A stretch of DNA of 64,000 nucleotides from positions 5,146,001 through 5,210,000 of the forward strand of contig CP099650.1 of the NCBI GenBank assembly GCA_024123915.1. Direction: 5' to 3'. The translations under genes and the position numbers were made by a program. Position 1 is the stretch's first letter. Each line of letters starts with the position of its first letter. Shown piece by piece: positions 1 to 64,000 of this stretch. The notes beneath the pieces are model-generated. The model saw only the letters and a program-made list of their open reading frames with translations, was not told the DNA's origin and searched no databases. Source of the DNA: Oxalobacteraceae bacterium OTU3CAMAD1 (GTDB lineage: Bacteria; Pseudomonadota; Gammaproteobacteria; Burkholderiales; Burkholderiaceae_D).

Positions 1-1016
1 AGCAGATAATCCGCCTGCTGGTGCGCGGCCTGCGCGCGCGGCGGCACCAGCTTGCCGTCCGGCCCGGCACACGCGGCGCAATCACCCAGCGCGTAAATAT
101 AATCGAAGCCCTTGACGGCCAAATCAGGACCGACATCGATCTGCCCCGATTTCACCGTCGGCAGCCCCAAGCCCTTGAGGAAATCGGGCGCCTTGATGCC
201 GGCCGCCCACACCACGATCTGCGCCGGATAGGACACCTCCCCGGCGCTGACCTGCATGGCGGAAATCGCCGTCACCCGGGTATTGGTGACCACGGTGACC
301 GCGCGCTGATGCAGCAGTTCCAGCGCGGCCGTCGATACCTTCTCCGGCAGCGGCGCCAGGATGCGCGGCGCGCCCTCGATCAAGGTGATGCGCACGTCGC
401 GCTCGGCCTGCAACTGGCGGAAGCCATAGGCCGCGTACACGCCGCTGGCTTCGCGCAATTCCGCCGCCAGCTCGACGCCGGTGGCGCCGCCGCCGATGAT
501 GACGACATCGATGCCGGCATCGGGCTGCGCGCTCTTTTTCAGCGACGCCAGGGTCAGTAGCTTGAGCAAGGTGAGGCGGAAGCGCTCGGCGTCCTCGGTG
601 GCGTTGAGGGAAATAGTATGTTCGGCCGCGCCCGGCACGCCGAAATAATTGGAGGTGCTGCCGACCGCCAGCACCAGCGAGTCGAAGCGGATCTGCCGCT
701 CGGGCAGGATCAGTTCGTTCGTCGGTTCGACGCCGCGTATCGCGCCGACCGTCACCAGCCGCTGCGCGGCGTCGAGCGCCACCATTGGCCCATAGGCAAA
801 CGTAAAGCCATTGTCGTGCGCCAGCATCTGGTAGGACAACCCTTCCTGATGCACGTCCAGGGTGCCGGCCGCCACCTCGTGCAGCGACGGCTTCCAGATA
901 TGGTAGAGCCGGCTATCGACCAGCATCACCGCTTCCGGACCCAGCTTGCGCCCCAGTTTGCAGGCGAGTTCAAGCCCGCCCGCGCCGCCGCCTACAATGA
1001 CTATTTTGCTATGCAA
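1..1016 (-). CDS. Type II NADH:quinone oxidoreductase (NDH-2), 3'-truncated by window edge
   Basis: A membrane-associated flavoprotein of the NDH-2 family, which passes electrons from NADH to quinone without pumping protons. About 338 residues are visible; the C-terminus lies outside the window. The N-terminal FAD-binding fold shows IVIVGGGAGGLELA at residues 4-17. A second dinucleotide fold, VVIIGGGATGVELAAEL, lies near residue 170 and should bind NADH. The motif YALGDCA near residue 305 is the second FAD contact. The start is a TTG at 1016, six bases after an AGGAG, because no ATG lies in frame upstream near a ribosome site. The family call is secure; exact substrate (NADH versus another donor) is not shown by sequence. 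Confidence 0.88.
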   Translation of the reverse strand, partial: MHSKIVIVGGGAGGLELACKLGRKLGPEAVMLVDSRLYHIWKPSLHEVAAGTLDVHQEGLSYQMLAHDNGFTFAYGPMVALDAAQRLVTVGAIRGVEPTNELILPERQIRFDSLVLAVGSTSNYFGVPGAAEHTISLNATEDAERFRLTLLKLLTLASLKKSAQPDAGIDVVIIGGGATGVELAAELREASGVYAAYGFRQLQAERDVRITLIEGAPRILAPLPEKVSTAALELLHQRAVTVVTNTRVTAISAMQVSAGEVSYPAQIVVWAAGIKAPDFLKGLGLPTVKSGQIDVGPDLAVKGFDYIYALGDCAACAGPDGKLVPPRAQAAHQQADYL

Positions 1017-1069
1017 ATGTTTCTCCTGTGGCGGCGGCCTGCACCGCATTGTGGTCTTAATGGGCGCGC

Positions 1070-1567
1070 TTAACGGTCGCGGCCGTTTCCGTTGCCGTTG
1101 CCGTTGCCATGGCCGTTGCCATGCCCCTTGTGGTCTTTGTCCTTGTGCTTGTTTTTGCCGTGGTCGTCGTCGCGGCGGTCATCACGTCGGTCGTCGCGAC
1201 GGTCGTCGTGGCGGTCGCCGCCACCATGGCGGCTACGATATACCGGCGCATACTGATTGTTATACCAGCTATCTTGAACAAAATACACTGGTTGGCCGCA
1301 GGCGTTGTAAGCGCCGCAGTGCTTGGACCACTTCTTGGCGTGGCCCGGCGGCACGCGCAGATAGATCGGCGCGCGCTCCACATAGTGCGTCGGACGCTGA
1401 ATAATCAGCGGTTCGCGATAAATCACTTGCGGCTGCGGATAGTCACCGATGTCGATGCGGCCGTAAAATCCCGGCTGGCCGATGCTGACCGAGACGTTGG
1501 TGCTGCCGGCGAAGGCGCTCGCGGCGGACAAAGCCAGCAAGCTGGCCGCAATGAGTTTGGCTTTCAT
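1070..1567 (-). CDS. Secreted His/Asp/Arg-rich protein of unknown function
   Basis: A 165-residue protein with a clear Sec signal peptide (MKAKLIAASLLALSAASAFA, cleavage after AFA). The mature part has a short globular region (YLRVPPGHAKKWSKHCGAYNACGQPVYFV) with two cysteines. The tail is low complexity: a RHDDRRDD-type repeat and then a Lys/His/Gly/Asn repeat ending GNGNGNGRDR. A longer reading from 1618 would put 17 extra residues before the signal peptide, so I chose the ATG at 1567. The charged tail could bind metal or polyanions, but that is inference. I do not recognise a named family. It stands alone, downstream of no obvious operon. Confidence 0.72.
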   Translation of the reverse strand: MKAKLIAASLLALSAASAFAGSTNVSVSIGQPGFYGRIDIGDYPQPQVIYREPLIIQRPTHYVERAPIYLRVPPGHAKKWSKHCGAYNACGQPVYFVQDSWYNNQYAPVYRSRHGGGDRHDDRRDDRRDDRRDDDHGKNKHKDKDHKGHGNGHGNGNGNGNGRDR

Positions 1568-1719
1568 GATGTGCCCCATATTGTTATTTATTGTTGAGCG
1601 AAGTTGCTCAAGGAACATAATAACAAGTCTGGAGCACTATTTCCGTTCGTTAGCGAACATACGCTTTTGCAAGTTTGCCTTAGAGGCAAGAGCGAAAGTA
1701 CCCCGCCAGCGGCGCCGGC

Positions 1720-3276
1720 TTAGCGCAACTCGGCGTCCAGCTGGCGGATCGCCGTCTGCGCCTGCGTGATGACGCGGTCGGCGATGCGCTGGCGCATGCC
1801 GGGCACGCGCGCGGCGGCCTCCGCCTCCAGCAACAGCGGTGTCAGCAATTGCAGCGCGGACTCGTGGAAACCCTGCGCGACCAGGTTCAGTTGGTCGTTG
1901 AACGATTGCTCGGCCGCCTGCAACTGCTTGCGCAACTCCTGCTCGAACGCGGCGCGCTTGTCGCGAATCTCGGTGCGCTTGCGCTTGCCGCCATCGGTGA
2001 ACCACTTGAAAGCCCCCGCCAGCAGCACCGCGCCGCCGACGAACGGCGCCGCCGGCGCCACCACCGGCAACACGACCGCCGCGCCGATCAGATAGGCCGC
2101 GGTGCCGGTGCCGGCCGCGACCACCGCCCCGCTCATCAAGGTGACGTTGGCCGCCGTGTCGACCTTGTTGACCAGGCGCGTGCCGATGCGCAGGCGCGGC
2201 ATCAGCTTGGCCAGGGTCGAATGGTGCTGCCGCTGGAACACCGACGACTGGTTGAGCCGCATCGCCGACTGGAACAGGCGCAAGTCCTCCTGCATCAAAT
2301 GCAGAGACTGCTCCTTGCGGCGCACGATGCGATCCAGGCGCCGCTCCATCTCCTGCCCGAACTGCTGGCGGCCAATGCTGGCCCAGACCTCCTCCTCTTT
2401 CCACTGATCGGTGTTGAGGCGGTCGCCGATGGCCAGCTCGATGGCGTTGCCGGCGTCGTGCACCGCGTCGTCGATCTCCTCGGCCAGCAGGCGGCGCTCA
2501 TGGGCGATGCGCTGGTCGACCAAGGTCAGCCGTTGCAGAACCTGGTTCTTCAGGTCGTTGGCCGCGCTGACCAGGGTGGCGGCGGTGGCCTCCCCCATCG
2601 ACAGCAGCCGTGCCTGGTCCAGGTAGGCGCTGATGTCGTGCGTGATCGACGCGGTGGTGCTGCCGACCAGTTGCCGTAGCTGGTCGTGGTCGATGTCGCC
2701 GGACTGGAAATTGCGCGCGTGCTCGACCAGTTCCGGCTGGCCCGCGTTGCGGCCGAACTCGGCGACGGTATCGGCCAGCGAGCGCCCGCGCACCAGGCGC
2801 CGCGCCTGCTCGCCGAGGTTGGCAAGCAGGCCGCGCTGCTCGACGATCGGCAACTTCTGCACGTCGTCCGGCGACAGGCGCACCGACAGCGCCTTGGCCA
2901 GCCGCTGCGCCAGCGCCCGGGCGTCGCCGCCGTGCAAGGCCAGCAGCGGGATGGTCATGCCGAGCGCGTTCTCGCGCGCGGCCTGGTCGATGCCGGCGCA
3001 GCTGCGCGCCAGCGCGTTGAAGGCCCAGTCGACGTCGATGCCCGATTCGATGGCGTTGAGCACCAGCGCGGTGAACACGGCCGAGGATTTGCCGTCGCCG
3101 GCGATGTCGGTGACGGCGGCGAACTGCGCCAGGGTGAGGCTGCCTTCGTTGCCGGCGATCGCGCCGACCGCGCGCGCGTATGCCGAGCTGAAGCTTTGGT
3201 CCGACGACAGATGCTCGTCCAGCGAGCGGACGGTCACGACGTGGGCGGTCGGTGGAGTACCGTGGTGACTATTCAC
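1720..3276 (-). CDS. Membrane-anchored helical protein, function unknown
   Basis: A 518-residue protein, almost entirely predicted helix. Residues 30-130 resemble in composition the all-helical TerB-like fold, but I cannot confirm a match. Residues 230-370 are charged coiled coil. Residues 375-425 form a hydrophobic hairpin (GAVVAAGTGTAAYLIGAAVV and then VGGAVLLAGAFKWF), followed by a basic patch GGKRKR and a final coiled coil. This resembles the stalk and paddle of bacterial dynamin-like proteins, but no GTPase P-loop is present. The start is a GTG at 3276, five bases after GGAG. It is monocistronic as far as can be seen. No specific function is proposed. Confidence 0.75.
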   Translation of the reverse strand: MNSHHGTPPTAHVVTVRSLDEHLSSDQSFSSAYARAVGAIAGNEGSLTLAQFAAVTDIAGDGKSSAVFTALVLNAIESGIDVDWAFNALARSCAGIDQAARENALGMTIPLLALHGGDARALAQRLAKALSVRLSPDDVQKLPIVEQRGLLANLGEQARRLVRGRSLADTVAEFGRNAGQPELVEHARNFQSGDIDHDQLRQLVGSTTASITHDISAYLDQARLLSMGEATAATLVSAANDLKNQVLQRLTLVDQRIAHERRLLAEEIDDAVHDAGNAIELAIGDRLNTDQWKEEEVWASIGRQQFGQEMERRLDRIVRRKEQSLHLMQEDLRLFQSAMRLNQSSVFQRQHHSTLAKLMPRLRIGTRLVNKVDTAANVTLMSGAVVAAGTGTAAYLIGAAVVLPVVAPAAPFVGGAVLLAGAFKWFTDGGKRKRTEIRDKRAAFEQELRKQLQAAEQSFNDQLNLVAQGFHESALQLLTPLLLEAEAAARVPGMRQRIADRVITQAQTAIRQLDAELR

Positions 3277-3362
3277 ACTTGCTCCGATTCATAAAATTAC
3301 CTAGCTGCGATTTTAACTGAAGCGCAGCTGCCACGTGGTCACGTACGGCCACGTACGCGGCC

Positions 3363-3854
3363 CTAGCCGGCCCCGGTCGCCAGGAAAAGGGTTTCCTTGA
3401 TCTCTTCCATCACCACATAGCTCTTGGACTGCGCCGCGCCGGGCAGGCTGAGCAGCATATCGCCGAGCAGCTTGCGGTATTCGGCCATCTCGTGGATGCG
3501 CGCCTTGATCAGGTAATCGAAGTCGCCCGACACCAGATGGCACTCCTGCACTTCCGGGATGCGCAAGACCTCGCGCCGGAACTGCTCGAACACCGGGCCG
3601 GATTTCTGGTTCAAGGTGATCTCGACGAACACCAGCAGCTTGGCGCCCAGCGCCGGCGGATCGATGCGCGCGTGGTAGCCGGTGATGACGCCGTCGCGCT
3701 CCATGCGCTTGACGCGCTCGATGGCCGGCGTGATCGACAGCCCCACCTGCTCGCTCAAATCCTTCATCGAGATGCGGCCGTCGCTTTGCAGGATGTGCAG
3801 GATCTTGCGGTCGAGCTTGTCCAGGGCGCGGACCGATTCCTTTTGAATTCGCAT
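3363..3854 (-). CDS. Lrp/AsnC-family transcriptional regulator, probably controlling dadA
   Basis: A 163-residue regulator of the leucine-responsive family. Residues 10-55 form the winged-helix DNA-binding part (LDKLDRKILHILQSDGRISM, then a helix-turn-helix around VGLSITPAIERVKRM). Residues 70-150 form the RAM ligand-binding domain, with the typical DFDYLIKARI segment. It is transcribed divergently from dadA with about 100 bases between the starts. In Pseudomonas the Lrp-type DadR activates dadAX in response to alanine, so the same job is likely here. An inverted CCACTA/TAGTGG pair in the shared promoter region is a candidate site. No strong Shine-Dalgarno precedes the ATG. Confidence 0.9.
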   Translation of the reverse strand: MRIQKESVRALDKLDRKILHILQSDGRISMKDLSEQVGLSITPAIERVKRMERDGVITGYHARIDPPALGAKLLVFVEITLNQKSGPVFEQFRREVLRIPEVQECHLVSGDFDYLIKARIHEMAEYRKLLGDMLLSLPGAAQSKSYVVMEEIKETLFLATGAG

Positions 3855-3860
3855 GATAAT

Positions 3861-3920
3861 CCACTAAATAATCGAATTTATACGGTAACAAATGCTAGCG
3901 AGACGAGCATACCATAGTGG
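3861..3920. promoter_or_regulatory. Divergent lrp-dadA control region with CCACTA inverted repeat
   Basis: Between the divergent starts lies an AT-rich stretch with CCACTA at 3861-3866 and its inverse TAGTGG at 3915-3920, each flanked by AT-rich bases. The two copies are about five helical turns apart centre to centre, which suits an octameric or wrapping Lrp-type regulator. This is pattern reading only. Confidence 0.35.
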
Positions 3921-3953
3921 AATATCTGGCTAACATAAATAATAGGGGTTCGC

Positions 3954-5237
3954 ATGCGCGTTGTCATTCTTGGTAGCGGTGTTATCGGCGTCACGAGCGC
4001 CTATTATTTGGCCCAGGCCGGCCACGACGTGACCGTGCTCGACCGTCAACCCGGCCCCGCTCTGGAAACCAGTTTCGCCAACGCCGGCCAGATTTCGCCC
4101 GGCTACGCCTCGCCGTGGGCCGCGCCCGGCATCCCCCTCAAGGCGATGAAATGGATGCTGCAACGCCACGCGCCGCTCTCGATCACGCCCGACGGCTCCC
4201 TGTTCCAACTGCAGTGGATGTGGCAGATGCTGCAGAACTGCACCACCGAGCGCTACGCAGTCAACAAGGAACGCATGGTGCGCCTGGCCGAGTACAGCCG
4301 CGACTGCTTCAAGACCCTGCGCGCGGCCACCGGCATCGAATACGAAGGCCGCCAGCAAGGCACGACGCAGCTGTTCCGCACCCTGAAGCAGCTCGACGAC
4401 GCCGCCAAGGACATCGCCGTGCTCAAGGACACCGGCGTCGCCTATGAACTGCTGAGCCGCGAGCAACTGGCCGGCGCCGAGCCGGGCCTGGATCAGAACA
4501 AGCTGGTCGGCGGCTTGCGCCTTCCCAACGACGAGACCGGCGACTGCCAGTTGTTCACCACCCGGCTGACGGCGATGGCCGAAAAGCTGGGCGTCAACTT
4601 CCGCTACGGCGTCGATATCACCGGGCTGATCACTTCGGGCGACGACATCAAGGGCGTGCGCTGCGGCGCCGAAGTCGTGACCGCCGACTCGTACGTGGTC
4701 GCGCTCGGTTCGTATTCGACCAGCCTGCTCAAGAACCTGGTCAGCATCCCGGTCTATCCGCTCAAGGGCTATTCGATCACGGTGCCGATCGTGAACGCGG
4801 CCGCCGCGCCGGTGTCGACCATCCTGGACGAGACCTACAAGATCGCCGTGACGCGCTTCGACGACCGCATCCGCGTCGGCGGCATGGCCGAGATCGCCGG
4901 CTTCGACACGCGCCTCAATCCGCGCCGCCGCGAGACGCTGGAGATGGTGGTTAACGACTTGTTCCCTGGCGCCGGCAACACGGCCTCGGCCAGCTTCTGG
5001 ACCGGCTTGCGGCCGATGACGCCGGACGGCACGCCCATCGTCGGCCGCACCGCGCTGCGCAACCTGTTCATCAACACCGGCCACGGCACGCTGGGGTGGA
5101 CCATGTCGTGCGGCTCGGCGCAGCTGCTGTCCGATATCATTTCGGCACGCCGTCCGGCGATTCTGGCCGATGATTTGTCGGTGGCACGGTACAGTGGCGC
5201 CGTGGCGCCGCGCCAGCCTCGGTTGGCGAGCGCTTAA
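3954..5237 (+). CDS. dadA: D-amino acid dehydrogenase, DadA
   Basis: A 427-residue FAD-dependent enzyme that oxidises D-amino acids (chiefly D-alanine) to 2-oxo acids and ammonia at the inner face of the cytoplasmic membrane, feeding electrons to quinone. The N-terminal dinucleotide fold reads [19 protein letters not shown] at residues 4-22, followed by the DadA-typical [20 protein letters not shown]. The C-terminal FAD contact [16 protein letters not shown] is at about 372-387. Length matches the family. The ATG at 3954 is preceded by AGGGG at good spacing. No alanine racemase (dadX) follows; a palindromic repeat and an HDOD gene come next. Confidence 0.95.
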
Positions 5238-5283
5238 CGCGGGCCTCTCCCCTCTTTGCAGGCGCTCTTTGCGGCGCATGCAT

Positions 5284-5313
5284 GGCGGATTACGCGCTTC
5301 GCGCTAATCCGCC
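5284..5313. repeat. REP-type palindrome, single copy
   Basis: GGCGGATTA at 5284-5292 and its inverse TAATCCGCC at 5305-5313 enclose a short GC-rich centre, followed by CTACGTG. The same arms recur at 10.66-10.77, 44.94-45.03 and 57.76-57.86 kb. Here it lies 3' of dadA. Confidence 0.85.
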
Positions 5314-5434
5314 CTACGTGTCTCCGTGGTCATGCGACATCCCCGTTCGTCGCCGGTCGCCTCCTTCTGCACGTCGCCACTGTCGCATCCCCGCCTCTAT
5401 CGCACCCGGAACCCACAACATCGTCATCATGGCG

Positions 5435-5463
5435 TTGAGAATGGGCCGTAGCGTGCGTATAAT
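5435..5463 (+). promoter_or_regulatory. Sigma-70 promoter of the HDOD gene, leaderless geometry
   Basis: TTGAGA (5435-5440), a 17-base spacer, and a perfect TATAAT (5458-5463). The ATG of the HDOD gene begins at 5471, eight bases after the -10, exactly where transcription should start. No Shine-Dalgarno lies between them, so the mRNA is probably leaderless. Confidence 0.7.
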
Positions 5464-5470
5464 TTTAATC

Positions 5471-6310
5471 ATGAACAAACTTGAAGCATTCGGCCATATT
5501 GCGGCCCTGGCCATCCGTGGCGAACTGGTGTTCCCCACCAGCGTAAACGCGGCGCTCCGCGTTCAATTGGCATTGGACGATCCGGAATGCCCGGTCGACA
5601 AGGCGATCGGCCTGGTGCTGGCCGAACCGCTGCTGGCCGCGCGCACCGTCGCCATCGCCAACTCGGCGATGTTCAACCGCTCCGGCGCACCCGTGATTAC
5701 CAACGTTCGCGGCGCGATCATGCGGATCGGTTACCAGAACCTGTTCGCGCTGGCCGCCGCCATGGTGGTGCGCCAGTTCGGCAGCAAGATCACCGATCCC
5801 AAACTGCGCGCCAAGGCCGAGGCGCTGTGGGACCACACCATCGCCGTCTCCGCGCTGGCGCGCCTGATCGCGCGCCACGTCACCGGCGTCAACGAGGACA
5901 CCGCGCTGTTCGCCGGCATCGTCCATGAGGTGGGCGGCTTCTACCTGCTGTCGCGCGCCGACGAATTCCCCGGCCTGCTCGAGGAAGACCCGGAGAACTG
6001 GCACTCGGCCAGCGAGGAAATCATCACACGCGAAGTGATGCGCAAGCTGTGCATCCCGGAGCCGGTGGCCGACGCCATCGAAGGCCTGCGCGACAGCTTC
6101 ATGTCGATCCCGCCGGACTCGCTGCTCGACACGCTGCTGCTGGCCAACCACCTGACGCCGGTGCGCTCGCCGCTGCAGGAGCCGCAGCGCGAGCTGCCGC
6201 CGCACTCCGACTCGGCGATCGACCTGTTCATCGACGAGGACAAACTGGCGGAGATGCTGAAGGAAGCGGCCAACGACGCCGCCGAAATGAACGCCGCGCT
6301 GCTGGTCTGA
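5471..6310 (+). CDS. HDOD-domain signalling protein
   Basis: A 279-residue cytoplasmic protein whose first 210 residues form an HDOD domain, a catalytically dead relative of HD phosphohydrolases found in bacterial signalling proteins. Visible family features are the segment IANSAMFNRSGAPVITNVRGAIMRIG near residues 56-82 and LWDHTIAVSALARLIA near 118-133, with the helical bundle continuing through GIVHEVGGFYLLSRA. The C-terminal 60 residues are acidic and hold no known domain. A longer reading from 5282 would translate the REP palindrome, so the ATG at 5471 is preferred. The zntB-like gene follows 58 bases later and may be co-transcribed. Partner unknown. Confidence 0.85.
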   Translation: MNKLEAFGHIAALAIRGELVFPTSVNAALRVQLALDDPECPVDKAIGLVLAEPLLAARTVAIANSAMFNRSGAPVITNVRGAIMRIGYQNLFALAAAMVVRQFGSKITDPKLRAKAEALWDHTIAVSALARLIARHVTGVNEDTALFAGIVHEVGGFYLLSRADEFPGLLEEDPENWHSASEEIITREVMRKLCIPEPVADAIEGLRDSFMSIPPDSLLDTLLLANHLTPVRSPLQEPQRELPPHSDSAIDLFIDEDKLAEMLKEAANDAAEMNAALLV

Positions 6311-6368
6311 GCGCCACCGGGCCGGCGTGTCGCGGTCGCGCGCCCGGCCCTCCCCATGGAGATGATGC

Positions 6369-7394
6369 ATGCAGACTGCCCCCCCGTCCTACGGGTCGGA
6401 CCAATCCGGCCTGGTCTGCGGCTATGTATTCGGCCGCGAGGCCGACGGCACGGGCCGGCCGCTGGACACCGAAGAAGCGCGCGTATGGCTGAAGAACCGC
6501 GCCCACCATCCGACCGAATTCATCTGGCTGCACTACAACCTGGCCAACACCGCCAGCGAGAAATGGCTGCACGAGCACACCGCGCTGCCCGAGGAATTCT
6601 ACGAGAGCCTGCATGAAGGCCCGCGCTCGACCCGCATCGAACTGGCCGACAACACCCTGATCGCCGTCGTCAACGACGTGCTGCACGACTTCACGTTCGA
6701 ACCGTCCGACATCTCGACCCTGTGGCTGAGCGTCGACAAGCAGGTCGTCATCAGCGCGCGGCGCAAGCCGCTCAAGGCGGTCGACGTGCTGCGCAACGCG
6801 GTGCGCACAGGCGAGCCGATCCGCTCGTCGGTCGAGCTGCTGATCCACCTACTGCGCGACCAGGCCGACGCCCTGATCAAGATCGTGCGCGACGCCATCG
6901 CCACCGTCGACAGCATCGAGGACAATCTGCTGGCAGGCAAGCTCAACACCAAACGCGCCAGCCTGGGCCATTTGCGGCGCGTGCTGGTGCGCTTGCAGCG
7001 CCTGCTGGCGCCGGAACCGGCCGCGCTGTTCCGGCTGTTGCAAAGGCCGCCGTCGTGGGTGGCAGAGATCGACGCCCAGGAGCTGCGCCAGTCGACCGAG
7101 GAATTCTCGATGGTGCTGGCCGACATGGCCTCGCTGCAGGAGCGCATCAAGCTGATCCAGGAAGAGATCGCCGCCCTGGTCAACGAGGGCAACAACCACA
7201 GCCTGTTCGTGCTGACGGTGGTCACGGTGCTGGCCCTGCCGATCAACATCATCGCCGGCCTGTTTGGCATGAACGTCGGCGGCGTCCCGCTGGCCGACGC
7301 CGCCCACGGCTTCTGGGTGGTGGTGGCGATCGTCGCCAGCTTCACCGTCATCGCCGGCTTCCTGGCGTTCCGCCGCCAGCGTGACGTTCGTTAA
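6369..7394 (+). CDS. zntB: CorA-family metal transporter, ZntB type
   Basis: A 341-residue inner-membrane transporter of the CorA/ZntB superfamily. The N-terminal 270 residues are the cytosolic alpha/beta funnel with a long coiled stalk helix (residues about 220-275). Two transmembrane helices follow: [20 protein letters not shown] and, after the loop, [20 protein letters not shown]. The signature GMN triplet between them reads GMNVGG, the form common in zinc-transporting ZntB proteins. Length is as expected for the family. It precedes a hexapeptide acetyltransferase by only 10 bases. Metal specificity (zinc versus magnesium) is inferred from similarity, not shown by sequence. Confidence 0.88.
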
Positions 7395-7404
7395 GGAGTT
7401 TTTC

Positions 7405-8046
7405 ATGCACGGTCCGTCGCCCGACAATCCGCATCCGATGGCAGGCTTTCCGCAGGTCTGCTATCTGAAGAACATCGTCACCAATCCCAACATCGTCGTC
7501 GGCGACTACACCTACTACGACGATCCGGAGGACACCGGCAACTTCGAGCGCAACGTGCTGTACCACTTCCCCTTCATCGGGGACAAGCTGGTCATCGGCA
7601 AGTTCTGCGCGCTGGCGCGCGGCGTCAAGTTCATCATGAACGGCGCCAACCACAAGCTGTCGGGCATCTCGACCTACCCGTTCCAGATCTTCGGCAACGG
7701 CTGGGAGAAGGTCATGCCGGCCGAGGGCGAGCTGCCCTACAAGGGCGACACCGTGATCGGCAACGACGTCTGGATCGGCTACGACGTGCTGATCATGCCG
7801 GGCGTGACCATCGGCGACGGCGCCATCGTCTCGTCGCGGGCGACGGTGGTGGCCGACGTGCCGCCTTACACGGTGGTCGGCGGCAATCCGGCCAAGGTGA
7901 TCAAGGAGCGCTTCCCTGCCGGCGTGGCGGCGTCGTTGCAAGCCATCGCCTGGTGGGATTGGCCGGTGGAGCACATCACCGAGCACCTGCCGCTCATCGC
8001 CGGCGGCGACGTGGCGGCGCTGGAGCGGGTCCGGCCTCGCCCCTGA
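7405..8046 (+). CDS. CatB/Vat-type hexapeptide acetyltransferase
   Basis: A 213-residue left-handed beta-helix acyltransferase of the xenobiotic (Vat/CatB) group, which acetylates small hydroxylated compounds using acetyl-CoA. Family hallmarks are [11 protein letters not shown] near the N-terminus, [20 protein letters not shown] (the catalytic His lies in NGANHK, near residue 81), and hexapeptide turns such as [20 protein letters not shown]. The end [14 protein letters not shown] is typical. The ATG at 7405 follows a strong AAGGAG; a reading from 7381 would lack one. Whether it confers drug resistance or modifies a metabolite cannot be told. Its 3' end overlaps the converging gene on the other strand by 53 bases. 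Confidence 0.88.
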
Positions 8047-8518
8047 GCACGTACAGGCGGCGGATGCCGAGCGCGGTGAAGACCAGGCCCAGCGCCAGCG
8101 AAATCAGATTGTCGCGGCGATGCGCGGCGCGCACGGCGTCGAAGGCCGTAACATCCTTGCCGCCGACGGCGACGCCGAAGGTGGTGTAGAAAAAGCCGGG
8201 CAGGAAGCCGGGGCGCGTGGTCTGGCGCGGATCGAAGCGGACGGTGACCGGATAGAGCAAGGTGGCGTCGCGCACTGCCGCGCGCATGCGGCCGTCGCCG
8301 TCGCCCTTTTCCAGCAGCGCGAATTGGCGCGTGTCGCCGGCCACGGTGTAGTACAGCGCGCCCCTGCTGGTGTAGCTCCAGGTCACGCGGCCGGTCACGG
8401 ATTCAAGGCGTTCGGCCGTGGGGAAGCGCCACTCCAGCGCGCCAAAGACCAGCATCAAGCCGATCCCGAGCAGCAGAAAAAAATAGCCGCCTCGGCGGTC
8501 CTGGTACCACTTTCTCAT
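7994..8518 (-). CDS. Small membrane protein, DUF3592-like
   Basis: A 174-residue protein with a transmembrane helix near each end: [19 protein letters not shown] at about residues 10-28 and [17 protein letters not shown] at about 136-152. Between them is a beta-rich domain of roughly 100 residues ([19 protein letters not shown] and [12 protein letters not shown]), an arrangement seen in DUF3592 proteins. The very basic Pro/Arg tail (PAPPRRRRR) is encoded within the 53-base overlap with the convergent acetyltransferase gene, so it may be a run-on of no consequence. Function unknown; no operon partner. Confidence 0.6.
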
Positions 8519-8638
8519 GATGCGTCGTTAGTGTTGTGATGAGCGCCATCATACATGGGGGCCGGTGTCCGAGGGCGCCAAAGGAAGGGCATCCTTCAAC
8601 CCGGCATGCCTTTGTGACGACGCACGCGCCGTCGCTTA

Positions 8639-8665
8639 GGGGTCGTACCCAACGGGTACGACCCC
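8639..8665. repeat. Perfect 12-bp inverted repeat (GGGGTCGTACCC)
   Basis: GGGGTCGTACCC at 8639-8650, a three-base AAC loop, and GGGTACGACCCC at 8654-8665. It lies in the 228-base gap between the divergent DUF3592-like gene and the MFS gene. It has no T tract on either side, so it is more like a dispersed palindrome than a terminator. Confidence 0.7.
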
Positions 8666-8710
8666 GCATGGCCCTGCGGGTTCGCTAGCGCAGATAAATA
8701 AACATTTTAG

Positions 8711-8739
8711 TTTACTTAATGGCTGAGACCGCTTACATT
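8711..8739 (+). promoter_or_regulatory. Candidate promoter of the MFS-regulator operon, leaderless geometry
   Basis: TTTACT (8711-8716), a 17-base spacer and TACATT (8734-8739). The ATG at 8747 starts eight bases after the -10 hexamer, again where transcription would begin. No ribosome-binding site precedes it. Matches are four of six at each hexamer. Confidence 0.45.
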
Positions 8740-8746
8740 ATCGTTA

Positions 8747-10006
8747 ATGCAAACCGACCCACGCCCCATGAAAACACCGCTACTGATTAGCGCCGCCTGC
8801 CTGCTGGCCCTGCTCTCCACCATCGGCGCCGCGCTGCCCTACCCGATCCTGCCGCCGCTGTTCGCCGCCGGCGTCACAAACGATCTAAACAGTTTCCTCG
8901 GTTTGCCGCCCAAGCTGCTGTTCGGCCTGGCGCTGATGATCAACCCGGTCGGCCTGCTGATCGGCTCCGCCCTGCTCGGGCCGATGTCCGACCGCTACGG
9001 CCGCCGCCCGGTGCTGCTGGTCACCCTGTATGGCGCCGCCCTCGGCCACGCCATCACCGCCCTGGCGCTGCTGTTCGAATCGTACCCGCTGTTCATCGCC
9101 GCCCGCCTCTTCACCGGTCTGCTCGAAGGCAACGGCTCGGTCGCGCGCGCCATGCTGGCCGACCGCCTCGAGGGCGACCTGCGCCGCAAAGCGCTGTCGT
9201 GGCTCAACGGCGCCTTCTACATGGGCTGGCTGGCCGGCCCGCTGCTGGCCGGTTTCACCCTGGTGTGGGGCATCACGGTACCGTTCTGGATCGCCGTCGC
9301 GCTGCTGCTGATGACAGCCGTGCTGGTGGCCATCGCGCTGCCGTCCGAAGCCCCGTCGGACGCCACTACCTCGTGGTGGCAGGTGGCGCGCGACCGCCAC
9401 GCGCTCAACCTGCTGCGCGAGCCCGACCTGCGCAACCTGTTCATCGTCACCCTGGCCTACACCAGCGGCGTGACGGCCTTCTACGAATTCTATCCGCTGT
9501 GGCTGGTGGAAGTGCCCGGCTACGGCTCGCAAGGCATCGCCTGGACCACGGCCGCCATGTGCGCCGTCATGACCGCCACCACCATCTTCGCCGGCCGCCC
9601 ATTCAAAGGCGAACCGCTGCTGCGGGCACGCCGCTTCGCCTTCGTCACGGCCGGTTTGATCGCCCTGCTCGCCGCCAGCAACGCCAACGTCGGCATCGCT
9701 GCGATCGTGCTGTTCGGCATTCCTCACTCGTTCTACAACGGCATCGTGCCCACCTGGTGCGCGGAACGCTTCGGCGTCCACGGCCAGGGCGCGGTGATGG
9801 GATTGATCTCGACCACCTTCTGCCTGGCGAACATCCTGATGGCGCTGATCGGCGCGGTGCTGACCCTGATCGACACGCGCCTGATCCTGCTGCTGGGCGC
9901 GGCGTTGACCACGTGGTCGGCGTGGCGCATGGGCGGCTGGCACGCCAGCATGCGCAGTAAGGATAAGGACAACGACCACGATGGTCTCAAGGGAGCGCTG
10001 CCATGA
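8747..10006 (+). CDS. MFS efflux transporter, TetA-like
   Basis: A 419-residue major facilitator superfamily protein with about 12 hydrophobic segments. The motif A loop between helices 2 and 3 reads GPMSDRYGRRPVLL, and the segment ARLFTGLLEGNGSVARAMLAD is the matching loop of helix 4-5. This pattern belongs to the drug:proton antiporter group. An ATG at 8768 (MKTPLLISA) is an alternative start; neither has a Shine-Dalgarno, and the promoter position favours 8747. The gene overlaps the next ORF by four bases, so pump and regulator are translationally coupled. Substrate unknown. Confidence 0.85.
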   Translation: MQTDPRPMKTPLLISAACLLALLSTIGAALPYPILPPLFAAGVTNDLNSFLGLPPKLLFGLALMINPVGLLIGSALLGPMSDRYGRRPVLLVTLYGAALGHAITALALLFESYPLFIAARLFTGLLEGNGSVARAMLADRLEGDLRRKALSWLNGAFYMGWLAGPLLAGFTLVWGITVPFWIAVALLLMTAVLVAIALPSEAPSDATTSWWQVARDRHALNLLREPDLRNLFIVTLAYTSGVTAFYEFYPLWLVEVPGYGSQGIAWTTAAMCAVMTATTIFAGRPFKGEPLLRARRFAFVTAGLIALLAASNANVGIAAIVLFGIPHSFYNGIVPTWCAERFGVHGQGAVMGLISTTFCLANILMALIGAVLTLIDTRLILLLGAALTTWSAWRMGGWHASMRSKDKDNDHDGLKGALP

Positions 10007-10623
10007 ACACCGCCGAACAGACGCTCTTCCTGATCAAGACGCGCGGTCCGCAAACGGCGCAGCAGCTCGCCGCATTGCTGGACCTGACGTCGATGGGCGC
10101 GCGCCGGCAGCTCGAGGCGTGGCAGGAAAAAGGCATGCTGACCTACGAGGAAGTGGCCGACAAGCGCGGCAGGCCTTCGCGCCGCTGGTTATTGACCGAG
10201 GCCGGCCACGCGCGCTTTCCCGACCGTCACGCCGACCTGACGGTGCAGCTGATCGACCAGGTGCGCGGCCTGTTCGGCGACGCCGGCCTCGACAAACTGA
10301 TCGCCGCGCGCGAGGCCGTCAGCGAACAGCAGTACCGGCAGCATCTGCAAAACGCCAACGCCCTGCCCGAGCGGGTGGCCGCGCTGGTGCAGGCGCGCAG
10401 CAGCGAAGGCTATATGGCCGAAGTCGAAACACGCGACGACGGCAGCCTGCTGCTGGTGGAGAACCACTGTCCGATCTGCGCGGCCGCGCGCCAATGCCAG
10501 CAGTTCTGCCGCTCGGAACTGGACCTGTTCCAGCGCGTGCTCGGTCCCGATTGCTCGGTCGGCCGGGTCGAACACATGCTCAACGGCGCGCGCCGCTGCG
10601 TCTACGTGATCAAGCCGATCTGA
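10003..10623 (+). CDS. SufR-like (COG2345) transcriptional regulator with cysteine cluster
   Basis: A 206-residue regulator. Residues 5-70 form a winged helix (FLIKTRGPQTAQQLAALLDL, then TSMGARRQLEAWQEKGML and the wing DKRGRPSRRW). The C-terminal half carries NHCPI and a cysteine run spaced C-x2-C-x5-C-x3-C near residues 155-168, with further cysteines near the end. SufR-type proteins use such cysteines to hold an iron-sulfur cluster that senses oxidative stress or cluster status. The gene is coupled by overlap to the MFS pump and probably controls it. It is followed by a BIME-type repeat. The Fe-S cluster is inferred from cysteine spacing and family resemblance. Confidence 0.8.
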   Translation: MNTAEQTLFLIKTRGPQTAQQLAALLDLTSMGARRQLEAWQEKGMLTYEEVADKRGRPSRRWLLTEAGHARFPDRHADLTVQLIDQVRGLFGDAGLDKLIAAREAVSEQQYRQHLQNANALPERVAALVQARSSEGYMAEVETRDDGSLLLVENHCPICAAARQCQQFCRSELDLFQRVLGPDCSVGRVEHMLNGARRCVYVIKPI

Positions 10624-10658
10624 CGCAAGACGTCGTCCAACACGACGAAAACAAAATC

Positions 10659-10767
10659 TAAAACACGTAGGGCGGATTAGCGCAGCGTAATCCGCCAATG
10701 CATGCACCGTCGGCGGCGCATAGATGGCGGATTACCGCGTTCCGCCTAATCCGCCCTACGTGTTTTA
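10659..10767. repeat. Double REP element (BIME-like) 3' of the regulator gene
   Basis: Two GGCGGATTA/TAATCCGCC palindromes in opposite orientation, within an outer inverted repeat: AAAACACGTAGGG at 10660-10672 and CCCTACGTGTTTT at the far end. It fills the first part of the 375-base gap before the EPS operon. The remaining 230 bases hold an FNR-type box and promoter but no gene I can support. Confidence 0.85.
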
Positions 10768-10891
10768 GAAGATTTCGGATTTACATTTCAAAGTAAGCCT
10801 TGTGGCATAAGGCTGAAATCATTTCCAAAGAAAATTAAGTGGGACAGGAAACTTAGAAGTCAAGCACGACCGCCGGGGTACGCTCGGCCGT

Positions 10892-10905
10892 TTGATCGCA
10901 GTCAA
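10892..10905 (+). promoter_or_regulatory. FNR/CRP-family box upstream of the EPS operon
   Basis: TTGATCGCAGTCAA matches TTGAT-N4-ATCAA at nine of ten defined positions. Its centre (10898.5) lies 41.5 bases before position 10940, and GACAAT at 10927-10932 is a fair -10 for a start there. This is class II activator geometry. A start at about 10940 would exclude translation from 10939. Confidence 0.55.
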
Positions 10906-10998
10906 GCCGCAATACGCTGGTCAGAAGACAATCAGTGCATGCCACGCACCATTGCGTTGGCAACCACAATGATTTCTTCGTTGAAGGTATTGCGCACC

Positions 10999-13050
10999 AT
11001 GCTCTATTTCACCTACAGCCCCGCCCCGCTTGCCCGCCTCCTCAGCGAGAAACTAATCGCCATCAGCCGCGCCGGCAAGAGCCTATTGATGTTCGGCGCC
11101 GACTGCCTGGCGCTGCCGCTGTGCCTGCAGTTGGCGCTGCTGGCCAGTGCCGGCGCCGGCGCCTATATCAATGCGCCGCCGGCCCTCACGCTGTTGCTGA
11201 CGGCCATGTCGATCGCCGCGCTGGCCATGAGCGACCTGTATTCGGCGGTGGTGCGCTACCTGGACCAGCGCATGCTGGCCATCGCCGGCCTCGGCCTGGG
11301 CGGCGCGGTGCTGGCGGTGTCGGCACTGACCATGGACCGCGACGACCAGCCGATGCCGTCCGGCGCGCTGGTGAACTACTGGCTGATCGCCATGTCCTAT
11401 CTGGTGGCCTCGCGCGTCGCCGTGCGCGCCTTCCTGCGCCGCCATACCCACGCGCCGGCGCAGGCGCGCGAACCGGTGGCCATCTACGGCGCCGGCGAGA
11501 CCGGCGCCCGGCTGGCGCAGGCCATGCGCGGCGATAGCCGCTACTGCCCGGTGTGTTTCATCGACGAGAAGTGCGGCGGCGAGCAGCGCACCGTCGGCGG
11601 CCTGCGCGTGTTCCCGCCCGAGCGGCTGGCCGAGATCGTCGCCGCCTCGTCGATCCGCCTGATCGTCGTCGCGCTGCCGGCCACCTCCGGCGAGCGGCTC
11701 GGCGCCGTGCTGCGCATGCTGCGCACCTCCGGCGTCAGCATCAAGTTCCTGCACGGCCTGCTCGACCTGGCCGACCACGCGCTGCGCCGGCAAGCCCTGC
11801 CGCGCGGCACGGGGGCGGGCCAGGCACCCGCGCATTTACCTGCTCATCTACCCGACATCCCGCTCGAACAGTTGCTGGGCCGCGCGCCGGTGCAGCCCGA
11901 CAGCGCGCTGTTCAGCCGCTGCGTGCGCGGCAAGAGCGTGCTGGTGACGGGCGCCGGCGGCTCCATCGGCAGCGAATTGTGCCGCCAGGTCGCCGGCCTG
12001 GGGCCGCGCCGCCTGCACCTGCTCGATCACTCCGAATACGCGCTCTATACGATACGCCAGGAGTTGCAGGCCACCTGGCCGCAACTGTCGGTGCGCGCCC
12101 ATCTGGGCTCGGTGTGCAATGAACAGCTGCTCGAACGCATCATGCAGGAGGACAGCATCGACACCATTTACCACGCCGCCGCCTACAAGCACGTGACGAT
12201 GGTCGAGACCAACCTGGTCGAAGGCTTGCGCAACAACGTCGTCGGCGCGCGCGCCGTCGCCAACATCGCCGCCAAATACCTGGTCGAGACGTGCGTGCTG
12301 GTGTCGAGCGACAAGGCGGTGCGGCCCAGCACCATCATGGGCGCCAGCAAGCGCCTGTCCGAGCTGGTGTTCCAGGCCGCCGCGCAGGCGTGCGCCGCGA
12401 GCGGCGACAGCCGCACCACGTTCAGCATGGTCCGCTTCGGCAACGTGCTGGGTTCGTCAGGCTCGGTGGTGCCGCTGTTCCGCCGCCAGCTGCAGCAAGG
12501 CGGTCCGCTGACCATCACCGACGCCGCCATGGAACGCTACTTCATGCTGATCCCGGAGGCGGCGCAGCTGGTGATCCAGGCCGGCGCGATGGCCGAGGGC
12601 GGCGAGGTGTTCGTGCTCGACATGGGCCAGCCGATCCGCATCGTCGACCTGGCGCGCAGCATGATCGCGCTGGCCGGGCTGACCGAGAAGACGGCCGAGC
12701 ATCCGCAGGGCGATATCGAGATCAGCTACGTCGGTCTGTTCCCCGGCGAAAAACTGCAGGAGGAACTGCTGACCGCCGACGGCGCGGAGCCGAGCCGCCA
12801 CCCGCGCATCCTGCGCATGAAGGAGCAGGCGTTGCCGCCGGCGGTGCTGGACCAGTACATCGAGCTGCTGTTGATCACCTGCGACACCAACGACCGCTGG
12901 CTGATCGAGGCCATGCTCAAGACCATCATGAACGAGTTCACGCCCCAGACCGGCGCCCGGACCGGCGACGCCGACGGCGAGGCCGCGCTGCGCGCGATCG
13001 CGCAGCTAAGCATGGCGCCGCCGGCGCCGGCGCAGGCCCAGGCGTCCTGA
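10999..13050 (+). CDS. Membrane-bound UDP-sugar 4,6-dehydratase, WbpM/PglF/CapD type
   Basis: A 683-residue inner-membrane enzyme. It converts UDP-GlcNAc to a UDP-4-keto-6-deoxy sugar, the entry step to bacillosamine, QuiNAc or fucosamine-type sugars. About four transmembrane helices occupy residues 25-135. A first Rossmann-like domain follows (VAIYGAGETGARLAQAM). The catalytic SDR domain starts at VTGAGGSIGSELCRQ near 317 and has SSDKAVRPSTIMGASKR near 435, with the family's Met in place of the usual Tyr. Start codons at 10939 and 10969 are possible, but the first sits on the predicted transcription start, so I use 10999. First gene of a 13-gene EPS operon. Confidence 0.9.
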   Translation: MLYFTYSPAPLARLLSEKLIAISRAGKSLLMFGADCLALPLCLQLALLASAGAGAYINAPPALTLLLTAMSIAALAMSDLYSAVVRYLDQRMLAIAGLGLGGAVLAVSALTMDRDDQPMPSGALVNYWLIAMSYLVASRVAVRAFLRRHTHAPAQAREPVAIYGAGETGARLAQAMRGDSRYCPVCFIDEKCGGEQRTVGGLRVFPPERLAEIVAASSIRLIVVALPATSGERLGAVLRMLRTSGVSIKFLHGLLDLADHALRRQALPRGTGAGQAPAHLPAHLPDIPLEQLLGRAPVQPDSALFSRCVRGKSVLVTGAGGSIGSELCRQVAGLGPRRLHLLDHSEYALYTIRQELQATWPQLSVRAHLGSVCNEQLLERIMQEDSIDTIYHAAAYKHVTMVETNLVEGLRNNVVGARAVANIAAKYLVETCVLVSSDKAVRPSTIMGASKRLSELVFQAAAQACAASGDSRTTFSMVRFGNVLGSSGSVVPLFRRQLQQGGPLTITDAAMERYFMLIPEAAQLVIQAGAMAEGGEVFVLDMGQPIRIVDLARSMIALAGLTEKTAEHPQGDIEISYVGLFPGEKLQEELLTADGAEPSRHPRILRMKEQALPPAVLDQYIELLLITCDTNDRWLIEAMLKTIMNEFTPQTGARTGDADGEAALRAIAQLSMAPPAPAQAQAS

Positions 13051-13126
13051 CGACGCCACGCCCGGCCGGGCCCTCGATGCGCCCGGGCCGGCAGCGTTCC
13101 TCCCAACCATTGCAAGGAGCACCATC

Positions 13127-14188
13127 ATGCGCCAGTTCACCCCCGCCGTCGTCGGCCGCAAAATGCGCTTCGCGCTGGTCGGTTGCGGCCGCATCGCGCA
13201 AAACCATTTCGCCGCGCTGGCCCAGCACGCCGACCGCTGCCAGCTGGTCGCCGTGTGCGACGTCGATCCGGCCGCGCTGTCGCGCGCCGCAGCGCAGACC
13301 GGCGCCACACCCTACTCGCGGCTCGACCAGATGCTGGCCAAGAGCGAGGTCGACGCCGTCATCATCACCACGCCGTCCGGCCTGCACCCCGAACAGGCGG
13401 TGCAAATCGCCGCCGCCGGGCGCCACGTGATCACCGAAAAGCCGATGGCCACGCGCTGGGAAGACGCCAAGCGCATGGTGTGCGCCTGCGACGCGGCCGG
13501 CGTGCGCATGTTCGTCGTCAAGCAGAACCGCCGCAACGCCACCTTGCAACTGCTGAAAAGCGCGGTCGACAAGAAGCGCTTCGGCCGCATCTACATGGTC
13601 AACCTGAACGTGTTCTGGACCCGGCCGCAAAGCTACTACAACAGCGCCGGCTGGCGCGGCACCTGGGAGTTCGACGGCGGCGCGTTCATGAACCAGGCCA
13701 GCCACTACGTCGACCTGATCGACTGGATCGTCGGCCCGGTCGAAAGCCTGCAGGCCTACACCGCCACCCTGGCGCGCGACATCGAGGTCGAGGACACCGG
13801 CGTCATCAGCCTGCGCTGGCGCAACGGCGCGCTCGGCTCGATGAACGTGACGATGCTGGCCTATCCGCACAACCTCGAGGGCAGCATCACCATCCTCGGC
13901 GAGAAAGGCACGGCGCGCATCGGCGGCGTCGCCGTCAACGAGGTGCAGCAATGGGACTTCGCCGAGCCGGACGAGGACGACGCGCGCGTGCGCGAAGCGA
14001 GCTACGCCACCACGTCGGTGTACGGCTTCGGCCACCCGCTGTACTACGACAACGTCATCAAGGTGCTGCGCGGCGAGGCCGAGCCGGAGACCGACGGCCG
14101 CGAAGGCTTGAAGTCGCTCGAGGTGCTGATCGCCGCCTACCGCTCGGCGCGCGACGGCCGCCGCGTGGCGCTGCCGCTGGATTACTGA
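13127..14188 (+). CDS. wbpB: Gfo/Idh/MocA oxidoreductase, WbpB/WlbA type
   Basis: A 353-residue NAD-dependent dehydrogenase. In the WbpB pathway it oxidises the C3 hydroxyl of UDP-GlcNAcA to a 3-keto sugar, ready for transamination. The N-terminal Rossmann fold reads [16 protein letters not shown] near residues 17-32. The EKPMAT motif near 104 holds the conserved active-site lysine. [20 protein letters not shown] near 184 is the substrate-side signature. An AAGGAG precedes the ATG. It is followed by WbpD-like and WbpE-like genes, the same set used to make UDP-2,3-diacetamido sugars in Pseudomonas and Bordetella. The specificity is inferred mainly from this gene set. Confidence 0.85.
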
Positions 14189-14213
14189 TATGAACGCGCA
14201 CAGGGAGGATGAC

Positions 14214-14798
<585 letters not shown>

Positions 14799-14834
14799 AC
14801 CCACCTTTGCCACAACCCGGCCACGGAGCCCCCC

Positions 14835-15923
14835 ATGGAATTCATCGACCTGAAAACCCAGTATCAACTGCTGCGCGAAGACATCGACGACGGCATCCAG
14901 CGCGTGCTCGACCACGGCCAGTACATCATGGGGCCGGAGGTGGCCCAGCTGGAACACAAGCTGGCCGCGTTCAGCGGCGCGCGCCACTGCGTCACTGTGT
15001 CCTCGGGCACGGAGGCGCTGGTGATCTCGCTCATGGCGCTGGGCATCCAGCCCGGCGACGAGGTCATCACCACGCCGTTCTCCTTCATCGCCACCGCCGA
15101 GGCCATCGTGCTGCTGGGCGCGCGGCCCGTGTTCGTCGACGTCGAGCGCGCCAGCGGCAACCTCGATCCGGCGCTGATCGCCGCGCGCATCGGCCCGCGC
15201 ACGCGCGCCATCATGCCGGTGTCGCTGTACGGCCAGCCGGCCGACATGGACGCCATCAACGACATCGCGCGCAAACACGGCCTGGCCGTCATCGAGGACG
15301 CTGCGCAAAGCTTCGGCGCCAGCTATCGCGGCCTGCGCAGCTGCAACCTGTCGGCCATCGGCTGCACCAGCTTTTTCCCCAGCAAGCCGCTGGGATGCTA
15401 CGGCGACGGCGGCGCCATCTTCACCAGCGACGACGAACTGGCGCGGGCGATGCGCGAAATCCGCGTCCACGGCCAGTCGCAGCGCTACCGCCATACCCGC
15501 ATCGGCGTCGGCGGCCGCATGGACACCTTGCAGTGCGCCATCGTGCTGGCCAAGCTGGGCGCGTTCGACGATGAGCTGGAACGCCGCCGCCGCGTGGCCG
15601 CCGTCTACGACCGCCTGTTCGCCGGCCGCGTCGAGACGGCCGCGCCGGCGCCGGACCGCGACAGCGCCTACGCCCAGTACACGGTGATGCTGCCGCGCCG
15701 CGCCGCCGTGCAAAGCGCGCTGGAGCTGGCCGGCATCCCCAGCGCCGTCCACTATCCGCTGCCGATCCACCTGCAGCCGGCCTACGCGCGCTTCGACGAC
15801 GCCGTTTGCCCGGTGGCCGAACTGCTGGCCGAGCAAGTATTGAGCCTGCCGATGGGCCCCTACCTGGCCAGCGCGGACGCCGAAAAAGTGGCCGGCGTGG
15901 TGTTGGCCGCCACCGGCAACTAG
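14835..15923 (+). CDS. wbpE: DegT/DnrJ aminotransferase, WbpE type
   Basis: A 362-residue PLP-dependent sugar aminotransferase. In this gene set it should convert UDP-3-keto-GlcNAcA to the 3-amino sugar. The N-terminus MEFIDLKTQYQLLREDI is typical of the WbpE group. The catalytic lysine is in FFPSKPLGCYGDGG near residue 185, and IEDAAQSFGA near 156 holds the PLP-binding Asp. The sequence VSSGTEALVISLMALGIQPG is the cofactor-phosphate region. Together with wbpB and wbpD it completes three steps of the UDP-2,3-diacetamido-glucuronate pathway; the UDP-GlcNAc 6-dehydrogenase (WbpA) is not in this window. Confidence 0.88.
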   Translation: MEFIDLKTQYQLLREDIDDGIQRVLDHGQYIMGPEVAQLEHKLAAFSGARHCVTVSSGTEALVISLMALGIQPGDEVITTPFSFIATAEAIVLLGARPVFVDVERASGNLDPALIAARIGPRTRAIMPVSLYGQPADMDAINDIARKHGLAVIEDAAQSFGASYRGLRSCNLSAIGCTSFFPSKPLGCYGDGGAIFTSDDELARAMREIRVHGQSQRYRHTRIGVGGRMDTLQCAIVLAKLGAFDDELERRRRVAAVYDRLFAGRVETAAPAPDRDSAYAQYTVMLPRRAAVQSALELAGIPSAVHYPLPIHLQPAYARFDDAVCPVAELLAEQVLSLPMGPYLASADAEKVAGVVLAATGN

Positions 15924-15932
15924 GACCCCGCC

Positions 15933-17315
15933 ATGTCGATGCCCACGCTGTCCAAGCTGCCCACATTCTGGCGACACCTGCTCACCGTGATGAGCGGCTC
16001 GGTGGCCGCGCAGGCGCTGCCCATCCTGGCCGCGCCGCTGATCACGCGCCTGTGCACGCCGGCCGAAATGGGGGCCTTCAGCGTCTGGTTCGGCGTGGTG
16101 GCCATCGCGGCGGTGATCGCCACCCTGCGCATGGAGAACGCGATGATCTTCGACCAGCGCCGCCAGCGCCAGCACCTGTGCTTCAGCGTCGTGGCCTGGT
16201 CGGCGACCTGGCTGGCGCTATTGCTGACGGTGGCCGCCGCCTTGATCAAGATGTGCTGCCTGGGCGGCATGTCCTGGCTGGGCGCGCTGACCCTGGGCAT
16301 GGCAGCCTGGCTGACGGCGACGATGCAAACCACGCTCGCCTACGCCGCCTCGCACAACGCCTTCGCCCCGGCCGCCAAGGCCAGGATCGTCGCGGCGGGC
16401 GGCATCGCGCTGGCGCAGCTGGGCATCCTCGGCCTGGGCGTCGGCTCCGGCGCGCTGATGGCTGGCCATCTGACCGGCCTGGCGCTGGGCCTGGTGGCCG
16501 CGCGCATCCTGCTCAAGCCGCCGCTGGGACGCCGGCAAGGCGGCTCGCCGCCGCGGCGCCAGCGCCTGGACTGGCGGACCTGGCGCGAGGGCCTGCGCGC
16601 GAAGGCGTTGGCGCTGTCGCACCGGCTGTCGCGCCACGGCCTGTCGGCGCTGCTCCCGTCCAAAACGCAGCGCGCCTTCCTGCGCACCCACCGCGCGCTG
16701 TGGAACTTCACCTTGCCGGCCAATCTGCTCAACACCGGCGTCGGCCAGTTGCCGCTGCTGATCATCGGCGCCCGCCACGGCGTGATGGCCGCTGGCCTCT
16801 TCGCGCTGACGCAGCGCGTGCTGGCCGCGCCGATCTCGCTGCTGGCCGCGTCGGTGCACGAGGTGTTCAAGCGCGAATCGGTGCGCCAGTTCCAGGACAC
16901 CGGCAATTGCCGCCCGGCCTATATGCACGCGCTGCGCGTGTTGCTGCTGCTGGGCTGCGTGCCGTCGCTGATCCTGCTGGTGGCCTCGCCGGCCTTGTTC
17001 GCCTTCGCCTTCGGCGAGGCCTGGCGCGGCGCCGGCGAGCTGGCCCAGATCCTGGCGCCGCTGTACTTCCTCAACTTCCTGGCCAGCCCGCTGAGCTATG
17101 TATTCTTCGTCGCCGGGCGCCAGAAGATCGAATTGGTCTGGCAAATCGCCCTGTTCATCATGACCGTCGGCGTGTTCGCCGCCCCGCTCACGCTCAAGCA
17201 AAACGTGCTGGCCTACACCATCGGCTACTCGCTGCTGTACCTGCTGTATCTGCGCATGTCCTACCGCTACAGCGTCAACCGTAACCCGACCGGGGGCCTG
17301 CATGCTGCCCGTTGA
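15933..17315 (+). CDS. Wzx-type oligosaccharide flippase
   Basis: A 460-residue polytopic membrane protein of the MOP/PST exporter group, which moves lipid-linked repeat units across the inner membrane. About 12 hydrophobic helices are visible, beginning MSGSVAAQALPILAAPLITR, the usual N-terminal signature, with AEMGAFSVWFGVVAI following. A basic cytosolic loop of about 60 residues lies between helices 6 and 7 (residues 195-250), longer than usual. The start follows AGGA at good spacing, and the gene overlaps the polymerase gene by 14 bases, giving a tight Wzx-Wzy pair. Confidence 0.85.
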   Translation: MSMPTLSKLPTFWRHLLTVMSGSVAAQALPILAAPLITRLCTPAEMGAFSVWFGVVAIAAVIATLRMENAMIFDQRRQRQHLCFSVVAWSATWLALLLTVAAALIKMCCLGGMSWLGALTLGMAAWLTATMQTTLAYAASHNAFAPAAKARIVAAGGIALAQLGILGLGVGSGALMAGHLTGLALGLVAARILLKPPLGRRQGGSPPRRQRLDWRTWREGLRAKALALSHRLSRHGLSALLPSKTQRAFLRTHRALWNFTLPANLLNTGVGQLPLLIIGARHGVMAAGLFALTQRVLAAPISLLAASVHEVFKRESVRQFQDTGNCRPAYMHALRVLLLLGCVPSLILLVASPALFAFAFGEAWRGAGELAQILAPLYFLNFLASPLSYVFFVAGRQKIELVWQIALFIMTVGVFAAPLTLKQNVLAYTIGYSLLYLLYLRMSYRYSVNRNPTGGLHAAR

Positions 17316-18615
17316 CCGTTTGGACGCGGAGCCGGCCGGCGCCATGCCCGGGACGGCGTCCATCGGCGCGCCGGCGGTGCCCGCGCCGCCGCGCATCACG
17401 CTGCCGCGCGGAGCGGCCGGGGCTGCGGCGCGCGCCAGGGCGGCGCCCGCCGGCCTGCTCGGCCCGGCCTACGCGGAGCTGGCCTTCTTCCTGCTGTTCC
17501 CCGGCTTTTTCGCCTATCAGACCTTGCTGGGACTGGGCGTGATCCGCGCCTACCTGGGCGGCTACTTCGCCATCGTCGCGCTGCTGATGTTTCCGATGCT
17601 GTTGCTGTCCTACCTGCGCCGCCTGCACGCGCAGGCCTTCCGGCTGCACGGCGTCGACGCCGCCTTCCTCGGCTTCCTGGCCTATTTCGCGGCGGTGATC
17701 GCCTGCAACGCGGCCAGTGCCAACCTCAGCATCATCGCCTACCACGTGCTGGGCATGGTGTATATGCTCAGCCTGTTCATCATCTTCAAGACGCTGGACT
17801 TTCGGGGCCGGCGCTTCCGGCTCACACAATTGACCAGCCTGGCCGCGATGTCGGCCGTGGTGTTCATCTTTTCCGTCGACGGCGCGTTCTACCTGGCCGT
17901 GCTGGGCGCCGCGCGCGACCCCGACAGCGTGGCCACCTACCAGGGCTTCTCGCGCTCCTACCTGATGCCGCTGGTGGTCATGCTGGCCTGCACCCGCCAG
18001 CGGGGGATGCGCTGGGCGCTCTACGCGCTCGGGCTGCCGACCTTGTACATCAACACCGCCCGCAGCGAGTTCGGCGCGCTGCTGTTCCTGATCCCGCTGA
18101 TCGAATTCCACGCCGCGCGCCACCGCATGGCCATGGTGGCGGCCTTGCTGTTGCTGTTCCTGCTGCTCAAGTTCAATCTGGACGCGATCATCGCCGCCGT
18201 GCCCAGCAACCGCACCCTGGAACTGCTCGACCTGTCGAGTTCATCGTCGGCCAGCGCCCGCAACCATCTGACCGAGCAGGCGCTGCACGCCATCGACCTG
18301 CATCCCATCCTGGGCGACTACGCCAGCTACCCGCCGGGCAACTATGCGCACAACATCCTGTCGGCCTGGGTCGACCTGGGCCTGTTCGGCTTTCTCGGGT
18401 TGCTGACGTTGTTGATGTACCCGCTGGTCCAGATGGCCGTGCACGGCTACCTGCTGGGCGGGCGCGCCAGCCGCGACCAGCGCTTCGTGCTGGCGTGGTC
18501 CCTGCTCGGGGTGACCTTGCTGTTGCTGTGCATGTCGCACTATTTCAGCGACATGATGATCGGCGCCGCGCTCGGCGCCTATGCCCGCTACCGTTCCGGA
18601 GGCCGTGATGCTTGA
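17302..18615 (+). CDS. Wzy-type polysaccharide polymerase (O-antigen ligase superfamily)
   Basis: A 437-residue polytopic inner-membrane protein with about 10-11 hydrophobic helices, consistent with Wzy, which joins repeat units on the periplasmic side. The N-terminal 50 residues are Ala/Pro/Arg-rich and cytosolic. A large hydrophilic loop lies at about residues 300-345 (SSSSASARNHLTEQALHAID and then DYASYPPGNYAHNILSAWVD), where the O-antigen ligase family places its active-site region; the NYAHNILS segment is a good family feature. Wzy proteins are poorly conserved, so the call rests on topology and position after Wzx. Confidence 0.78.
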   Translation: MLPVDRLDAEPAGAMPGTASIGAPAVPAPPRITLPRGAAGAAARARAAPAGLLGPAYAELAFFLLFPGFFAYQTLLGLGVIRAYLGGYFAIVALLMFPMLLLSYLRRLHAQAFRLHGVDAAFLGFLAYFAAVIACNAASANLSIIAYHVLGMVYMLSLFIIFKTLDFRGRRFRLTQLTSLAAMSAVVFIFSVDGAFYLAVLGAARDPDSVATYQGFSRSYLMPLVVMLACTRQRGMRWALYALGLPTLYINTARSEFGALLFLIPLIEFHAARHRMAMVAALLLLFLLLKFNLDAIIAAVPSNRTLELLDLSSSSSASARNHLTEQALHAIDLHPILGDYASYPPGNYAHNILSAWVDLGLFGFLGLLTLLMYPLVQMAVHGYLLGGRASRDQRFVLAWSLLGVTLLLLCMSHYFSDMMIGAALGAYARYRSGGRDA

Positions 18616-19741
18616 GATCGTCCACCTGAGCGCGGTCCATGGGCGCGACGACGCCCGCATTTTCGACAAGCAATGCCGCACCCTGGCCGCGCGCGGCCAC
18701 CGCGTCACGCTGGTCGTCGCCGACGGCCTGGGCGACACCAGCCGCGACGGCGTGGCCATCGTCGACGCCGGCGCGCGCGCCGATGGCCTGAAAGGCCTGG
18801 TGGCGGCCGCCCGCCGCATTTACCTGCGCGCGCTGGCCTTGCGTCCGGACATCGTCCAGCTGCACCACGCCGCGCTGCTGCCGCTCGGGCCGCCACTACG
18901 CAGGCATGGCTGCAAGGTCGTGTTCGACGCCGGCCACGATCTGCCCGAGCCGCTGCCCGTGCCTCTTCGCCGCGCGCGCGACGCCGGCCCGGCGTCCGTG
19001 GCCGGCGAGGCCTGGTCGCGCTGCGCGCTGGCGGCGCTATGGAGCCGCCTCGAACGGCGGGCCTGCCGCCGCCTCGACGGCGTCATCGCCGCCACGCCCC
19101 TGGTCCGCGACAAATTCTTGGCCGTCAACCGCGCGACGATCGACGTCAGCGACTTTCCCGTGCCTGACGACGTCGGCGCCGGGCTGGCCTGGGCCGACAA
19201 GCCGGTGCGCGTCTGCCACGAGGGCGCGCTGAGCGCCATCCGCGGCATCGTCGAGCTGGTGCGCGCCTGCGAACTGCTGCAATCGCCGGTGCGCCTGAGC
19301 CTGGCCGGCGATTTTTCCGAGGGCGCGCTGGCCACGCGCATGCTGGCGCGGCCGGGCTGGCGCCGCATCGACGCGCTCGGCCGGCTGGGCCGGCCCGGCA
19401 TCGGCGAGCTGCGGGCCTCCTCGCGCGCCGGCCTGATCACCCCGCACGCCACGCCAGGCCACCTGAGCGCGCCGCCGGCCACGATGTTCGACTACATGGC
19501 GGCCGGCATTCCGGTGATCGCCTCCGACTTTCCGTTGTGGCGCGCGGTCGTCGAGGCGCACGCCTGCGGCCTGTGCGTCGACCCGCGCGACCCGCCGGCC
19601 ATCGCCGCCGCCATCGACTACCTCGCCAGCCACCCCGACATCGCCCGCCGCATGGGCGAGAACGGCCGCAAGGCGGTGTGCGCGCGCTACAACTGGCCGC
19701 GCGAAGCGGCCAAACTGATCGACTTCTATGAACATCTCTAA
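18608..19741 (+). CDS. GT4-family glycosyltransferase
   Basis: A 377-residue glycosyltransferase of the GT-B fold. The N-terminal half begins MLEIVHLSAVHGRDDARIF, with a lysine-bearing segment DKQCRTLAARGHRVTLVVAD. The C-terminal half has the nucleotide-sugar site: GLITPHATPGHLSAPPATMF and DYMAAGIPVIASDFPLW. The glutamate-rich E-x7-E motif typical of GT4 is not strict here. The ATG at 18608 overlaps the end of the polymerase gene and has GGAGG five bases upstream. It probably adds one sugar of the EPS repeat; donor and linkage cannot be read from sequence. Confidence 0.83.
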   Translation: MLEIVHLSAVHGRDDARIFDKQCRTLAARGHRVTLVVADGLGDTSRDGVAIVDAGARADGLKGLVAAARRIYLRALALRPDIVQLHHAALLPLGPPLRRHGCKVVFDAGHDLPEPLPVPLRRARDAGPASVAGEAWSRCALAALWSRLERRACRRLDGVIAATPLVRDKFLAVNRATIDVSDFPVPDDVGAGLAWADKPVRVCHEGALSAIRGIVELVRACELLQSPVRLSLAGDFSEGALATRMLARPGWRRIDALGRLGRPGIGELRASSRAGLITPHATPGHLSAPPATMFDYMAAGIPVIASDFPLWRAVVEAHACGLCVDPRDPPAIAAAIDYLASHPDIARRMGENGRKAVCARYNWPREAAKLIDFYEHL

Positions 19742-20438
19742 CCCCATCGCGCGTCTGCGGAAGCTACTGCGGCTGATCGGCGACATCGTCCGCCTGCCGC
19801 AGGCGCGGCTGCGCTTCCACACCGCCCTCAACCCCGAGCTGGTGCGGCGCACCTACCGCCTCTTCACCCAGCCGCATCCGCGCTACCGGCTGGTGCGCAA
19901 CAAGTCGCTCGGCATCGCGCTGATCGACCTGCGCGCCTACGACAGCGGCGACGCCTATCTGCGCTCGCTGCGGCAGCGCGACTACGCCGGCTACCACAGC
20001 CGGCGCGCGCGCGAACGCGGCTACACGGTCGTCGAGATCGACCGCAACGATTACATCGACGAGATCCACAGCATCAACACCTCGGCCGGCGAGCGCCAGG
20101 GCCGGCCGATGGACCCGGCCTACGCCACCAGGACCGAGCACTACGACCCGGTCGACGGCCTGCGCCACTACGGCGTGCTCGACAAGGATGGCCGGCTGGT
20201 CGCCTACGGCGACGTCGGCATCTATGGCGACTTCGCCGCCACCGACCGCCTGCTCGGCTACAAGAACGGCGACGGCGTCATGTACCTGCTGCTGGCCGAC
20301 ATCACCTGCCGCCTGATCGACGACCACCGCCTGAATTACTTCATGTACGACACCTATCTGGGCGCCTTGCCGGGCTTGCGCAACTTCAAGAAAAAACTGG
20401 GCTTCCAGCCCTACCGTATTCGTTATTCCATCTGCTGA
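19728..20438 (+). CDS. EPS-locus protein of unknown function, tandem copy 1 (GNAT-like features)
   Basis: A 236-residue soluble protein without signal peptide or membrane segment. I do not recognise a named family. Its order of elements (conserved EIDRNDYIDEIHSINTS near 102-118, a strand GVLDKDGRLVAYGDVGIYG, a helix after DGVMYLLLADITCRLID, and a C-terminal LPGLRNFKKKLGFQPYRI) recalls GNAT or FemAB-like acyltransferases, where the last element would be the helix-strand end of the fold. It overlaps the preceding GT4 gene by 14 bases and is followed by a clear paralogue. An N-acetyltransferase for an amino sugar is a reasonable guess, but unproven. Confidence 0.7.
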   Translation: MNISNPIARLRKLLRLIGDIVRLPQARLRFHTALNPELVRRTYRLFTQPHPRYRLVRNKSLGIALIDLRAYDSGDAYLRSLRQRDYAGYHSRRARERGYTVVEIDRNDYIDEIHSINTSAGERQGRPMDPAYATRTEHYDPVDGLRHYGVLDKDGRLVAYGDVGIYGDFAATDRLLGYKNGDGVMYLLLADITCRLIDDHRLNYFMYDTYLGALPGLRNFKKKLGFQPYRIRYSIC

Positions 20439-20445
20439 GGTTTTT

Positions 20446-21153
20446 ATGATCAACAAGCTCGCCAATCAATGCAAACTGGTGCTGGACGTGGTCAGGCTGC
20501 CCGTCGCCAAGCTGTGCTTCGACACCAGTTTCAACCCGGAGGATGTCAGGGAAACGCACCGCCGTTTCACCAGCCCCCATCCGAAATACAAGGTCTTCGG
20601 CTACAAGCAGCTGGGCGTGGCCCTGATCGACCTGCGCCGCCTGGCCGGACCGGTCGCCTACCTCGACAGCCTCACCGGCCAAAGCGGCGCCGCCACCTAC
20701 GTCAGTAAGGCGCGCCGGCGCGGCTACTCGCTGGCGCAGATCGACCGCAACGACCACGTCGACGCCATCCACGAGATCAACACCAGCATGGCCAGCCGGC
20801 AAGGCCGGCCGATGGACGCCAGCTACCGGGAAAAGAAGTCCCATTACGAAACCCAAAGCCACTACCGCTACTTCGGCGTGTTCAGCAAGCAGGGCAAGCT
20901 GATGGCCTACTGCAACGTCGGGCGCTACGGCAACTTTGCCGCGTTTTCGCAGCTGCTCGGCTACCGCAACAACGACGGCGTCATGCACCTGCTGGTGACC
21001 GACATCGTCAGCCTGCTGCTGATGGAGCTGCAGGCCGGCGACGGCCCGGAGTTCCTGATGTACGACACCTTCTTCGGCGCCCAGCCCGGCCTGCGGCAGT
21101 TCAAGACCATGCTCGGCTTTACCCCTTACCGCGTCCGCTACAGCCTGCGATGA
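20446..21153 (+). CDS. EPS-locus protein of unknown function, tandem copy 2 (GNAT-like features)
   Basis: A 235-residue paralogue of the preceding gene. Shared landmarks include RLPVAKLCFDTSFNPEDVRE against RLPQARLRFHTALNPELVRR near the N-terminus, AQIDRNDHVDAIHEINTSMA near residue 98, RQGRPMDASY, GVMHLLVTDIV, and LMYDTFFGAQPGLRQFKTML at the end. The ribosome site GAGG lies five bases before the ATG. The two copies differ throughout, so the duplication is old and both appear intact, which suggests distinct substrates. It overlaps the deacetylase gene by four bases. Confidence 0.7.
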   Translation: MINKLANQCKLVLDVVRLPVAKLCFDTSFNPEDVRETHRRFTSPHPKYKVFGYKQLGVALIDLRRLAGPVAYLDSLTGQSGAATYVSKARRRGYSLAQIDRNDHVDAIHEINTSMASRQGRPMDASYREKKSHYETQSHYRYFGVFSKQGKLMAYCNVGRYGNFAAFSQLLGYRNNDGVMHLLVTDIVSLLLMELQAGDGPEFLMYDTFFGAQPGLRQFKTMLGFTPYRVRYSLR

Positions 21154-21938
21154 ACATCATGGGTACCCTCCTCAATCGCCTCTACAGCGACTATCTGATG
21201 CCGTCGCGCCTGCGCCACTACGACGCGCTGCTGCAACAGGCGCGCCAGGAAGGCTACCGACAGACGTCGGTGCGCGCCTGGCTGGCGTCGTTGCGCGGCG
21301 GCCGCGCCGGCGACGGCCGGGTGCTGGTGCACCGCCACGACATCGACACCGACCTGCCGACCGCGCGCCGCATGTTCGCGCTGGAACAAAAACACGGCGT
21401 GCGCGCCAGCTACTATTTCCGCCTGTCGACCCTGGACTTCGGCCTGATGCGCGACATCGAACGCTATGGCAGCGAGGCCAGCTACCACTACGAGGAGATC
21501 GCCACCTACGCCAAGCAAGCGCACCTGAAGGACCCGGTGCAGGTGCGCGCGCGCATGGACGACATCCGCGCCCAGTTCGAACGCAACTTCCGCCGCATCG
21601 AGCAACAGCTGGGCAGCAAGCTGCACACGGTCGCCAGCCACGGCGACTTCGCCAACCGGCGCCTGGGCATGATCAACCACGAGCTGCTGGACGACGCCGC
21701 GCTGCGCGCGCGCTGCGGCATCGCCTGCGAAAGCTACGACAGCGAACTGCTGGCGAGCTTTGACCTGTACATCAGCGACCGCCCGCATCCGCAGTATTTC
21801 CACCCGATGCCGCCGCAGAAGGCGCTAGGGGCCTACCGCCGCATCTGCCTGCTGACCCATCCGGCCCAGTGGCGCACCAACTGGGTCGACAGCAGCGGCC
21901 ACAACCTGCGGCGCGTGCTCGAGGCCTGGCGCTGGTGA
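21150..21938 (+). CDS. NodB-like polysaccharide deacetylase-fold protein
   Basis: A 262-residue cytosolic protein of the polysaccharide deacetylase fold. The metal-site start reads HRHDIDTDLPTARRMFALEQ near residues 58-77, the usual D-D motif region, and GVRASYYFRLSTLDFGLMRD is the family beta-strand and helix that follow. HTVASHGDFANRR near 158 supplies a further His/Asp. No signal peptide is seen, so it may act on a cytosolic or lipid-linked sugar, unlike secreted NodB enzymes. An ATG at 21159 is an alternative start. It sits between the tandem paralogues and a GT4 gene. Confidence 0.75.
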   Translation: MNIMGTLLNRLYSDYLMPSRLRHYDALLQQARQEGYRQTSVRAWLASLRGGRAGDGRVLVHRHDIDTDLPTARRMFALEQKHGVRASYYFRLSTLDFGLMRDIERYGSEASYHYEEIATYAKQAHLKDPVQVRARMDDIRAQFERNFRRIEQQLGSKLHTVASHGDFANRRLGMINHELLDDAALRARCGIACESYDSELLASFDLYISDRPHPQYFHPMPPQKALGAYRRICLLTHPAQWRTNWVDSSGHNLRRVLEAWRW

Positions 21939-21993
21939 GGGCCGCGGCACCGATCATCCATCGCCCAACCAGGCAAACACGAGGGCAACACCG

Positions 21994-23235
21994 ATGAACA
22001 TACTGCTGATTAACCACTACGCCGGCTCGGTGCGGCATGGCATGGAGTACCGGCCGTACTACCTGGCGCGCGAATGGGTGCGCGCCGGCCACCGGGTGCG
22101 CATCGTGGCCGCGTCCAGCTCGCACCTGCGCGCCCTGGCGCCCGAGCTGAACGGCCACCGCGTGGCCGACGAGACCATCGACGGCATCGACTACCGCTGG
22201 CACGCGACGCCGGCCTACCGCGGCAACGGCCTGGGCCGGGCCGCCAACATGGCCGCCTTCGTCGCCGCGCTGTACCGGGGCGCGCCGCGCCTGGCGCGCA
22301 ACTTCCAGCCCGACCTGGTGATCGCCTCGAGCACCTATCCGGCCGACATCTGGCCGGCGCGCCGCATCGCCGCGCTGGCCGGCGCGCGCCTGGCGTTCGA
22401 GGTGCACGACCTGTGGCCGCTGTCGCCGATGGAGCTGGGCGGCATGCCGGCCTGGCATCCGTTCATCGTGCTGATGCAGGCGGCCGAGGACTACGCCTAC
22501 CGCCACGCCGACACCGTCATCTCGATCCTGCCCAAGGCCGGCGCCCACATGGCCGCGCGCGGCATGGCGCCGCACAAGCTGCACGTGGTGCCCAACGGCG
22601 TCGACCTCGACGAGTGGGACCTGCCGCCGGTGCCGCTGCCGGCGCCGGCGGCGGCCCTGCTGGCGGACCTGCGCCGTCAGGGCCGCGCCGTGGTCGGCTA
22701 CGCCGGCAGCCACGGCCTGGCCAACGCGCTCGACACGCTGATCGACGCCGCCGCGCTGCTGCAGGGGCGGCCGCTGGCGTTCGTGCTGGCCGGCGCCGGC
22801 CCCGACAAGCAGGCGCTGCAGCGCAAGGCCGCCGCCGCCGGCCTGCGCGATGTCCACTTCCTCGACCCGTTGGCCAAGCGCCACATGCCGGCGCTGCTGC
22901 GCGGCTTCGACATCGCCTACCTCGGCTGGCGGCGCCAGCCGCTGTACCGCTACGGCATCTCGCCCAACAAGCTGGGCGACTACATGATGGCGGCGCGGCC
23001 CATCATCCACGCGGTCGAGGCGGCCAACGACCCGGTGGCCGAGGCCGGTTGCGGCCTGAGCCTGGCGCCGGACGATCCGGCCGCGCTGGCCGCCGCCATC
23101 GCCCGCCTGGCCGCCATGCCGGCGGCGCGCCGCCACGAACTGGGCCAGCGCGGCGCCGGCTACGCCCGCGCCCACCTCAACTACGCGCTGCTGGCGGAGC
23201 GCTTCCTGGCCGCCTGCGCGGCGCCGCCGCACTGA
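21994..23235 (+). CDS. GT4-family glycosyltransferase, WbuB/WcaI-like
   Basis: A 413-residue GT-B glycosyltransferase. The start [20 protein letters not shown] and the [14 protein letters not shown] segment resemble WbuB-type amino-sugar transferases. The C-terminal domain contains [29 protein letters not shown], and [20 protein letters not shown], in which the donor-binding loop is clear. A GAGGG stands eight bases before the ATG. WbuB transfers N-acetyl-fucosamine, and a 6-deoxy-amino sugar from the WbpM-type dehydratase would be available here. Actual donor unknown. Confidence 0.85.
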
Positions 23236-23255
23236 CACCCCACCAAGGAGACATC

Positions 23256-24545
23256 ATGCCCTCATCACGCCTGCCGCTGCAAGCGGCGCCCCATCCGATG
23301 GCCGTGCCGGCATCCGCGATCGCAGCGGCGCCCGTACCCGGGCCTGCGATCGCATCGGCGCCCGCATCCGCGCCCGCCGCCGCGCCCATCACTGAATTCC
23401 TGCCCTTCGCCCTGCCCGACCTGGGCGACGAGGAGGCCGCCGCCGTGCTCGAGTGCCTGCGCTCGGGCTGGATCACCACCGGCGCCGTCAGCCGCCGCTT
23501 CGAGCAGGCGTTCGCCGACTTCCTCGGCGGCGGCGTCACCGGCGTGGCCGTCAACTCGGCCACCGCCGGCCTGCACCTGGCGCTCGAGGCGCTGGGCATC
23601 GGCCCCGGCGACGAGGTGATCGTGCCGACGATGACCTTCACCGCCACCGCCGAGGTGGTGCGCTACCTCGGCGCCGACCCGGTGCTGGTCGACGTCGACG
23701 ACGACACCTTGTGCATCTGCCCGGACGCCATCGCCGCCGCCATCACCCCGCGCACGCGCGCCATCGTGCCAGTCCACTACGCCGGCCTGGCCTGCGACAT
23801 GGACGCCATCCTGGCGCTGGCCCGGCGCCACGGCCTGCGCGTGGTCGAAGACGCCGCCCACGCCTTCCCCACGCTGTACAAGGGCCGCGCCGTCGGCACG
23901 CTCGACAGCGACGCCACCGTGTTCAGCTTCTACGCCAACAAGACCATCACCACCGGCGAGGGCGGCATGGTGGTCTGCCGCGACCCGGCGCTGCTGCGGC
24001 GCGTGCGCGTCATGCGCCTGCACGGCATCAGCGAGGACGCCTTCGACCGCTACACCTCGCGCCGCCCGGCATGGTTCTACCAGGTCGTCGCGCCCGGCTA
24101 CAAATACAATATGACCGACATCGCGGCGGCCATCGGCTGCGAACAGCTGCGCAAGATCGAGCGCTTCCTGGCCCGGCGCCAGGCCTTGGCGGCGCGCTAC
24201 GCCGAGGGCCTGCGCGGGTTGCCGCTGCGCCTGCCGCGCCACGCCGACGCCCAGGCCGGCGGCCGGCACGCCTGGCACCTGTACCCGGTGCGGCTGACGG
24301 CGGACGCGCCGCTGGCGCGCGACCGGCTGATCGAACTGCTCGCCGAGCGCGGCATCGGCACCAGCGTGCACTACATCCCCCTGCACCGCCAGCCCTACTG
24401 GCGCGACCGCTACGCCTTGCCGCCCGAGCGCTTCCCGCGCGCCGAAGCCAGCTATCAAGTCCTGCTGACCCTGCCCCTGTACACCCGCATGAGCGACGCC
24501 GACCAGGCGCGCGTCATCGCCACATTGACGGAGCTGCTATGTTAA
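23256..24545 (+). CDS. DegT/DnrJ/EryC1 aminotransferase, PglE/PseC-like, with Ala/Pro-rich extension
   Basis: A 429-residue PLP-dependent aminotransferase. The catalytic lysine is in [15 protein letters not shown], the PLP-binding Asp in [15 protein letters not shown], and the front of the domain reads [17 protein letters not shown]. This pattern matches enzymes that aminate C4 of UDP-4-keto-6-deoxy sugars, the product of the WbpM-type dehydratase at the head of the operon. The first 45 residues are an unusual Ala/Pro-rich, repeat-like extension that other family members lack. AAGGAG precedes the ATG. The last bases overlap the next gene (ATG at 24539). Confidence 0.86.
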
Positions 24546-26338
24546 CCAAACGCTTGTTCGATATCGTGGCCGCGCTGGCCGGCCTGTTGCTGCTGGCGCC
24601 GCTGATGCTGGTGCTGGCGGCGTGGATCAAGGTCGACTCGGCCGGGCCGGTGCTGTACCGGCAGCGCCGGGTCGGGCGCAACGGCGTGCCGTTCCGCATC
24701 TATAAGTTCCGCACGATGCATACCTCGGCCGAGGACGCCGGCCAGCTGTCGCTGGCCGACGACGCCCGCGCCACCGGCGCCGGCCGGCTGCTGCGCCGGC
24801 ACAAGCTCGACGAGCTGCCGCAACTGTTCAATGTGCTGCGCGGCGAGATGAGCCTGGTGGGGCCGCGTCCCGAGGTGCCGCGCTATGTCGAGCACTATCC
24901 GCCGGCGGTGCGCGACCTCGTGCTGTCGGTGCCGCCCGGCATCACCGACTGGGCCGCCATCCATTTCCGCGACGAGGGCGAAATCCTGCGCCGCGCGGCC
25001 GACCTCGAGCGGACGTACGTGCTGCAAGTGCTGCCGGTCAAGCTGGAGTATTACGTGCGCTATGTCCAGCAGCGCAGCCTGCTCACCGACCTGCGTATCC
25101 TGTTCCACACGGTCGGCGCGCTGCTGTCGGGGCGGCCCGCCCCGGCAGTTGCGCGGCCGCACGGCTGGCCACGGCTGCGACTGAGGATGGTAAAGGAAAA
25201 CCGGTTGGGGCCGCACGACTGGCAGTCGCCGCTGATCTCGCTGCTGCGCGGCCTGGCGGCGCTGCAGGTGGCGGCCGCGCATCTGCGGGCGCAGGTCTTC
25301 CCCGGCCTGAGCACCTTGCAAGACCCGTCGCTGTGGTATGTCGGCCTGTCGTTCTTCTCCGGCTTCGCCCACCAGGCGGTGGTGGTGTTCTTCGTGCTCA
25401 GCGGCTGGCTGGTCGGCGGTAGCCTGCTCGACCGCATCGGCAAACCACACGCCATCCGCGACTATGCGATCGACCGCGTGACGCGCCTGTGGATCGTGCT
25501 GCTGCCGGCTTTCATCCTGATGCTGTTGCTGGGGCTCGGCACCGGCGAGCTGGACGCCGAGCAACCCAGGCTGGCCGATATCAGCCCCTGGTCGCTGACG
25601 ACCTTGCTGGGCAACCTGGCCGGCGTGCAAACGATGGCGGTGCCCGCCTTTGGCGGCAACTTCCCCTTGTGGAGCCTGGCCTACGAGACGTGGTACTACG
25701 CGCTGTTCCCGCTGCTGGTGCTGGCCATCCGGCCCGGCAACACGCAGTGGCGGCTGGCCGCCGCCGTCGCCGCGGTGGCGCTGGCGTTCTGCCTCAGTTC
25801 CGGCATCGTGCTGTACTTCCTGGTGTGGTTGATGGGGGCGTCGGCCTCGCGCGTGCGGCTCGATGTCAGCCGGGTCCAGCGCTACGCGGGCTGGCTGCTG
25901 TTCGGCGCGCTGGCCGTGGCCCTGCGACTGCAGGGGCAGGACGGCGACATGGACGCCCATTCCCTGGGGCGCGACGTGCTGTACAGCGCGTTCTTCCTGT
26001 TGTGCCTGTGCGGCGCGGGACGGCGCGATCCGGCAGCGATGCGGCCGCTGGTGGCGGTCGGCGCCTTCCTGGCGGGTTTCTCGTTTACCTTGTATGTGCT
26101 GCATGTGCCGCTGCTGCGGATGCTATGGGCCTACCGTGGCGGCGAACTGCTGCCGACCGACGATCCGGCCAGCATGGCGGTGTATGCCGCCATGCTGGCC
26201 ATCGTCGTGTCGCTCTCCTACCTGATCCATCTGCCGTTCGAGGCGCAGACGGCCAGGCTGCGGCGGTTCATCAAGCAATTCCTGCCGGGCCGGGCCGGCA
26301 GGAAACTGGGGGCGCCGGCGGCGGGCGAAGCCGGCTAG
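24539..26338 (+). CDS. Fused phosphoglycosyl transferase (PglC/WcaJ-type) and acyltransferase-3 protein
   Basis: A 599-residue protein with two full domains. Residues 1-200 are a small monotopic phosphoglycosyl transferase, which loads the first sugar-phosphate onto undecaprenyl phosphate: a re-entrant helix after [24 protein letters not shown] near 55-60, the catalytic Asp-Glu at 91-92 in [11 protein letters not shown], and [10 protein letters not shown] near 105-114. Residues 233-599 are an acyltransferase-3 (OafA-like) integral membrane domain: [19 protein letters not shown] with the conserved His near 248, [12 protein letters not shown], and about ten helices. No stop lies between them. 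An internal ATG at 25187 lacks a ribosome site. The acyl domain probably O-acylates the same glycan. Confidence 0.85.
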
Positions 26339-26352
26339 TGGCCGGTCCGCCG

Positions 26353-26375
26353 GCGGCGGCACCGTTTGCCGCCGC
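26353..26375 (+). terminator. GC-rich hairpin at the end of the EPS operon
   Basis: GCGGCGGCA (26353-26361), loop CCGTT, and TGCCGCCGC (26367-26375) form a perfect nine-base stem between the convergent ends of the EPS operon and the beta-helix gene. A short T run follows only about 16 bases later, so this is a weak or factor-assisted terminator at best. Confidence 0.45.
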
Positions 26376-26414
26376 TTGCCGCCTGTTCGCGTTTTTACCG
26401 CGTTTTACCGCACT

Positions 26415-28748
26415 TTACTTATACGCGCCGATGCTGACCGGCTGCATCGGCGTGCCCTCGATGTCGTACGCCGGCGCATAGGTGGTGGTGCCGGCGCCCT
26501 TGGCGGGCGAAGTGCTGCGCAGGTGCAGGTCGGGCGTTCCCGTACGGGTGTACGAGACGAACTGCGGATCGGCGCTGACCGTGCCGGTGGCCACCAGGCC
26601 GTTACGCAAACTGAAGTTGTAGTTGGTGTTCTGGTACACCAGGTTGTTGCGGTAGGTGTTGTGCGTACCAGTCTTGCCCTGTTCAGAGATGCCGTAGCGG
26701 TTATCGTAGACGATGTTGTTGACCACGTGGGTGTAGTCGGCGCCGGCGCTGCTGTGGTAGAAGTCGCCGCCGCCGACGATGATGCCGATCCCCGAGTTGG
26801 CCACAGTGTTGTTGGCGATGATGACGTTGGTGGCGTCATGCCACAAGTGGATCGCCCCCTGCGCGACGCGGTGGACGACGTTGCCGACCACGCTGCCCGT
26901 CGTGCTCACGTAGATGCCGTGCACATGGCTGCAGCCGGCGGGACCGATGTCGTAGACGAAGTTGTTGATGACATCGCCCTTGACGCCGTTGTAGTAGGAA
27001 TCGACGCCGATGGCCGAACCGCCGGTGCCGTCGCAAGCGATGGTCTGGGCGATGTGGTGCACGCGGTTGTTGCGGATGACATCGTAGGAGCCGCCGTTAT
27101 AGATGCCGCTGCGCCACTTGGTGCCGCTCTGGTGCGCGCTGCCGTCGATCTCGAAACCGTTGATCTCGACATAGTTGCCCCGGTTGTCCCAGGCCACGCT
27201 GCTGCTCGAGTTCGCGGGCGGAATGATCTTCGCGCCCCACTTGCTGGTGGAGACGTAGTAGATGCGTCCGTTCGCGGTGCCGTTGGCGTTGGTCCTGAAG
27301 CCGCCCGCGTAGTTGCCGGGCGCGACGTGCACCGTGGTGTTCGGCGAGGCCAGCGCGGCGGCGCGCGCGATCGTCTTCAGCGGCGAGCCCTGCGCGCCGG
27401 AGTTGCTGTCCGAGCCGCCGGTCGACACGTACAGGTGGTTGGCGGTGGTGGGCGTTGGCGTTGGCGTCGGCGTTGGCGTGGGGGTCGGGGTTGGCGTCGG
27501 CGTGGGTGTAGGCGTCGGCGTCGGCGTCGGCGTGGCGCCGCCGTACTCGTAGGCGCCGAGATCGTCGGCGGCGCCGGCCGGGCGGTCCCTGCCGTCGAAG
27601 TCGCGCGGCGGCGCGTCGGCCGCCAGGCCCTTGTCGATCGCCGGCGAAGTCGAGCGCAAATGGTAGTCGCCGCCGCCGGTGCGCACGTAGTTGACGAACT
27701 GCGGCGCCGCCGCGATGGTCGCCACCGCCACGCCCTTCAGGAGCAGATAGCCTTGGGATGACTGCTGAAACATCAGGTTGTTCGCATAGGTGTTGTGTGA
27801 GCCGATGTTGCCCTGTTCGACCACGCCGTAGACGGTGTCGTACACGATGTTGTTGGTCACGCGCGAGTTGTCGCCGGCCGTCGTCGCGTGATAGTAATCG
27901 CCGCTGCCCACCACCACGCCGGTGTGGGACGCGAAGATGGTGTTGTTGACGACGTCGACGCCAGAGGCGTCGTGCCACAAGCGCACCGCCGCGTTCGAGA
28001 CGCCGTAAATGACATTATTCTTGACATCCGTGCCCACGCTGTTGACATAGACACCGAACATGGTGCGGCAACCGTTGGCGCCGATGTCGTGCACCATATT
28101 GTCGCGCACGTCATGCGCGCTGCCCTTGAAATAGCTGTCGGCGCCGATGCCGCCGCCCGACGCGCAGGCGGCGCGTCCGATGTGGTGCACCCGGTTGCCG
28201 GACACGCCGCCGAACGAGCCGCCGGTGTAGATGCCGGTGGTCCACGCGGTGCCGGCGCGCGGCGCGCTGCCGTCGACCTCGAAACCGACGATGTCGACAT
28301 AGTTGCCGCGGTTGTCCCACGCCGCCGACGTGGTGGACGTGGCCGGCGGCACGATCTTCGCCCCCCACTTGCGGTCCGACACATACGTGATCCGCGCGGT
28401 GGCCGTGCCGCTGCTGTTGGTGACGAAGCCGCCGGCGTAGGCGCCGGGCGCGACGTGCACGATGGTGCCGGGCGTGGCCGCTTGCGATGCCCTGCTTATC
28501 GTCAAGAACGGCGCCGCCTGGGTGCCGGGGTTACTGTCTGAACCTGTGGTTGAAACATAGAGCTCGTTGGCGGCCGCCGCGCCGTTGTACGTGACGCTGG
28601 CGGCCAGCACGGGCGCTTGCGCCGCGGCGGCTTGCTTTCCTTCATCGCCGCCGCTGCCGCCGCCGCAAGCGGCCAGCAGCATTGCGCAGGCGCCCAGACC
28701 GATGGTCGTGGCGCTCCCTTGGGACAGGTAGTTGACAGAATTGTTCAT
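26415..28748 (-). CDS. Outer-surface lipoprotein with two tandem right-handed beta-helix domains and a Thr-Pro linker
   Basis: A 777-residue exported protein. The N-terminus carries a lipobox (MLLAAC) after a hydrophobic signal, followed by a Gly/Ser tether. Two homologous parallel beta-helix domains follow, about residues 60-390 and 435-777; compare GNYVDIVGFEVDGSAPRAGT with GNYVEINGFEIDGSAHQSGT. Many NN-x-V and NRVHHI turns mark the coils. They are joined by a Thr-Pro repeat linker. Such domains bind or cleave acidic polysaccharides. The ATG at 28748 has AGGA seven bases upstream, better than 28766. An FNR-type box lies 43 bases upstream. Its place next to wzc suggests it acts on the EPS; lyase, hydrolase or lectin cannot be told. 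Confidence 0.82.
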   Translation of the reverse strand: MNNSVNYLSQGSATTIGLGACAMLLAACGGGSGGDEGKQAAAAQAPVLAASVTYNGAAAANELYVSTTGSDSNPGTQAAPFLTISRASQAATPGTIVHVAPGAYAGGFVTNSSGTATARITYVSDRKWGAKIVPPATSTTSAAWDNRGNYVDIVGFEVDGSAPRAGTAWTTGIYTGGSFGGVSGNRVHHIGRAACASGGGIGADSYFKGSAHDVRDNMVHDIGANGCRTMFGVYVNSVGTDVKNNVIYGVSNAAVRLWHDASGVDVVNNTIFASHTGVVVGSGDYYHATTAGDNSRVTNNIVYDTVYGVVEQGNIGSHNTYANNLMFQQSSQGYLLLKGVAVATIAAAPQFVNYVRTGGGDYHLRSTSPAIDKGLAADAPPRDFDGRDRPAGAADDLGAYEYGGATPTPTPTPTPTPTPTPTPTPTPTPTPTPTTANHLYVSTGGSDSNSGAQGSPLKTIARAAALASPNTTVHVAPGNYAGGFRTNANGTANGRIYYVSTSKWGAKIIPPANSSSSVAWDNRGNYVEINGFEIDGSAHQSGTKWRSGIYNGGSYDVIRNNRVHHIAQTIACDGTGGSAIGVDSYYNGVKGDVINNFVYDIGPAGCSHVHGIYVSTTGSVVGNVVHRVAQGAIHLWHDATNVIIANNTVANSGIGIIVGGGDFYHSSAGADYTHVVNNIVYDNRYGISEQGKTGTHNTYRNNLVYQNTNYNFSLRNGLVATGTVSADPQFVSYTRTGTPDLHLRSTSPAKGAGTTTYAPAYDIEGTPMQPVSIGAYK
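27451..27534. repeat. Fourteen-unit hexanucleotide repeat encoding the Thr-Pro linker
   Basis: Fourteen near-identical hexamers (consensus GGCGTC on the plus strand, ACGCCG in the coding sense), each coding Thr-Pro. Because the unit is six bases, gain or loss of units would change linker length without a frameshift. Confidence 0.9.
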
Positions 28749-28784
28749 CAGACTTTCCTCGTTCATGAAGTGAATGAGGAAGGT

Positions 28785-28798
28785 TTGATCTGAATCAA
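28785..28798 (-). promoter_or_regulatory. Perfect FNR/CRP-family box upstream of the beta-helix lipoprotein gene
   Basis: TTGATCTGAATCAA on the plus strand is a perfect TTGAT-N4-ATCAA; the palindrome extends one base each side. It is centred about 43 bases before the ATG, and a TATAGA lies just upstream on the coding strand, so the box would cover the start of transcription. That position suggests repression rather than class II activation. Confidence 0.6.
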
Positions 28799-28887
28799 AT
28801 TCTATAGTTCAATGCTTTTAGAAAAAAAATTCTGGCAAGACATTCTTACAACAAAAGAATAGGCACGAATAAGTTCAAAAACAGCGC

Positions 28888-28913
28888 AAAAAAAAACGGC
28901 GCCCGCGCGCCGT
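28888..28913 (-). terminator. Rho-independent terminator after the wza-wzc operon
   Basis: On the coding strand ACGGCGC, a four-base loop GCGG and GCGCCGT make a seven-base stem, followed at once by eight or more T. It lies 23 bases after the stop of the Wzc-like gene and separates that operon from the beta-helix gene. Confidence 0.9.
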
Positions 28914-28935
28914 GGGGTTCAACCGGGCCTGCTTG

Positions 28936-31146
28936 CTAGGCGTCGTTGAACACCACGCCGTGCGGCGCGATGCCGGCCTGGTTGAGCCGTTTGACTGACG
29001 CGTTGAGCTGGCTCTCCGTGGTCACGCCGGCGCGGGTGACGAGGAAGACGGCGCCGGCGTGGGCGCCGACGACCAGCGCGTCGGCCGCCTCCATCACCGG
29101 CGGCGCCGTCATGAGCACCACGTCGTAGCGGGCGCCGAGCGACTCGAGCAGGCTGGCCAGATGACGGTGCTGCAGCAGCTCCGTCTGCTGCGGCAGCACG
29201 CTGCCGCAAGGAATGAAATCAAGATGGTCGGCAACCCCGTGGCGCACCGCCATGTGCGGCTGCAGCGCGCCGGCCAGGCACTCGGCCAGCCCGCCGCAAC
29301 GCTCGATGCCGAAATACTCGTGCAGCCGGCCGTCGCGCAGGTCGGCGTCGATCAGCAAGGTGCGCTTGCCCCCCGAGGCCATCAGCAGCGCCAGGTTGAC
29401 CGACACGAACGAGGCGCCCACGCGCCGCGTCGGCCCCAGGCAGCTGACGACGTTGTTGCGGCTGTGCGGCAACACGAATTGCAGCGCGGCGCGGAACGCC
29501 CGCAGGCTCTCGGCGGCCGCGTCGTCCGGCGCCGCCTGCGCCAGCAGCAGCGGCGCCCGCTTGCGCGCCTGCCGCCGCAGGCGGTCCTGGCTGCGGCTGT
29601 GCGGGATGGTCGCGTGCACCGTGCGCGCGCCCAGCATCGCCTCGATGCGCTCGGGGTCGTCGATGCCGCCGCCCACGGCCTTGCTGGCGAAGGCCAGCAG
29701 CGCGCCCAGGAACAGGCCGGTGACCATGCCCAACACTACGATCAGCGAGCGGTTCGGCTTGAGCGGGCGCTCCGGCGCCACCGGCATGTCGACCATGCGC
29801 ACGTTGCCGACCCGCCCCACCGCCACCAGGCGCAACTGTTGCGCCGTGTTCAGCAGCTCGGTGTACAGGTCGGTGCTGACCTTGACGTCGCGCGCCAGGC
29901 GCGCCTGTTCCTGCTCGACCAGCGGCAGGCGCTTGATGCGCGCCTCGAGCTCGTCGATCTCGCGCAAGGTCTCGCGGCTCTGCTGGTTCAGCGCCTGCAG
30001 CAGCGGATGCTCGTCGGTGTAGCGCCCCAGCAGCTCGGCGCGCTTTTGCGTCAGGGTGCTGCGGCGCGTCTGCGCCGCCGCCAGCGTGTCGAGCGCGATG
30101 CGCACTTCCTGCTCCAGGTTGACGGTGGCGTGGCTGCTGCGGTAGCCGTTGTAGCTGGCCTCGGCGCTTTCGAGCTGGTGGCGCAGCACCGGCAACTGGC
30201 GGTCGAGGAAGGCCAGCGTCTTTTGCGCCTCCTCGGTGCGCCGCGCCAGGTTTTGCCGCATGTATTCGCTGCCGATCTCGGTCAGCGTGGCGTACACCTG
30301 CTGCGGGTTGGCGCCGTGCAGCTTGACCGCGATGACCCCCGACTGCTTGCCTTGCTCGGCGATCTGCAGCGAGCGCTGCACCTGTTCGAGCGCGGCCAGG
30401 CGCGAGCTGCGGCGCAAGGTGAAGCGGGCGCCGGGGTTGGCGCGCAGCCGCGTCACCACCAGGTCGATGGCGCCGTCGGGGCCGGCGGCGTGCGCCGCCA
30501 GTCCCGTCTCGCCCTCCAGCACGGGGCGCCCCTTGCCGTCGCCGAGCCGGTAGCGTCCGCCGCCGAGCGCGGTGATGGTGAAGTCATGGTTGTACATGGC
30601 GTCGGGCACGTCGAAGCTGGCGACCTCGATTTTCTCGCCGCCCCACACATAGCCGCCACGGCCGAACAGGCCGGGCGCGGACAACGCGCTGCCGCGGCGC
30701 GCCGCGATCCACTCGCCGCCCAGCGGGAAATAGCGCGGCCGCGCGTCGATGTACAGGCGCAGGGTATCGACCGCGCGCGCCACCACCAGCCGCGAGTGCA
30801 GCAGCTCCATCTCGGCGATCGCCGCCTTCTTGGTTTCGAACAGCGACGAGACGTCGTTGAGGATGTTCTTCGACGTGTTCGGGGTGTCCTCCTCCACGTG
30901 CAGCAGCATGTTGGCCTCGTACACCGGGCGCGCGGCCAGCGCGTAGGCCAGCGCCGCCAGGGTGCACAGCGCGGCCACGCCGAGGATCAGCCAGCGCCGC
31001 GCGACCAGCGTCTGGAAGTACGAGCGCCACGCCAGCGCGCCGGGATCCGGCTCGGGCAGCGGGTCGACCCGCTCGATCAGTTGGGTCGGCGCGGCGATAC
31101 CGCGCAGCGCGCGCAGTTGCGGCGGGTTGTCGTAAGCTTCATTCAT
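28936..31146 (-). CDS. Wzc-like polysaccharide co-polymerase with degenerate kinase domain
   Basis: A 736-residue inner-membrane chain-length protein of the PCP-2a group, working with Wza and Wzy. The first transmembrane helix is near residues 45-65 (WLILGVAALCTLAALAYALA), the periplasmic coiled-coil part runs to about 470, and the second helix is RSLIVVLGMVTGLFLGALLA. The C-terminal 170 residues have the tyrosine-kinase fold, with LLIDADLRDGRLHEYFG intact. The Walker A region reads GPTRRVGAS, lacking the lysine of GKS/T. The Walker B region reads VVLMTAPPV, lacking the aspartate. There is no C-terminal tyrosine cluster. Kinase activity is therefore unlikely. The ATG at 31146 lies seven bases after the Wza gene. 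Confidence 0.85.
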   Translation of the reverse strand: MNEAYDNPPQLRALRGIAAPTQLIERVDPLPEPDPGALAWRSYFQTLVARRWLILGVAALCTLAALAYALAARPVYEANMLLHVEEDTPNTSKNILNDVSSLFETKKAAIAEMELLHSRLVVARAVDTLRLYIDARPRYFPLGGEWIAARRGSALSAPGLFGRGGYVWGGEKIEVASFDVPDAMYNHDFTITALGGGRYRLGDGKGRPVLEGETGLAAHAAGPDGAIDLVVTRLRANPGARFTLRRSSRLAALEQVQRSLQIAEQGKQSGVIAVKLHGANPQQVYATLTEIGSEYMRQNLARRTEEAQKTLAFLDRQLPVLRHQLESAEASYNGYRSSHATVNLEQEVRIALDTLAAAQTRRSTLTQKRAELLGRYTDEHPLLQALNQQSRETLREIDELEARIKRLPLVEQEQARLARDVKVSTDLYTELLNTAQQLRLVAVGRVGNVRMVDMPVAPERPLKPNRSLIVVLGMVTGLFLGALLAFASKAVGGGIDDPERIEAMLGARTVHATIPHSRSQDRLRRQARKRAPLLLAQAAPDDAAAESLRAFRAALQFVLPHSRNNVVSCLGPTRRVGASFVSVNLALLMASGGKRTLLIDADLRDGRLHEYFGIERCGGLAECLAGALQPHMAVRHGVADHLDFIPCGSVLPQQTELLQHRHLASLLESLGARYDVVLMTAPPVMEAADALVVGAHAGAVFLVTRAGVTTESQLNASVKRLNQAGIAPHGVVFNDA

Positions 31147-31153
31147 GGGGGGC

Positions 31154-32281
31154 CTATGGTCTGGTGGTGGCGCCGACGGCGGACGACAGCTCGCCCGGGA
31201 ACAGCTGGCTGATCGCGCGGTGCCAGTTGGCCAGCGGCGAGGCGGCCACGTACACAACATCCTTGGCGCGCAGCTCGAAGCGCTCGGCCAGCGCCAGCGC
31301 CCGCGACGGCCGGGCGTCGAGCCGGTACACGCGCGGCCCCTGCGCCGTCTGCCGCACCACGTACACCTGGCCGGCGTCGCCGCTCTGCGGATTGATGCCG
31401 CCGACCTCGCCGAGCGCCTCGTTCAGGGTCAGGCGGCCGTCGTGCATGGTCAGCGAGCGCGGTTGCAGCACCTCGCCGGCGACGAACACCTTGCTCTCGT
31501 CGCGCGGCGGCACCCGCACGATGTCGCCGTTGACCAGCATCACGGCGGCGGCATGGCGGCCGTCGCGCAGCGCGCGGATCAGGTCGACCTTGTGGCGCCG
31601 GCCCGCGCGCTCGACGGTGATGCGGCTCTGGTCGGCGCTGGGCGTCAGGCCGCCGGCGCGGTTGATCGCCTCGAGCAGGGTCATCGGAATATCGTTGACG
31701 GTTTGCAGGCCCGGCGTGCGCACCTCGCCGTCGATGTAGACCCGCTGGCTGCGGTAGGCCTGCACACTGAGCGTGACGCGCGGATCGCGGAAGTAGCGCG
31801 TCAGCCGCTTGGTCAGCAAGGCGCCGGCCTGCTCGCGCGTCAGCCCGGCGAAGTCCATGGTGCCGGCGAACGGAAAATGCAGCTTGCCCTGCTGGTCGAT
31901 GACGAAGCTGGCGGCCGGCGGCCCCAACCCGGCGCCGTCGACGCCCTGGTCGCGCGCGACCGCGCCGGTCAGTTCCGGATGGTCCCACAAGGTGATCGCC
32001 AGCACGTCGCCGACACCCAGGATGTAGGTGTACACGCCGGGCTCGGTGACCGCCAGGTTGCCTAGGTCCTGGCCGGCCGCCGGCGCGCCGGCGTTGCCGC
32101 GCTGCTCGGCGTCGAGCCATTGCTCTGTGATGGGTATGACTTCGGCGTCGTCCGGCGCCGGCGCGCTGTGCATGCTGGTGGCGCATCCGCCCAGCAACAC
32201 GCACAGCGCGAGCGCCGCCGGCAGATATGCGGGGCGGAAATTAAAGCGGAAATGAAAAAAGGATGGTGCGACGTTGTGCAT
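31154..32281 (-). CDS. wza: Wza-type outer-membrane polysaccharide export lipoprotein
   Basis: A 375-residue outer-membrane lipoprotein forming the EPS exit channel. The signal peptide ends at the lipobox VLLGGC. The poly-export domain follows (YILGVGDVLAITLWDHPEL near residue 80, then IDQQGKLHFPFAGTMDFAGL). SLBB-type domains follow: VYIDGEVRTPGLQTVNDIPM and VFVAGEVLQPRSLTMHDGRL. A GGAGG stands six bases before the ATG at 32281; a reading from 32341 would add 20 residues before the signal peptide. It leads a two-gene operon with the Wzc-like protein and has an FNR-type box about 58 bases upstream of the ATG. Confidence 0.93.
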   Translation of the reverse strand: MHNVAPSFFHFRFNFRPAYLPAALALCVLLGGCATSMHSAPAPDDAEVIPITEQWLDAEQRGNAGAPAAGQDLGNLAVTEPGVYTYILGVGDVLAITLWDHPELTGAVARDQGVDGAGLGPPAASFVIDQQGKLHFPFAGTMDFAGLTREQAGALLTKRLTRYFRDPRVTLSVQAYRSQRVYIDGEVRTPGLQTVNDIPMTLLEAINRAGGLTPSADQSRITVERAGRRHKVDLIRALRDGRHAAAVMLVNGDIVRVPPRDESKVFVAGEVLQPRSLTMHDGRLTLNEALGEVGGINPQSGDAGQVYVVRQTAQGPRVYRLDARPSRALALAERFELRAKDVVYVAASPLANWHRAISQLFPGELSSAVGATTRP

Positions 32282-32332
32282 GACAGGCCTCCGGAAGCTC
32301 GACCAGAGTAGATCGCGTCCCGGTGTGCGGCC

Positions 32333-32346
32333 TTGTTTCACATCAA
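32333..32346 (-). promoter_or_regulatory. FNR/CRP-family box upstream of wza
   Basis: On the coding strand TTGATGTGAAACAA matches TTGAT-N4-ATCAA at nine of ten defined positions. Its centre is 41.5 bases before 32298, and TACTCT at 32310-32305 is a possible -10 for a start there, giving class II activator geometry. Confidence 0.55.
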
Positions 32347-32380
32347 ACGCGCGCCTGTGCGGCGCGACCTGCGCGGCCGA

Positions 32381-35077
32381 CTAGGCGGCGACCTCGCTGC
32401 ACCGGACGGGCGCCGGCGCGGCGTCCATGGAGCGTTCCAGCAACGCCGCCAGTAGCTCCGGCGGCAGCGGCTCGCTGAACAGATAGCCTTGCATCTCGTC
32501 GCAGCCGTTGGCGCGCAGGAAGCCGCGCTGCTGCTCGGTTTCCACGCCTTCGGCGATCACGCGCAGCTTGAGCCGGTGCGCCAGGCCGATGATGGAGCTG
32601 GCGATGGCCTGGTCGCCGGCGCTGTGCGCCAGGTCGCGCACGAAGGACTTGTCGATCTTGAGGGTGCTGATCGGGAACGACTTGAGCGCCGACAGGCTCG
32701 AGTAACCGGTGCCGAAGTCGTCGATCGACAGCGCCACGCCCATCGCGCGCAGCTGCTCCATCTTGCCGAGCGCGCGCGTGAGGTCGCGCATGATCACGCC
32801 TTCGGTCACCTCCAGCTCCAGCCAGCGCGGCGCCATGTCGCTGTCGGCCAGCGCCTGCGCCACCCGCTCGACCAGCCGCCCCTCCTCGAACTGGCGCGGC
32901 GACACGTTGACCGAGATGCACAGCGGCGGCAGGCCGGCGTCCTGCCAGGCGCGGTTCTGGTGGCACGCCTCGCGCAGCACCCACTCGCCCAGCGCCACGA
33001 TCATGCCGCTTTCCTCGGCCAGCGGAATGAAACGGTCCGGCCCGATCACGCCGTGCTCCGGATGCACCCAGCGCACCAGCGCCTCCGCGCCGAAAATGCG
33101 GCCGGTGCGCAGGTCTACCTTGGGCTGGTACACCAGCCGGAACTGGCGATGCTCCAGCGCCTGGCGCATGCCCTCGAGCAGCACCAGCTTCTGTTCGATC
33201 TGGGCGTTCATTTCGCGCGCATAGAACTGGCAATTGTTCTTGCCCAGCTCCTTGGCGCGGTACATCGCCGCGTCGGCGTGCATCAGCAGCGTTTCGGCGT
33301 CGGCGCCGTCGTCGGGATGGACCGCCACGCCGATGCTGCAGCTGACCTGCACCTGCTGTCCGCCCACGCAGATCGGTTGCAGCACCGCCTCGCGCACCCG
33401 TTCCAGCACCGCCGACGCGCCGTCGCCCCCGCCTTCTCCAGCGGTCTGGCGCAGCATCAGCACGAACTCGTCGCCGCCGAAACGGCCCACGGTGTCGCCA
33501 GGGCGCAGGCAGGCCGCCATCCGTCCCGCCACCACCTTGAGCAGCGCGTCGCCGGCGTTGTGTCCCAGGCCGTCGTTGACCAATTTAAAACCGTCGAGGT
33601 CGATGAACGCCACCAGCAAGGCGGCATCGACAGCATGCGCCTCGGCCACCGTCAGTTCCAGCCGCTCGGTGATCAAAATACGGTTCGGCAATCCGGTCAG
33701 CGTGTCGTGGTGCGCCAGGTGCTGCATGCGCTCTTCGGCCAGCTTGCGCTCGGTGATGTCGCGCACGATCGCCACCACGCCGCCTTCGACCGGCACCACC
33801 TGCTGGTGCAGCCAGCGCGCGCTCAGCTCGGGGATGGTGTTCTCCCATTCCTGCTCGTGCACGCCGCCGGCCTGCGTCACGCGCACCAGCTCGGCGAACA
33901 TGCCGTTCTCGCGCGCCATCGGCACCAGCCGCAGCAAGGTGGTGCGGCACAGGCGTTCGCGGCTCACGCCGGTGAACTGTGCGGCGCGCGAATTGGCGTC
34001 GACAATGCTGAAGTCAACGACCGCGCCGGCGCCGTCGCGCACCTCGCGCATGACGAAGAAAGCGTCCAGGCTGGCCGCCGACGCCGCCGCGTAGGTTTCC
34101 TGCGCGCGCCGCACGCGGGCGCGGTGGCGCGCGCCCTGCCACGACCACAGCCACAGCAGGCCGGTGGCGATCGCCAGCGCCAGGCTGGCCGCGCCGGCCC
34201 GCCACAGCATCTCGCGGCGCTTGCGCTCGAACCCAGCCATCTGCTCCTTTTCGTCGAGGCCGGCGACCACCTTGAGCGCCGCGCCGTGCAGTTCGCTGAC
34301 GCCGCTGAAGCGGCGCACACCGTCCTGCGGGTCGGGCCGGGCAGCCGCCTGCACCTCGGGCGGCGTCGCTTGGGCCACCAGGCGCTGGCCGAACGACACC
34401 TTGTCGCCGATGCGCAGGGCGCGCACCACGCCGTCCGCGCCGACCAGCCCCAGCATGCCGCGCTCGCCCATGCGGCTGCGCTCGTAGCTGCTGGTGAAAT
34501 ACGCGGGATCGGTTTCGACCATGACGACGCCGGCGAAGTTGCCCTTCTCGTCATCGAGCCGGCGCGTGAAGTGCAGGTGCCACTCGGTGTTGGCGACATC
34601 GCGCGTGGGCTCGCCGACAAAGGTGGAACCGCTATCGCGTTCCTGGTGGAAGTTGAAATAGCGCTGGTCTGCCACCGAGATCGGCGCCGCGCGCGGACTG
34701 CTGGCGACCGTCATGCCGTCGCGGTCGACGATGCTGACGGCGAACACCAGGCCGGACGGCAGCAAGCCCTCGCGCCCCAGTTCCGGCAGCGCGCCCAGGG
34801 TGCCGCGCCGCTCGACCGCGTACTTGAGCACGCGCAGCGTTTGATCGATGCCGTCCAGGCCGCGCGCCACCTGCGCCTCGTAGGTGCCCAGCACCTCGCG
34901 CAGCGAATCGGCGGCGGCCGCGCGCGCGCGTCCCCGTTCGACGTCGATCTCGTGCAGCGACAGCAGCCAGATCGCCACCAGCAGCAGCAGCGCGAACAGC
35001 GGCAGCGAGATATGCGTGTCGAGCCCGCGCCGCAGCCAGCGCGCGCGCAGGCTGTCGCCGGCCTTGGGCGCCGTCAT
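32381..35077 (-). CDS. Membrane sensor with Cache, PAS, GGDEF and EAL domains
   Basis: An 898-residue c-di-GMP enzyme. Two transmembrane helices (about 24-42 and 293-312) enclose a periplasmic double-Cache-like sensor of about 250 residues (with FNFHQERDSGSTFVGEPTRD). A PAS domain follows at about 330-450. The GGDEF motif is intact (GRFGGDEFVLML near 530) and has an RxxD inhibitory site (RPGD). The EAL motif is intact (EALVRW near 662), with DDFGTGYSS and KIDKSFV present. It could make or degrade c-di-GMP. The gene overlaps the PstS-like gene by four bases and lies directly upstream of wza, so it is a strong candidate for local EPS control. Confidence 0.92.
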   Translation of the reverse strand: MTAPKAGDSLRARWLRRGLDTHISLPLFALLLLVAIWLLSLHEIDVERGRARAAAADSLREVLGTYEAQVARGLDGIDQTLRVLKYAVERRGTLGALPELGREGLLPSGLVFAVSIVDRDGMTVASSPRAAPISVADQRYFNFHQERDSGSTFVGEPTRDVANTEWHLHFTRRLDDEKGNFAGVVMVETDPAYFTSSYERSRMGERGMLGLVGADGVVRALRIGDKVSFGQRLVAQATPPEVQAAARPDPQDGVRRFSGVSELHGAALKVVAGLDEKEQMAGFERKRREMLWRAGAASLALAIATGLLWLWSWQGARHRARVRRAQETYAAASAASLDAFFVMREVRDGAGAVVDFSIVDANSRAAQFTGVSRERLCRTTLLRLVPMARENGMFAELVRVTQAGGVHEQEWENTIPELSARWLHQQVVPVEGGVVAIVRDITERKLAEERMQHLAHHDTLTGLPNRILITERLELTVAEAHAVDAALLVAFIDLDGFKLVNDGLGHNAGDALLKVVAGRMAACLRPGDTVGRFGGDEFVLMLRQTAGEGGGDGASAVLERVREAVLQPICVGGQQVQVSCSIGVAVHPDDGADAETLLMHADAAMYRAKELGKNNCQFYAREMNAQIEQKLVLLEGMRQALEHRQFRLVYQPKVDLRTGRIFGAEALVRWVHPEHGVIGPDRFIPLAEESGMIVALGEWVLREACHQNRAWQDAGLPPLCISVNVSPRQFEEGRLVERVAQALADSDMAPRWLELEVTEGVIMRDLTRALGKMEQLRAMGVALSIDDFGTGYSSLSALKSFPISTLKIDKSFVRDLAHSAGDQAIASSIIGLAHRLKLRVIAEGVETEQQRGFLRANGCDEMQGYLFSEPLPPELLAALLERSMDAAPAPVRCSEVAA

Positions 35078-35565
35078 GGACGCACCTCCAGCACCTTGAC
35101 GCTGGCGTCGAGGGCGGCGCGGTCGATATAGCCGATCATGGCCGGATTGTCGGCCACCATGCGGCGCACGGCGGCGCTATTGTGCAGTTCGCGCGGCGGC
35201 TGGCCGCGACCGGTGAACACCATCTTGCTCCAGTACGCCTTCATCAGCGCCGGCGAGCGCTCCGCCACCCGCCGGTAAAACGCGTCGCGCAGCGCGTTGC
35301 CGGGCGGCAGGTCGAGCGCCACCGCTTCGGCGCCGTCGGGAAAGCGGTCGGTTTGTCCCATGAAGATGGCCGCCACCTGCTCGTGGCGCAGCCAGGGCAA
35401 CGGATTTTTGGCCGACACCACGATCACCGGATCGTGCGGGCCGACCTCTGCGGCGAACGCCGGCGGCAGGACCGGCAACGTCAATAAAAGCATGGTCAGG
35501 AAAGGAACGGTCAACAAACGAGTGGTCAAACGCATCGCGGGCAACGGCAACAATGGATCGGTCAT
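35074..35565 (-). CDS. PstS-like periplasmic binding protein, short form
   Basis: A 163-residue exported protein. A hydrophobic signal (FLTMLLLTLPVLPPAFA) is followed by a short phosphate-binding-protein-like domain: VIVVSAKNPLPWLRHEQVAA, IFMGQTDRFPDGAEAVALDL, and the end NPAMIGYIDRAALDASVKVL. This form is about half the size of true PstS and occurs beside signalling genes. The ATG at 35565 has AGGAA six bases upstream; 35535 is an alternative. It is coupled to the GGDEF-EAL gene by a four-base overlap and likely presents a ligand to that receptor's periplasmic domain. The ligand is unknown. Confidence 0.82.
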   Translation of the reverse strand: MTDPLLPLPAMRLTTRLLTVPFLTMLLLTLPVLPPAFAAEVGPHDPVIVVSAKNPLPWLRHEQVAAIFMGQTDRFPDGAEAVALDLPPGNALRDAFYRRVAERSPALMKAYWSKMVFTGRGQPPRELHNSAAVRRMVADNPAMIGYIDRAALDASVKVLEVRP

Positions 35566-35817
35566 GCGGAATTCCTGTCTGTGGTCCCGATGGTACATAT
35601 ACGGCGTGGTCGCCAGTACACAGGGTTCGGGCGCGGGCGCCGGGGACCACAGACGGGCGTCTGTTCTTCAGAATGGGAAAGGTGGCAACGCCGGCGCGCG
35701 GCCAGGCCGCACACCCGTAAACTTCCTTAAGGCAACTTTAGATGAAGTAAAGCAATATACCAAGGATTCTATCCAAAAACCACTTTAATTTTAATAGAAT
35801 TGCATCAATAATATGCT

Positions 35818-38800
35818 TTACACCACGGACGCCAGCATCTGCATCAGCTTGTCGACACTGAACGGCTTGAGCAGACATTGCGCCCCCTCGAGCGGGAAGC
35901 GCGGATGCTGGCCGCTGGCGAAGATAATCCGCAGGCCGGGCCGCAACGCGCGGGCGCGCGCAGCCAGCACCTCGCCCGACAGGTCCGGCAACGAGATATC
36001 GGTGATCATCACATCGATCGCCCCGCCCTGCAGCAACACCAGCGCGGCGGCCGCGTCGCCGGCCGGCAGTACCGTATGGCCCAGCAGTTCGAGCAGCTCG
36101 GTGGTGGTCTCGCGCAGTTCGCGCTCGTCCTCCACCAGCACGATGCGCAGGCCTCCCGACCCGGCCTCGCCGTCGGCCGCCTCGCCGGCCGCAGCCACGG
36201 CCGCCGGCGCCGTCAGCTGCGCCTGATGCTGGCGGTTGGCCAGCACATGGCGCACCTTGCGCGCCAGCGCCTCGCGGGTGTAAGGCTTGCCCAGCAAATC
36301 GACGCCGGCGTCGAGCCGGCCGCCATGCACGATGGCGTTTTCCGTGTAGCCGGACGTGAACAGCACCGCGATGCCCGGCAGCCGCTCGCGCGCCTTGCGC
36401 GCCAGCTCGGGGCTGCGCAGCGGCCCCGGCATCACCACGTCGGTGAACAGCAGGTCGATCGGCAGGCCGCTGTCGATGATGCTCAGCGCGCTGGCCGCGT
36501 CGTTCGCCTTGAGCACGCGGTAACCGAGCTCGCTCAGCATCTCGACCACGGTGGCGCGCACGCCGTCGTCGTCCTCGGCCACCAGGATGGTCTCCTGTCC
36601 GCCCACCACGGCGCGCATTTCCGGCGGCGCCGGCGCGTCCTCGACATCGGTCGAACGGGGCAGGTAGAGCTTGACCGTGGTGCCGCTGCCAGGCTCGCTG
36701 TATATCTTCACATGGCCGCCCGACTGGCGCGCGAAGCCGTACACCATCGACAAGCCAAGGCCGCTGCCCTTGCCTTCCGGCTTGGTCGAGAAGAACGGAT
36801 CGAACGCCTGCGCCAGCACCTCGGGGCTCATGCCGCTGCCGGTGTCGCTGATGGCGATCATCACGTACTGGCCGGCCGCCAGCTCGGCATGGGTGGCGGC
36901 ATACTGGTCGTCCAGCATGGCGTTGCCCACCTCGATGGTGAGCCTGCCCACGCCGTCCATGGCGTCGCGCGCGTTGATGCACAGGTTGAGCACCGCGTTC
37001 TCCACCTGCGCGGTATCGACCAGGGTGTTCCACAAGCCGCCGGAGATCACCGTCTCGACCTCGATCTCCTCGCCCAGGGCACGGCGCAACATGTCCTCCA
37101 TGCCGGCGATGAAGCGGCCGATCTTGACCACCCTCGGATCGAGCGCCTGGCGCCGGCCGAACGCCAGCAGGTAGCTGGCCAGCTTGGCGCCGCGCGTGAC
37201 GCCGGCCAGCGCGTGCTCGAGGCGCTTCTCGGCGCGCGCGTTGCCCTTGACGTCGCCGCCGAGCAGTTGCAGGTTGCCGGAGATGACCTGCAGCAGGTTG
37301 TTGAAATCGTGCGCCACGCCGCCGGTCAGCTTGCCGATCGCCTCCATCTTTTGCGACTGCTGCAGCGCCGCCGCCGTGCGGCGCATCTCGTCGGCCGCCG
37401 CCCGCTCGGCCGTCATGTCGCGGCCCACGGCATGCACGTAGCGCTCGTCCGGCACGGCGGTCCACGACAGGATCGCGTGCCCGCCGCCCTTGCGCAAGGT
37501 GCGGTTCTCGAACTTGAAGGTGTGCCGGCCCTCGGCCAGCGCGGCCATCTCCGCCATCGACGCGGCCATGTCGTCCGGGTGGATCAGTTTATACAGCGAG
37601 GTGCCGATCACCTCCGCCTCCTCCCATCCCAGCAGGCGGGTGAAGGCCGGATTGACGGCGCTGACCCAGCCCTCCAGCGACACCACCATCATCACGTCGG
37701 TCGAATAGCGCCACATGCGGTCGCGCTCCGCGGTGCGCTCGGCCACCTGCTGCTGCAGCTTGTAGGCGGTCGATTTCTGGTCCTCGATATCGGTGCTGGT
37801 GCCGACCCAGCGCTGCACCACGCCGTGGTCGTCGACGATCGGCAAGGCGCGCACGATGTGCCAGCGATAGATGCCGTCGGCGCGGCGGATGCGGTACTCG
37901 GTCTCGAAGGTCTGGCCGGTGGCCACCGCCACGGTCCACGCCTGGCCGGCCGCCGGCAGGTCCTCCGGATGGACGATCTCGGCCCAGCGGTTGTCGTCCA
38001 GCTGGCCGGGCCGGGTGCCGGAATAGCGGTAGACCTGGTCGTTGAACCAGTCCAGGCCACCGTCGGCGTTGGCCTGCCAGACCTGGCTCGGTATCGTCTG
38101 CGACAAGGTGCGGAAGGTGTTCTCGCTGGCGCGCAGCAGGTTCTCGGCCATCACGCGGTCGGTCACGTCGGCGCCCTGCACGAAAATGCCCCACACGGCG
38201 CCGGCGGCGTCGCGCAGCGGCTGATAGACGAAATCGAGGAAGCGCTCGCGCGCCGGCCGGTCGCCGGTGGCGGCCAGGAAGAACGGCACGGCGGTGCCGG
38301 ACCAGGTCTCGCCGGACGCGTACAGTTTATCGAGCAAGCCGAGGAAGCCCTGGCTGTTCGCCTCCGGCAGCGCCTCGCGCACCGGCAGGCCGATCACCTC
38401 GCGCTGGCCGACCAGCGCCATATAGGCCGGATTGGCCGACGTGAAGACATGCTCGGGCCCCGAGAGCATCGCCATGAAGCCGGGGGCCTGCTCGAACATG
38501 ATGCGCATGCGCTCGGCCTCGTTGCGCACGCGGCGCTCGGCCTTGACCTTGTCGGTGGTCTCGATCACCAGCACCATCACGCCGACCGGCGTGCCGGCCT
38601 CGTCGAGCACCGGCGAATAGTCCAGGTTCATCCAGATCTGTTCCGGCCCGCCGTTGCGGTTGACGGTCAGCTCCTGGTCCTTGTAGACCAGCGTTTGGCC
38701 TGCCAGGCCGACCTTGACCACATGGTCGTTGAAGTCGGCGATCTCCGGCCAGGCCTCGCGCACGTTGGCGCCCAGCGACATCGGATGGCGGCCGCCGGCG

Positions 38801-39006
38801 AACACCGAATAGCCGTCGTTGTAGATCATCACCCCCTGCTCGCCCATCAGCAGCACGATCGGCACGGTCGAGCGCAATATCAGCGCCACCGTCGTCTTGA
38901 GCGACTGCGGCCAGGCGTCGATGGGGCCAAGCGCGGTCCCGCTCCAATCGTGGGAAGCGATGATCTGCGCGACTTGGCCGCCGCCTTGGAGAAAGGGATG
39001 AGTCAC
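35818..39006 (-). CDS. Hybrid sensor histidine kinase with multiple PAS and two receiver domains
   Basis: A 1062-residue soluble kinase. The N-terminal block begins with the family-typical SGTALGPIDAWPQSLKTTVA and holds about four PAS domains to residue 535. The phosphoacceptor His is in VAHDFNNLLQVISGNLQLL near 563. The ATPase domain covers about 670-790 with GTGSGMSPEVL-type N and G boxes (DTGSGMSPE, GSGLGLSMVYG). Two receivers follow: ILVAEDDDGVRATVVEML with FTDVVMPG near 855, and IVLVEDERELRETTTELL with ITDISLPD near 995. No transmembrane segment is seen, so it senses a cytosolic cue. No dedicated output regulator lies next to it. Confidence 0.9.
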   Translation of the reverse strand: MTHPFLQGGGQVAQIIASHDWSGTALGPIDAWPQSLKTTVALILRSTVPIVLLMGEQGVMIYNDGYSVFAGGRHPMSLGANVREAWPEIADFNDHVVKVGLAGQTLVYKDQELTVNRNGGPEQIWMNLDYSPVLDEAGTPVGVMVLVIETTDKVKAERRVRNEAERMRIMFEQAPGFMAMLSGPEHVFTSANPAYMALVGQREVIGLPVREALPEANSQGFLGLLDKLYASGETWSGTAVPFFLAATGDRPARERFLDFVYQPLRDAAGAVWGIFVQGADVTDRVMAENLLRASENTFRTLSQTIPSQVWQANADGGLDWFNDQVYRYSGTRPGQLDDNRWAEIVHPEDLPAAGQAWTVAVATGQTFETEYRIRRADGIYRWHIVRALPIVDDHGVVQRWVGTSTDIEDQKSTAYKLQQQVAERTAERDRMWRYSTDVMMVVSLEGWVSAVNPAFTRLLGWEEAEVIGTSLYKLIHPDDMAASMAEMAALAEGRHTFKFENRTLRKGGGHAILSWTAVPDERYVHAVGRDMTAERAAADEMRRTAAALQQSQKMEAIGKLTGGVAHDFNNLLQVISGNLQLLGGDVKGNARAEKRLEHALAGVTRGAKLASYLLAFGRRQALDPRVVKIGRFIAGMEDMLRRALGEEIEVETVISGGLWNTLVDTAQVENAVLNLCINARDAMDGVGRLTIEVGNAMLDDQYAATHAELAAGQYVMIAISDTGSGMSPEVLAQAFDPFFSTKPEGKGSGLGLSMVYGFARQSGGHVKIYSEPGSGTTVKLYLPRSTDVEDAPAPPEMRAVVGGQETILVAEDDDGVRATVVEMLSELGYRVLKANDAASALSIIDSGLPIDLLFTDVVMPGPLRSPELARKARERLPGIAVLFTSGYTENAIVHGGRLDAGVDLLGKPYTREALARKVRHVLANRQHQAQLTAPAAVAAAGEAADGEAGSGGLRIVLVEDERELRETTTELLELLGHTVLPAGDAAAALVLLQGGAIDVMITDISLPDLSGEVLAARARALRPGLRIIFASGQHPRFPLEGAQCLLKPFSVDKLMQMLASVV

Positions 39007-39085
39007 GGTGTCCGGAAAAGAAATGTTGTCCTGAGATTATAGTTTGTCCTGAACATAAAAAGGCCGTGCACGCATCAATAGTGCA

Positions 39086-39114
39086 TTGCCAAAGAAATAA
39101 AATGCGGATATAGT
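39086..39114 (+). promoter_or_regulatory. Sigma-70 promoter of fur
   Basis: TTGCCA (39086-39091), a 17-base spacer, and TATAGT (39109-39114). The Fur box begins three bases after the -10 hexamer, over the expected start of transcription. Confidence 0.75.
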
Positions 39115-39116
39115 GC

Positions 39117-39136
39117 GAATAAGAATCATTATCATT
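39117..39136 (+). promoter_or_regulatory. Fur box over the fur start site
   Basis: GAATAAGAATCATTATCATT, read on the other strand as AATGATAATGATTCTTATTC, fits repeated NATWAT units of the Fur consensus. It lies between the -10 and the ATG at 39147, so Fur should repress its own gene when iron is ample. Confidence 0.82.
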
Positions 39137-39146
39137 AGAGAGACGC

Positions 39147-39599
39147 ATGGATATCCCTCAAGAGTTGCGCAAGCTTGGCCTGAAGGCCACCCTACCCCGT
39201 CTGCGCATCCTGCAATTGTTCCAGGAATCGAAAAGCAAGCATTTGAACGCGGACGACGTCTATCGCCTGCTGCACGACGAAAACATCGACATGGGGCTGG
39301 CCACGGTGTACCGGGTGCTGATGCAATTCGCCGACGCCGGCATCCTGATCCGCCGGCACTTTGAATCGGTGGCCTCGGTGTTCGAACTCAACGAGGGTGG
39401 CCACCACGACCACCTGATCTGCACCAACTGCGGCAAGATGGAGGAATTCCTCGACGCCGAGATCGAAGCGCGGCAGGAGGCGGTGGCCAAGGAGCGCAAC
39501 TTCGTGCTGCACGAACACTCGCTGTCGCTGTACGGTTTTTGCGGCGACTGCGCCGACAACATCAATCCGATGGCGGCGCGGAAGCTGCGGCGTTCCTGA
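39147..39599 (+). CDS. fur: Ferric uptake regulator, Fur
   Basis: A 150-residue iron-responsive repressor. The DNA-binding domain starts MDIPQELRKLGLKATLPRLR, with the recognition region LNADDVYRLLHDENIDMGLATVYRVL. The C-terminal metal sites include GGHHDHLICTNCGKMEEF (His cluster and C-x2-C) and HEHSLSLYGFCGDCAD (second C-x2-C), as in Fur proteins with a structural zinc. Length is normal. Its 3' end overlaps the converging receiver gene by 38 bases. The promoter carries a Fur box, indicating autoregulation. Confidence 0.96.
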   Translation: MDIPQELRKLGLKATLPRLRILQLFQESKSKHLNADDVYRLLHDENIDMGLATVYRVLMQFADAGILIRRHFESVASVFELNEGGHHDHLICTNCGKMEEFLDAEIEARQEAVAKERNFVLHEHSLSLYGFCGDCADNINPMAARKLRRS

Positions 39600-39963
39600 G
39601 GCAGGCGAGTAGCTGGTTGGCGTCGAACGGCTTGCTCAAAAAGCACGCGGCGCCGCCCTGCAGCGCGCGCTTGCGCAGCGCCGCCTCGGGAAAGGCCGTC
39701 ATCAGTATCAGCGGCAGCGGGTTGCCCTGACGGCGCAACTCCTCCAGCAACTCGATACCGCTCATGCCGGGCATCTGCAGATCGGTGATCACGCAATGAA
39801 ACTGCTCCAGCGCGGCGCCGCCCGCGCCCAGCAGCGCCTGTGCCGAATCGAAGGCCTGCGCCGCATAGCCGTAGGAGCGCAGCAGGCTGCTCAAGCCGAC
39901 GCGCACGGCGTCGTCGTCGTCGACGATAGCGATATGACAAAAATGTGGTTCCGGATCAGACAC
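39562..39963 (-). CDS. Single-domain response regulator
   Basis: A 133-residue receiver with no output domain. The acidic pocket is in IAIVDDDDAVRVGLSSLL, the phosphoacceptor Asp in VITDLQMPGMSGIELLEEL, the Thr in LILMTAFPEAALR, and the Lys in CFLSKPFDANQLLACL. These are all the residues needed for phosphotransfer. It could serve as a phosphate relay for the hybrid kinase encoded nearby or for the FixL-like kinase. Its 3' end overlaps fur on the other strand by 38 bases. Confidence 0.88.
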   Translation of the reverse strand: MSDPEPHFCHIAIVDDDDAVRVGLSSLLRSYGYAAQAFDSAQALLGAGGAALEQFHCVITDLQMPGMSGIELLEELRRQGNPLPLILMTAFPEAALRKRALQGGAACFLSKPFDANQLLACLRNAAASAPPSD

Positions 39964-40102
39964 TAGGTACTCCCATGTTCGAACGGCGTCTCGCGGCCGT
40001 CCTGCGCATGGTGGAACGATACAGGCTCGCCGATGGCGGGGAAATCATACGAGGGTATAGGTCGAAGGCGACCGATCGGTCAAAGTCGTGCCTCCCCACA
40101 AC

Positions 40103-40201
40103 AAACCCCGGGGGTCAGGTCCGACATTCGGACATTGGGGAACTTTTTTAGATGCGAAGAAGTTCCTGAATGTCCGAATGTCGGACCTGACCCCGGGGTT
40201 T
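40103..40201. repeat. Long near-perfect inverted repeat (about 33-bp arms) reaching into a stop codon
   Basis: Left arm 40103-40136 and right arm 40169-40201 are exact inverses apart from one extra G on the left. A second stem, GGAACTT (40139-40145) with AAGTTCC (40160-40166), lies inside. The right arm contains two bases of the TAA stop of the FixJ-like gene. It lies in the 236-base gap between two minus-strand genes; nothing else is evident there. Confidence 0.92.
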
Positions 40202-40832
40202 AAGCCAGGCCGAGCGCTTCGGCCATGCGCACCAGGTCGGCGAAGGTCTTGGCCTGCATCTTGCGCATCGCGTTGCCGCGATGGATTTTGACCGTGATCT
40301 CGCTGGTGCCCACTTCGCCGGCGATCTGCTTGTTCATGAGGCCGCGCGCGGCCAGCGCCATGATTTCGCGCTCGCGCGGCGTCAGGCTCTCATAGCGCGC
40401 GGTCAGCCCTTGCAGCGCGCCGTCGCGCTGGCGCCGCGCGTGGTCGGCACGCAGCGCGGCGTCGATCGCGTCGAACAGCTCCTGGTCGCGAAACGGCTTC
40501 GCCAGGAAGTCGATCGCGCCGGCCTTCATCGCCCGCACCGACATCGGTATGTCGCCATGGCCGGTCATGAAGATGATCGGCAGCGCCACGCCGTCGCGCT
40601 GCAGGTCGGCCTGGAAATCGAGACCGCTGATACCCTGCAGACGCACGTCGAGCAGCAGACAGCTGGTGACGTCGGCGCGCGGTTCGGCCAGGAACTCGGC
40701 CACCGACGCGAAGGCGACGACGCGCATGCCGACCGACCGCAGAAGGCTGGAAATGGCCTCGCGCAGCGGCGCCTCGTCATCAACGATGTAGACCAGCGTT
40801 TCGGCATGGTCGATAGAGTCAGTCTGGTTCAT
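40200..40832 (-). CDS. FixJ/StyR-family response regulator
   Basis: A 210-residue regulator with an N-terminal receiver (VYIVDDEAPLREAISSLLRS, phosphoacceptor Asp in LLLDVRLQGISGLDF, Thr in IIFMTGHGDIPMSVRAMKAG, Lys in DFLAKPF) and a C-terminal LuxR-type helix-turn-helix (LTPREREIMALAARGLMNKQ and then IAGEVGTSEITVKIHRGNAM). Length and layout are those of FixJ. The start overlaps the 3' end of the sensor kinase gene by 14 bases, so the two are coupled. Its stop codon lies in the arm of a long inverted repeat. Target genes are unknown; an inverted repeat upstream of the kinase gene is a candidate autoregulatory site. Confidence 0.92.
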   Translation of the reverse strand: MNQTDSIDHAETLVYIVDDEAPLREAISSLLRSVGMRVVAFASVAEFLAEPRADVTSCLLLDVRLQGISGLDFQADLQRDGVALPIIFMTGHGDIPMSVRAMKAGAIDFLAKPFRDQELFDAIDAALRADHARRQRDGALQGLTARYESLTPREREIMALAARGLMNKQIAGEVGTSEITVKIHRGNAMRKMQAKTFADLVRMAEALGLA

Positions 40833-42279
40833 ACGCTGGCATGGAGAAGGTGATGGTGGCGCCCACCAAAGGGCTGGCCGGCGCGGGCTGGCCCACCCAG
40901 ATGCGGCCGCCGTGGGTCTCGATGATGGAGCGGCAAATCGGCAGTCCCATGCCCATGCCGTCCTCCTTGGTGCTGTAGAACGCCTCGAACAGTCGCGGCA
41001 CGGCGTCGGCCGCGATGCCGGGACCGGAGTCGCTCACGCTTAGTAGCGGCGCGCCGTCGGGAGTTAGCCCGGTTTGCAGCATCAGCACCGCCTGTCCCGG
41101 CGCGCAGGCGGCCATGGCCTGGCTGGCGTTCATCAGCAGATTGATGATCACCTGCTGCAGCTGCACCCTGTCGCCGCACACCGGCGGCAGTTGCGGCGCC
41201 AGGTCCAGTGTCAGCGCCACGCGGTGGGTATCGAGTTCGCGCCGCACCAGGTCCACGCTCTCCTCGGCGACGGCGTTCAGGTCCAGCACCGCGTGCTGCG
41301 GATCGCTGCGGCGCGCCAGCGCGCGTATCCGTTTGATCACGCCGGTGGCGCGGCCGCTCGCCTCCAGTATGCTGGCGACCGTGGCGCGCGCCTCGGCCAG
41401 GTCGGGCTGCGGGCGGTTCATCCAGCGCAAACAGGCCTCGCCGTTGGTGGAAATCGCCGCCAGCGGCTGATTGACCTCGTGCGCGATGGAGGCCGCCAGT
41501 TCGCCCAGCATCGTTACGCGGGTGGCGTGCGCCAGCTGCGCGTGGGCGGTGTGCAGCGCCTGTTCGGCCAGCACCGCCGCCGTGACGTCGGTCACCGCCC
41601 CCAGGTACTCGCAGGCGCCCTGCTTGTCGTAACGCGGCTCGGCCAGCACGTGCACATATTTCAGTTGTCCATCCGGCAGCAGCAGGCGGTGACGCAGATC
41701 GACCACGCCCTCCGCGCCCGGCGCCCGCTCCAGCGCGGCGCGCACCTGCGGGCGGTCGTCCGGCGCGCTGCGCTCCAGCACCCGCTCCGTCGTCGGCATC
41801 ACGTCCAGCGGGTAGCCGAAAATGCGCGCCGCCTCGTCCGACCAGTACATCTCGCCGCCACCCGCCTTGAAACTGAAGCTGCCGGTCTTGCTGATGCGCT
41901 GAGTGCCGGCCAGGAAAGCCTCGCTGCGGCGCAGCGCGTCCTCGCGCGCCAGCAGCGCGTTGGTGGCGCCCTGACCGCGCAGCGCCAGGAAGGAGGTGAT
42001 GCTGATGGCGAGCAGGCCGACCATCATGCGGCCGGAGGCGGCGCCGGAAAACACCACCGTGTGCGTCAGCAGGTAGGAGGTGACCGTCAACGTCATGCAG
42101 ATGCCGGTGACCAGCAGTACGCCGCGCCGCTGCCACACGCTGGCCGACAAGAGCACCACCACCACGTACATCACGGCCACCGCCATGTCCAGCGGCGTGA
42201 AGGTATCCACCGCGAAGATCAACAACGTCAGGCATATCAACAGCCCGGACAACCAGGGAGTGCGCGGTACCCGAAACAT
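40819..42279 (-). CDS. FixL-like membrane sensor histidine kinase
   Basis: A 486-residue kinase. About five transmembrane helices lie in the first 100 residues (including MAVAVMYVVVVLLSASVWQ). A PAS domain follows (FGYPLDVMPTTERVL region, about 130-240). The phosphoacceptor is in ELAASIAHEVNQPLAAIST near 265-283, and the ATPase part has NLLMNASQAM, SDSGPGIAADAVPRL and GMGMGLPICRSI. The usual heme-binding His of true FixL was not identified, so oxygen sensing is not implied. The ATG at 42279 has AAGGA close upstream; 42318 does not. It is coupled to the FixJ-like gene. Confidence 0.9.
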   Translation of the reverse strand: MFRVPRTPWLSGLLICLTLLIFAVDTFTPLDMAVAVMYVVVVLLSASVWQRRGVLLVTGICMTLTVTSYLLTHTVVFSGAASGRMMVGLLAISITSFLALRGQGATNALLAREDALRRSEAFLAGTQRISKTGSFSFKAGGGEMYWSDEAARIFGYPLDVMPTTERVLERSAPDDRPQVRAALERAPGAEGVVDLRHRLLLPDGQLKYVHVLAEPRYDKQGACEYLGAVTDVTAAVLAEQALHTAHAQLAHATRVTMLGELAASIAHEVNQPLAAISTNGEACLRWMNRPQPDLAEARATVASILEASGRATGVIKRIRALARRSDPQHAVLDLNAVAEESVDLVRRELDTHRVALTLDLAPQLPPVCGDRVQLQQVIINLLMNASQAMAACAPGQAVLMLQTGLTPDGAPLLSVSDSGPGIAADAVPRLFEAFYSTKEDGMGMGLPICRSIIETHGGRIWVGQPAPASPLVGATITFSMPAYEPD

Positions 42280-42341
42280 GCTGTCCTTGTAAATTATGAA
42301 ATAGGCAATCCCTCCCATTATAGGGGGGATCGCGCGGCTTG

Positions 42342-42364
42342 AAACCTATACTCAGGATAGGTTT
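42342..42364. promoter_or_regulatory. Inverted repeat upstream of the FixL-like gene
   Basis: AAACCTAT (42342-42349), seven bases, and ATAGGTTT (42357-42364), an eight-base perfect inverted repeat about 63 bases before the kinase ATG and 38 bases after the GH127 stop. It may be an operator for the FixJ-like regulator. The lack of a T tract argues against a terminator. Confidence 0.4.
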
Positions 42365-42401
42365 TCGCCCCTTTCACGTCAGGTCGGATAAATAGAATCG
42401 G

Positions 42402-44819
42402 TCAGCGCTGCACGTACAGCCGCGCGCCGAACACCGGTCCCGCCGTGTGGCCCGGCTCCGGATCGAAGCGGACCACGATGCTGCTCTTACCACTGGTCAG
42501 ACGCTCCGGCAGCACGTAATCGCGGTCGATAAACTCGCCCGGATGGTTGCCATCGAGCTTGACGCGCGCCACCCGCTCGCCATCGATGCTGATGTGGAAA
42601 TCGCGATTGCGCTCCTCGCCCCAATAACTGGCCTGCAGCACCAGCTGCCCCGGCCCGCATTTCATGCGGAAGCTGAAGTAGCCGCCGGTGCGGGCGTCGC
42701 GCCCCATGCGGCCGCGATACGACACCGGATACGAGATATCCGATTGCAGGTCGTGGTCGCGCTCCGGCTGCATCTCCCCCAGGTGCATGACGTCGATCGA
42801 ACGGTCGGCCAGGTCCTTGAGCCGCGCCTCCTCCTTCCTGAACGCGGCTTCGGAGGCCGCCCATTCCTGCTCGTTGTAGGCGTTGAAGTACACCGCCGCG
42901 CGACGGTCGTACTGGGCGAAGAACGGCGTGAACTTCATATCGCCGGGCCGTCCGCTGCCGACGGTGCGGTACACGGCCTTCACCTTGTCGGCCTCCTTGA
43001 ACGAGGCCAGGATGTTGGCGCCGACCAGCGCCGGCGCCAGGCCGTTGAACGGTTTGTCCGCCGCGCCCAAATCGGCGGCCAGCACCATCGGCCCGCGCAA
43101 CAGCGCCACCACCTTGTCGTTGCCGGCGGCCGATTCCAGCCGCAGCTCCAGCGGCAAGGCCAATCGCACGCTGTCGCCGGCGCGCCAGCGGCGCCGCACG
43201 AACAGGTAGCCCTTGTCCTTGGTGGCGGCATGCGGCTTGCCGTTGACCAGCAGGGTATGGCCGGAGGCCCACGCCGGGATGCGCAGGGCCAGCGTGTAAT
43301 AGCGCTGGCCGGCCAGGCGCTTGACCTTGATGTCGATATCGCCCTCGAACGGATAGCGCGTCGTCATCTCCAGCGTGGCCGCCGCGTGCCGCCACTTCAC
43401 CAGCGACGGAATGTACAGGTTGACGAACAGCGTGTCGCGGTTCTCCCAATAGACCGAGTCGCCGTGTTTGGAGTGGCTCTCGATACCGGACAACACACAG
43501 CACCAGAAATCGTTCTCCTCGCTGGAGTACTCGCGCGCCACGCCCGACATCAGCGGGGTCATATAGGTGAACATGCCCGTGCGCGGATTCTGGTGCGCCA
43601 TGATGTGGTTCAGGTGCGTGCGCTCGTAGTAGTCGAAATAGGCGGCGTCCGGCGACCAGCTGTATAGATGGCGCGTCATCTTCAGCATGTTGTAGCTGCA
43701 GCAGGCTTCGCAGGTCTGTTCGGTGATGTGGGCGGCGATGGTGTCCGGGCCGGAAAAATATTCGCGGTCGCCGTTGCCGCCGATGACGTAGCTGTGGTGG
43801 TCCGTCACCGTCTTCCAGAAAAACTTCACGGTGTCGGCGTCGCTCTGTTTGCCCTTGAGTTCATACAGGCGCGCCAGGCCGATCAGCTTGGGAATCTGCG
43901 TGTTCGAGTGCAGGTTGGCCAGTTCGTCGCGGCCTTCGGCCAGCGGCGCCAGCGCCTTGTGGTGGTACAGGCGCCGCGCGACCGCCAGCCAGCGCTCGTC
44001 GTTGGTGCGCGCGTACAGTTCGGCGAAGCTCTCGTTGATGCCGCCATGCTCGCACGCCAGCACCTGCTGCAGCTGTTCGTCGTTCAAGGCGTCGAAGACC
44101 TTGGCCATGTAACCGGCCAGTCCCGTCGCCACTTGCAGCGCTTGCGCGTTGCCGGCGTAGGTTTGGGCGTCGAACAGGCCGGCGAACACCTTGTGCCAGT
44201 TATACAGCGGCACCCAGCAGCCATTCAGGTCGAATCCGGCCGAGCGTATCTCGCCGCGCATGATCTCGGGGAAGATCTCCTTGCCGTCGACCACCTTGCC
44301 GTCTTTGCGCTTGCGCATGAAGCCACCGATGTAGCCGTCGCCCTGCGCTTTCTGCACCCGCGCCAGTTCGGTGACGATGTAGTCGATGCGCGGCTTGAGC
44401 GCCGGCAGCCCGCTTTGCGCGTGCATCAGCGACAGCGCCGACAGGTAGTGGCCCAGGCCCTCGCCGGCGATGGTGTCCGACTCCCAGCCGCCATAGATCT
44501 TGCCCTTGACCGGCAGGCCGGCGAACAGGTGGTAGTTGTGAAGGAAGCGGTCGGCGTTCAGTCGCAGCAGGTAGGACTGGTTGGCCTGCAGCGCGTCGGC
44601 GTAGAAGGACGGCAGCAGGCGCACGTCCGACATGGGCACCGCCGTGGCGGACGACGGGGTGGAAGGCGCGGTGGAAGGCGCAGTAGTTGCCCCAGCGCCG
44701 ATGGCCGGTGCCACCGCACCGGCGGCATTGGCCTTGGCGCTCCATCCGGATATCAGCCCGAGACTAGCGGCGCCTTGCAGGATCAATCGACGGTGACGGA
44801 ACGGTGACGAGGCGCGCAT
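42402..44819 (-). CDS. GH127-family glycoside hydrolase (beta-L-arabinofuranosidase-like), exported
   Basis: An 805-residue enzyme of the GH127 (formerly DUF1680) family, whose founder removes beta-L-arabinofuranose units. The zinc-cysteine active site is visible: a Glu and cysteines in TEQTCEACCSYNMLK near 366-378 and the Cys pair in DFWCCVLSGIESHSK near 433-447. The alpha/alpha barrel spans about 70-480, with beta-sandwich domains after it. The N-terminus has a twin-arginine-like signal (HRRLILQG, then a hydrophobic stretch ending KANA), so export by Tat is likely. It is monocistronic and may help degrade plant or self polysaccharide. Exact substrate not shown. Confidence 0.88.
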   Translation of the reverse strand: MRASSPFRHRRLILQGAASLGLISGWSAKANAAGAVAPAIGAGATTAPSTAPSTPSSATAVPMSDVRLLPSFYADALQANQSYLLRLNADRFLHNYHLFAGLPVKGKIYGGWESDTIAGEGLGHYLSALSLMHAQSGLPALKPRIDYIVTELARVQKAQGDGYIGGFMRKRKDGKVVDGKEIFPEIMRGEIRSAGFDLNGCWVPLYNWHKVFAGLFDAQTYAGNAQALQVATGLAGYMAKVFDALNDEQLQQVLACEHGGINESFAELYARTNDERWLAVARRLYHHKALAPLAEGRDELANLHSNTQIPKLIGLARLYELKGKQSDADTVKFFWKTVTDHHSYVIGGNGDREYFSGPDTIAAHITEQTCEACCSYNMLKMTRHLYSWSPDAAYFDYYERTHLNHIMAHQNPRTGMFTYMTPLMSGVAREYSSEENDFWCCVLSGIESHSKHGDSVYWENRDTLFVNLYIPSLVKWRHAAATLEMTTRYPFEGDIDIKVKRLAGQRYYTLALRIPAWASGHTLLVNGKPHAATKDKGYLFVRRRWRAGDSVRLALPLELRLESAAGNDKVVALLRGPMVLAADLGAADKPFNGLAPALVGANILASFKEADKVKAVYRTVGSGRPGDMKFTPFFAQYDRRAAVYFNAYNEQEWAASEAAFRKEEARLKDLADRSIDVMHLGEMQPERDHDLQSDISYPVSYRGRMGRDARTGGYFSFRMKCGPGQLVLQASYWGEERNRDFHISIDGERVARVKLDGNHPGEFIDRDYVLPERLTSGKSSIVVRFDPEPGHTAGPVFGARLYVQR

Positions 44820-44943
44820 GGTTATCCTGAATAGACGATGTTATCCAATAATATACGCTTGCCGGGGCATTGCGTCTTGCGCACGCAAATCACAAAGAAT
44901 GACGAAATCCGCATAATGGCCAAGGATAGGCCGGCGACGGACC

Positions 44944-45034
44944 ATGGCGGATTACGCTACGCTAATCCGCCCTACGGAAGCAAGTCCGCAAATAAAACAC
45001 GCGGGCGGATTAGGCGGAACGCCGTAATCCGCCA
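44944..45034. repeat. Double REP element 3' of dctD
   Basis: Two palindromes, GGCGGATTACGCTACGCTAA and onward at 44946-44973 and GGCGGATTAGGCGGAACGCC and onward at 45004-45033. Both have the GGCGGATTA/TAATCCGCC arms. It occupies the middle of the 231-base gap between the GH127 gene and dctD and holds no gene. Confidence 0.85.
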
Positions 45035-45050
45035 AGCGCCGCCGACAGCG

Positions 45051-46386
<1,336 letters not shown>

Positions 46387-46394
<8 letters not shown>

Positions 46395-48282
46395 CTATAG
46401 TCTCCTGCTCCGCAAGCGGTAATTCAATAATAAACCTGGCGCCCCCCGTGGCGCTGGCCTCGACCCGTAGCAGTCCGCCGAACTCGCGCACGATCTGCTC
46501 GGAGATGGCCAGCCCCAGTCCAAGGCCCTGCCCCTGCGGCTTGGTGGTGAAAAATGGTTCGAATAAATGGGCGCGGATGTCTTCCGGGATTCCAGGGCCG
46601 GTGTCGGCCACGCCGATCATCACGCGTTCGTCGGTGCGCTCGACGCTGACGGTCAGCTCGCGCGGCTCGCTGTCGGCCATCGCGTCGAGCGCGTTGTTAA
46701 ACAGATTGACCAGCACCTGCTCCAGGCGGTTGCTGTCGCAAAGCGCGTGCACATCCTGGCTGCGCATCGACATGCGGAAGTTGACGCGCTCGCGCTCCAC
46801 TCGCCGCTCCACCAGGAACAGCGCGGCGGTGATCGCGGCCGCCACCGGCACCGGTCGCAGGCTGGCGTCGGCCTTGCGCGCGAACTGGCGCAGCTGGCCG
46901 GTGATCAGTCCCATGCGCCCGACCAGCTGCGAGATCGTCGCCAGATTGGTCTTGGCCTCCTCCAGCCGGTCACGCTCGATCAGCACCTTGGCGTTGTCGG
47001 CCATCGTGCGCAGCGCCGTCAGCGGCTGGTTCAGTTCATGCGTGATCCCGGCCGACATCTGCCCCAGCACCGCCATCTTCGCCGCCTGAACCAGTTCGCT
47101 CTGGGCCTGGCGCAGTTTTTGTTCGGCCTTGCGGCGCACGATATTCTCTTCGCTCAGGTTGTGCGTCATCTGCTGCAGACTGGAGGTGCGCTCGGCCACC
47201 ATCGTCTCCAGGTTGTCGTAGGCGCGCTGCAGGTCCTCGCGCGCGCGCAGCCGCTGCCGGCCAAGGCGGCGGCGCTGGCGCGCGTACAGCACCAGCATCA
47301 CCAGCAAGGCCTGCACCAGCAAGGCGAACAAAAACACATTGCGCGCGCTGGCCCTGGCCGGCGCAAGATCGGACAGGTACACAAATTGCCATTTGCGCGG
47401 CGCCAGCGAGCGGGCCTGGCTTACCATGTTCGAACGCGGCCCGGCGTCGGAGGCCGCATCGGGCACCGCGATGATGCTGGCGCCGCCGTCGATGCGGCGC
47501 ACCTCGCGCATGCCCAGTGGCGTCAGCGCGTGCGAAAAATACTGGCGCGACGCCTCCAGTTCCTGCCGCACCGCCGGCGCGAGCGGCGCCAAGGTGCGGT
47601 ATTTCCATTCGGGGACGGAGGTCAGGAAGACCACGCCGTGCGCGTCCGCCAGCAACACCTTGTCGGCGCCCTGCACCCAGCCCTTTTCCAGCTTCTCGAT
47701 ATTGACCTTGACCGTGGCCACGCCCAGCATGCGGCCGTTGTGGTAAATCCCGTGCGCGAAGAAGTAACCCGGCTCGCCGCGCGTGGTGCCGACGCCATAG
47801 AAGCCGCCCGGTTCGCGGCGCAGCGCGTCGCGCACGTAGGGCCGGAACGAAACGTCGTCGCCGACGAAGCTATCGCGCTCGCGCCAGTTGCTCGACGCCT
47901 GCGTCACGCCCTGCAGATTGACGATGTAGATGGTGGTGGATTTGGAGAGGCGGTTGACCTTCTCCAGGTATTCGTTGACTTCCCCGCGCAGCGCGTCGTC
48001 GCCGGGGTGCTGCAACAAGGCGATGACGTCCTTGTTCAGCTCCAGGGTGCCGGGCAGGAAGTCGTACTTGGCCAGCAGGTTTTCCAGGCTGAGGGCATAG
48101 CCGTCGAGCCGCTGCGCCCCGGACAGGCGCAGCCGCTCGATGGCCGCGTTCTCCGCCCAGCGCCAGCAAAAAATCGCCAGCGCCAGACAGGCGGCCAGCA
48201 GCAGCACCCACAGTGTGAGTCGCCTCCAAAGCCGCTGGCCAGGCCGCGATGGTGGAACCGTCTGCGATGGTGCTGCCGCCAT
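46387..48282 (-). CDS. dctB: C4-dicarboxylate sensor histidine kinase, DctB
   Basis: A 631-residue membrane kinase. Two transmembrane helices (about 25-43 and 315-335) enclose a double-Cache periplasmic sensor of about 270 residues. It contains VSFRPYVRDALRREPGGFYG and YFFAHGIYHNGRMLGVATVK, the region that binds succinate or malate in DctB. A coiled coil leads to the phosphoacceptor His in THELNQPLTALRTMADNAK near 413, and the ATPase domain has NLFNNALDAM, DTGPGIPEDI and GLGLGLAISEQI. It overlaps dctD by eight bases and follows the porin gene by 44 bases. Confidence 0.94.
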
Positions 48283-48326
48283 AATCCCCTCGTAAATTAC
48301 CTCAAGCCGCGCTCGAACCCCGGCTA

Positions 48327-49319
48327 TTAAAACACATGCCGCACACCGACGTTGAATCCAGTCGTGCCGGTGCCGGTATCGGTGGCCGTGCCGACCTTGA
48401 AACTGGCGCCGTTGCGGTTGTTGATATGGCCATAGGCGGTGTACAGGTCCGTGCGGCGCGACAGCGGATACAGATAGCCGATCGCGCCCTGCTTGGCGTC
48501 CTGGCGCAGCGCCGAATCGTCATGATGATCGATGTACGACATCAGCAGCGTACCAACCGGCAGCCGCATCGTGAAGCCCAGCAGCGTATCCTTGCTCTCG
48601 TTCTCCAGCAAGTCCTTGTTGCGCGCGTGCGCCACGTGGACCGTGACCTTGGAGAACTGGTAGCGCGCCGTCAGCATGGTGTTGCGGCTGCGGGCGGTGG
48701 CCAGCGCGTTATCGCGCTGCTGGTGCGCCAGCACCAGGGTCAGGGGACCGTTTTCATAGGTGCCGCTGCCGGCGATGCTGCGGTTTTTGCTGGTGTCGCC
48801 GGCCACTTCGCCGTAGCCGTACAGGACGTCGGCCGAGAAACCGGCCACCTTCGGCGTGATGTACTCCACGGAGTTGTCGACCCGCGAGTTATTGGCGAAG
48901 ATGTTTTGCGAATTGCCCGCGAAGCCGGTCTGGAATGGGTCGGCGATGTTGTTCAGCGTTTTGTAGAACGGCGAGTACTGGCGGCCGACGCTGAACGCGC
49001 CCACCGGGGTGGTCAGGCACAGGTAGGCCTGGCGGCCGAACAGCACCCCGCCCTGGGCGGGAATGCCGGTATCGAGGTTGTTGCCGTTTTCCAGACCGAA
49101 GGACAGCACCATGCCGCCGCCCAGGTCTTCCTTGCCCTTGAAGCCCAGGCGCGAGCCCGAGCCGATGCCGCTGCCGACCTTGGTGGTATTGCCGGCGGCG
49201 GCGCCCCGTTCGACCAGCAGGCCGGCATCGGCGACACCGTAGACGGTGACCGACGATTGCGCCAGCGCGGAGGACGACAACAAACCCAGCGCCAGGGCGC
49301 CGATGATATTTTTCTGCAT
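48327..49319 (-). CDS. Gram-negative general porin (OmpC/Omp32-like)
   Basis: A 330-residue outer-membrane beta-barrel. The signal peptide MQKNIIGALALGLLSSSALA precedes the mature start QSSVTVYGVADAGLLVERG, which is typical of betaproteobacterial porins. Barrel strands include GFKGKEDLGGGMVLSFGLEN and RQAYLCLTTPVGAFSVGRQY, and the protein ends GFNVGVRHVF with the C-terminal Phe needed for assembly. An AGGAG stands eight bases before the ATG. It lies between dctA and dctB on the same strand, so it may be the outer-membrane entry route for dicarboxylates. A tandem repeat fills its 5' leader. Confidence 0.92.
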   Translation of the reverse strand: MQKNIIGALALGLLSSSALAQSSVTVYGVADAGLLVERGAAAGNTTKVGSGIGSGSRLGFKGKEDLGGGMVLSFGLENGNNLDTGIPAQGGVLFGRQAYLCLTTPVGAFSVGRQYSPFYKTLNNIADPFQTGFAGNSQNIFANNSRVDNSVEYITPKVAGFSADVLYGYGEVAGDTSKNRSIAGSGTYENGPLTLVLAHQQRDNALATARSRNTMLTARYQFSKVTVHVAHARNKDLLENESKDTLLGFTMRLPVGTLLMSYIDHHDDSALRQDAKQGAIGYLYPLSRRTDLYTAYGHINNRNGASFKVGTATDTGTGTTGFNVGVRHVF

Positions 49320-49336
49320 CTTTACATCTCCTGAGA

Positions 49337-49407
49337 TTACTTTTTTGTGGTCTTACTTTTGTGGTCTTGCTTTTGTGGTCTTACGTCTGTGGTCTTGCTT
49401 TTTCAGG
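49337..49407 (-). repeat. Tandem 14-base repeats in the dctA-porin intergenic leader
   Basis: Four copies of a unit like TTACTTTTGTGGTC (49337-49352, 49353-49366, 49367-49380, 49381-49394) and a partial fifth copy fill the 92 bases between dctA and the porin ATG. On the coding strand the unit reads GACCACAAAAGTAA. Copies 2-3 differ by one base, copy 1 has two extra T, and copy 4 has two changes in its centre. Confidence 0.9.
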
Positions 49408-49411
49408 TGAA

Positions 49412-50710
49412 TCAAGCGGCGCGGATATTCGCCACGCTGTCCTTGCCGTGCTCCGAGACCGGCGCCTGCTCTTCATCGAGCGCGCCTTCCCACTTGGCGA
49501 CGACGGCGGTGGCCACTGCGTTGCCGACGGCGTTGGTGGCGGAACGGCCCATGTCCAGGAACTGGTCGATGCCCATCAACAGCAGCAGGCCCGCTTCCGG
49601 GATATTGAATTGATTGAGCGTGGCGGCGATGACCACCAGCGATGCGCGCGGCACGCCCGCGATGCCCTTGGACGTCACCATCAACAGCAGCAGCATGGTG
49701 ATCTGGGTGCCCAGCGACAGTTCGATGCCATAGGCCTGCGTGATGAACAGCACGGCGAACGTGCAGTACATCATCGAGCCATCCAGGTTGAACGAATACC
49801 CCATCGGCATGACGAAGCTGGAGATCTTGCGCTGCACGCCGAATTGGTCCAGCGCCACCAGCAGTTTTGGGTAAGCGGCCTCCGAGCTGGCGGTCGAAAA
49901 CGCCAGCAGGAACGGTTCGCGGATCAACACGATCAGGCGGAACACACGCTTGCCGATGAAGGCGAAGCCGCCCAGGATCAGCAGCGTCCACAGACACACC
50001 AGGCCCAGATAGAAGCCGCCCATGAACTTGGCGAAGGTGACCAGGATGCCTAGGCCGTTGGTGGTGATGACCGACGCCATCGCCGCGAACACCGCCAGCG
50101 GCGCCAGCTTCATGATGCTGCCGGTGATGCGCAACATGACCTGCGCCAGCTGGTCGACGCCGGCGGTCAGCTTGGCCGCCGATTGTCCCAGCGCGCCCAG
50201 GGCGCTGCCGAAGAAGATCGCGAACACCAGCACTTGCAGGATCTCGTTGTTGGCCATCGCCTCGATCGGCGACTTCGGCACCATGTGGCTGACGAATTCC
50301 TTGAGCGTGAAGGCCGAGGTTTTCAGGCCGGTGGTGGCGTCGATCGGTGGCAGCGGCAGGCCCAGATGGGTACCGAGCTGCATCAGGTTCGACAGCACCA
50401 TGCCCAGGGTCAGCGACACCAGCGAGGCGATCACGAACCAGCCCATGGCCTTCATGCCGATGCGGCCGGCGGCCTTGCCGTCGCCCAGATGCGCGATGCC
50501 GACCGCCAGGGTCGAAAACACCAGCAGCGAAATGATCATTTTGATCAGACGCAGGAACACGTCCGTCACGATCGAGATATGGCCGGCGATGTCGGCGGCG
50601 GCCTTTTTATCGGGGAAAGCCTGGTGGCACGCGTAGCCGACGGCTACGCCCAACACCATGGCGATCAGGATGTACAGCGTTAGTGGGCGCTTTTTTTTCA
50701 CTTTTATCAT
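49412..50710 (-). CDS. dctA: C4-dicarboxylate transporter, DctA
   Basis: A 432-residue inner-membrane symporter of the dicarboxylate/amino acid:cation (DAACS) family, taking up succinate, fumarate and malate. Family hallmarks are AFSTASSEAAYPKLLVALDQ (the serine-rich hairpin), MPMGYSFNLDGSMMYCTFAV, and GIAGVPRASLVVIAATL. The end GMGIDQFLDMGRSATN-like region (MGIDQFLDMGRSATNAVGNA) holds substrate-binding Asp and Asn. The ATG at 50710 directly abuts GGAG, which is too close; a GTG at 50701 has better spacing and may be the true start. A sigma-54 promoter lies about 45-60 bases upstream. Confidence 0.95.
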   Translation of the reverse strand: MIKVKKKRPLTLYILIAMVLGVAVGYACHQAFPDKKAAADIAGHISIVTDVFLRLIKMIISLLVFSTLAVGIAHLGDGKAAGRIGMKAMGWFVIASLVSLTLGMVLSNLMQLGTHLGLPLPPIDATTGLKTSAFTLKEFVSHMVPKSPIEAMANNEILQVLVFAIFFGSALGALGQSAAKLTAGVDQLAQVMLRITGSIMKLAPLAVFAAMASVITTNGLGILVTFAKFMGGFYLGLVCLWTLLILGGFAFIGKRVFRLIVLIREPFLLAFSTASSEAAYPKLLVALDQFGVQRKISSFVMPMGYSFNLDGSMMYCTFAVLFITQAYGIELSLGTQITMLLLLMVTSKGIAGVPRASLVVIAATLNQFNIPEAGLLLLMGIDQFLDMGRSATNAVGNAVATAVVAKWEGALDEEQAPVSEHGKDSVANIRAA

Positions 50711-50754
50711 CTCCGTATTGTTCCCCCGGCGGCGCCGCGGGGTACGGGTAGATA

Positions 50755-50769
50755 GCAATGGCTGTGCCA
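50755..50769 (-). promoter_or_regulatory. Sigma-54 (-24/-12) promoter of dctA
   Basis: On the coding strand TGGCACAGCCATTGC is an exact match to TGGCAC-N5-TTGC. The expected start of transcription is about 12 bases further on, near 50743, leaving a leader of about 30-40 bases. DctD, encoded nearby, has the GAFTGA loop that contacts sigma-54. Confidence 0.92.
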
Positions 50770-50800
50770 GCGCGCCAAAGCGAAAAATAGCCACTCAAGC

Positions 50801-50814
50801 CATTGATTTCAATG
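50801..50814 (-). promoter_or_regulatory. Candidate DctD upstream activator site
   Basis: CATTGATTTCAATG is a perfect 14-base palindrome (six-base arms, two-base centre) about 32-45 bases upstream of the -24 element of dctA. NtrC-family activators bind such inverted repeats upstream of sigma-54 promoters. A second partial copy may follow near 50825. Confidence 0.5.
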
Positions 50815-50913
50815 ACAATTCTTCATGGAAATGATGATTGCAGCGTGATAGCGGGACGAAAATCTGGACCTGTCGCGGGCCGCCTGTATGGAAAGTTGGA
50901 CGACGGCGCCGTA

Positions 50914-53862
50914 TCAGGGTTCGCGCTCGGCATATTCGATGCGGTTCCTGCCGTTTTCCTTGGCGCGGTAGAGCGCCTTGTCGGCCAGTTTGATCAGCGA
51001 TTCAGGCGTGCAGCCGGGCAGCGGCCCCGCCACCACGCCGAAGCTGCAGGCGATGTCGATAGAGACGCCGTCCTCCACCACCGGATCGGCGCAGATTTCC
51101 CGGTGCAGGTCACGGATGCGCTGTTCGCCGCCGCCGGCGTACAGCCCTGGCAGCAGCAGGATGAACTCCTCGCCGCCATAGCGGCCGACGGTGTCGGAGC
51201 CGCGCAGCCGGTCCGACAGGCGCCGCACGAACTCCTTGAGCACCGCGTCGCCGGCCAGATGGCCATAAGTGTCGTTGATGCGCTTGAAGTGGTCCAGGTC
51301 CAGCAGCACCACCATGAAACTGCCGCCGCTGCGCGCGGTGGTGGCGATTTGCTGGCCGATCATCTCCATGATCGCGACCCGGTTCCAGGCCTTGGTCAGG
51401 CCATCCTTGAGGGAGCGCATGCGGTGCTCCTCGCGCGAGGCCTCCAGCTCCATGGTCCGTTCGCGCACCAGCTGCTCCATCGCGGCGCTGCGGCGCAGGA
51501 TGCCGCGCAGGCGCCAGCGGTACAGCAGCCAGGCCAGGGTCAGCGCCAGCAGCGCGCAGCCGGAGTAGAACCAGCCGCTTTGCCACCACGGCGGCATGAT
51601 CGTCAGCGGCAGCTCGATCGGCCCGGCCATCGCCTGCAGCATGGTGTTCTCGGCGCTCACCTGCAGCACATAGCTGCCCGGCGCCAGCGCCGGATAGCGC
51701 AGGACCGTGCCGTCGGTGACCGTCCAGCCGTTTTCCAGGCCCTTGAGCCGGTAGCGGTAGCGCAGCGCCTCGTGGTTGCGGAACGACAGCACCGCCAGCC
51801 TGACCTGCAGCGCGCCGCCGCTCCAGGCGATCATCTGCGCCTTGCTGACGCCCAGCGGGTTGCCGTCGTAGTCGACCGACTCGATCCCCAACGCCAGCTG
51901 CTTGGGCGCGAACAGGTCCTGGGGGTGCACGATGTGCGAGGCGCCGCTGCTGGTGCCGATCCACATCGAACCATCGGTATCCTCGAAGATCGCGTACTGG
52001 TTGCTGTCATTCCAAATCAGGCCGCTCTGCTGATTGAGCACTCGCCAGGTCTTGCCGTTCCAGACGGCCACGCCGTCGTCGCTGCCGATCCACAGCCAGT
52101 GGCGGCGGTCGACATGCATCGACATCACCGAACGGCCGGCCATCGGTGTGGCCGTCAGCGGCAACGACTGCAACGCCAGCGCCTCGGCCGTGTCGTCGGC
52201 CGGCCCGTACCAGATGGTCTCCTCGCGCGGACCGGCCAGCCACAGGTTGCCGGCATCGCAACTGAGCATGTTGACGAGCCCCGGCAGTTTCGGCGCGCTC
52301 CACCGCGTGCCCGCCAGCCGCAACACCCTGTCGCGGGCGAGGAACCACAAGGTGCCGTCGCCGGTCTGGCAAATGGCGGTCACGCCGATATCTTCCTTCT
52401 GCTCGCCCAGCAAAGAACGCAGCCCCTCGACCGGTTGCGGCGTCGATGAATGTTCGGGGTCCCGGATCACGTACAGGCCGTTGTTGGTGGCGATCCAGAT
52501 CCGGCCGGCGGCATCGATAAACAGGCGGAAGATCAGCGGCAGCTTCGCCACGTGGACGCTGCGCCCCGTGAGCCGGTCCCGGCGCACCAGCGCGCCGGAG
52601 AAGGTGCCGCTCCACACATTGCCCGCGCGGTCGGTGGCGATCGTGCCGATTTGATGGTCGGCGCCCTCGTAACCGCCCGCCGGCTGGCTGAAGCGCGCCT
52701 CGCCGGGCCGCTGGACCGCCACGCCGCGCCCCGTTCCGAGATAGAGCAGGCCGTCGCCGGAGCGGTGGAACGACCAGATGTCGTCGCTGGGCAGGCCTTG
52801 CGCGATGGTCCAGTTGGCGACGCTGCGATAACCCTGCCAGTGGGCCAGGCCGCGCCCCCCGAGCCCGAGCCACAGTTCGCCGTCGCCGTCGGCGAAGATG
52901 GCGGAGATGCCGCCGTCGGCCTTGAGCCCCTCCCTGGCGCCGTACTCCCGCCAGTTGCCCGCCACGCCGCGCAGCAGGCCATAGTCGTTGTTCGACACGA
53001 GCGTGCCGTCGCTATCCTGGGCCATCGGAAAATACTGCCTGACGGTGGCCTGGGCCACGCCGGGTGGCGCATGCGCCACCGCGCGCGCGGCGCCGGGCGC
53101 CAGCGACAGCATGTGGTCCTGGCTGCGCAGCCACATCTCGCCGTCCCTGCCGGCGAAGATCGCGCCCCACTTCGCCGGCGGCACGCCCTGTTGCGGACCG
53201 TAGAGGGTCAGGCCATCCGCCCCGTAGCGGCATACCTGCCTGCCGCACCCGAACCACAGGACGCCGTCCAACCCCGCCGCGATACTCGTGACGTCCCCCA
53301 GCACGGGATGGTCGCGGCGCTGCGCCTCGCTGAAATAATATCGGGATTGCCATTTTCCGGCGGCGGCGGGCCGCACCTCCAACAGCTCGCGCTTGCCCAC
53401 CACCAGCAACGTGTCGTCGCCATTGCGGGCGAAGCGTTGTCCGGCCCACAGGATGATGGGCGCCCCGTCCGGGCCCGCGACCGCCACGCAGCCGTCGCGC
53501 CGCCACTCGCACAAGCCGGCGTCGGTGCCGACCCACAGGCGGCCGGCGGCATCGGTGGTCAGCGCGGTGATGAACGGAGCCGGCAAGCCGTCACGCTTGC
53601 CATAGCGGAGAAAGCGCGCGCCGTCGAAGCGGAACAAGCCGTTCTCGGTGCCCACCCACAGATAGCCGGCGCCGTCCTGGGTGATGGCGGTGACGGCCTG
53701 GTTGGCCAGGCCGTCGGCCTGGCCGTACTGGCGCAACGACATTTGCTCGGCGGCGGCGGGCCCGCACAGCGCCCGGAAAGACAACCATGCCAGAAAAACA
53801 ACCGGCCATGCGCGCGCCTTCAACATCATTGAAACAATCGCCGCGCCGCTCAAATACCGCAT
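50914..53862 (-). CDS. Beta-propeller sensor diguanylate cyclase
   Basis: A 982-residue protein. After a signal or first membrane helix (VVFLAWLSFRALCGPAAAEQ) come about 12-14 propeller repeats (for example GYLWVGTENGLFRFDG, GRLWVGTDAGLCEW, GRIWIATNNGLYVI), a Y_Y_Y domain, and a transmembrane helix near 765 (GCALLALTLAWLLYRWRL). The C-terminal GGDEF domain has GRYGGEEFILLL near 893 and an RxxD inhibitory site (RGSD) five residues before it, so it should make c-di-GMP with product inhibition. The periplasmic part likely senses a carbohydrate or breakdown product. A start at 54012 is possible but adds an untypical leader; I use 53862. Confidence 0.9.
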   Translation of the reverse strand: MRYLSGAAIVSMMLKARAWPVVFLAWLSFRALCGPAAAEQMSLRQYGQADGLANQAVTAITQDGAGYLWVGTENGLFRFDGARFLRYGKRDGLPAPFITALTTDAAGRLWVGTDAGLCEWRRDGCVAVAGPDGAPIILWAGQRFARNGDDTLLVVGKRELLEVRPAAAGKWQSRYYFSEAQRRDHPVLGDVTSIAAGLDGVLWFGCGRQVCRYGADGLTLYGPQQGVPPAKWGAIFAGRDGEMWLRSQDHMLSLAPGAARAVAHAPPGVAQATVRQYFPMAQDSDGTLVSNNDYGLLRGVAGNWREYGAREGLKADGGISAIFADGDGELWLGLGGRGLAHWQGYRSVANWTIAQGLPSDDIWSFHRSGDGLLYLGTGRGVAVQRPGEARFSQPAGGYEGADHQIGTIATDRAGNVWSGTFSGALVRRDRLTGRSVHVAKLPLIFRLFIDAAGRIWIATNNGLYVIRDPEHSSTPQPVEGLRSLLGEQKEDIGVTAICQTGDGTLWFLARDRVLRLAGTRWSAPKLPGLVNMLSCDAGNLWLAGPREETIWYGPADDTAEALALQSLPLTATPMAGRSVMSMHVDRRHWLWIGSDDGVAVWNGKTWRVLNQQSGLIWNDSNQYAIFEDTDGSMWIGTSSGASHIVHPQDLFAPKQLALGIESVDYDGNPLGVSKAQMIAWSGGALQVRLAVLSFRNHEALRYRYRLKGLENGWTVTDGTVLRYPALAPGSYVLQVSAENTMLQAMAGPIELPLTIMPPWWQSGWFYSGCALLALTLAWLLYRWRLRGILRRSAAMEQLVRERTMELEASREEHRMRSLKDGLTKAWNRVAIMEMIGQQIATTARSGGSFMVVLLDLDHFKRINDTYGHLAGDAVLKEFVRRLSDRLRGSDTVGRYGGEEFILLLPGLYAGGGEQRIRDLHREICADPVVEDGVSIDIACSFGVVAGPLPGCTPESLIKLADKALYRAKENGRNRIEYAEREP

Positions 53863-54037
53863 CACCACCCCGTATCGATCTGGAAGTCCCCCCAAGCATG
53901 CCACCCCCGAGCTCATCCGTCCAGCACGGGGATCGGCCACGCACGGCGTCACGTATAATCGAGCCGCGCCGACGCCGATGCGACTTGCATCGCCTTCTCC
54001 ACCCCGGAACAACCTGACACTGCGAACATAAACACCG

Positions 54038-55366
54038 ATGCGATCCGTGCTTCATCCCGCGCGCGCCGTGGCGCTGGCCTTTCTGATGGCGATCGCCTTC
54101 GGCACGGCGCTATTGATGCTGCCGTTCTCCCACGCCGGCGGCCAGGGCGCGCCCTGGCTGACCGCCCTCTTCACGTCGGTGTCGGCCGTCTGCGTGACCG
54201 GACTGACGGTCGTCGACACCGGCACCTACTGGTCCGGCTTCGGCCAGGGCGTCATCATGGCGCTGTTCCAGTTCGGCGGCTTCGGCATGATGACCGCCGC
54301 CACCCTGCTTGGACTGTTGGTCAACAACTCGCCGCGTCTGCGCACCAAGTTACTCAGCCAACAGGAGACCCGCACGCTCGGCCTGGGCGACGTGACCAGC
54401 GTGGCGCGCCTGGTGCTGGTGGTCACCTTCGCGTCCGAGCTGCTGATCGCCACCGTGCTTACCCTGCGCATGCACTTCGCCTACGACCTGCCGTGGCCGC
54501 AGGCCGTGTGGAGCGGCGCCTTCCACGCCGTGTCGGCGTTCAGCAACGCCGGCTTCTCGATCCATGCCGACAGCGTGACGCGCTACGCCGGCGACGCCCT
54601 GATCCTGGCGCCGCTGATGATCGCCATCGTCGCCGGCGGCATCGGCTTCCCGGTGCTGCACGACCTGCGCCTCAAGCTGCGCGACCCGCGCCACTGGTCG
54701 ATGCACACCAAACTCACCTTGCTCGGCACCGCCGTGCTGCTGGTCCTGGGCTTTCTCGGCGTGCTGCTGTTCGAGTGGCAAAACCAGCGCACGCTCGGCG
54801 CCATGGCGCTGGGCGACAAGCTGCTGTCGGCGTCGTTCATGTCGGTGGCCGCGCGCACGGCCGGCTTCAACGCCGTCGACATCGCCGCGCTGACGCCGGA
54901 ATCGTGGGCGCTGCACTACTTCCTGATGTTCATTGGCGGCGGCAGCGCCAGTACCGCCGGCGGCGTCAAGGTCGGCACCATCGTCATCCTCGCGCTGCTG
55001 GTGATCGCCGAGGTGCGCGGCTTCCGCGACACCGAAGCCTTCGGCCGCCGCCTCGGCGCTTCGGCGCAGCGCCAGGCCATCACGGTCGTCGTCCTGGGCT
55101 GCGGCATGGTGGCCCTGGGCACCCTGGTGCTGCTGCACGTCTCCGACTTCCCGACCGACCAGATTATTTTCGAGGTGGTGGCGGCGTTCGGCACGGCCGG
55201 ACTGTCGACCGGCATCACCCCCGGCCTGCCACCGGCCGGCCAACTGACCCTGGCCCTGCTGATGTTCCTGGGCCGGGTCGGCACTGTCACCCTGGCGGCG
55301 TCGCTGGTACTGGGCGAGCGCCGCCTGCCCTATCGTTATCCCGAGGAGCATCCAATTGTTGGGTAA
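54038..55366 (+). CDS. ktrB: Potassium channel subunit, KtrB/TrkH family
   Basis: A 442-residue membrane protein with four pore repeats. The first selectivity-filter region reads TSVSAVCVTGLTVVDTGTYW, with the conserved Gly; later repeats include FHAVSAFSNAGFSIHADSV, AARTAGFNAVDIAAL and VAAFGTAGLSTGITPGLPPA, each with its filter Gly. This pattern defines the Trk/Ktr/HKT superfamily. Length (about 440) fits KtrB rather than the longer TrkH. The ktrA-like gene overlaps its end by 11 bases, giving a complete two-gene potassium uptake system. The promoter lies in the 175-base gap shared with the divergent propeller gene. Confidence 0.92.
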   Translation: MRSVLHPARAVALAFLMAIAFGTALLMLPFSHAGGQGAPWLTALFTSVSAVCVTGLTVVDTGTYWSGFGQGVIMALFQFGGFGMMTAATLLGLLVNNSPRLRTKLLSQQETRTLGLGDVTSVARLVLVVTFASELLIATVLTLRMHFAYDLPWPQAVWSGAFHAVSAFSNAGFSIHADSVTRYAGDALILAPLMIAIVAGGIGFPVLHDLRLKLRDPRHWSMHTKLTLLGTAVLLVLGFLGVLLFEWQNQRTLGAMALGDKLLSASFMSVAARTAGFNAVDIAALTPESWALHYFLMFIGGGSASTAGGVKVGTIVILALLVIAEVRGFRDTEAFGRRLGASAQRQAITVVVLGCGMVALGTLVLLHVSDFPTDQIIFEVVAAFGTAGLSTGITPGLPPAGQLTLALLMFLGRVGTVTLAASLVLGERRLPYRYPEEHPIVG

Positions 55367-56054
55367 AATTTTCACGGAACAGATCTCATTCCCGAACAGC
55401 GACAACATCGTTGTCGTCGGCCTTGGCCGCTTCGGCGGCGCCGTCGCCGAGGCGCTGATGCGCATGGGCCACGACGTCATGGGCATCGACCGCGACACGG
55501 AGCTGGTGCAGCTGTGGGCCGATAAACTGACCCACGCGGTGCAGGCCGATTCCACCAACGAGGACGTGATGCGCCAATTGGGCGTGGCCGAGTTCTCGCA
55601 CGCGATCGTCGGCATCGGCACCGACCTCGCGGCCAGCCTAATGTCGCTGATGGTGCTCACGGAACTGGGCATCAAGGATATCTGGGTCAAGGCGCTGACG
55701 CCGGAGCACGGCCAGATCGCCAGGCGGGTGGGCGCCCACCACATCGTCTATCCGGAGGCCGACATGGGCGCGCGCGTGGCGCACCTGATCACCGGACGCA
55801 TGATGGACTACATCGAGTTCGACGACGGCTTCGCCATCGCCAAGATCCGCGCGCCGGACCTGACGCACAATATGACCCTGGCGCAGTCGCACGTGCGCGA
55901 AAAATTCGGCGTCACCGTGGTCGGCGTCAAGCGCCCCGGCGAGGACTTCCAGCACGGCCTGCCCGAAACCCATGTGTTGCCCGACGACCTGCTGATCGTC
56001 TCCGGCGCCACGCGCAAGATCGAACAATTCGCCAGCAGCGGCCGCAAGCGTTGA
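55356..56054 (+). CDS. ktrA: Regulatory NAD-binding subunit, KtrA/TrkA family
   Basis: A 232-residue cytosolic RCK protein that gates the KtrB channel. The N-terminal RCK-N domain reads NIVVVGLGRFGGAVAEALMR near residues 17-36, with the acidic ribose ligand in GIDRDTE. The RCK-C domain covers the last 80 residues (TLAQSHVREKFGVTVVGVKR and then LPDDLLIVSG). The start is a TTG at 55356, seven bases after GAGGAG. It overlaps ktrB by 11 bases. Confidence 0.93.
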   Translation: MLGKIFTEQISFPNSDNIVVVGLGRFGGAVAEALMRMGHDVMGIDRDTELVQLWADKLTHAVQADSTNEDVMRQLGVAEFSHAIVGIGTDLAASLMSLMVLTELGIKDIWVKALTPEHGQIARRVGAHHIVYPEADMGARVAHLITGRMMDYIEFDDGFAIAKIRAPDLTHNMTLAQSHVREKFGVTVVGVKRPGEDFQHGLPETHVLPDDLLIVSGATRKIEQFASSGRKR

Positions 56055-56193
56055 GTCATTTCCTACAGGGACTGTTTTGTAACTGAAAGGTTTCATATAA
56101 GTAAAAGCTATCGATTTCATACAAATAATTGATTTTGATAATTGTGTCACAGCCGTTAAGGTTTGCTTTCACACATCAAAAGGGAGATACCCA

Positions 56194-57756
56194 ATGAAAT
56201 CGACTCAGCTCGCCAGTCGTCTGGCCGCGTTGGCCTTGACGGCAGCGGCCGGCATCGGCAACGCCGCCGCCCAAGCCACACCCGCACCCGCTCCCGCCAC
56301 CGTCATGACCCGCGACAACGGCGCGCCCATCGGCGACAACCAGAACTCCCAGACGGCCGGCCCCAACGGCCCTGTCCTGCTGCAGGACGTCCAGCTGATC
56401 CAGAAACTGCAGCGCTTCGACCGCGAGCGCCAGCCCGAGCGCGTGGTGCACGCGCGCGGCACCGGCGCCCACGGCGTCTTCGTCGCCAGCAAGGACATCT
56501 CGGACGTGACGCGGGCTGCCGTCTTCAAGCCGGGCGAGGAAACGCCGGTGTTCGTGCGCTTCTCCAGCGTCATCCACGGCAACCACTCGCCGGAAACCCT
56601 GCGCGACCCGCGCGGCTTCGCCACCAAGTTCTACAGCAAGGAAGGCAACTGGGACCTGGTCGGCAACAACCTGCCGATCTTCTTCATCCGCGACGCCATC
56701 AAGTTCCCGGACATGGTGCACTCGCTCAAACCGTCGCCGGACACCAACGTCCAGGACCCGAACCGCTTCTTCGACTTCTTCTCGCACCAGCCGGAAGCGA
56801 CCCACATGCTGACCCGGGTGTACTCGGACCAGGGCACGCCGGCCAGCTACCGCGAAATGGACGGCAACAGCGTCCACGCGTATAAATTCGTCAACGCCAA
56901 GGGCAAGGTCAACTACGTCAAGTTCCACTGGAAATCGCTGCAGGGTGAAAAAACGCTGACCGCCAAAGAGGCGTCGGAGATCCAGGGCCGCGACTTCAAC
57001 CACATGACGGGCGACCTGATCGCCGCCATCAAGGAAGGCCGTTTCCCGAAATGGGATTTGTATGTGCAAGTGATGACGCCTGAGCAGTTGGCCAAGCTCG
57101 ACTTCAACGGACTTGACGCCACCAAAATCTGGCCGACCAGCGTGCCGGAGACCAAAATCGGCACCATGACCTTGAACCGCAATCCGGACAACGTGTTCCT
57201 GGAAACCGAGCAATCGGCGATGGCGCCGTCGAACCTGGTGCCGGGCATCGAAGCGTCGGAAGACCGCATGCTGCAAGGCCGCTTGTTCTCGTACGCCGAC
57301 ACGCAGCTGCACCGCCTCGGCGCCAACGGCCTGCAACTGCCGATCAACCGTCCGCGCACGCCCGCCGCCAACTACAACCAGGACGGCGCGACCAACAGCG
57401 GCGCCCGCAAAGGCGAAGTCAACTATCAGCCTAGCGAGCACGCGCCGCTGGCCGACAACGCCGAGTACAAATCCAGCCAACTGCCGTTGAGCGGCACGAC
57501 GCAGCAGGCGCGCATCACGAAGACGCGCAACTTCGCGCAGGCGGGCGATTTCTACCGCTCGCTGAACGCGCAGCAGCAGGCCAACCTGGTCAGCAACCTG
57601 GCGGGCGATCTGGGGCAGGTGAAGGATGACGGCGTCAAGTACGCGATGCTGTCCTACTTCCAGAAGGCCGACGCCAACTACGGCCGCGCTATCGCCGTGG
57701 CGGTGAAAGCCGATCCGGCCAAAGTGCAGCAGCTGGCGGCCAAGCTGGTCGATTAA
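56194..57756 (+). CDS. Exported monofunctional heme catalase
   Basis: A 520-residue clade-3-like small-subunit catalase that splits hydrogen peroxide. It carries a signal peptide (MKSTQLASRLAALALTAAAG to NAAAQA), so it acts in the periplasm. The distal His is in ERVVHARGTGAHG near residue 82, the distal Asn in VGNNLPIFFIRDAIKFPD near 156, and the proximal heme-ligand Tyr in GRLFSYADTQLHRLG near 366. GGGAG precedes the ATG at seven bases. The 139-base upstream region is unusually AT-rich and may hold a regulator site. The stop codon is joined directly to a REP element. Confidence 0.93.
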   Translation: MKSTQLASRLAALALTAAAGIGNAAAQATPAPAPATVMTRDNGAPIGDNQNSQTAGPNGPVLLQDVQLIQKLQRFDRERQPERVVHARGTGAHGVFVASKDISDVTRAAVFKPGEETPVFVRFSSVIHGNHSPETLRDPRGFATKFYSKEGNWDLVGNNLPIFFIRDAIKFPDMVHSLKPSPDTNVQDPNRFFDFFSHQPEATHMLTRVYSDQGTPASYREMDGNSVHAYKFVNAKGKVNYVKFHWKSLQGEKTLTAKEASEIQGRDFNHMTGDLIAAIKEGRFPKWDLYVQVMTPEQLAKLDFNGLDATKIWPTSVPETKIGTMTLNRNPDNVFLETEQSAMAPSNLVPGIEASEDRMLQGRLFSYADTQLHRLGANGLQLPINRPRTPAANYNQDGATNSGARKGEVNYQPSEHAPLADNAEYKSSQLPLSGTTQQARITKTRNFAQAGDFYRSLNAQQQANLVSNLAGDLGQVKDDGVKYAMLSYFQKADANYGRAIAVAVKADPAKVQQLAAKLVD

Positions 57757-57855
57757 AACACGTAGGGCGGATTAGGCGGCACGCCGTAATCGGCCATGCC
57801 CGCGTCAACGCGACGCATGCATGGCCGATTACGCTTCGCTAATCCGCCCTACGTG
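57755..57855. repeat. Double REP element abutting the catalase stop codon
   Basis: AAAACACGTAGGG at 57755-57767 begins an outer inverted repeat ending CCCTACGTG. Two palindromes with GGCGGATTA/TAATC(G/C)GCC arms lie inside. The first bases are part of the catalase TAA stop codon. It fills the gap to the convergent lyase gene. Confidence 0.87.
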
Positions 57856-57885
57856 GATCCGAGGTATGCGTACGTCGCGGGACCA

Positions 57886-59193
57886 TCACTGCGCCGACTC
57901 GAACGCCCCCAAATCCGGCGCCGCACCCTTGAACGGCAACCCGACATTGACGCCCTTGCCGATCAAATCGCTGGTCGAGCGCAAACGGTAACTGCCCAAC
58001 ACCGGCAAGCTGCCATCCGCCTGTCGCGGCGCATCCCAGCCGCTGGCCGACACATTCTCGAAGTCCCCGTCGCTGATCTGCACCGGCAACGTCCACGAAT
58101 TATTCGCCATATCCAAGCCCGCCGTATTCGACGTCGCCGTGCCCTTGTACGCCAGATTGTTGCGCAGGTTCCCGAAGTTCACCGCCGACCCATCCGGCGC
58201 GATCCCCAGCATGTTGTAGTTCACCCCGTTGCTGAAGGACGTATTGTTGAAGAAATCAATCGCCAACGGATGGTGGTTGGCATAAAAACCCGCCGCCTTG
58301 TTGGCGAACGCCACCGAAAACCGCACCGTGTGCTTGACCCCGTTGGCCACATACGCGCCGCCATAACCACCCGCCTTGATGCCGTTGCCATTGCCCGCCG
58401 CCAGCGGCGTGGTCGTCCCCGGCAAATAACCATGCTGCCACGCCCACGAATTTTCGATCGTCACCGGCGAGAACGCGTTGATCAGATCGAACCCGTCATC
58501 GGTGTTCATCCACGCGCGGCAACCCCGGAACACATTGCCCGGCTGGTTGGCCTTGACGTGCGCACCGAAGCCGTCGGCGCTCTGCCCGGCCCCGTTCGAT
58601 GTGTACGGATCGTAGTTGTGATGCGAATCGCTGTTCAGCACCAGATTGTTGGAACCGTTCTGGATGAACAACCCCGGCCCCATGTTGTGATGCAAATTGA
58701 GCAGCTCGAAGACGTTGTTGCTGCCGCTGTTCCACACGCCCCACGACTCGTGGTTCAGCCGGTTGCCCGGCTGCTGCGGCGCGCCGGTCACCTCCAGCCC
58801 CTTCAGGTGGACCCAGCTGGCCGTGACATTGAAACCTTTGACGCGGCAATCATCCTTCATCGCGGAAAAATCGAACACCGGCGTCTCGCCCGGATACGCC
58901 CAGTAGCGGATCGGCTGGCCGGAGCTTCCGCTCTTGTTGAGCGTGATGGCGTTGACGATGGCCGTCCGGCTGGCGCAGGCCTCGACGCCGGCCGTATACG
59001 CATACTTACCTCCACGGTAGTAGACGGTATCGCCGGCCTGGGCCTGCGTTTGCGCACGCGCGATCGAGGCCCATGGCGCCGCTTGCGTGCCGGCGGCGTT
59101 GTCGCTGCCACCGGGGGCGACGTAATAGTTGGTAGCGAACGCCGGCGCGGCGGCGAACGAGAGGAACAGAAGCGCGCTGAGTGGTGTTTTCAT
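57886..59193 (-). CDS. Exported right-handed beta-helix polysaccharide lyase, PL9-like
   Basis: A 435-residue secreted protein with a signal peptide (MKTPLSALLFLSFAAAPAFA). The mature domain is a parallel beta-helix, starting NYYVAPGGSDNAAGTQAAPW. The calcium and catalytic region of family PL9 pectate lyases is visible: MNTDDGFDLINAFSPVTIEN, then SWAWQHGYLPG, and GNGNGIKAGGYGG, in which the Lys would be the catalytic base. The start could also be 59202 or 59214, but only the one at 59193 gives a compact signal peptide. It would cleave pectate-like or other uronic polymers. The adjoining genes are not clearly linked. Confidence 0.83.
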   Translation of the reverse strand: MKTPLSALLFLSFAAAPAFATNYYVAPGGSDNAAGTQAAPWASIARAQTQAQAGDTVYYRGGKYAYTAGVEACASRTAIVNAITLNKSGSSGQPIRYWAYPGETPVFDFSAMKDDCRVKGFNVTASWVHLKGLEVTGAPQQPGNRLNHESWGVWNSGSNNVFELLNLHHNMGPGLFIQNGSNNLVLNSDSHHNYDPYTSNGAGQSADGFGAHVKANQPGNVFRGCRAWMNTDDGFDLINAFSPVTIENSWAWQHGYLPGTTTPLAAGNGNGIKAGGYGGAYVANGVKHTVRFSVAFANKAAGFYANHHPLAIDFFNNTSFSNGVNYNMLGIAPDGSAVNFGNLRNNLAYKGTATSNTAGLDMANNSWTLPVQISDGDFENVSASGWDAPRQADGSLPVLGSYRLRSTSDLIGKGVNVGLPFKGAAPDLGAFESAQ

Positions 59194-59248
59194 CTCTCCC
59201 ATTGTAGAGAGCACCGGAGCGTTCTTACCACACCGAACGGAAAAATCA

Positions 59249-59998
59249 TCAAACTGATCGGCTCCGCCGCGCGAACGCCGCCTTCGTCATCGGCGCGCGC
59301 GACTCCAGCAGAGCGCCCAGCAGATGCTGGGCGTGGCGCAGCAGCGCCGGATGGGCCGCGTCGGCCGGGTGCAGGCTCAACCGCACCAGCCCGGCCGACG
59401 CCATGCACGCCGCCTGCGCCGTCGCCAGGCGCGGCGACAACTCGCGTCCGCTGCGGTTGCGCGCCGCGTAGACCAGGCTGGGCGACCAGATGCTGCGTTG
59501 CGGCGCCAAAAGGTGGAAATGGGTCCAGGTGGTGGTGTAGGAAAACGGCGCCTTGCGCAGCGCCAGCCAGGCGCCGCTTCCCAGCAGCCAGGCCGGCGGC
59601 ACGAAGCCGTCGACCGGCCAGCCCCGGCGGCCGAACCACTGCAGTCCCAGCGCCAGCAACAATCGGCTCTGGGCCGCGCTCAGCGCCGAAAACTCGCCTT
59701 CGTGGCGGGTGTAGACGCCGCGCAGCCAGCGCTTGCGCCAGCCGGACGCGGGCGGCCCGCTGTCCAGATGCCGGTAGCCGTGCAGCGCCAGCTCGTGGCC
59801 GCGCGCGAGCAAGGCCGTAAGCATCGCCTCGTAGCCGGGGTCCGTTCGATCGTGGCCGTGATAGCACGGCACCACCAGCAAGGTCAGTGGAATATCGGCC
59901 ACCTCCCCTATCGCAGCGAGCAAGCGCTGGCAGGCCGGCCAGGTGGCCGGCGCCACGTCGTGGATCGAGACGCACAGCGCCTTGCGCTCAGTCGGCAA
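59249..59998 (-). CDS. DUF2334-type polysaccharide deacetylase-like protein
   Basis: A 249-residue cytosolic protein of the NodB-like deacetylase superfamily. The start region ALCVSIHDVAPATWPACQRL holds the metal-site His-Asp, LTLLVVPCYHG and HELALHGYRHLDSGP hold further His and Asp residues, and VDGFVPPAWLLGSGAWLAL is typical of DUF2334. The start is a TTG at 59998 with a strong GGAGG six bases upstream. It overlaps the GT4 gene by 11 bases, suggesting that both act on one glycan or glycolipid. Substrate unknown. Confidence 0.82.
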   Translation of the reverse strand: MPTERKALCVSIHDVAPATWPACQRLLAAIGEVADIPLTLLVVPCYHGHDRTDPGYEAMLTALLARGHELALHGYRHLDSGPPASGWRKRWLRGVYTRHEGEFSALSAAQSRLLLALGLQWFGRRGWPVDGFVPPAWLLGSGAWLALRKAPFSYTTTWTHFHLLAPQRSIWSPSLVYAARNRSGRELSPRLATAQAACMASAGLVRLSLHPADAAHPALLRHAQHLLGALLESRAPMTKAAFARRSRSV

Positions 59999-61118
59999 GA
60001 CAGCCCTCCGCGTCGGGTTCGGCCCGCCGTCGCGACGCCAGCAAACCGGTGTAGCGCTCCATCAGTTGCGGCATGATGCGGTTCCAGTCGAAATGCGCGC
60101 ACGCCTTGTGGCGGGCGTTGGCGCTCAGCCGCGCCATGTCCGAGCCGAACAGCGCCGCGATGCCGTCGCTCAAACTGTTCGCGCAGTCGGGCCGCACCAC
60201 CAGGCCCGTGCCGGGATCGATCAGCTCGGCCACGCCGCCGCCCGTGCCCAGCACCGGCAGGCCGCAGGCCATCGCCTCCAGCGCGATCAGGCCGAAGGTT
60301 TCGCCGTCGGCGGGATGGGTCAGCAGATCGCAGCTGGCCAACAGCCGCGCCAGCCGGCCGGGGTCGCGCTCGAACGGCAATATGGTGCTGTTGGGTGAAG
60401 CCGGCAACGCGCTGCCGCCGCCGATCAGCAGCAAGTGATACGGACGGCCGAGGCGCCGCACCGCCTCGATCAACACGCCCAGTTTTTTCTGCGGCGTGAA
60501 GCGGCCCGCGTAGACCAGCAGCCTGGTCCCGGCGGGCAGGCCGAGACGCTCGCGCAATCCCGCGTCGCGCCGCGCCGGACTGAATATGCCGGTGTCCACG
60601 CCAAGCGGCTGGTGCACGGCGTCCGCCACGCCCAGTTGCTCCAGCCGGTGCACCATCAGCCTGCTCGGCGCGAGCACCAGATCGAACTGGTTATAGAGAT
60701 GCCGTAGATATCTGCCGGCGATGGCGGCCGCGCCGGGGCCAAAGCGGTCACCCACCAGCGCATGCAAATCGGAATGATAAAAGCCGATCAGCGGCACGTG
60801 CAGCCGGCGCCGCACATGCAGCGCGGCCAGCGCGCACGGCCCGGCGTCGCCGACCTCCAGCAGATCGGGCCGGCAGCGCTGGACGATACGCGCAGGCACC
60901 CGCAATGAGCGCGGCAGACGATAGCCATTGATGCCAGGAATCCCGATGCCGGGCAAGGCGATCACCGACGGCGACAGGCTGCAAGCCTTCACGCTTGAGC
61001 TCAGTATCGTATGGCGCACATGGGTGTTACGCGCAAGCCAGCTGGACTTGGCGTTGAGATAATTGCTGATGCCGCCACCCTCGGCGGCATAGTACATGGT
61101 GATGTCTAGAACATGCAT
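59988..61118 (-). CDS. GT4-family glycosyltransferase paired with a deacetylase
   Basis: A 376-residue GT-B glycosyltransferase. The N-terminal domain begins MHVLDITMYYAAEGGGISNY, with the glycine-rich acceptor loop. The C-terminal domain has VYAGRFTPQKKLGVLIEAVR, LTHPADGETFGLIALEAMAC with the E-x7-E pair, and GLPVLGTGGGVAELID. These are full GT4 features. The ATG at 61118 gives the canonical start; 61154 adds 12 residues. It is coupled to the downstream deacetylase gene, and a perfect FNR-type box lies about 61 bases upstream of the ATG. Confidence 0.88.
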   Translation of the reverse strand: MHVLDITMYYAAEGGGISNYLNAKSSWLARNTHVRHTILSSSVKACSLSPSVIALPGIGIPGINGYRLPRSLRVPARIVQRCRPDLLEVGDAGPCALAALHVRRRLHVPLIGFYHSDLHALVGDRFGPGAAAIAGRYLRHLYNQFDLVLAPSRLMVHRLEQLGVADAVHQPLGVDTGIFSPARRDAGLRERLGLPAGTRLLVYAGRFTPQKKLGVLIEAVRRLGRPYHLLLIGGGSALPASPNSTILPFERDPGRLARLLASCDLLTHPADGETFGLIALEAMACGLPVLGTGGGVAELIDPGTGLVVRPDCANSLSDGIAALFGSDMARLSANARHKACAHFDWNRIMPQLMERYTGLLASRRRAEPDAEGCLAD

Positions 61119-61172
61119 AAGGGGGCTTCGGGTAGGAAGACCCCACGTTAGCATTCGCTATCCGCTCAATGT

Positions 61173-61186
61173 TTGATCTAGATCAA
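61173..61186 (-). promoter_or_regulatory. Perfect FNR/CRP-family box upstream of the GT4-deacetylase operon
   Basis: TTGATCTAGATCAA is an exact TTGAT-N4-ATCAA palindrome. Its centre lies 41.5 bases before 61138. On the coding strand TGCTAACGT provides an extended -10 (TG-N-TAACGT at 61152-61145), giving class II activator geometry. Confidence 0.7.
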
Positions 61187-61238
61187 TCGGACAATGCCGG
61201 CGCCCTACTCCGCTGGTCCGTATCCGCAGGATGGCGGT

Positions 61239-61610
61239 TTATTTCAAGGGCTTGGAACGCGAAGGTGCCATTTTTGCGTCGAACTCCTTCATTTCACGCA
61301 GCGTCAACTTGCCGTCACCGTTCAGGTCGACGCCGGGAGGCGGGGCGGTAGCGAGCATTTTGGCTCTGGTAACGCACCCCTTGGCATCGACCAATACTTT
61401 ATACGCGGACACCGGCGCGCCGGCCGCCATCCATTCCGTCTTGCTCATGCAACCGTCATGATCGGCGTCCACCTCGTTGACGAACGGACGCACGTCCAAG
61501 CGGGCACCGCCTTGGGGCGGTGGCGGAGGTTGATCTTCCACGATGACAGGCGCAAGAGGAAGCAGGAAATTTGCTATCGACAGGCAGACAAGGTGGCGCT
61601 TGAGAATCAT
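61239..61610 (-). CDS. Exported EF-hand calcium-binding protein
   Basis: A 123-residue protein with an N-terminal hydrophobic signal (VCLSIANFLLPLAPVI). Two EF-hand loops are complete: DADHDGCMSKTE near residues 49-60 and DLNGDGKLTLRE near 98-109, both with the acidic positions at 1, 3, 5 and 12. A Pro-rich segment (PPPPPQGG) precedes them. It should bind calcium in the periplasm. The start at 61610 is one of two close ATGs (the other at 61616). No partner is apparent, though the SnoaL-like gene follows on the same strand upstream. Confidence 0.78.
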   Translation of the reverse strand: MILKRHLVCLSIANFLLPLAPVIVEDQPPPPPQGGARLDVRPFVNEVDADHDGCMSKTEWMAAGAPVSAYKVLVDAKGCVTRAKMLATAPPPGVDLNGDGKLTLREMKEFDAKMAPSRSKPLK

Positions 61611-61679
61611 GGGCATCCCGCAGTGAATGATGACAAAGGTCGCCACCGGCAAAGGATGGCGACGCTTTCAGCTATCCGA

Positions 61680-62504
61680 CTATTTGCTGCAATCGGCGTA
61701 TTGGAACGTCTTGGCCAGGGTGCTGTACGGCTCTGGCAGACGCGGTGTGAGCGTAGGGACACGCGTGACGCTGTAGTCCTCGTAAGTCGGCTTTGCAATA
61801 TCCGGACCGGGAATGACAATGCCGGCCGAACTCGGCCCCATTTGAACCCCTTCGGCCCCCATCGACGCCGAATCTCCCGGCAACGTCAGCGGCTTGCCCA
61901 TAGGACTCATGAAGTCGGTGTTGACCTGCACATTCAGCAACACCCACTTGCCGTCCTCCTTGATGAAGTCGACGCCATAACGTTCCCATATCCAGGTGCC
62001 GGTGGGACGCAAGCCGTCAGCCGGCGACAGGATCACGCCCGGCGTATACCACACCCCCTTGGCGCTCTCGCCGTCATCGGCCACTTCGATGATCGGCGTC
62101 GTCAATGTATGTAAAATTGTATTGCCGATGTTGCGGTTCTCGGGAATGTTCTTGATCTTCGGATTCGCACTGCTCAGGCGGGCAAGTTCGGCCGCCTGCA
62201 TCTGGCGATTGACATCATCGTAATAGACCTTCAGGGATTTCATCCCCATCCAGCAACCCTGGTTTTGCGCCCAGCGAATATCGCGTTTCTTGGACCACAA
62301 CTCCAGTTCGAGTTCATTGCGGCCAATGGAGTGGAAGTACATGCGCCGGCTCATCAGGTTTTGCACCTCAAGGGCGATCAAGGCCTTGCGCGCCGCCAGC
62401 ACGTCGGGACTGACTTTCACTGCGGCTGCGGCCGGGAACGCGATCAAGCCGGCGGCCGCCAGGCTTGCCACCAGGCCAAGGCGAACGGTAAAAAGTGTTT
62501 TCAT
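61680..62504 (-). CDS. Exported SnoaL/NTF2-like protein, copy 1
   Basis: A 274-residue exported protein with signal peptide (LGLVASLAAAGLIAFPAAAA). The body fits the SnoaL-like (NTF2-fold) group: EVQNLMSRRMYFHSIGRNEL, NTILHTLTTPIIEVADDGES, WERYGVDFIKEDGKWVLLNV. An AGGAG precedes the ATG at 62504; a start at 62621 would add 39 residues before the signal. It is a diverged paralogue of the next gene upstream. Members of this fold are enzymes (isomerases, dehydratases) or binding proteins; no catalytic residues can be assigned here. Confidence 0.8.
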   Translation of the reverse strand: MKTLFTVRLGLVASLAAAGLIAFPAAAAVKVSPDVLAARKALIALEVQNLMSRRMYFHSIGRNELELELWSKKRDIRWAQNQGCWMGMKSLKVYYDDVNRQMQAAELARLSSANPKIKNIPENRNIGNTILHTLTTPIIEVADDGESAKGVWYTPGVILSPADGLRPTGTWIWERYGVDFIKEDGKWVLLNVQVNTDFMSPMGKPLTLPGDSASMGAEGVQMGPSSAGIVIPGPDIAKPTYEDYSVTRVPTLTPRLPEPYSTLAKTFQYADCSK

Positions 62505-62681
62505 TCTGTTGTCTCCTGAAACTTCGGTTGTTGATAAGGGGGGACTTGGCTGCTTTACGTCGAGCACCAGATTAGGGGAAAAGCACCGGCTGGGGAAATC
62601 GCCTTTCCTGATGACATGCATCTACCCGGACGATGGAAGGCATGCGGCCCCAGCAGTGCGCGCCAGGGTGCGACGCGCCGC

Positions 62682-63503
62682 CTACTTCTGCTTCGTCGGC
62701 GCGCCATAGCTGAAGGTTTTGCTGAACGTGGAGTACGGAACCGGAAATTGAGGAAACTCCCCACGAACATTGGCGACGTCGTAGGTCTTGTAGACCTGCA
62801 TCGGCACATCCGGCTTCGGCGCGTCCGGGTCCTCCCAGGGCGGGACCTCGCCCGGTTGCAAGGCGACCGCCGGCATGGAATTGGGCTTGGTCCAATCGCT
62901 GTTGGGCTGAACGGTAAAATCGGTGAAGACGTTGAAATGCCAGATCCGCCACTGCCCGTTTTCCTTGAGAAAATCGACGGCGTAGCGCTCCCACATCCAG
63001 GCGGCGCTGGGATTGCCCATCGGCGTCTGGGTCACCTGGCCCGGCGAATAAAACAAGCCCTTCGCGGTCTTGCCATCGTCGGCCACGACGATCAGCGGGG
63101 TGGTGAGGGTATGCATCATCAGCGAGCCCGCCAGCAGATTCTCGGGAGAATTCTTGATGCCGGGATACTTTTTACTCAGTGCCGCCAAATCTTTCCCGGC
63201 TTGGACATGGAACCAATCGACATAGAACTTCTTGATCGATGGAAGGCCGACCCAATAGCCGATGTTGGTGCCAAAGCTGACGTCGGGTTGGTGGCGCACA
63301 AACAACTCGTCGAGCTCGCGTTGATGCTGGCCGGCCGAGTAATACCAGGCGTGACGACTCATGAGCGTCTGGATTTCCTGGATGTCGGCCAGGCGTTGCA
63401 CCATCTCGGCCGACGCGGCCGGAGCGGCGTGCGCAGCGGGCGTGTACGGCGCCGCCGATACAAAACAGACGAGCAGGCCCGCCAGCATGGAGATTTTTTT
63501 CAT
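62682..63503 (-). CDS. Exported SnoaL/NTF2-like protein, copy 2
   Basis: A 273-residue exported protein with signal peptide (MKKISMLAGLLVCFVSAAPY to AHA). It matches copy 1 along its length: EIQTLMSRHAWYYSAGQHQR, MMHTLTTPLIVVADDGKTAK, WERYAVDFLKENGQWRIWHF. The shared ending (PVPYSTFSKTFSYGAP against PEPYSTLAKTFQYADC) shows that the duplication covers the whole gene. It lies directly downstream of a TonB-dependent receptor gene on the same strand, so the substrate may enter by that receptor. Confidence 0.82.
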   Translation of the reverse strand: MKKISMLAGLLVCFVSAAPYTPAAHAAPAASAEMVQRLADIQEIQTLMSRHAWYYSAGQHQRELDELFVRHQPDVSFGTNIGYWVGLPSIKKFYVDWFHVQAGKDLAALSKKYPGIKNSPENLLAGSLMMHTLTTPLIVVADDGKTAKGLFYSPGQVTQTPMGNPSAAWMWERYAVDFLKENGQWRIWHFNVFTDFTVQPNSDWTKPNSMPAVALQPGEVPPWEDPDAPKPDVPMQVYKTYDVANVRGEFPQFPVPYSTFSKTFSYGAPTKQK

Positions 63504-63572
63504 GGAATGTCTTTCTGATGAAAAGACCAGTCGCGATCGCGCACCGGCCGTTTTTACGGTTGCGAAGGATGC

Positions 63573-64000
63573 CTAGAATTTATAGGAAAGGTCGATGCCA
63601 AAAGTGCGTGGATCGGTGATCTGTACGCGGCCGAAAGGCAGCGCGTTCGCCACCTGGGCCTTGTTCTCGAGGTTCCTGGCCCATGCCGACACGGTCCACT
63701 CTTCCTTGGGCGACAGATAGCTCAGATGAAGGTCCGAGCGGTGGTAGCCGCGCTGGTACACATGCTGATCACCCCCGGGCATGCCCCGGGACAAAACCAC
63801 GCGGTAACCTTCGGACAATTTTGTGCTTGCGCCGGCAGTCAACACGGCGCCGTCGGCCATGACGAATTCATGCTTGTAGCCGATGGTCGCCGCCGACCGA
63901 GGCGTGTTGGTCACTGCCGTACCGCTGAGGTATGCCAGTGCCGGCTGCGAGAAATGGCCGTAGCGCGCATGGGTGTAGGACAGGCCGATTCTGAACTCGT
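63573..64000 (-). CDS. TonB-dependent receptor, C-terminal part (5'-truncated by window edge)
   Basis: The last 141 residues of an outer-membrane TonB-dependent receptor barrel. Reading continues in frame to the window edge, so an apparent GTG start at 63914 is only internal. Strand-rich segments include FRIGLSYTHARYGHF, TIGYKHEFVMADGAVLTAGA, RSDLHLSYLSPKEEWTVSAW and the end RTFGIDLSYKF, with the C-terminal Phe of outer-membrane barrels. The ligand cannot be read from this part. It precedes the two SnoaL-like genes. Confidence 0.87.
   Translation of the reverse strand, partial: EFRIGLSYTHARYGHFSQPALAYLSGTAVTNTPRSAATIGYKHEFVMADGAVLTAGASTKLSEGYRVVLSRGMPGGDQHVYQRGYHRSDLHLSYLSPKEEWTVSAWARNLENKAQVANALPFGRVQITDPRTFGIDLSYKF

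What the first reader, a model, noticed from the sequence alone, without database searches (positions are those of the whole stretch)
10892..61186. Four EPS-related transcription units share FNR/CRP-type boxes
TTGAT-N4-ATCAA boxes stand at 10892-10905 (wbpM operon, one mismatch), 28785-28798 (beta-helix lipoprotein, perfect), 32333-32346 (wza-wzc, one mismatch) and 61173-61186 (GT4/DUF2334 pair, perfect). A 10-base-defined motif is expected about 0.06 times in 64 kb of even composition, and less at this high GC, yet two perfect ones occur, both next to glycan genes. Three boxes are at -41.5 from a start that has a usable -10. I infer an EPS regulon under an FNR-, Anr- or Clp-like activator, which ties the distant GT4 pair to the EPS locus. 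I did not scan all coding sequence for further copies.
Basis: partly seen in the sequence, partly recalled or inferred. Interest (0 to 1): 0.82.

Follow-up and report, generated by a model that had tools for sequence, protein, structure and literature searches.

The report
FNR-like switches before slime-polymer genes
Soil bacteria of the Duganella/Massilia group carry, in front of key slime-polymer genes, a conserved docking site of the kind used by oxygen-sensing gene switches, which may tie slime production to such a switch; two of the four reported sites look like something else.

Summary
All four boxes are where stated; a fifth (49566) lies inside a gene. The stated chance expectation is too low: the genome holds 21 perfect boxes (0.18 per 64 kb), so density in the window is modest evidence (P about 0.014). 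Comparison with relatives decides. The wza box is real: 57 of 80 Oxalobacteraceae wza loci have TTGA[TC]-N6-CAA followed at exactly 21 or 22 nt by TA[CG]N[CG]T, none at spacings 12-20 or 23-33: a class II CRP/FNR-type promoter. The wbpM box (TTGA[TC]-N4-GTCAA) is kept in 9 of 11 homologues. The regulator is not settled: at wza the promoter-proximal half is never ATCAA in Duganella, Massilia and Rugamonas (0 of 29), while before the COX1-family oxidase gene (ccoN), used as an FNR-type control, it is in 26 of 27. The 'GT4/DUF2334 pair' resembles GpgS/GpgD, which make a glucosaminyl phospholipid, not EPS; its canonical FNR box is almost confined to four close Duganella. The lipoprotein box is conserved but not at an activator position; it stands just before a hairpin over the ribosome-binding site. 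A CRP/FNR-type control of wza and wbpM is well supported; one regulon of all four units is not.

The parts
32333..32346 (-). CRP/FNR-type box of the wza-wzc unit, TTGATGTGAAACAA
   Evidence: class II site present in window and in 7 of 7 fetched relatives and in 57 of 80 named loci
32305..32310 (-). -10 of wza, TACTCT, 22 nt after the box
31154..32281 (-). wza (polysaccharide export lipoprotein)
28936..31146 (-). wzc (Wzc-type tyrosine kinase)
10892..10905 (+). CRP/FNR-type box of the wbpM unit, TTGATCGCAGTCAA
10927..10932 (+). conserved GACAAT, probable -10 of wbpM, 21 nt after the box
10999..13050 (+). wbpM-like gene (Polysacc_synt_2), first of a + strand EPS gene run to about 26338
28785..28798 (-). 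palindromic box upstream of the lipoprotein gene, TTGATTCAGATCAA; not at an activator distance
28784..28811 (-). invariant TGAAC and TCAAA elements around and in the box (TGAACY-N17-TCAAA); function unknown
28755..28781 (-). conserved hairpin that pairs the ribosome-binding site of the lipoprotein gene
26415..28748 (-). beta-helix lipoprotein gene (start taken at the ATG behind the GAGGAAAG)
61173..61186 (-). canonical FNR box before the GT4 gene, TTGATCTAGATCAA
61145..61150 (-). -10 of the GT4 gene, TAACGT
59988..61118 (-).
   Evidence: NF053787, 372.8 bits, cut-off 480
59249..59998 (-). GpgD-like deacetylase (DUF2334)
   Evidence: NF053788, 226.5 bits, cut-off 280
49566..49579 (+). fifth one-mismatch match, inside a gene; taken as chance

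Best explanation
The wza-wzc promoter, and probably the wbpM promoter, are class II promoters of a CRP/FNR-superfamily activator: a dimer at about -41.5 stands in for the -35 element and brings sigma-70 RNA polymerase to a -10 that lies 21-22 nt further on. Shown here: the site, its strand and its exact spacing are conserved across Oxalobacteraceae. Inferred: the protein is one of the three proteins of this genome with an FNR-type recognition helix (two with the cysteines for an oxygen-labile Fe-S cluster), so that EPS genes rise at low oxygen; the deviant polymerase-proximal half at wza would make the site weak or specific to one paralogue. The GpgS/GpgD-like lipid pair carries an ordinary FNR class II box in a small Duganella clade and is a separate member of the general FNR regulon. 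The lipoprotein box does not sit where an activator would; that gene is probably controlled otherwise, possibly by repression and by the hairpin over its ribosome-binding site.
For: wza: TTGAT-N6-CAA on the coding strand in 43 of 80 upstreams (1 on the other strand; reversed motif 0; base shuffles mean 0.34, max 2; permuted motifs mean 0.39, max 10); each of the 43 loci has TANNNT at 21 or 22 nt; with TTGA[TC] and TA[CG]N[CG]T, 57 of 80, no other spacing from 12 to 33, and 1 at 22 nt in about 1.02 Mb of the rest of the loci, both strands. Window and 7 of 7 fetched relatives carry it. wbpM: 9 of 11 homologues, fixed 21 nt to GACAAT. Genome: 16 class II sites of the form TTGAT-N6-CAA-N21/22-TANNNT against 3 for the reversed pattern, two of them in this window, P = 0.0086. 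Same architecture before the oxidase gene (27 of 30 loci). Canonical Fnr over its cut-off plus two paralogues.
Against: Right half at wza is ATCAA in 0 of 29 Duganella/Massilia/Rugamonas sites against 26 of 27 before the oxidase gene, and in one Massilia group the left half is TTGAC too: a canonical FNR homodimer is not the obvious reader. 23 of 80 loci lack even the relaxed site. wbpM is missing in 2 of 11. No expression, binding or 5' end data; oxygen response is inference. The genome has 12 CRP/FNR-family proteins, most with unknown sites. The relaxed pattern was chosen after seeing the strict hits, and the loci are related by descent.
Confidence: 0.6

Rival explanations
1. A dedicated CRP/FNR-family protein other than FNR, with its own recognition sequence TTGAY-N6-CAA, activates wza (and perhaps wbpM) in answer to another signal such as cyclic di-GMP; the likeness to the FNR box is a family resemblance.
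For: Conserved non-FNR right half (0 of 29 ATCAA); TTGACGTGCGCCAA shared by 13 Massilia/Telluria loci; 12 CRP/FNR-family proteins in the genome, five of them with a VRRE-type helix of unknown target; precedent of Bcam1349, a c-di-GMP-responsive CRP/FNR protein that binds EPS promoters in Burkholderia (PMC3584217, passages); a GGDEF-EAL gene lies directly upstream of wza.
Against: No CRP-family gene in the window; Noviherbaspirillum sites read GTCAA/CTCAA (9 of 9), nearer to FNR; wbpM and the spacing fit FNR as well.
Confidence: 0.3
2. One reading: one FNR-, Anr- or Clp-like activator runs all four units as a single EPS regulon that includes the GT4 pair.
For: All four boxes exist and three have a -10 at 21-22 nt.
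Against: GT4 pair is GpgS/GpgD-like; its box is kept in 4 of 6 and found in 1 of 27 further loci; the lipoprotein box has no -10 at the class II distance and stands before a hairpin over the ribosome-binding site; wza and oxidase-type boxes differ.
Confidence: 0.07
3. The four boxes are chance matches in a genome where the motif is common.
For: Against the genome's own rate the window is only mildly rich (P = 0.014 perfect, 0.066 at up to 1 mismatch); one of five sites is inside a gene.
Against: Conservation with fixed spacing at wza and wbpM and in the lipoprotein leader.
Confidence: 0.03

Closest known systems
FNR/Anr regulons and class II FNR promoters (TTGAT-N4-ATCAA centred at -41.5; consensus recalled)
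   Same: Half-site TTGAT, 14-bp box, 21-22 nt to the -10; same layout before the oxidase gene in this genus; canonical Fnr in the genome
   Different: Right half at wza is never ATCAA in Duganella/Massilia/Rugamonas; target is EPS export
Fnr1/Fnr3 hybrid half-sites of Herbaspirillum seropedicae (PMC5934665; abstract, section 19 and passages seen)
   Same: Same family of bacteria, several Fnr paralogues, promoters with unlike half-sites, class II layout
   Different: There the deviating positions are 1, 6, 7 and 14, here 10 and 11; 'polysaccharide' and 'biofilm' do not occur in that main text
Bcam1349 control of the Bcam1330-1341 EPS cluster, Burkholderia cenocepacia (PMC3584217; passages seen)
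   Same: A CRP/FNR-family protein binds EPS promoters
   Different: Signal there is c-di-GMP; no binding sequence was seen in the passages; orthology of any protein here was not tested
FNR and capsule in Klebsiella pneumoniae (PMC6828653, PMC12309544; abstracts seen)
   Same: FNR linked to a surface polysaccharide
   Different: One paper reports repression, partly through RmpA/RmpA2, the other positive control of mucoviscosity; other organisms and genes
gpgSDF of Pseudomonas aeruginosa (PMC12713373; abstract and passages seen)
   Same: Adjacent glycosyltransferase and deacetylase of the same NCBIfam models
   Different: Scores below the equivalog cut-offs; the next gene here is a PelN-like beta-helix protein; 'oxygen' and 'Anr' do not occur in that main text

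Membership tests
Class II CRP/FNR-type promoter (wza) | Box with fixed spacing (21-22 nt) to a sigma-70 -10 | tested here: met
   57 of 80 loci, no other spacing from 12 to 33
Class II CRP/FNR-type promoter (wza) | Transcription start about 41 nt behind the box centre | not testable with these tools
   needs 5' end mapping
FNR regulon (wza) | Symmetrical TTGAT-N4-ATCAA site | tested here: not met
   right half ATCAA in 0 of 29 Duganella/Massilia/Rugamonas sites; control 26 of 27
FNR regulon (wbpM) | FNR/Anr-type site conserved at the class II distance | tested here: met
   TTGA[TC]-N4-GTCAA in 9 of 11, 21 nt to GACAAT
FNR regulon (GT4/gpgS-like) | Site conserved in orthologues | tested here: inconclusive
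   4 of 6 in close relatives, 1 of 27 further loci
FNR regulon (lipoprotein gene) | Box at an activator position | tested here: not met
   no -10 at 21-22 nt; box end is 36 nt before the start codon with a hairpin between
FNR regulon (all units) | Expression depends on Fnr and low oxygen | not testable with these tools
   no expression data
GpgS/GpgD (GlcN-phosphatidylglycerol synthesis) | Score over the curated equivalog cut-offs | tested here: not met
   372.8 of 480 and 226.5 of 280 bits; both are the best models and cover nearly the full length
Oxygen-sensing FNR (candidate regulators) | C-x2-C-x5-C plus a central cysteine, E-x-x-S-R helix | tested here: met
   L011 and L009 have both; L010 has the helix but no such cysteines; only L011 is over the Fnr cut-off
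ECF-sigma promoter (lipoprotein gene) | Motif forms a regulon in the genome | tested here: not met
   TGAACY-N17-TCAAA: 2 places, reversed control 2

The most novel reading that the evidence does not exclude
Across Oxalobacteraceae, EPS export (wza) is driven by a class II CRP/FNR promoter with a deliberately unlike pair of half-sites (canonical TTGAY upstream, non-FNR NNCAA next to the polymerase), read by an FNR-paralogue heterodimer or by an unknown EPS-dedicated CRP/FNR protein, so that EPS answers to another threshold or signal than the respiratory FNR regulon.
Probability: 0.4. Interest if true: 0.62.

Novelty: new variant of a known kind. Interest (0 to 1): 0.5.

Why it matters
It predicts a specific, testable regulatory input to slime (EPS) production in a large group of soil and plant-associated bacteria. 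Among the papers listed by six searches of the held library (several lists were capped) I saw none on FNR control of EPS in Duganella, Massilia or Herbaspirillum. The conserved asymmetry of the wza box, set against symmetrical boxes before the oxidase gene in the same genus, is a natural test of how half-site identity sets the response of CRP/FNR promoters. It also separates the EPS genes from the GpgS/GpgD-like lipid pair, which the box had seemed to join to them.

Tried and rejected
An ECF-sigma promoter at the lipoprotein gene looked attractive (TGAAC and TCAAA invariant in 19 of 19 rows) but the motif has only 2 places in the genome, equal to its reversed control. TATAGA as the lipoprotein -10: present in the Duganella/Rugamonas rows, not in the Massilia rows. 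No Rfam family in the window; no sigma-70 consensus promoter in 28700-29000 and one terminator-like site, no more than shuffles give. A shared GCCG flank behind the wza and wbpM boxes was dropped: it is out of register by one base and not fixed at wbpM. A regulator gene linked to the locus: no CRP-family gene in the window.

Limits and rows dropped. One search found Wza homologues in 12 of 80 genomes; I read the upstreams of 8 (own and seven), not those of G001, G007, G025 and G034. One search found the GT4 protein in 8 of 80; 6 were read (not G060, G079). In one search the 27 new loci were read, of 111 of 392 genomes with a match. In one search, 6 of 21 loci with a lipoprotein match were left out because the match did not begin at the N-terminus. 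In one search, 3 of 30 oxidase loci had no strict site (they read TTGAC...ATCAA). One search lists only the first places of 250, so the one-mismatch sites were not classified. In one search assumed wza starts were offset for some relatives and G041 seemed to lack a site; one search shows it. My gene caller is a simple codon-usage script. My notes say the -10 of the GT4 gene is always 22 nt away; it is 22 in the window and 21 in G042.
Full report
What is there. The four boxes are in the sequence as reported. A scan at up to one mismatch gives a fifth, 49566-49579, inside a called gene. Against dinucleotide shuffles the window looks strongly enriched (5 sites, mean 0.43, largest 3), but the better yardstick is the genome: 21 perfect sites and 250 at up to one mismatch in 7,481,272 bp. 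On that scale the window is only moderately unusual (P = 0.014 and 0.066). The reversed pattern gives 1 and 38, so the motif itself is real in this genome. Of the 19 perfect sites outside the window, 17 lie outside genes called by my simple script. Ten neighbouring proteins were scanned against Pfam; among them are a COX1-family oxidase (ccoN by its context, recalled), a PAS/MCP receptor, a universal stress protein and a U32-family protein, the kind of genes known from FNR/Anr regulons (recalled).

Which organism. The window therefore comes from a Duganella-like bacterium. The genome encodes 12 proteins over the HTH_Crp_2 cut-off. Three have an FNR-type helix (E-x-x-S-R): a canonical Fnr with C-x2-C-x5-C and a central cysteine (L011, 267.3 bits, cut-off 228), a divergent one with the cysteines (L009, 146.9) and one without them (L010, 155.7). 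L014 has EHFSR, L012 the CRP-like RETVTR. The meaning of the helix residues is recalled.

wza. In 80 named loci (the best 80 of 278) I read up to 560 nt upstream of the Wza match. TTGAT-N6-CAA occurs in 43 of 80 upstreams: 48 sites on the coding strand, 1 on the other; reversed motif 0; base shuffles mean 0.34, largest 2; permuted motifs mean 0.39, largest 10. Each of the 43 loci has a TANNNT at 21 or 22 nt behind such a box. Allowing TTGAC and asking for TA[CG]N[CG]T, 57 of 80 loci have the pair, 40 at 21 nt and 17 at 22 nt, none at any other spacing from 12 to 33; the rest of the same loci, about 1.02 Mb read on both strands, gives 1 at 22 nt and 3 at other spacings. The relaxed form was chosen after seeing the strict hits and the loci are related, but the spacing is what the -41.5 hypothesis predicts. 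The window and 7 of 7 fetched relatives have it at 22 nt. 23 of 80 loci lack it.

Is it FNR? As a control I took the oxidase gene from 30 loci of the genus (the best of 56 genomes with a match, of 60 searched): 27 have the strict class II form, with right half ATCAA in 26 and GTCAA in 1. At wza in Duganella, Massilia and Rugamonas the right half is ATCAA in 0 of 29 (AGCAA 12, GCCAA 5, TACAA 4, AACAA 3, others 5; Fisher 4e-15). In Noviherbaspirillum it is GTCAA or CTCAA (9 of 9); among the remaining five sites one is ATCAA (L107). In one Massilia group the left half is TTGAC as well. So the wza site has a conserved weak or different half next to the polymerase. Unlike half-sites have a precedent in Herbaspirillum seropedicae, where Fnr3-Fnr1 heterodimers are proposed (PMC5934665: abstract, section 19 and passages), though the deviating positions differ. 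A dedicated CRP/FNR protein, as Bcam1349 for a Burkholderia EPS cluster (PMC3584217, passages), is the main rival. Only three places in this genome fit TTGAY-N6-CAA-N21/22-TACNCT: the PAS/MCP receptor, one at 4,473,842 not followed up, and wza.

wbpM. TTGA[TC]-N4-GTCAA is present in 9 of 11 homologues (8 with TTGAT), 21 nt before an invariant GACAAT, inside a strongly conserved block that also holds an invariant GCTGGTCAG in the spacer. The two without it are the most distant of the set (G024, G017).

GT4/DUF2334 pair. The best NCBIfam models are N-acetylglucosaminyl phosphatidylglycerol synthase and its deacetylase, the GpgS and GpgD of Pseudomonas aeruginosa (PMC12713373: abstract and passages). 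Scores are below the curated cut-offs, so I call them GpgS/GpgD-like. They point to a phospholipid rather than EPS. The box is canonical and at the class II distance in the window; it is kept in own and G042 (perfect) and in G015 and G018 (one mismatch), and absent in G041 and G034 (4 of 6). Of 27 further loci 1 has a box (L173, 22 nt before TAGTGT). This looks like a recent FNR input to a widespread lipid pair.

Lipoprotein. The box is perfect in 10 and within one mismatch in 17 of 19 orthologues; L114 and L162 have lost its left half. But the box ends 36 nt before the likely start codon, there is no -10 at the class II distance, and the space between holds a hairpin that pairs the ribosome-binding site: 85.9% of cells paired against at most 50.9% when slid, two pairs with compensatory changes (28 of 500 shuffles reach this), pair types not above shuffles. 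The own clade uses a shifted register; short-leader z-scores run from -2.1 to -5.9 in eight sequences, while the larger region of the window gives only -1.0. The RNA case is good but not closed. TGAAC and TCAAA never vary. If a CRP/FNR protein binds here it would more likely repress.

Verdict. A conserved CRP/FNR-type control of wza and wbpM is well supported; which protein, and whether it senses oxygen, is open. Joining all four units into one EPS regulon is not supported.

Noticed in passing
window 28746-28786 (-) and 18 orthologues: Conserved leader hairpin that pairs the ribosome-binding site of the beta-helix lipoprotein gene, with some compensatory changes; no Rfam match.
   Followed up: partly
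window 57886-59202 (-): A PelN-like pectate lyase (704.3 bits, cut-off 740) follows the GpgS/GpgD-like pair, where Pseudomonas aeruginosa has the proposed flippase gene gpgF.
   Followed up: no
window 10905-10932 (+): Invariant GCTGGTCAG in the spacer between the wbpM box and its -10 in 9 of 9 aligned homologues; could be a second protein site.
   Followed up: no
L144, L147, L148, L152, L154, L155, L158, L159, L161: In Noviherbaspirillum and relatives the wza box and -10 stand some 290-530 nt before the Wza match, which suggests a long leader or an uncalled gene between.
   Followed up: no
L030 (G000:C1:2266500-2272500): A perfect FNR box precedes genes for a universal stress protein, a response regulator and then the cysteine-less FNR paralogue, all on one strand: a possible FNR cascade.
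   Followed up: no
window 32381-35077 (-): A GGDEF-EAL protein is encoded just upstream of wza on the same strand, suggesting c-di-GMP input at this locus.
   Followed up: no
G000:C1:4473842-4473882 (-), L256: One of only three places in the genome with the wza-like pair TTGAY-N6-CAA-N21/22-TACNCT; its gene was not identified.
   Followed up: no
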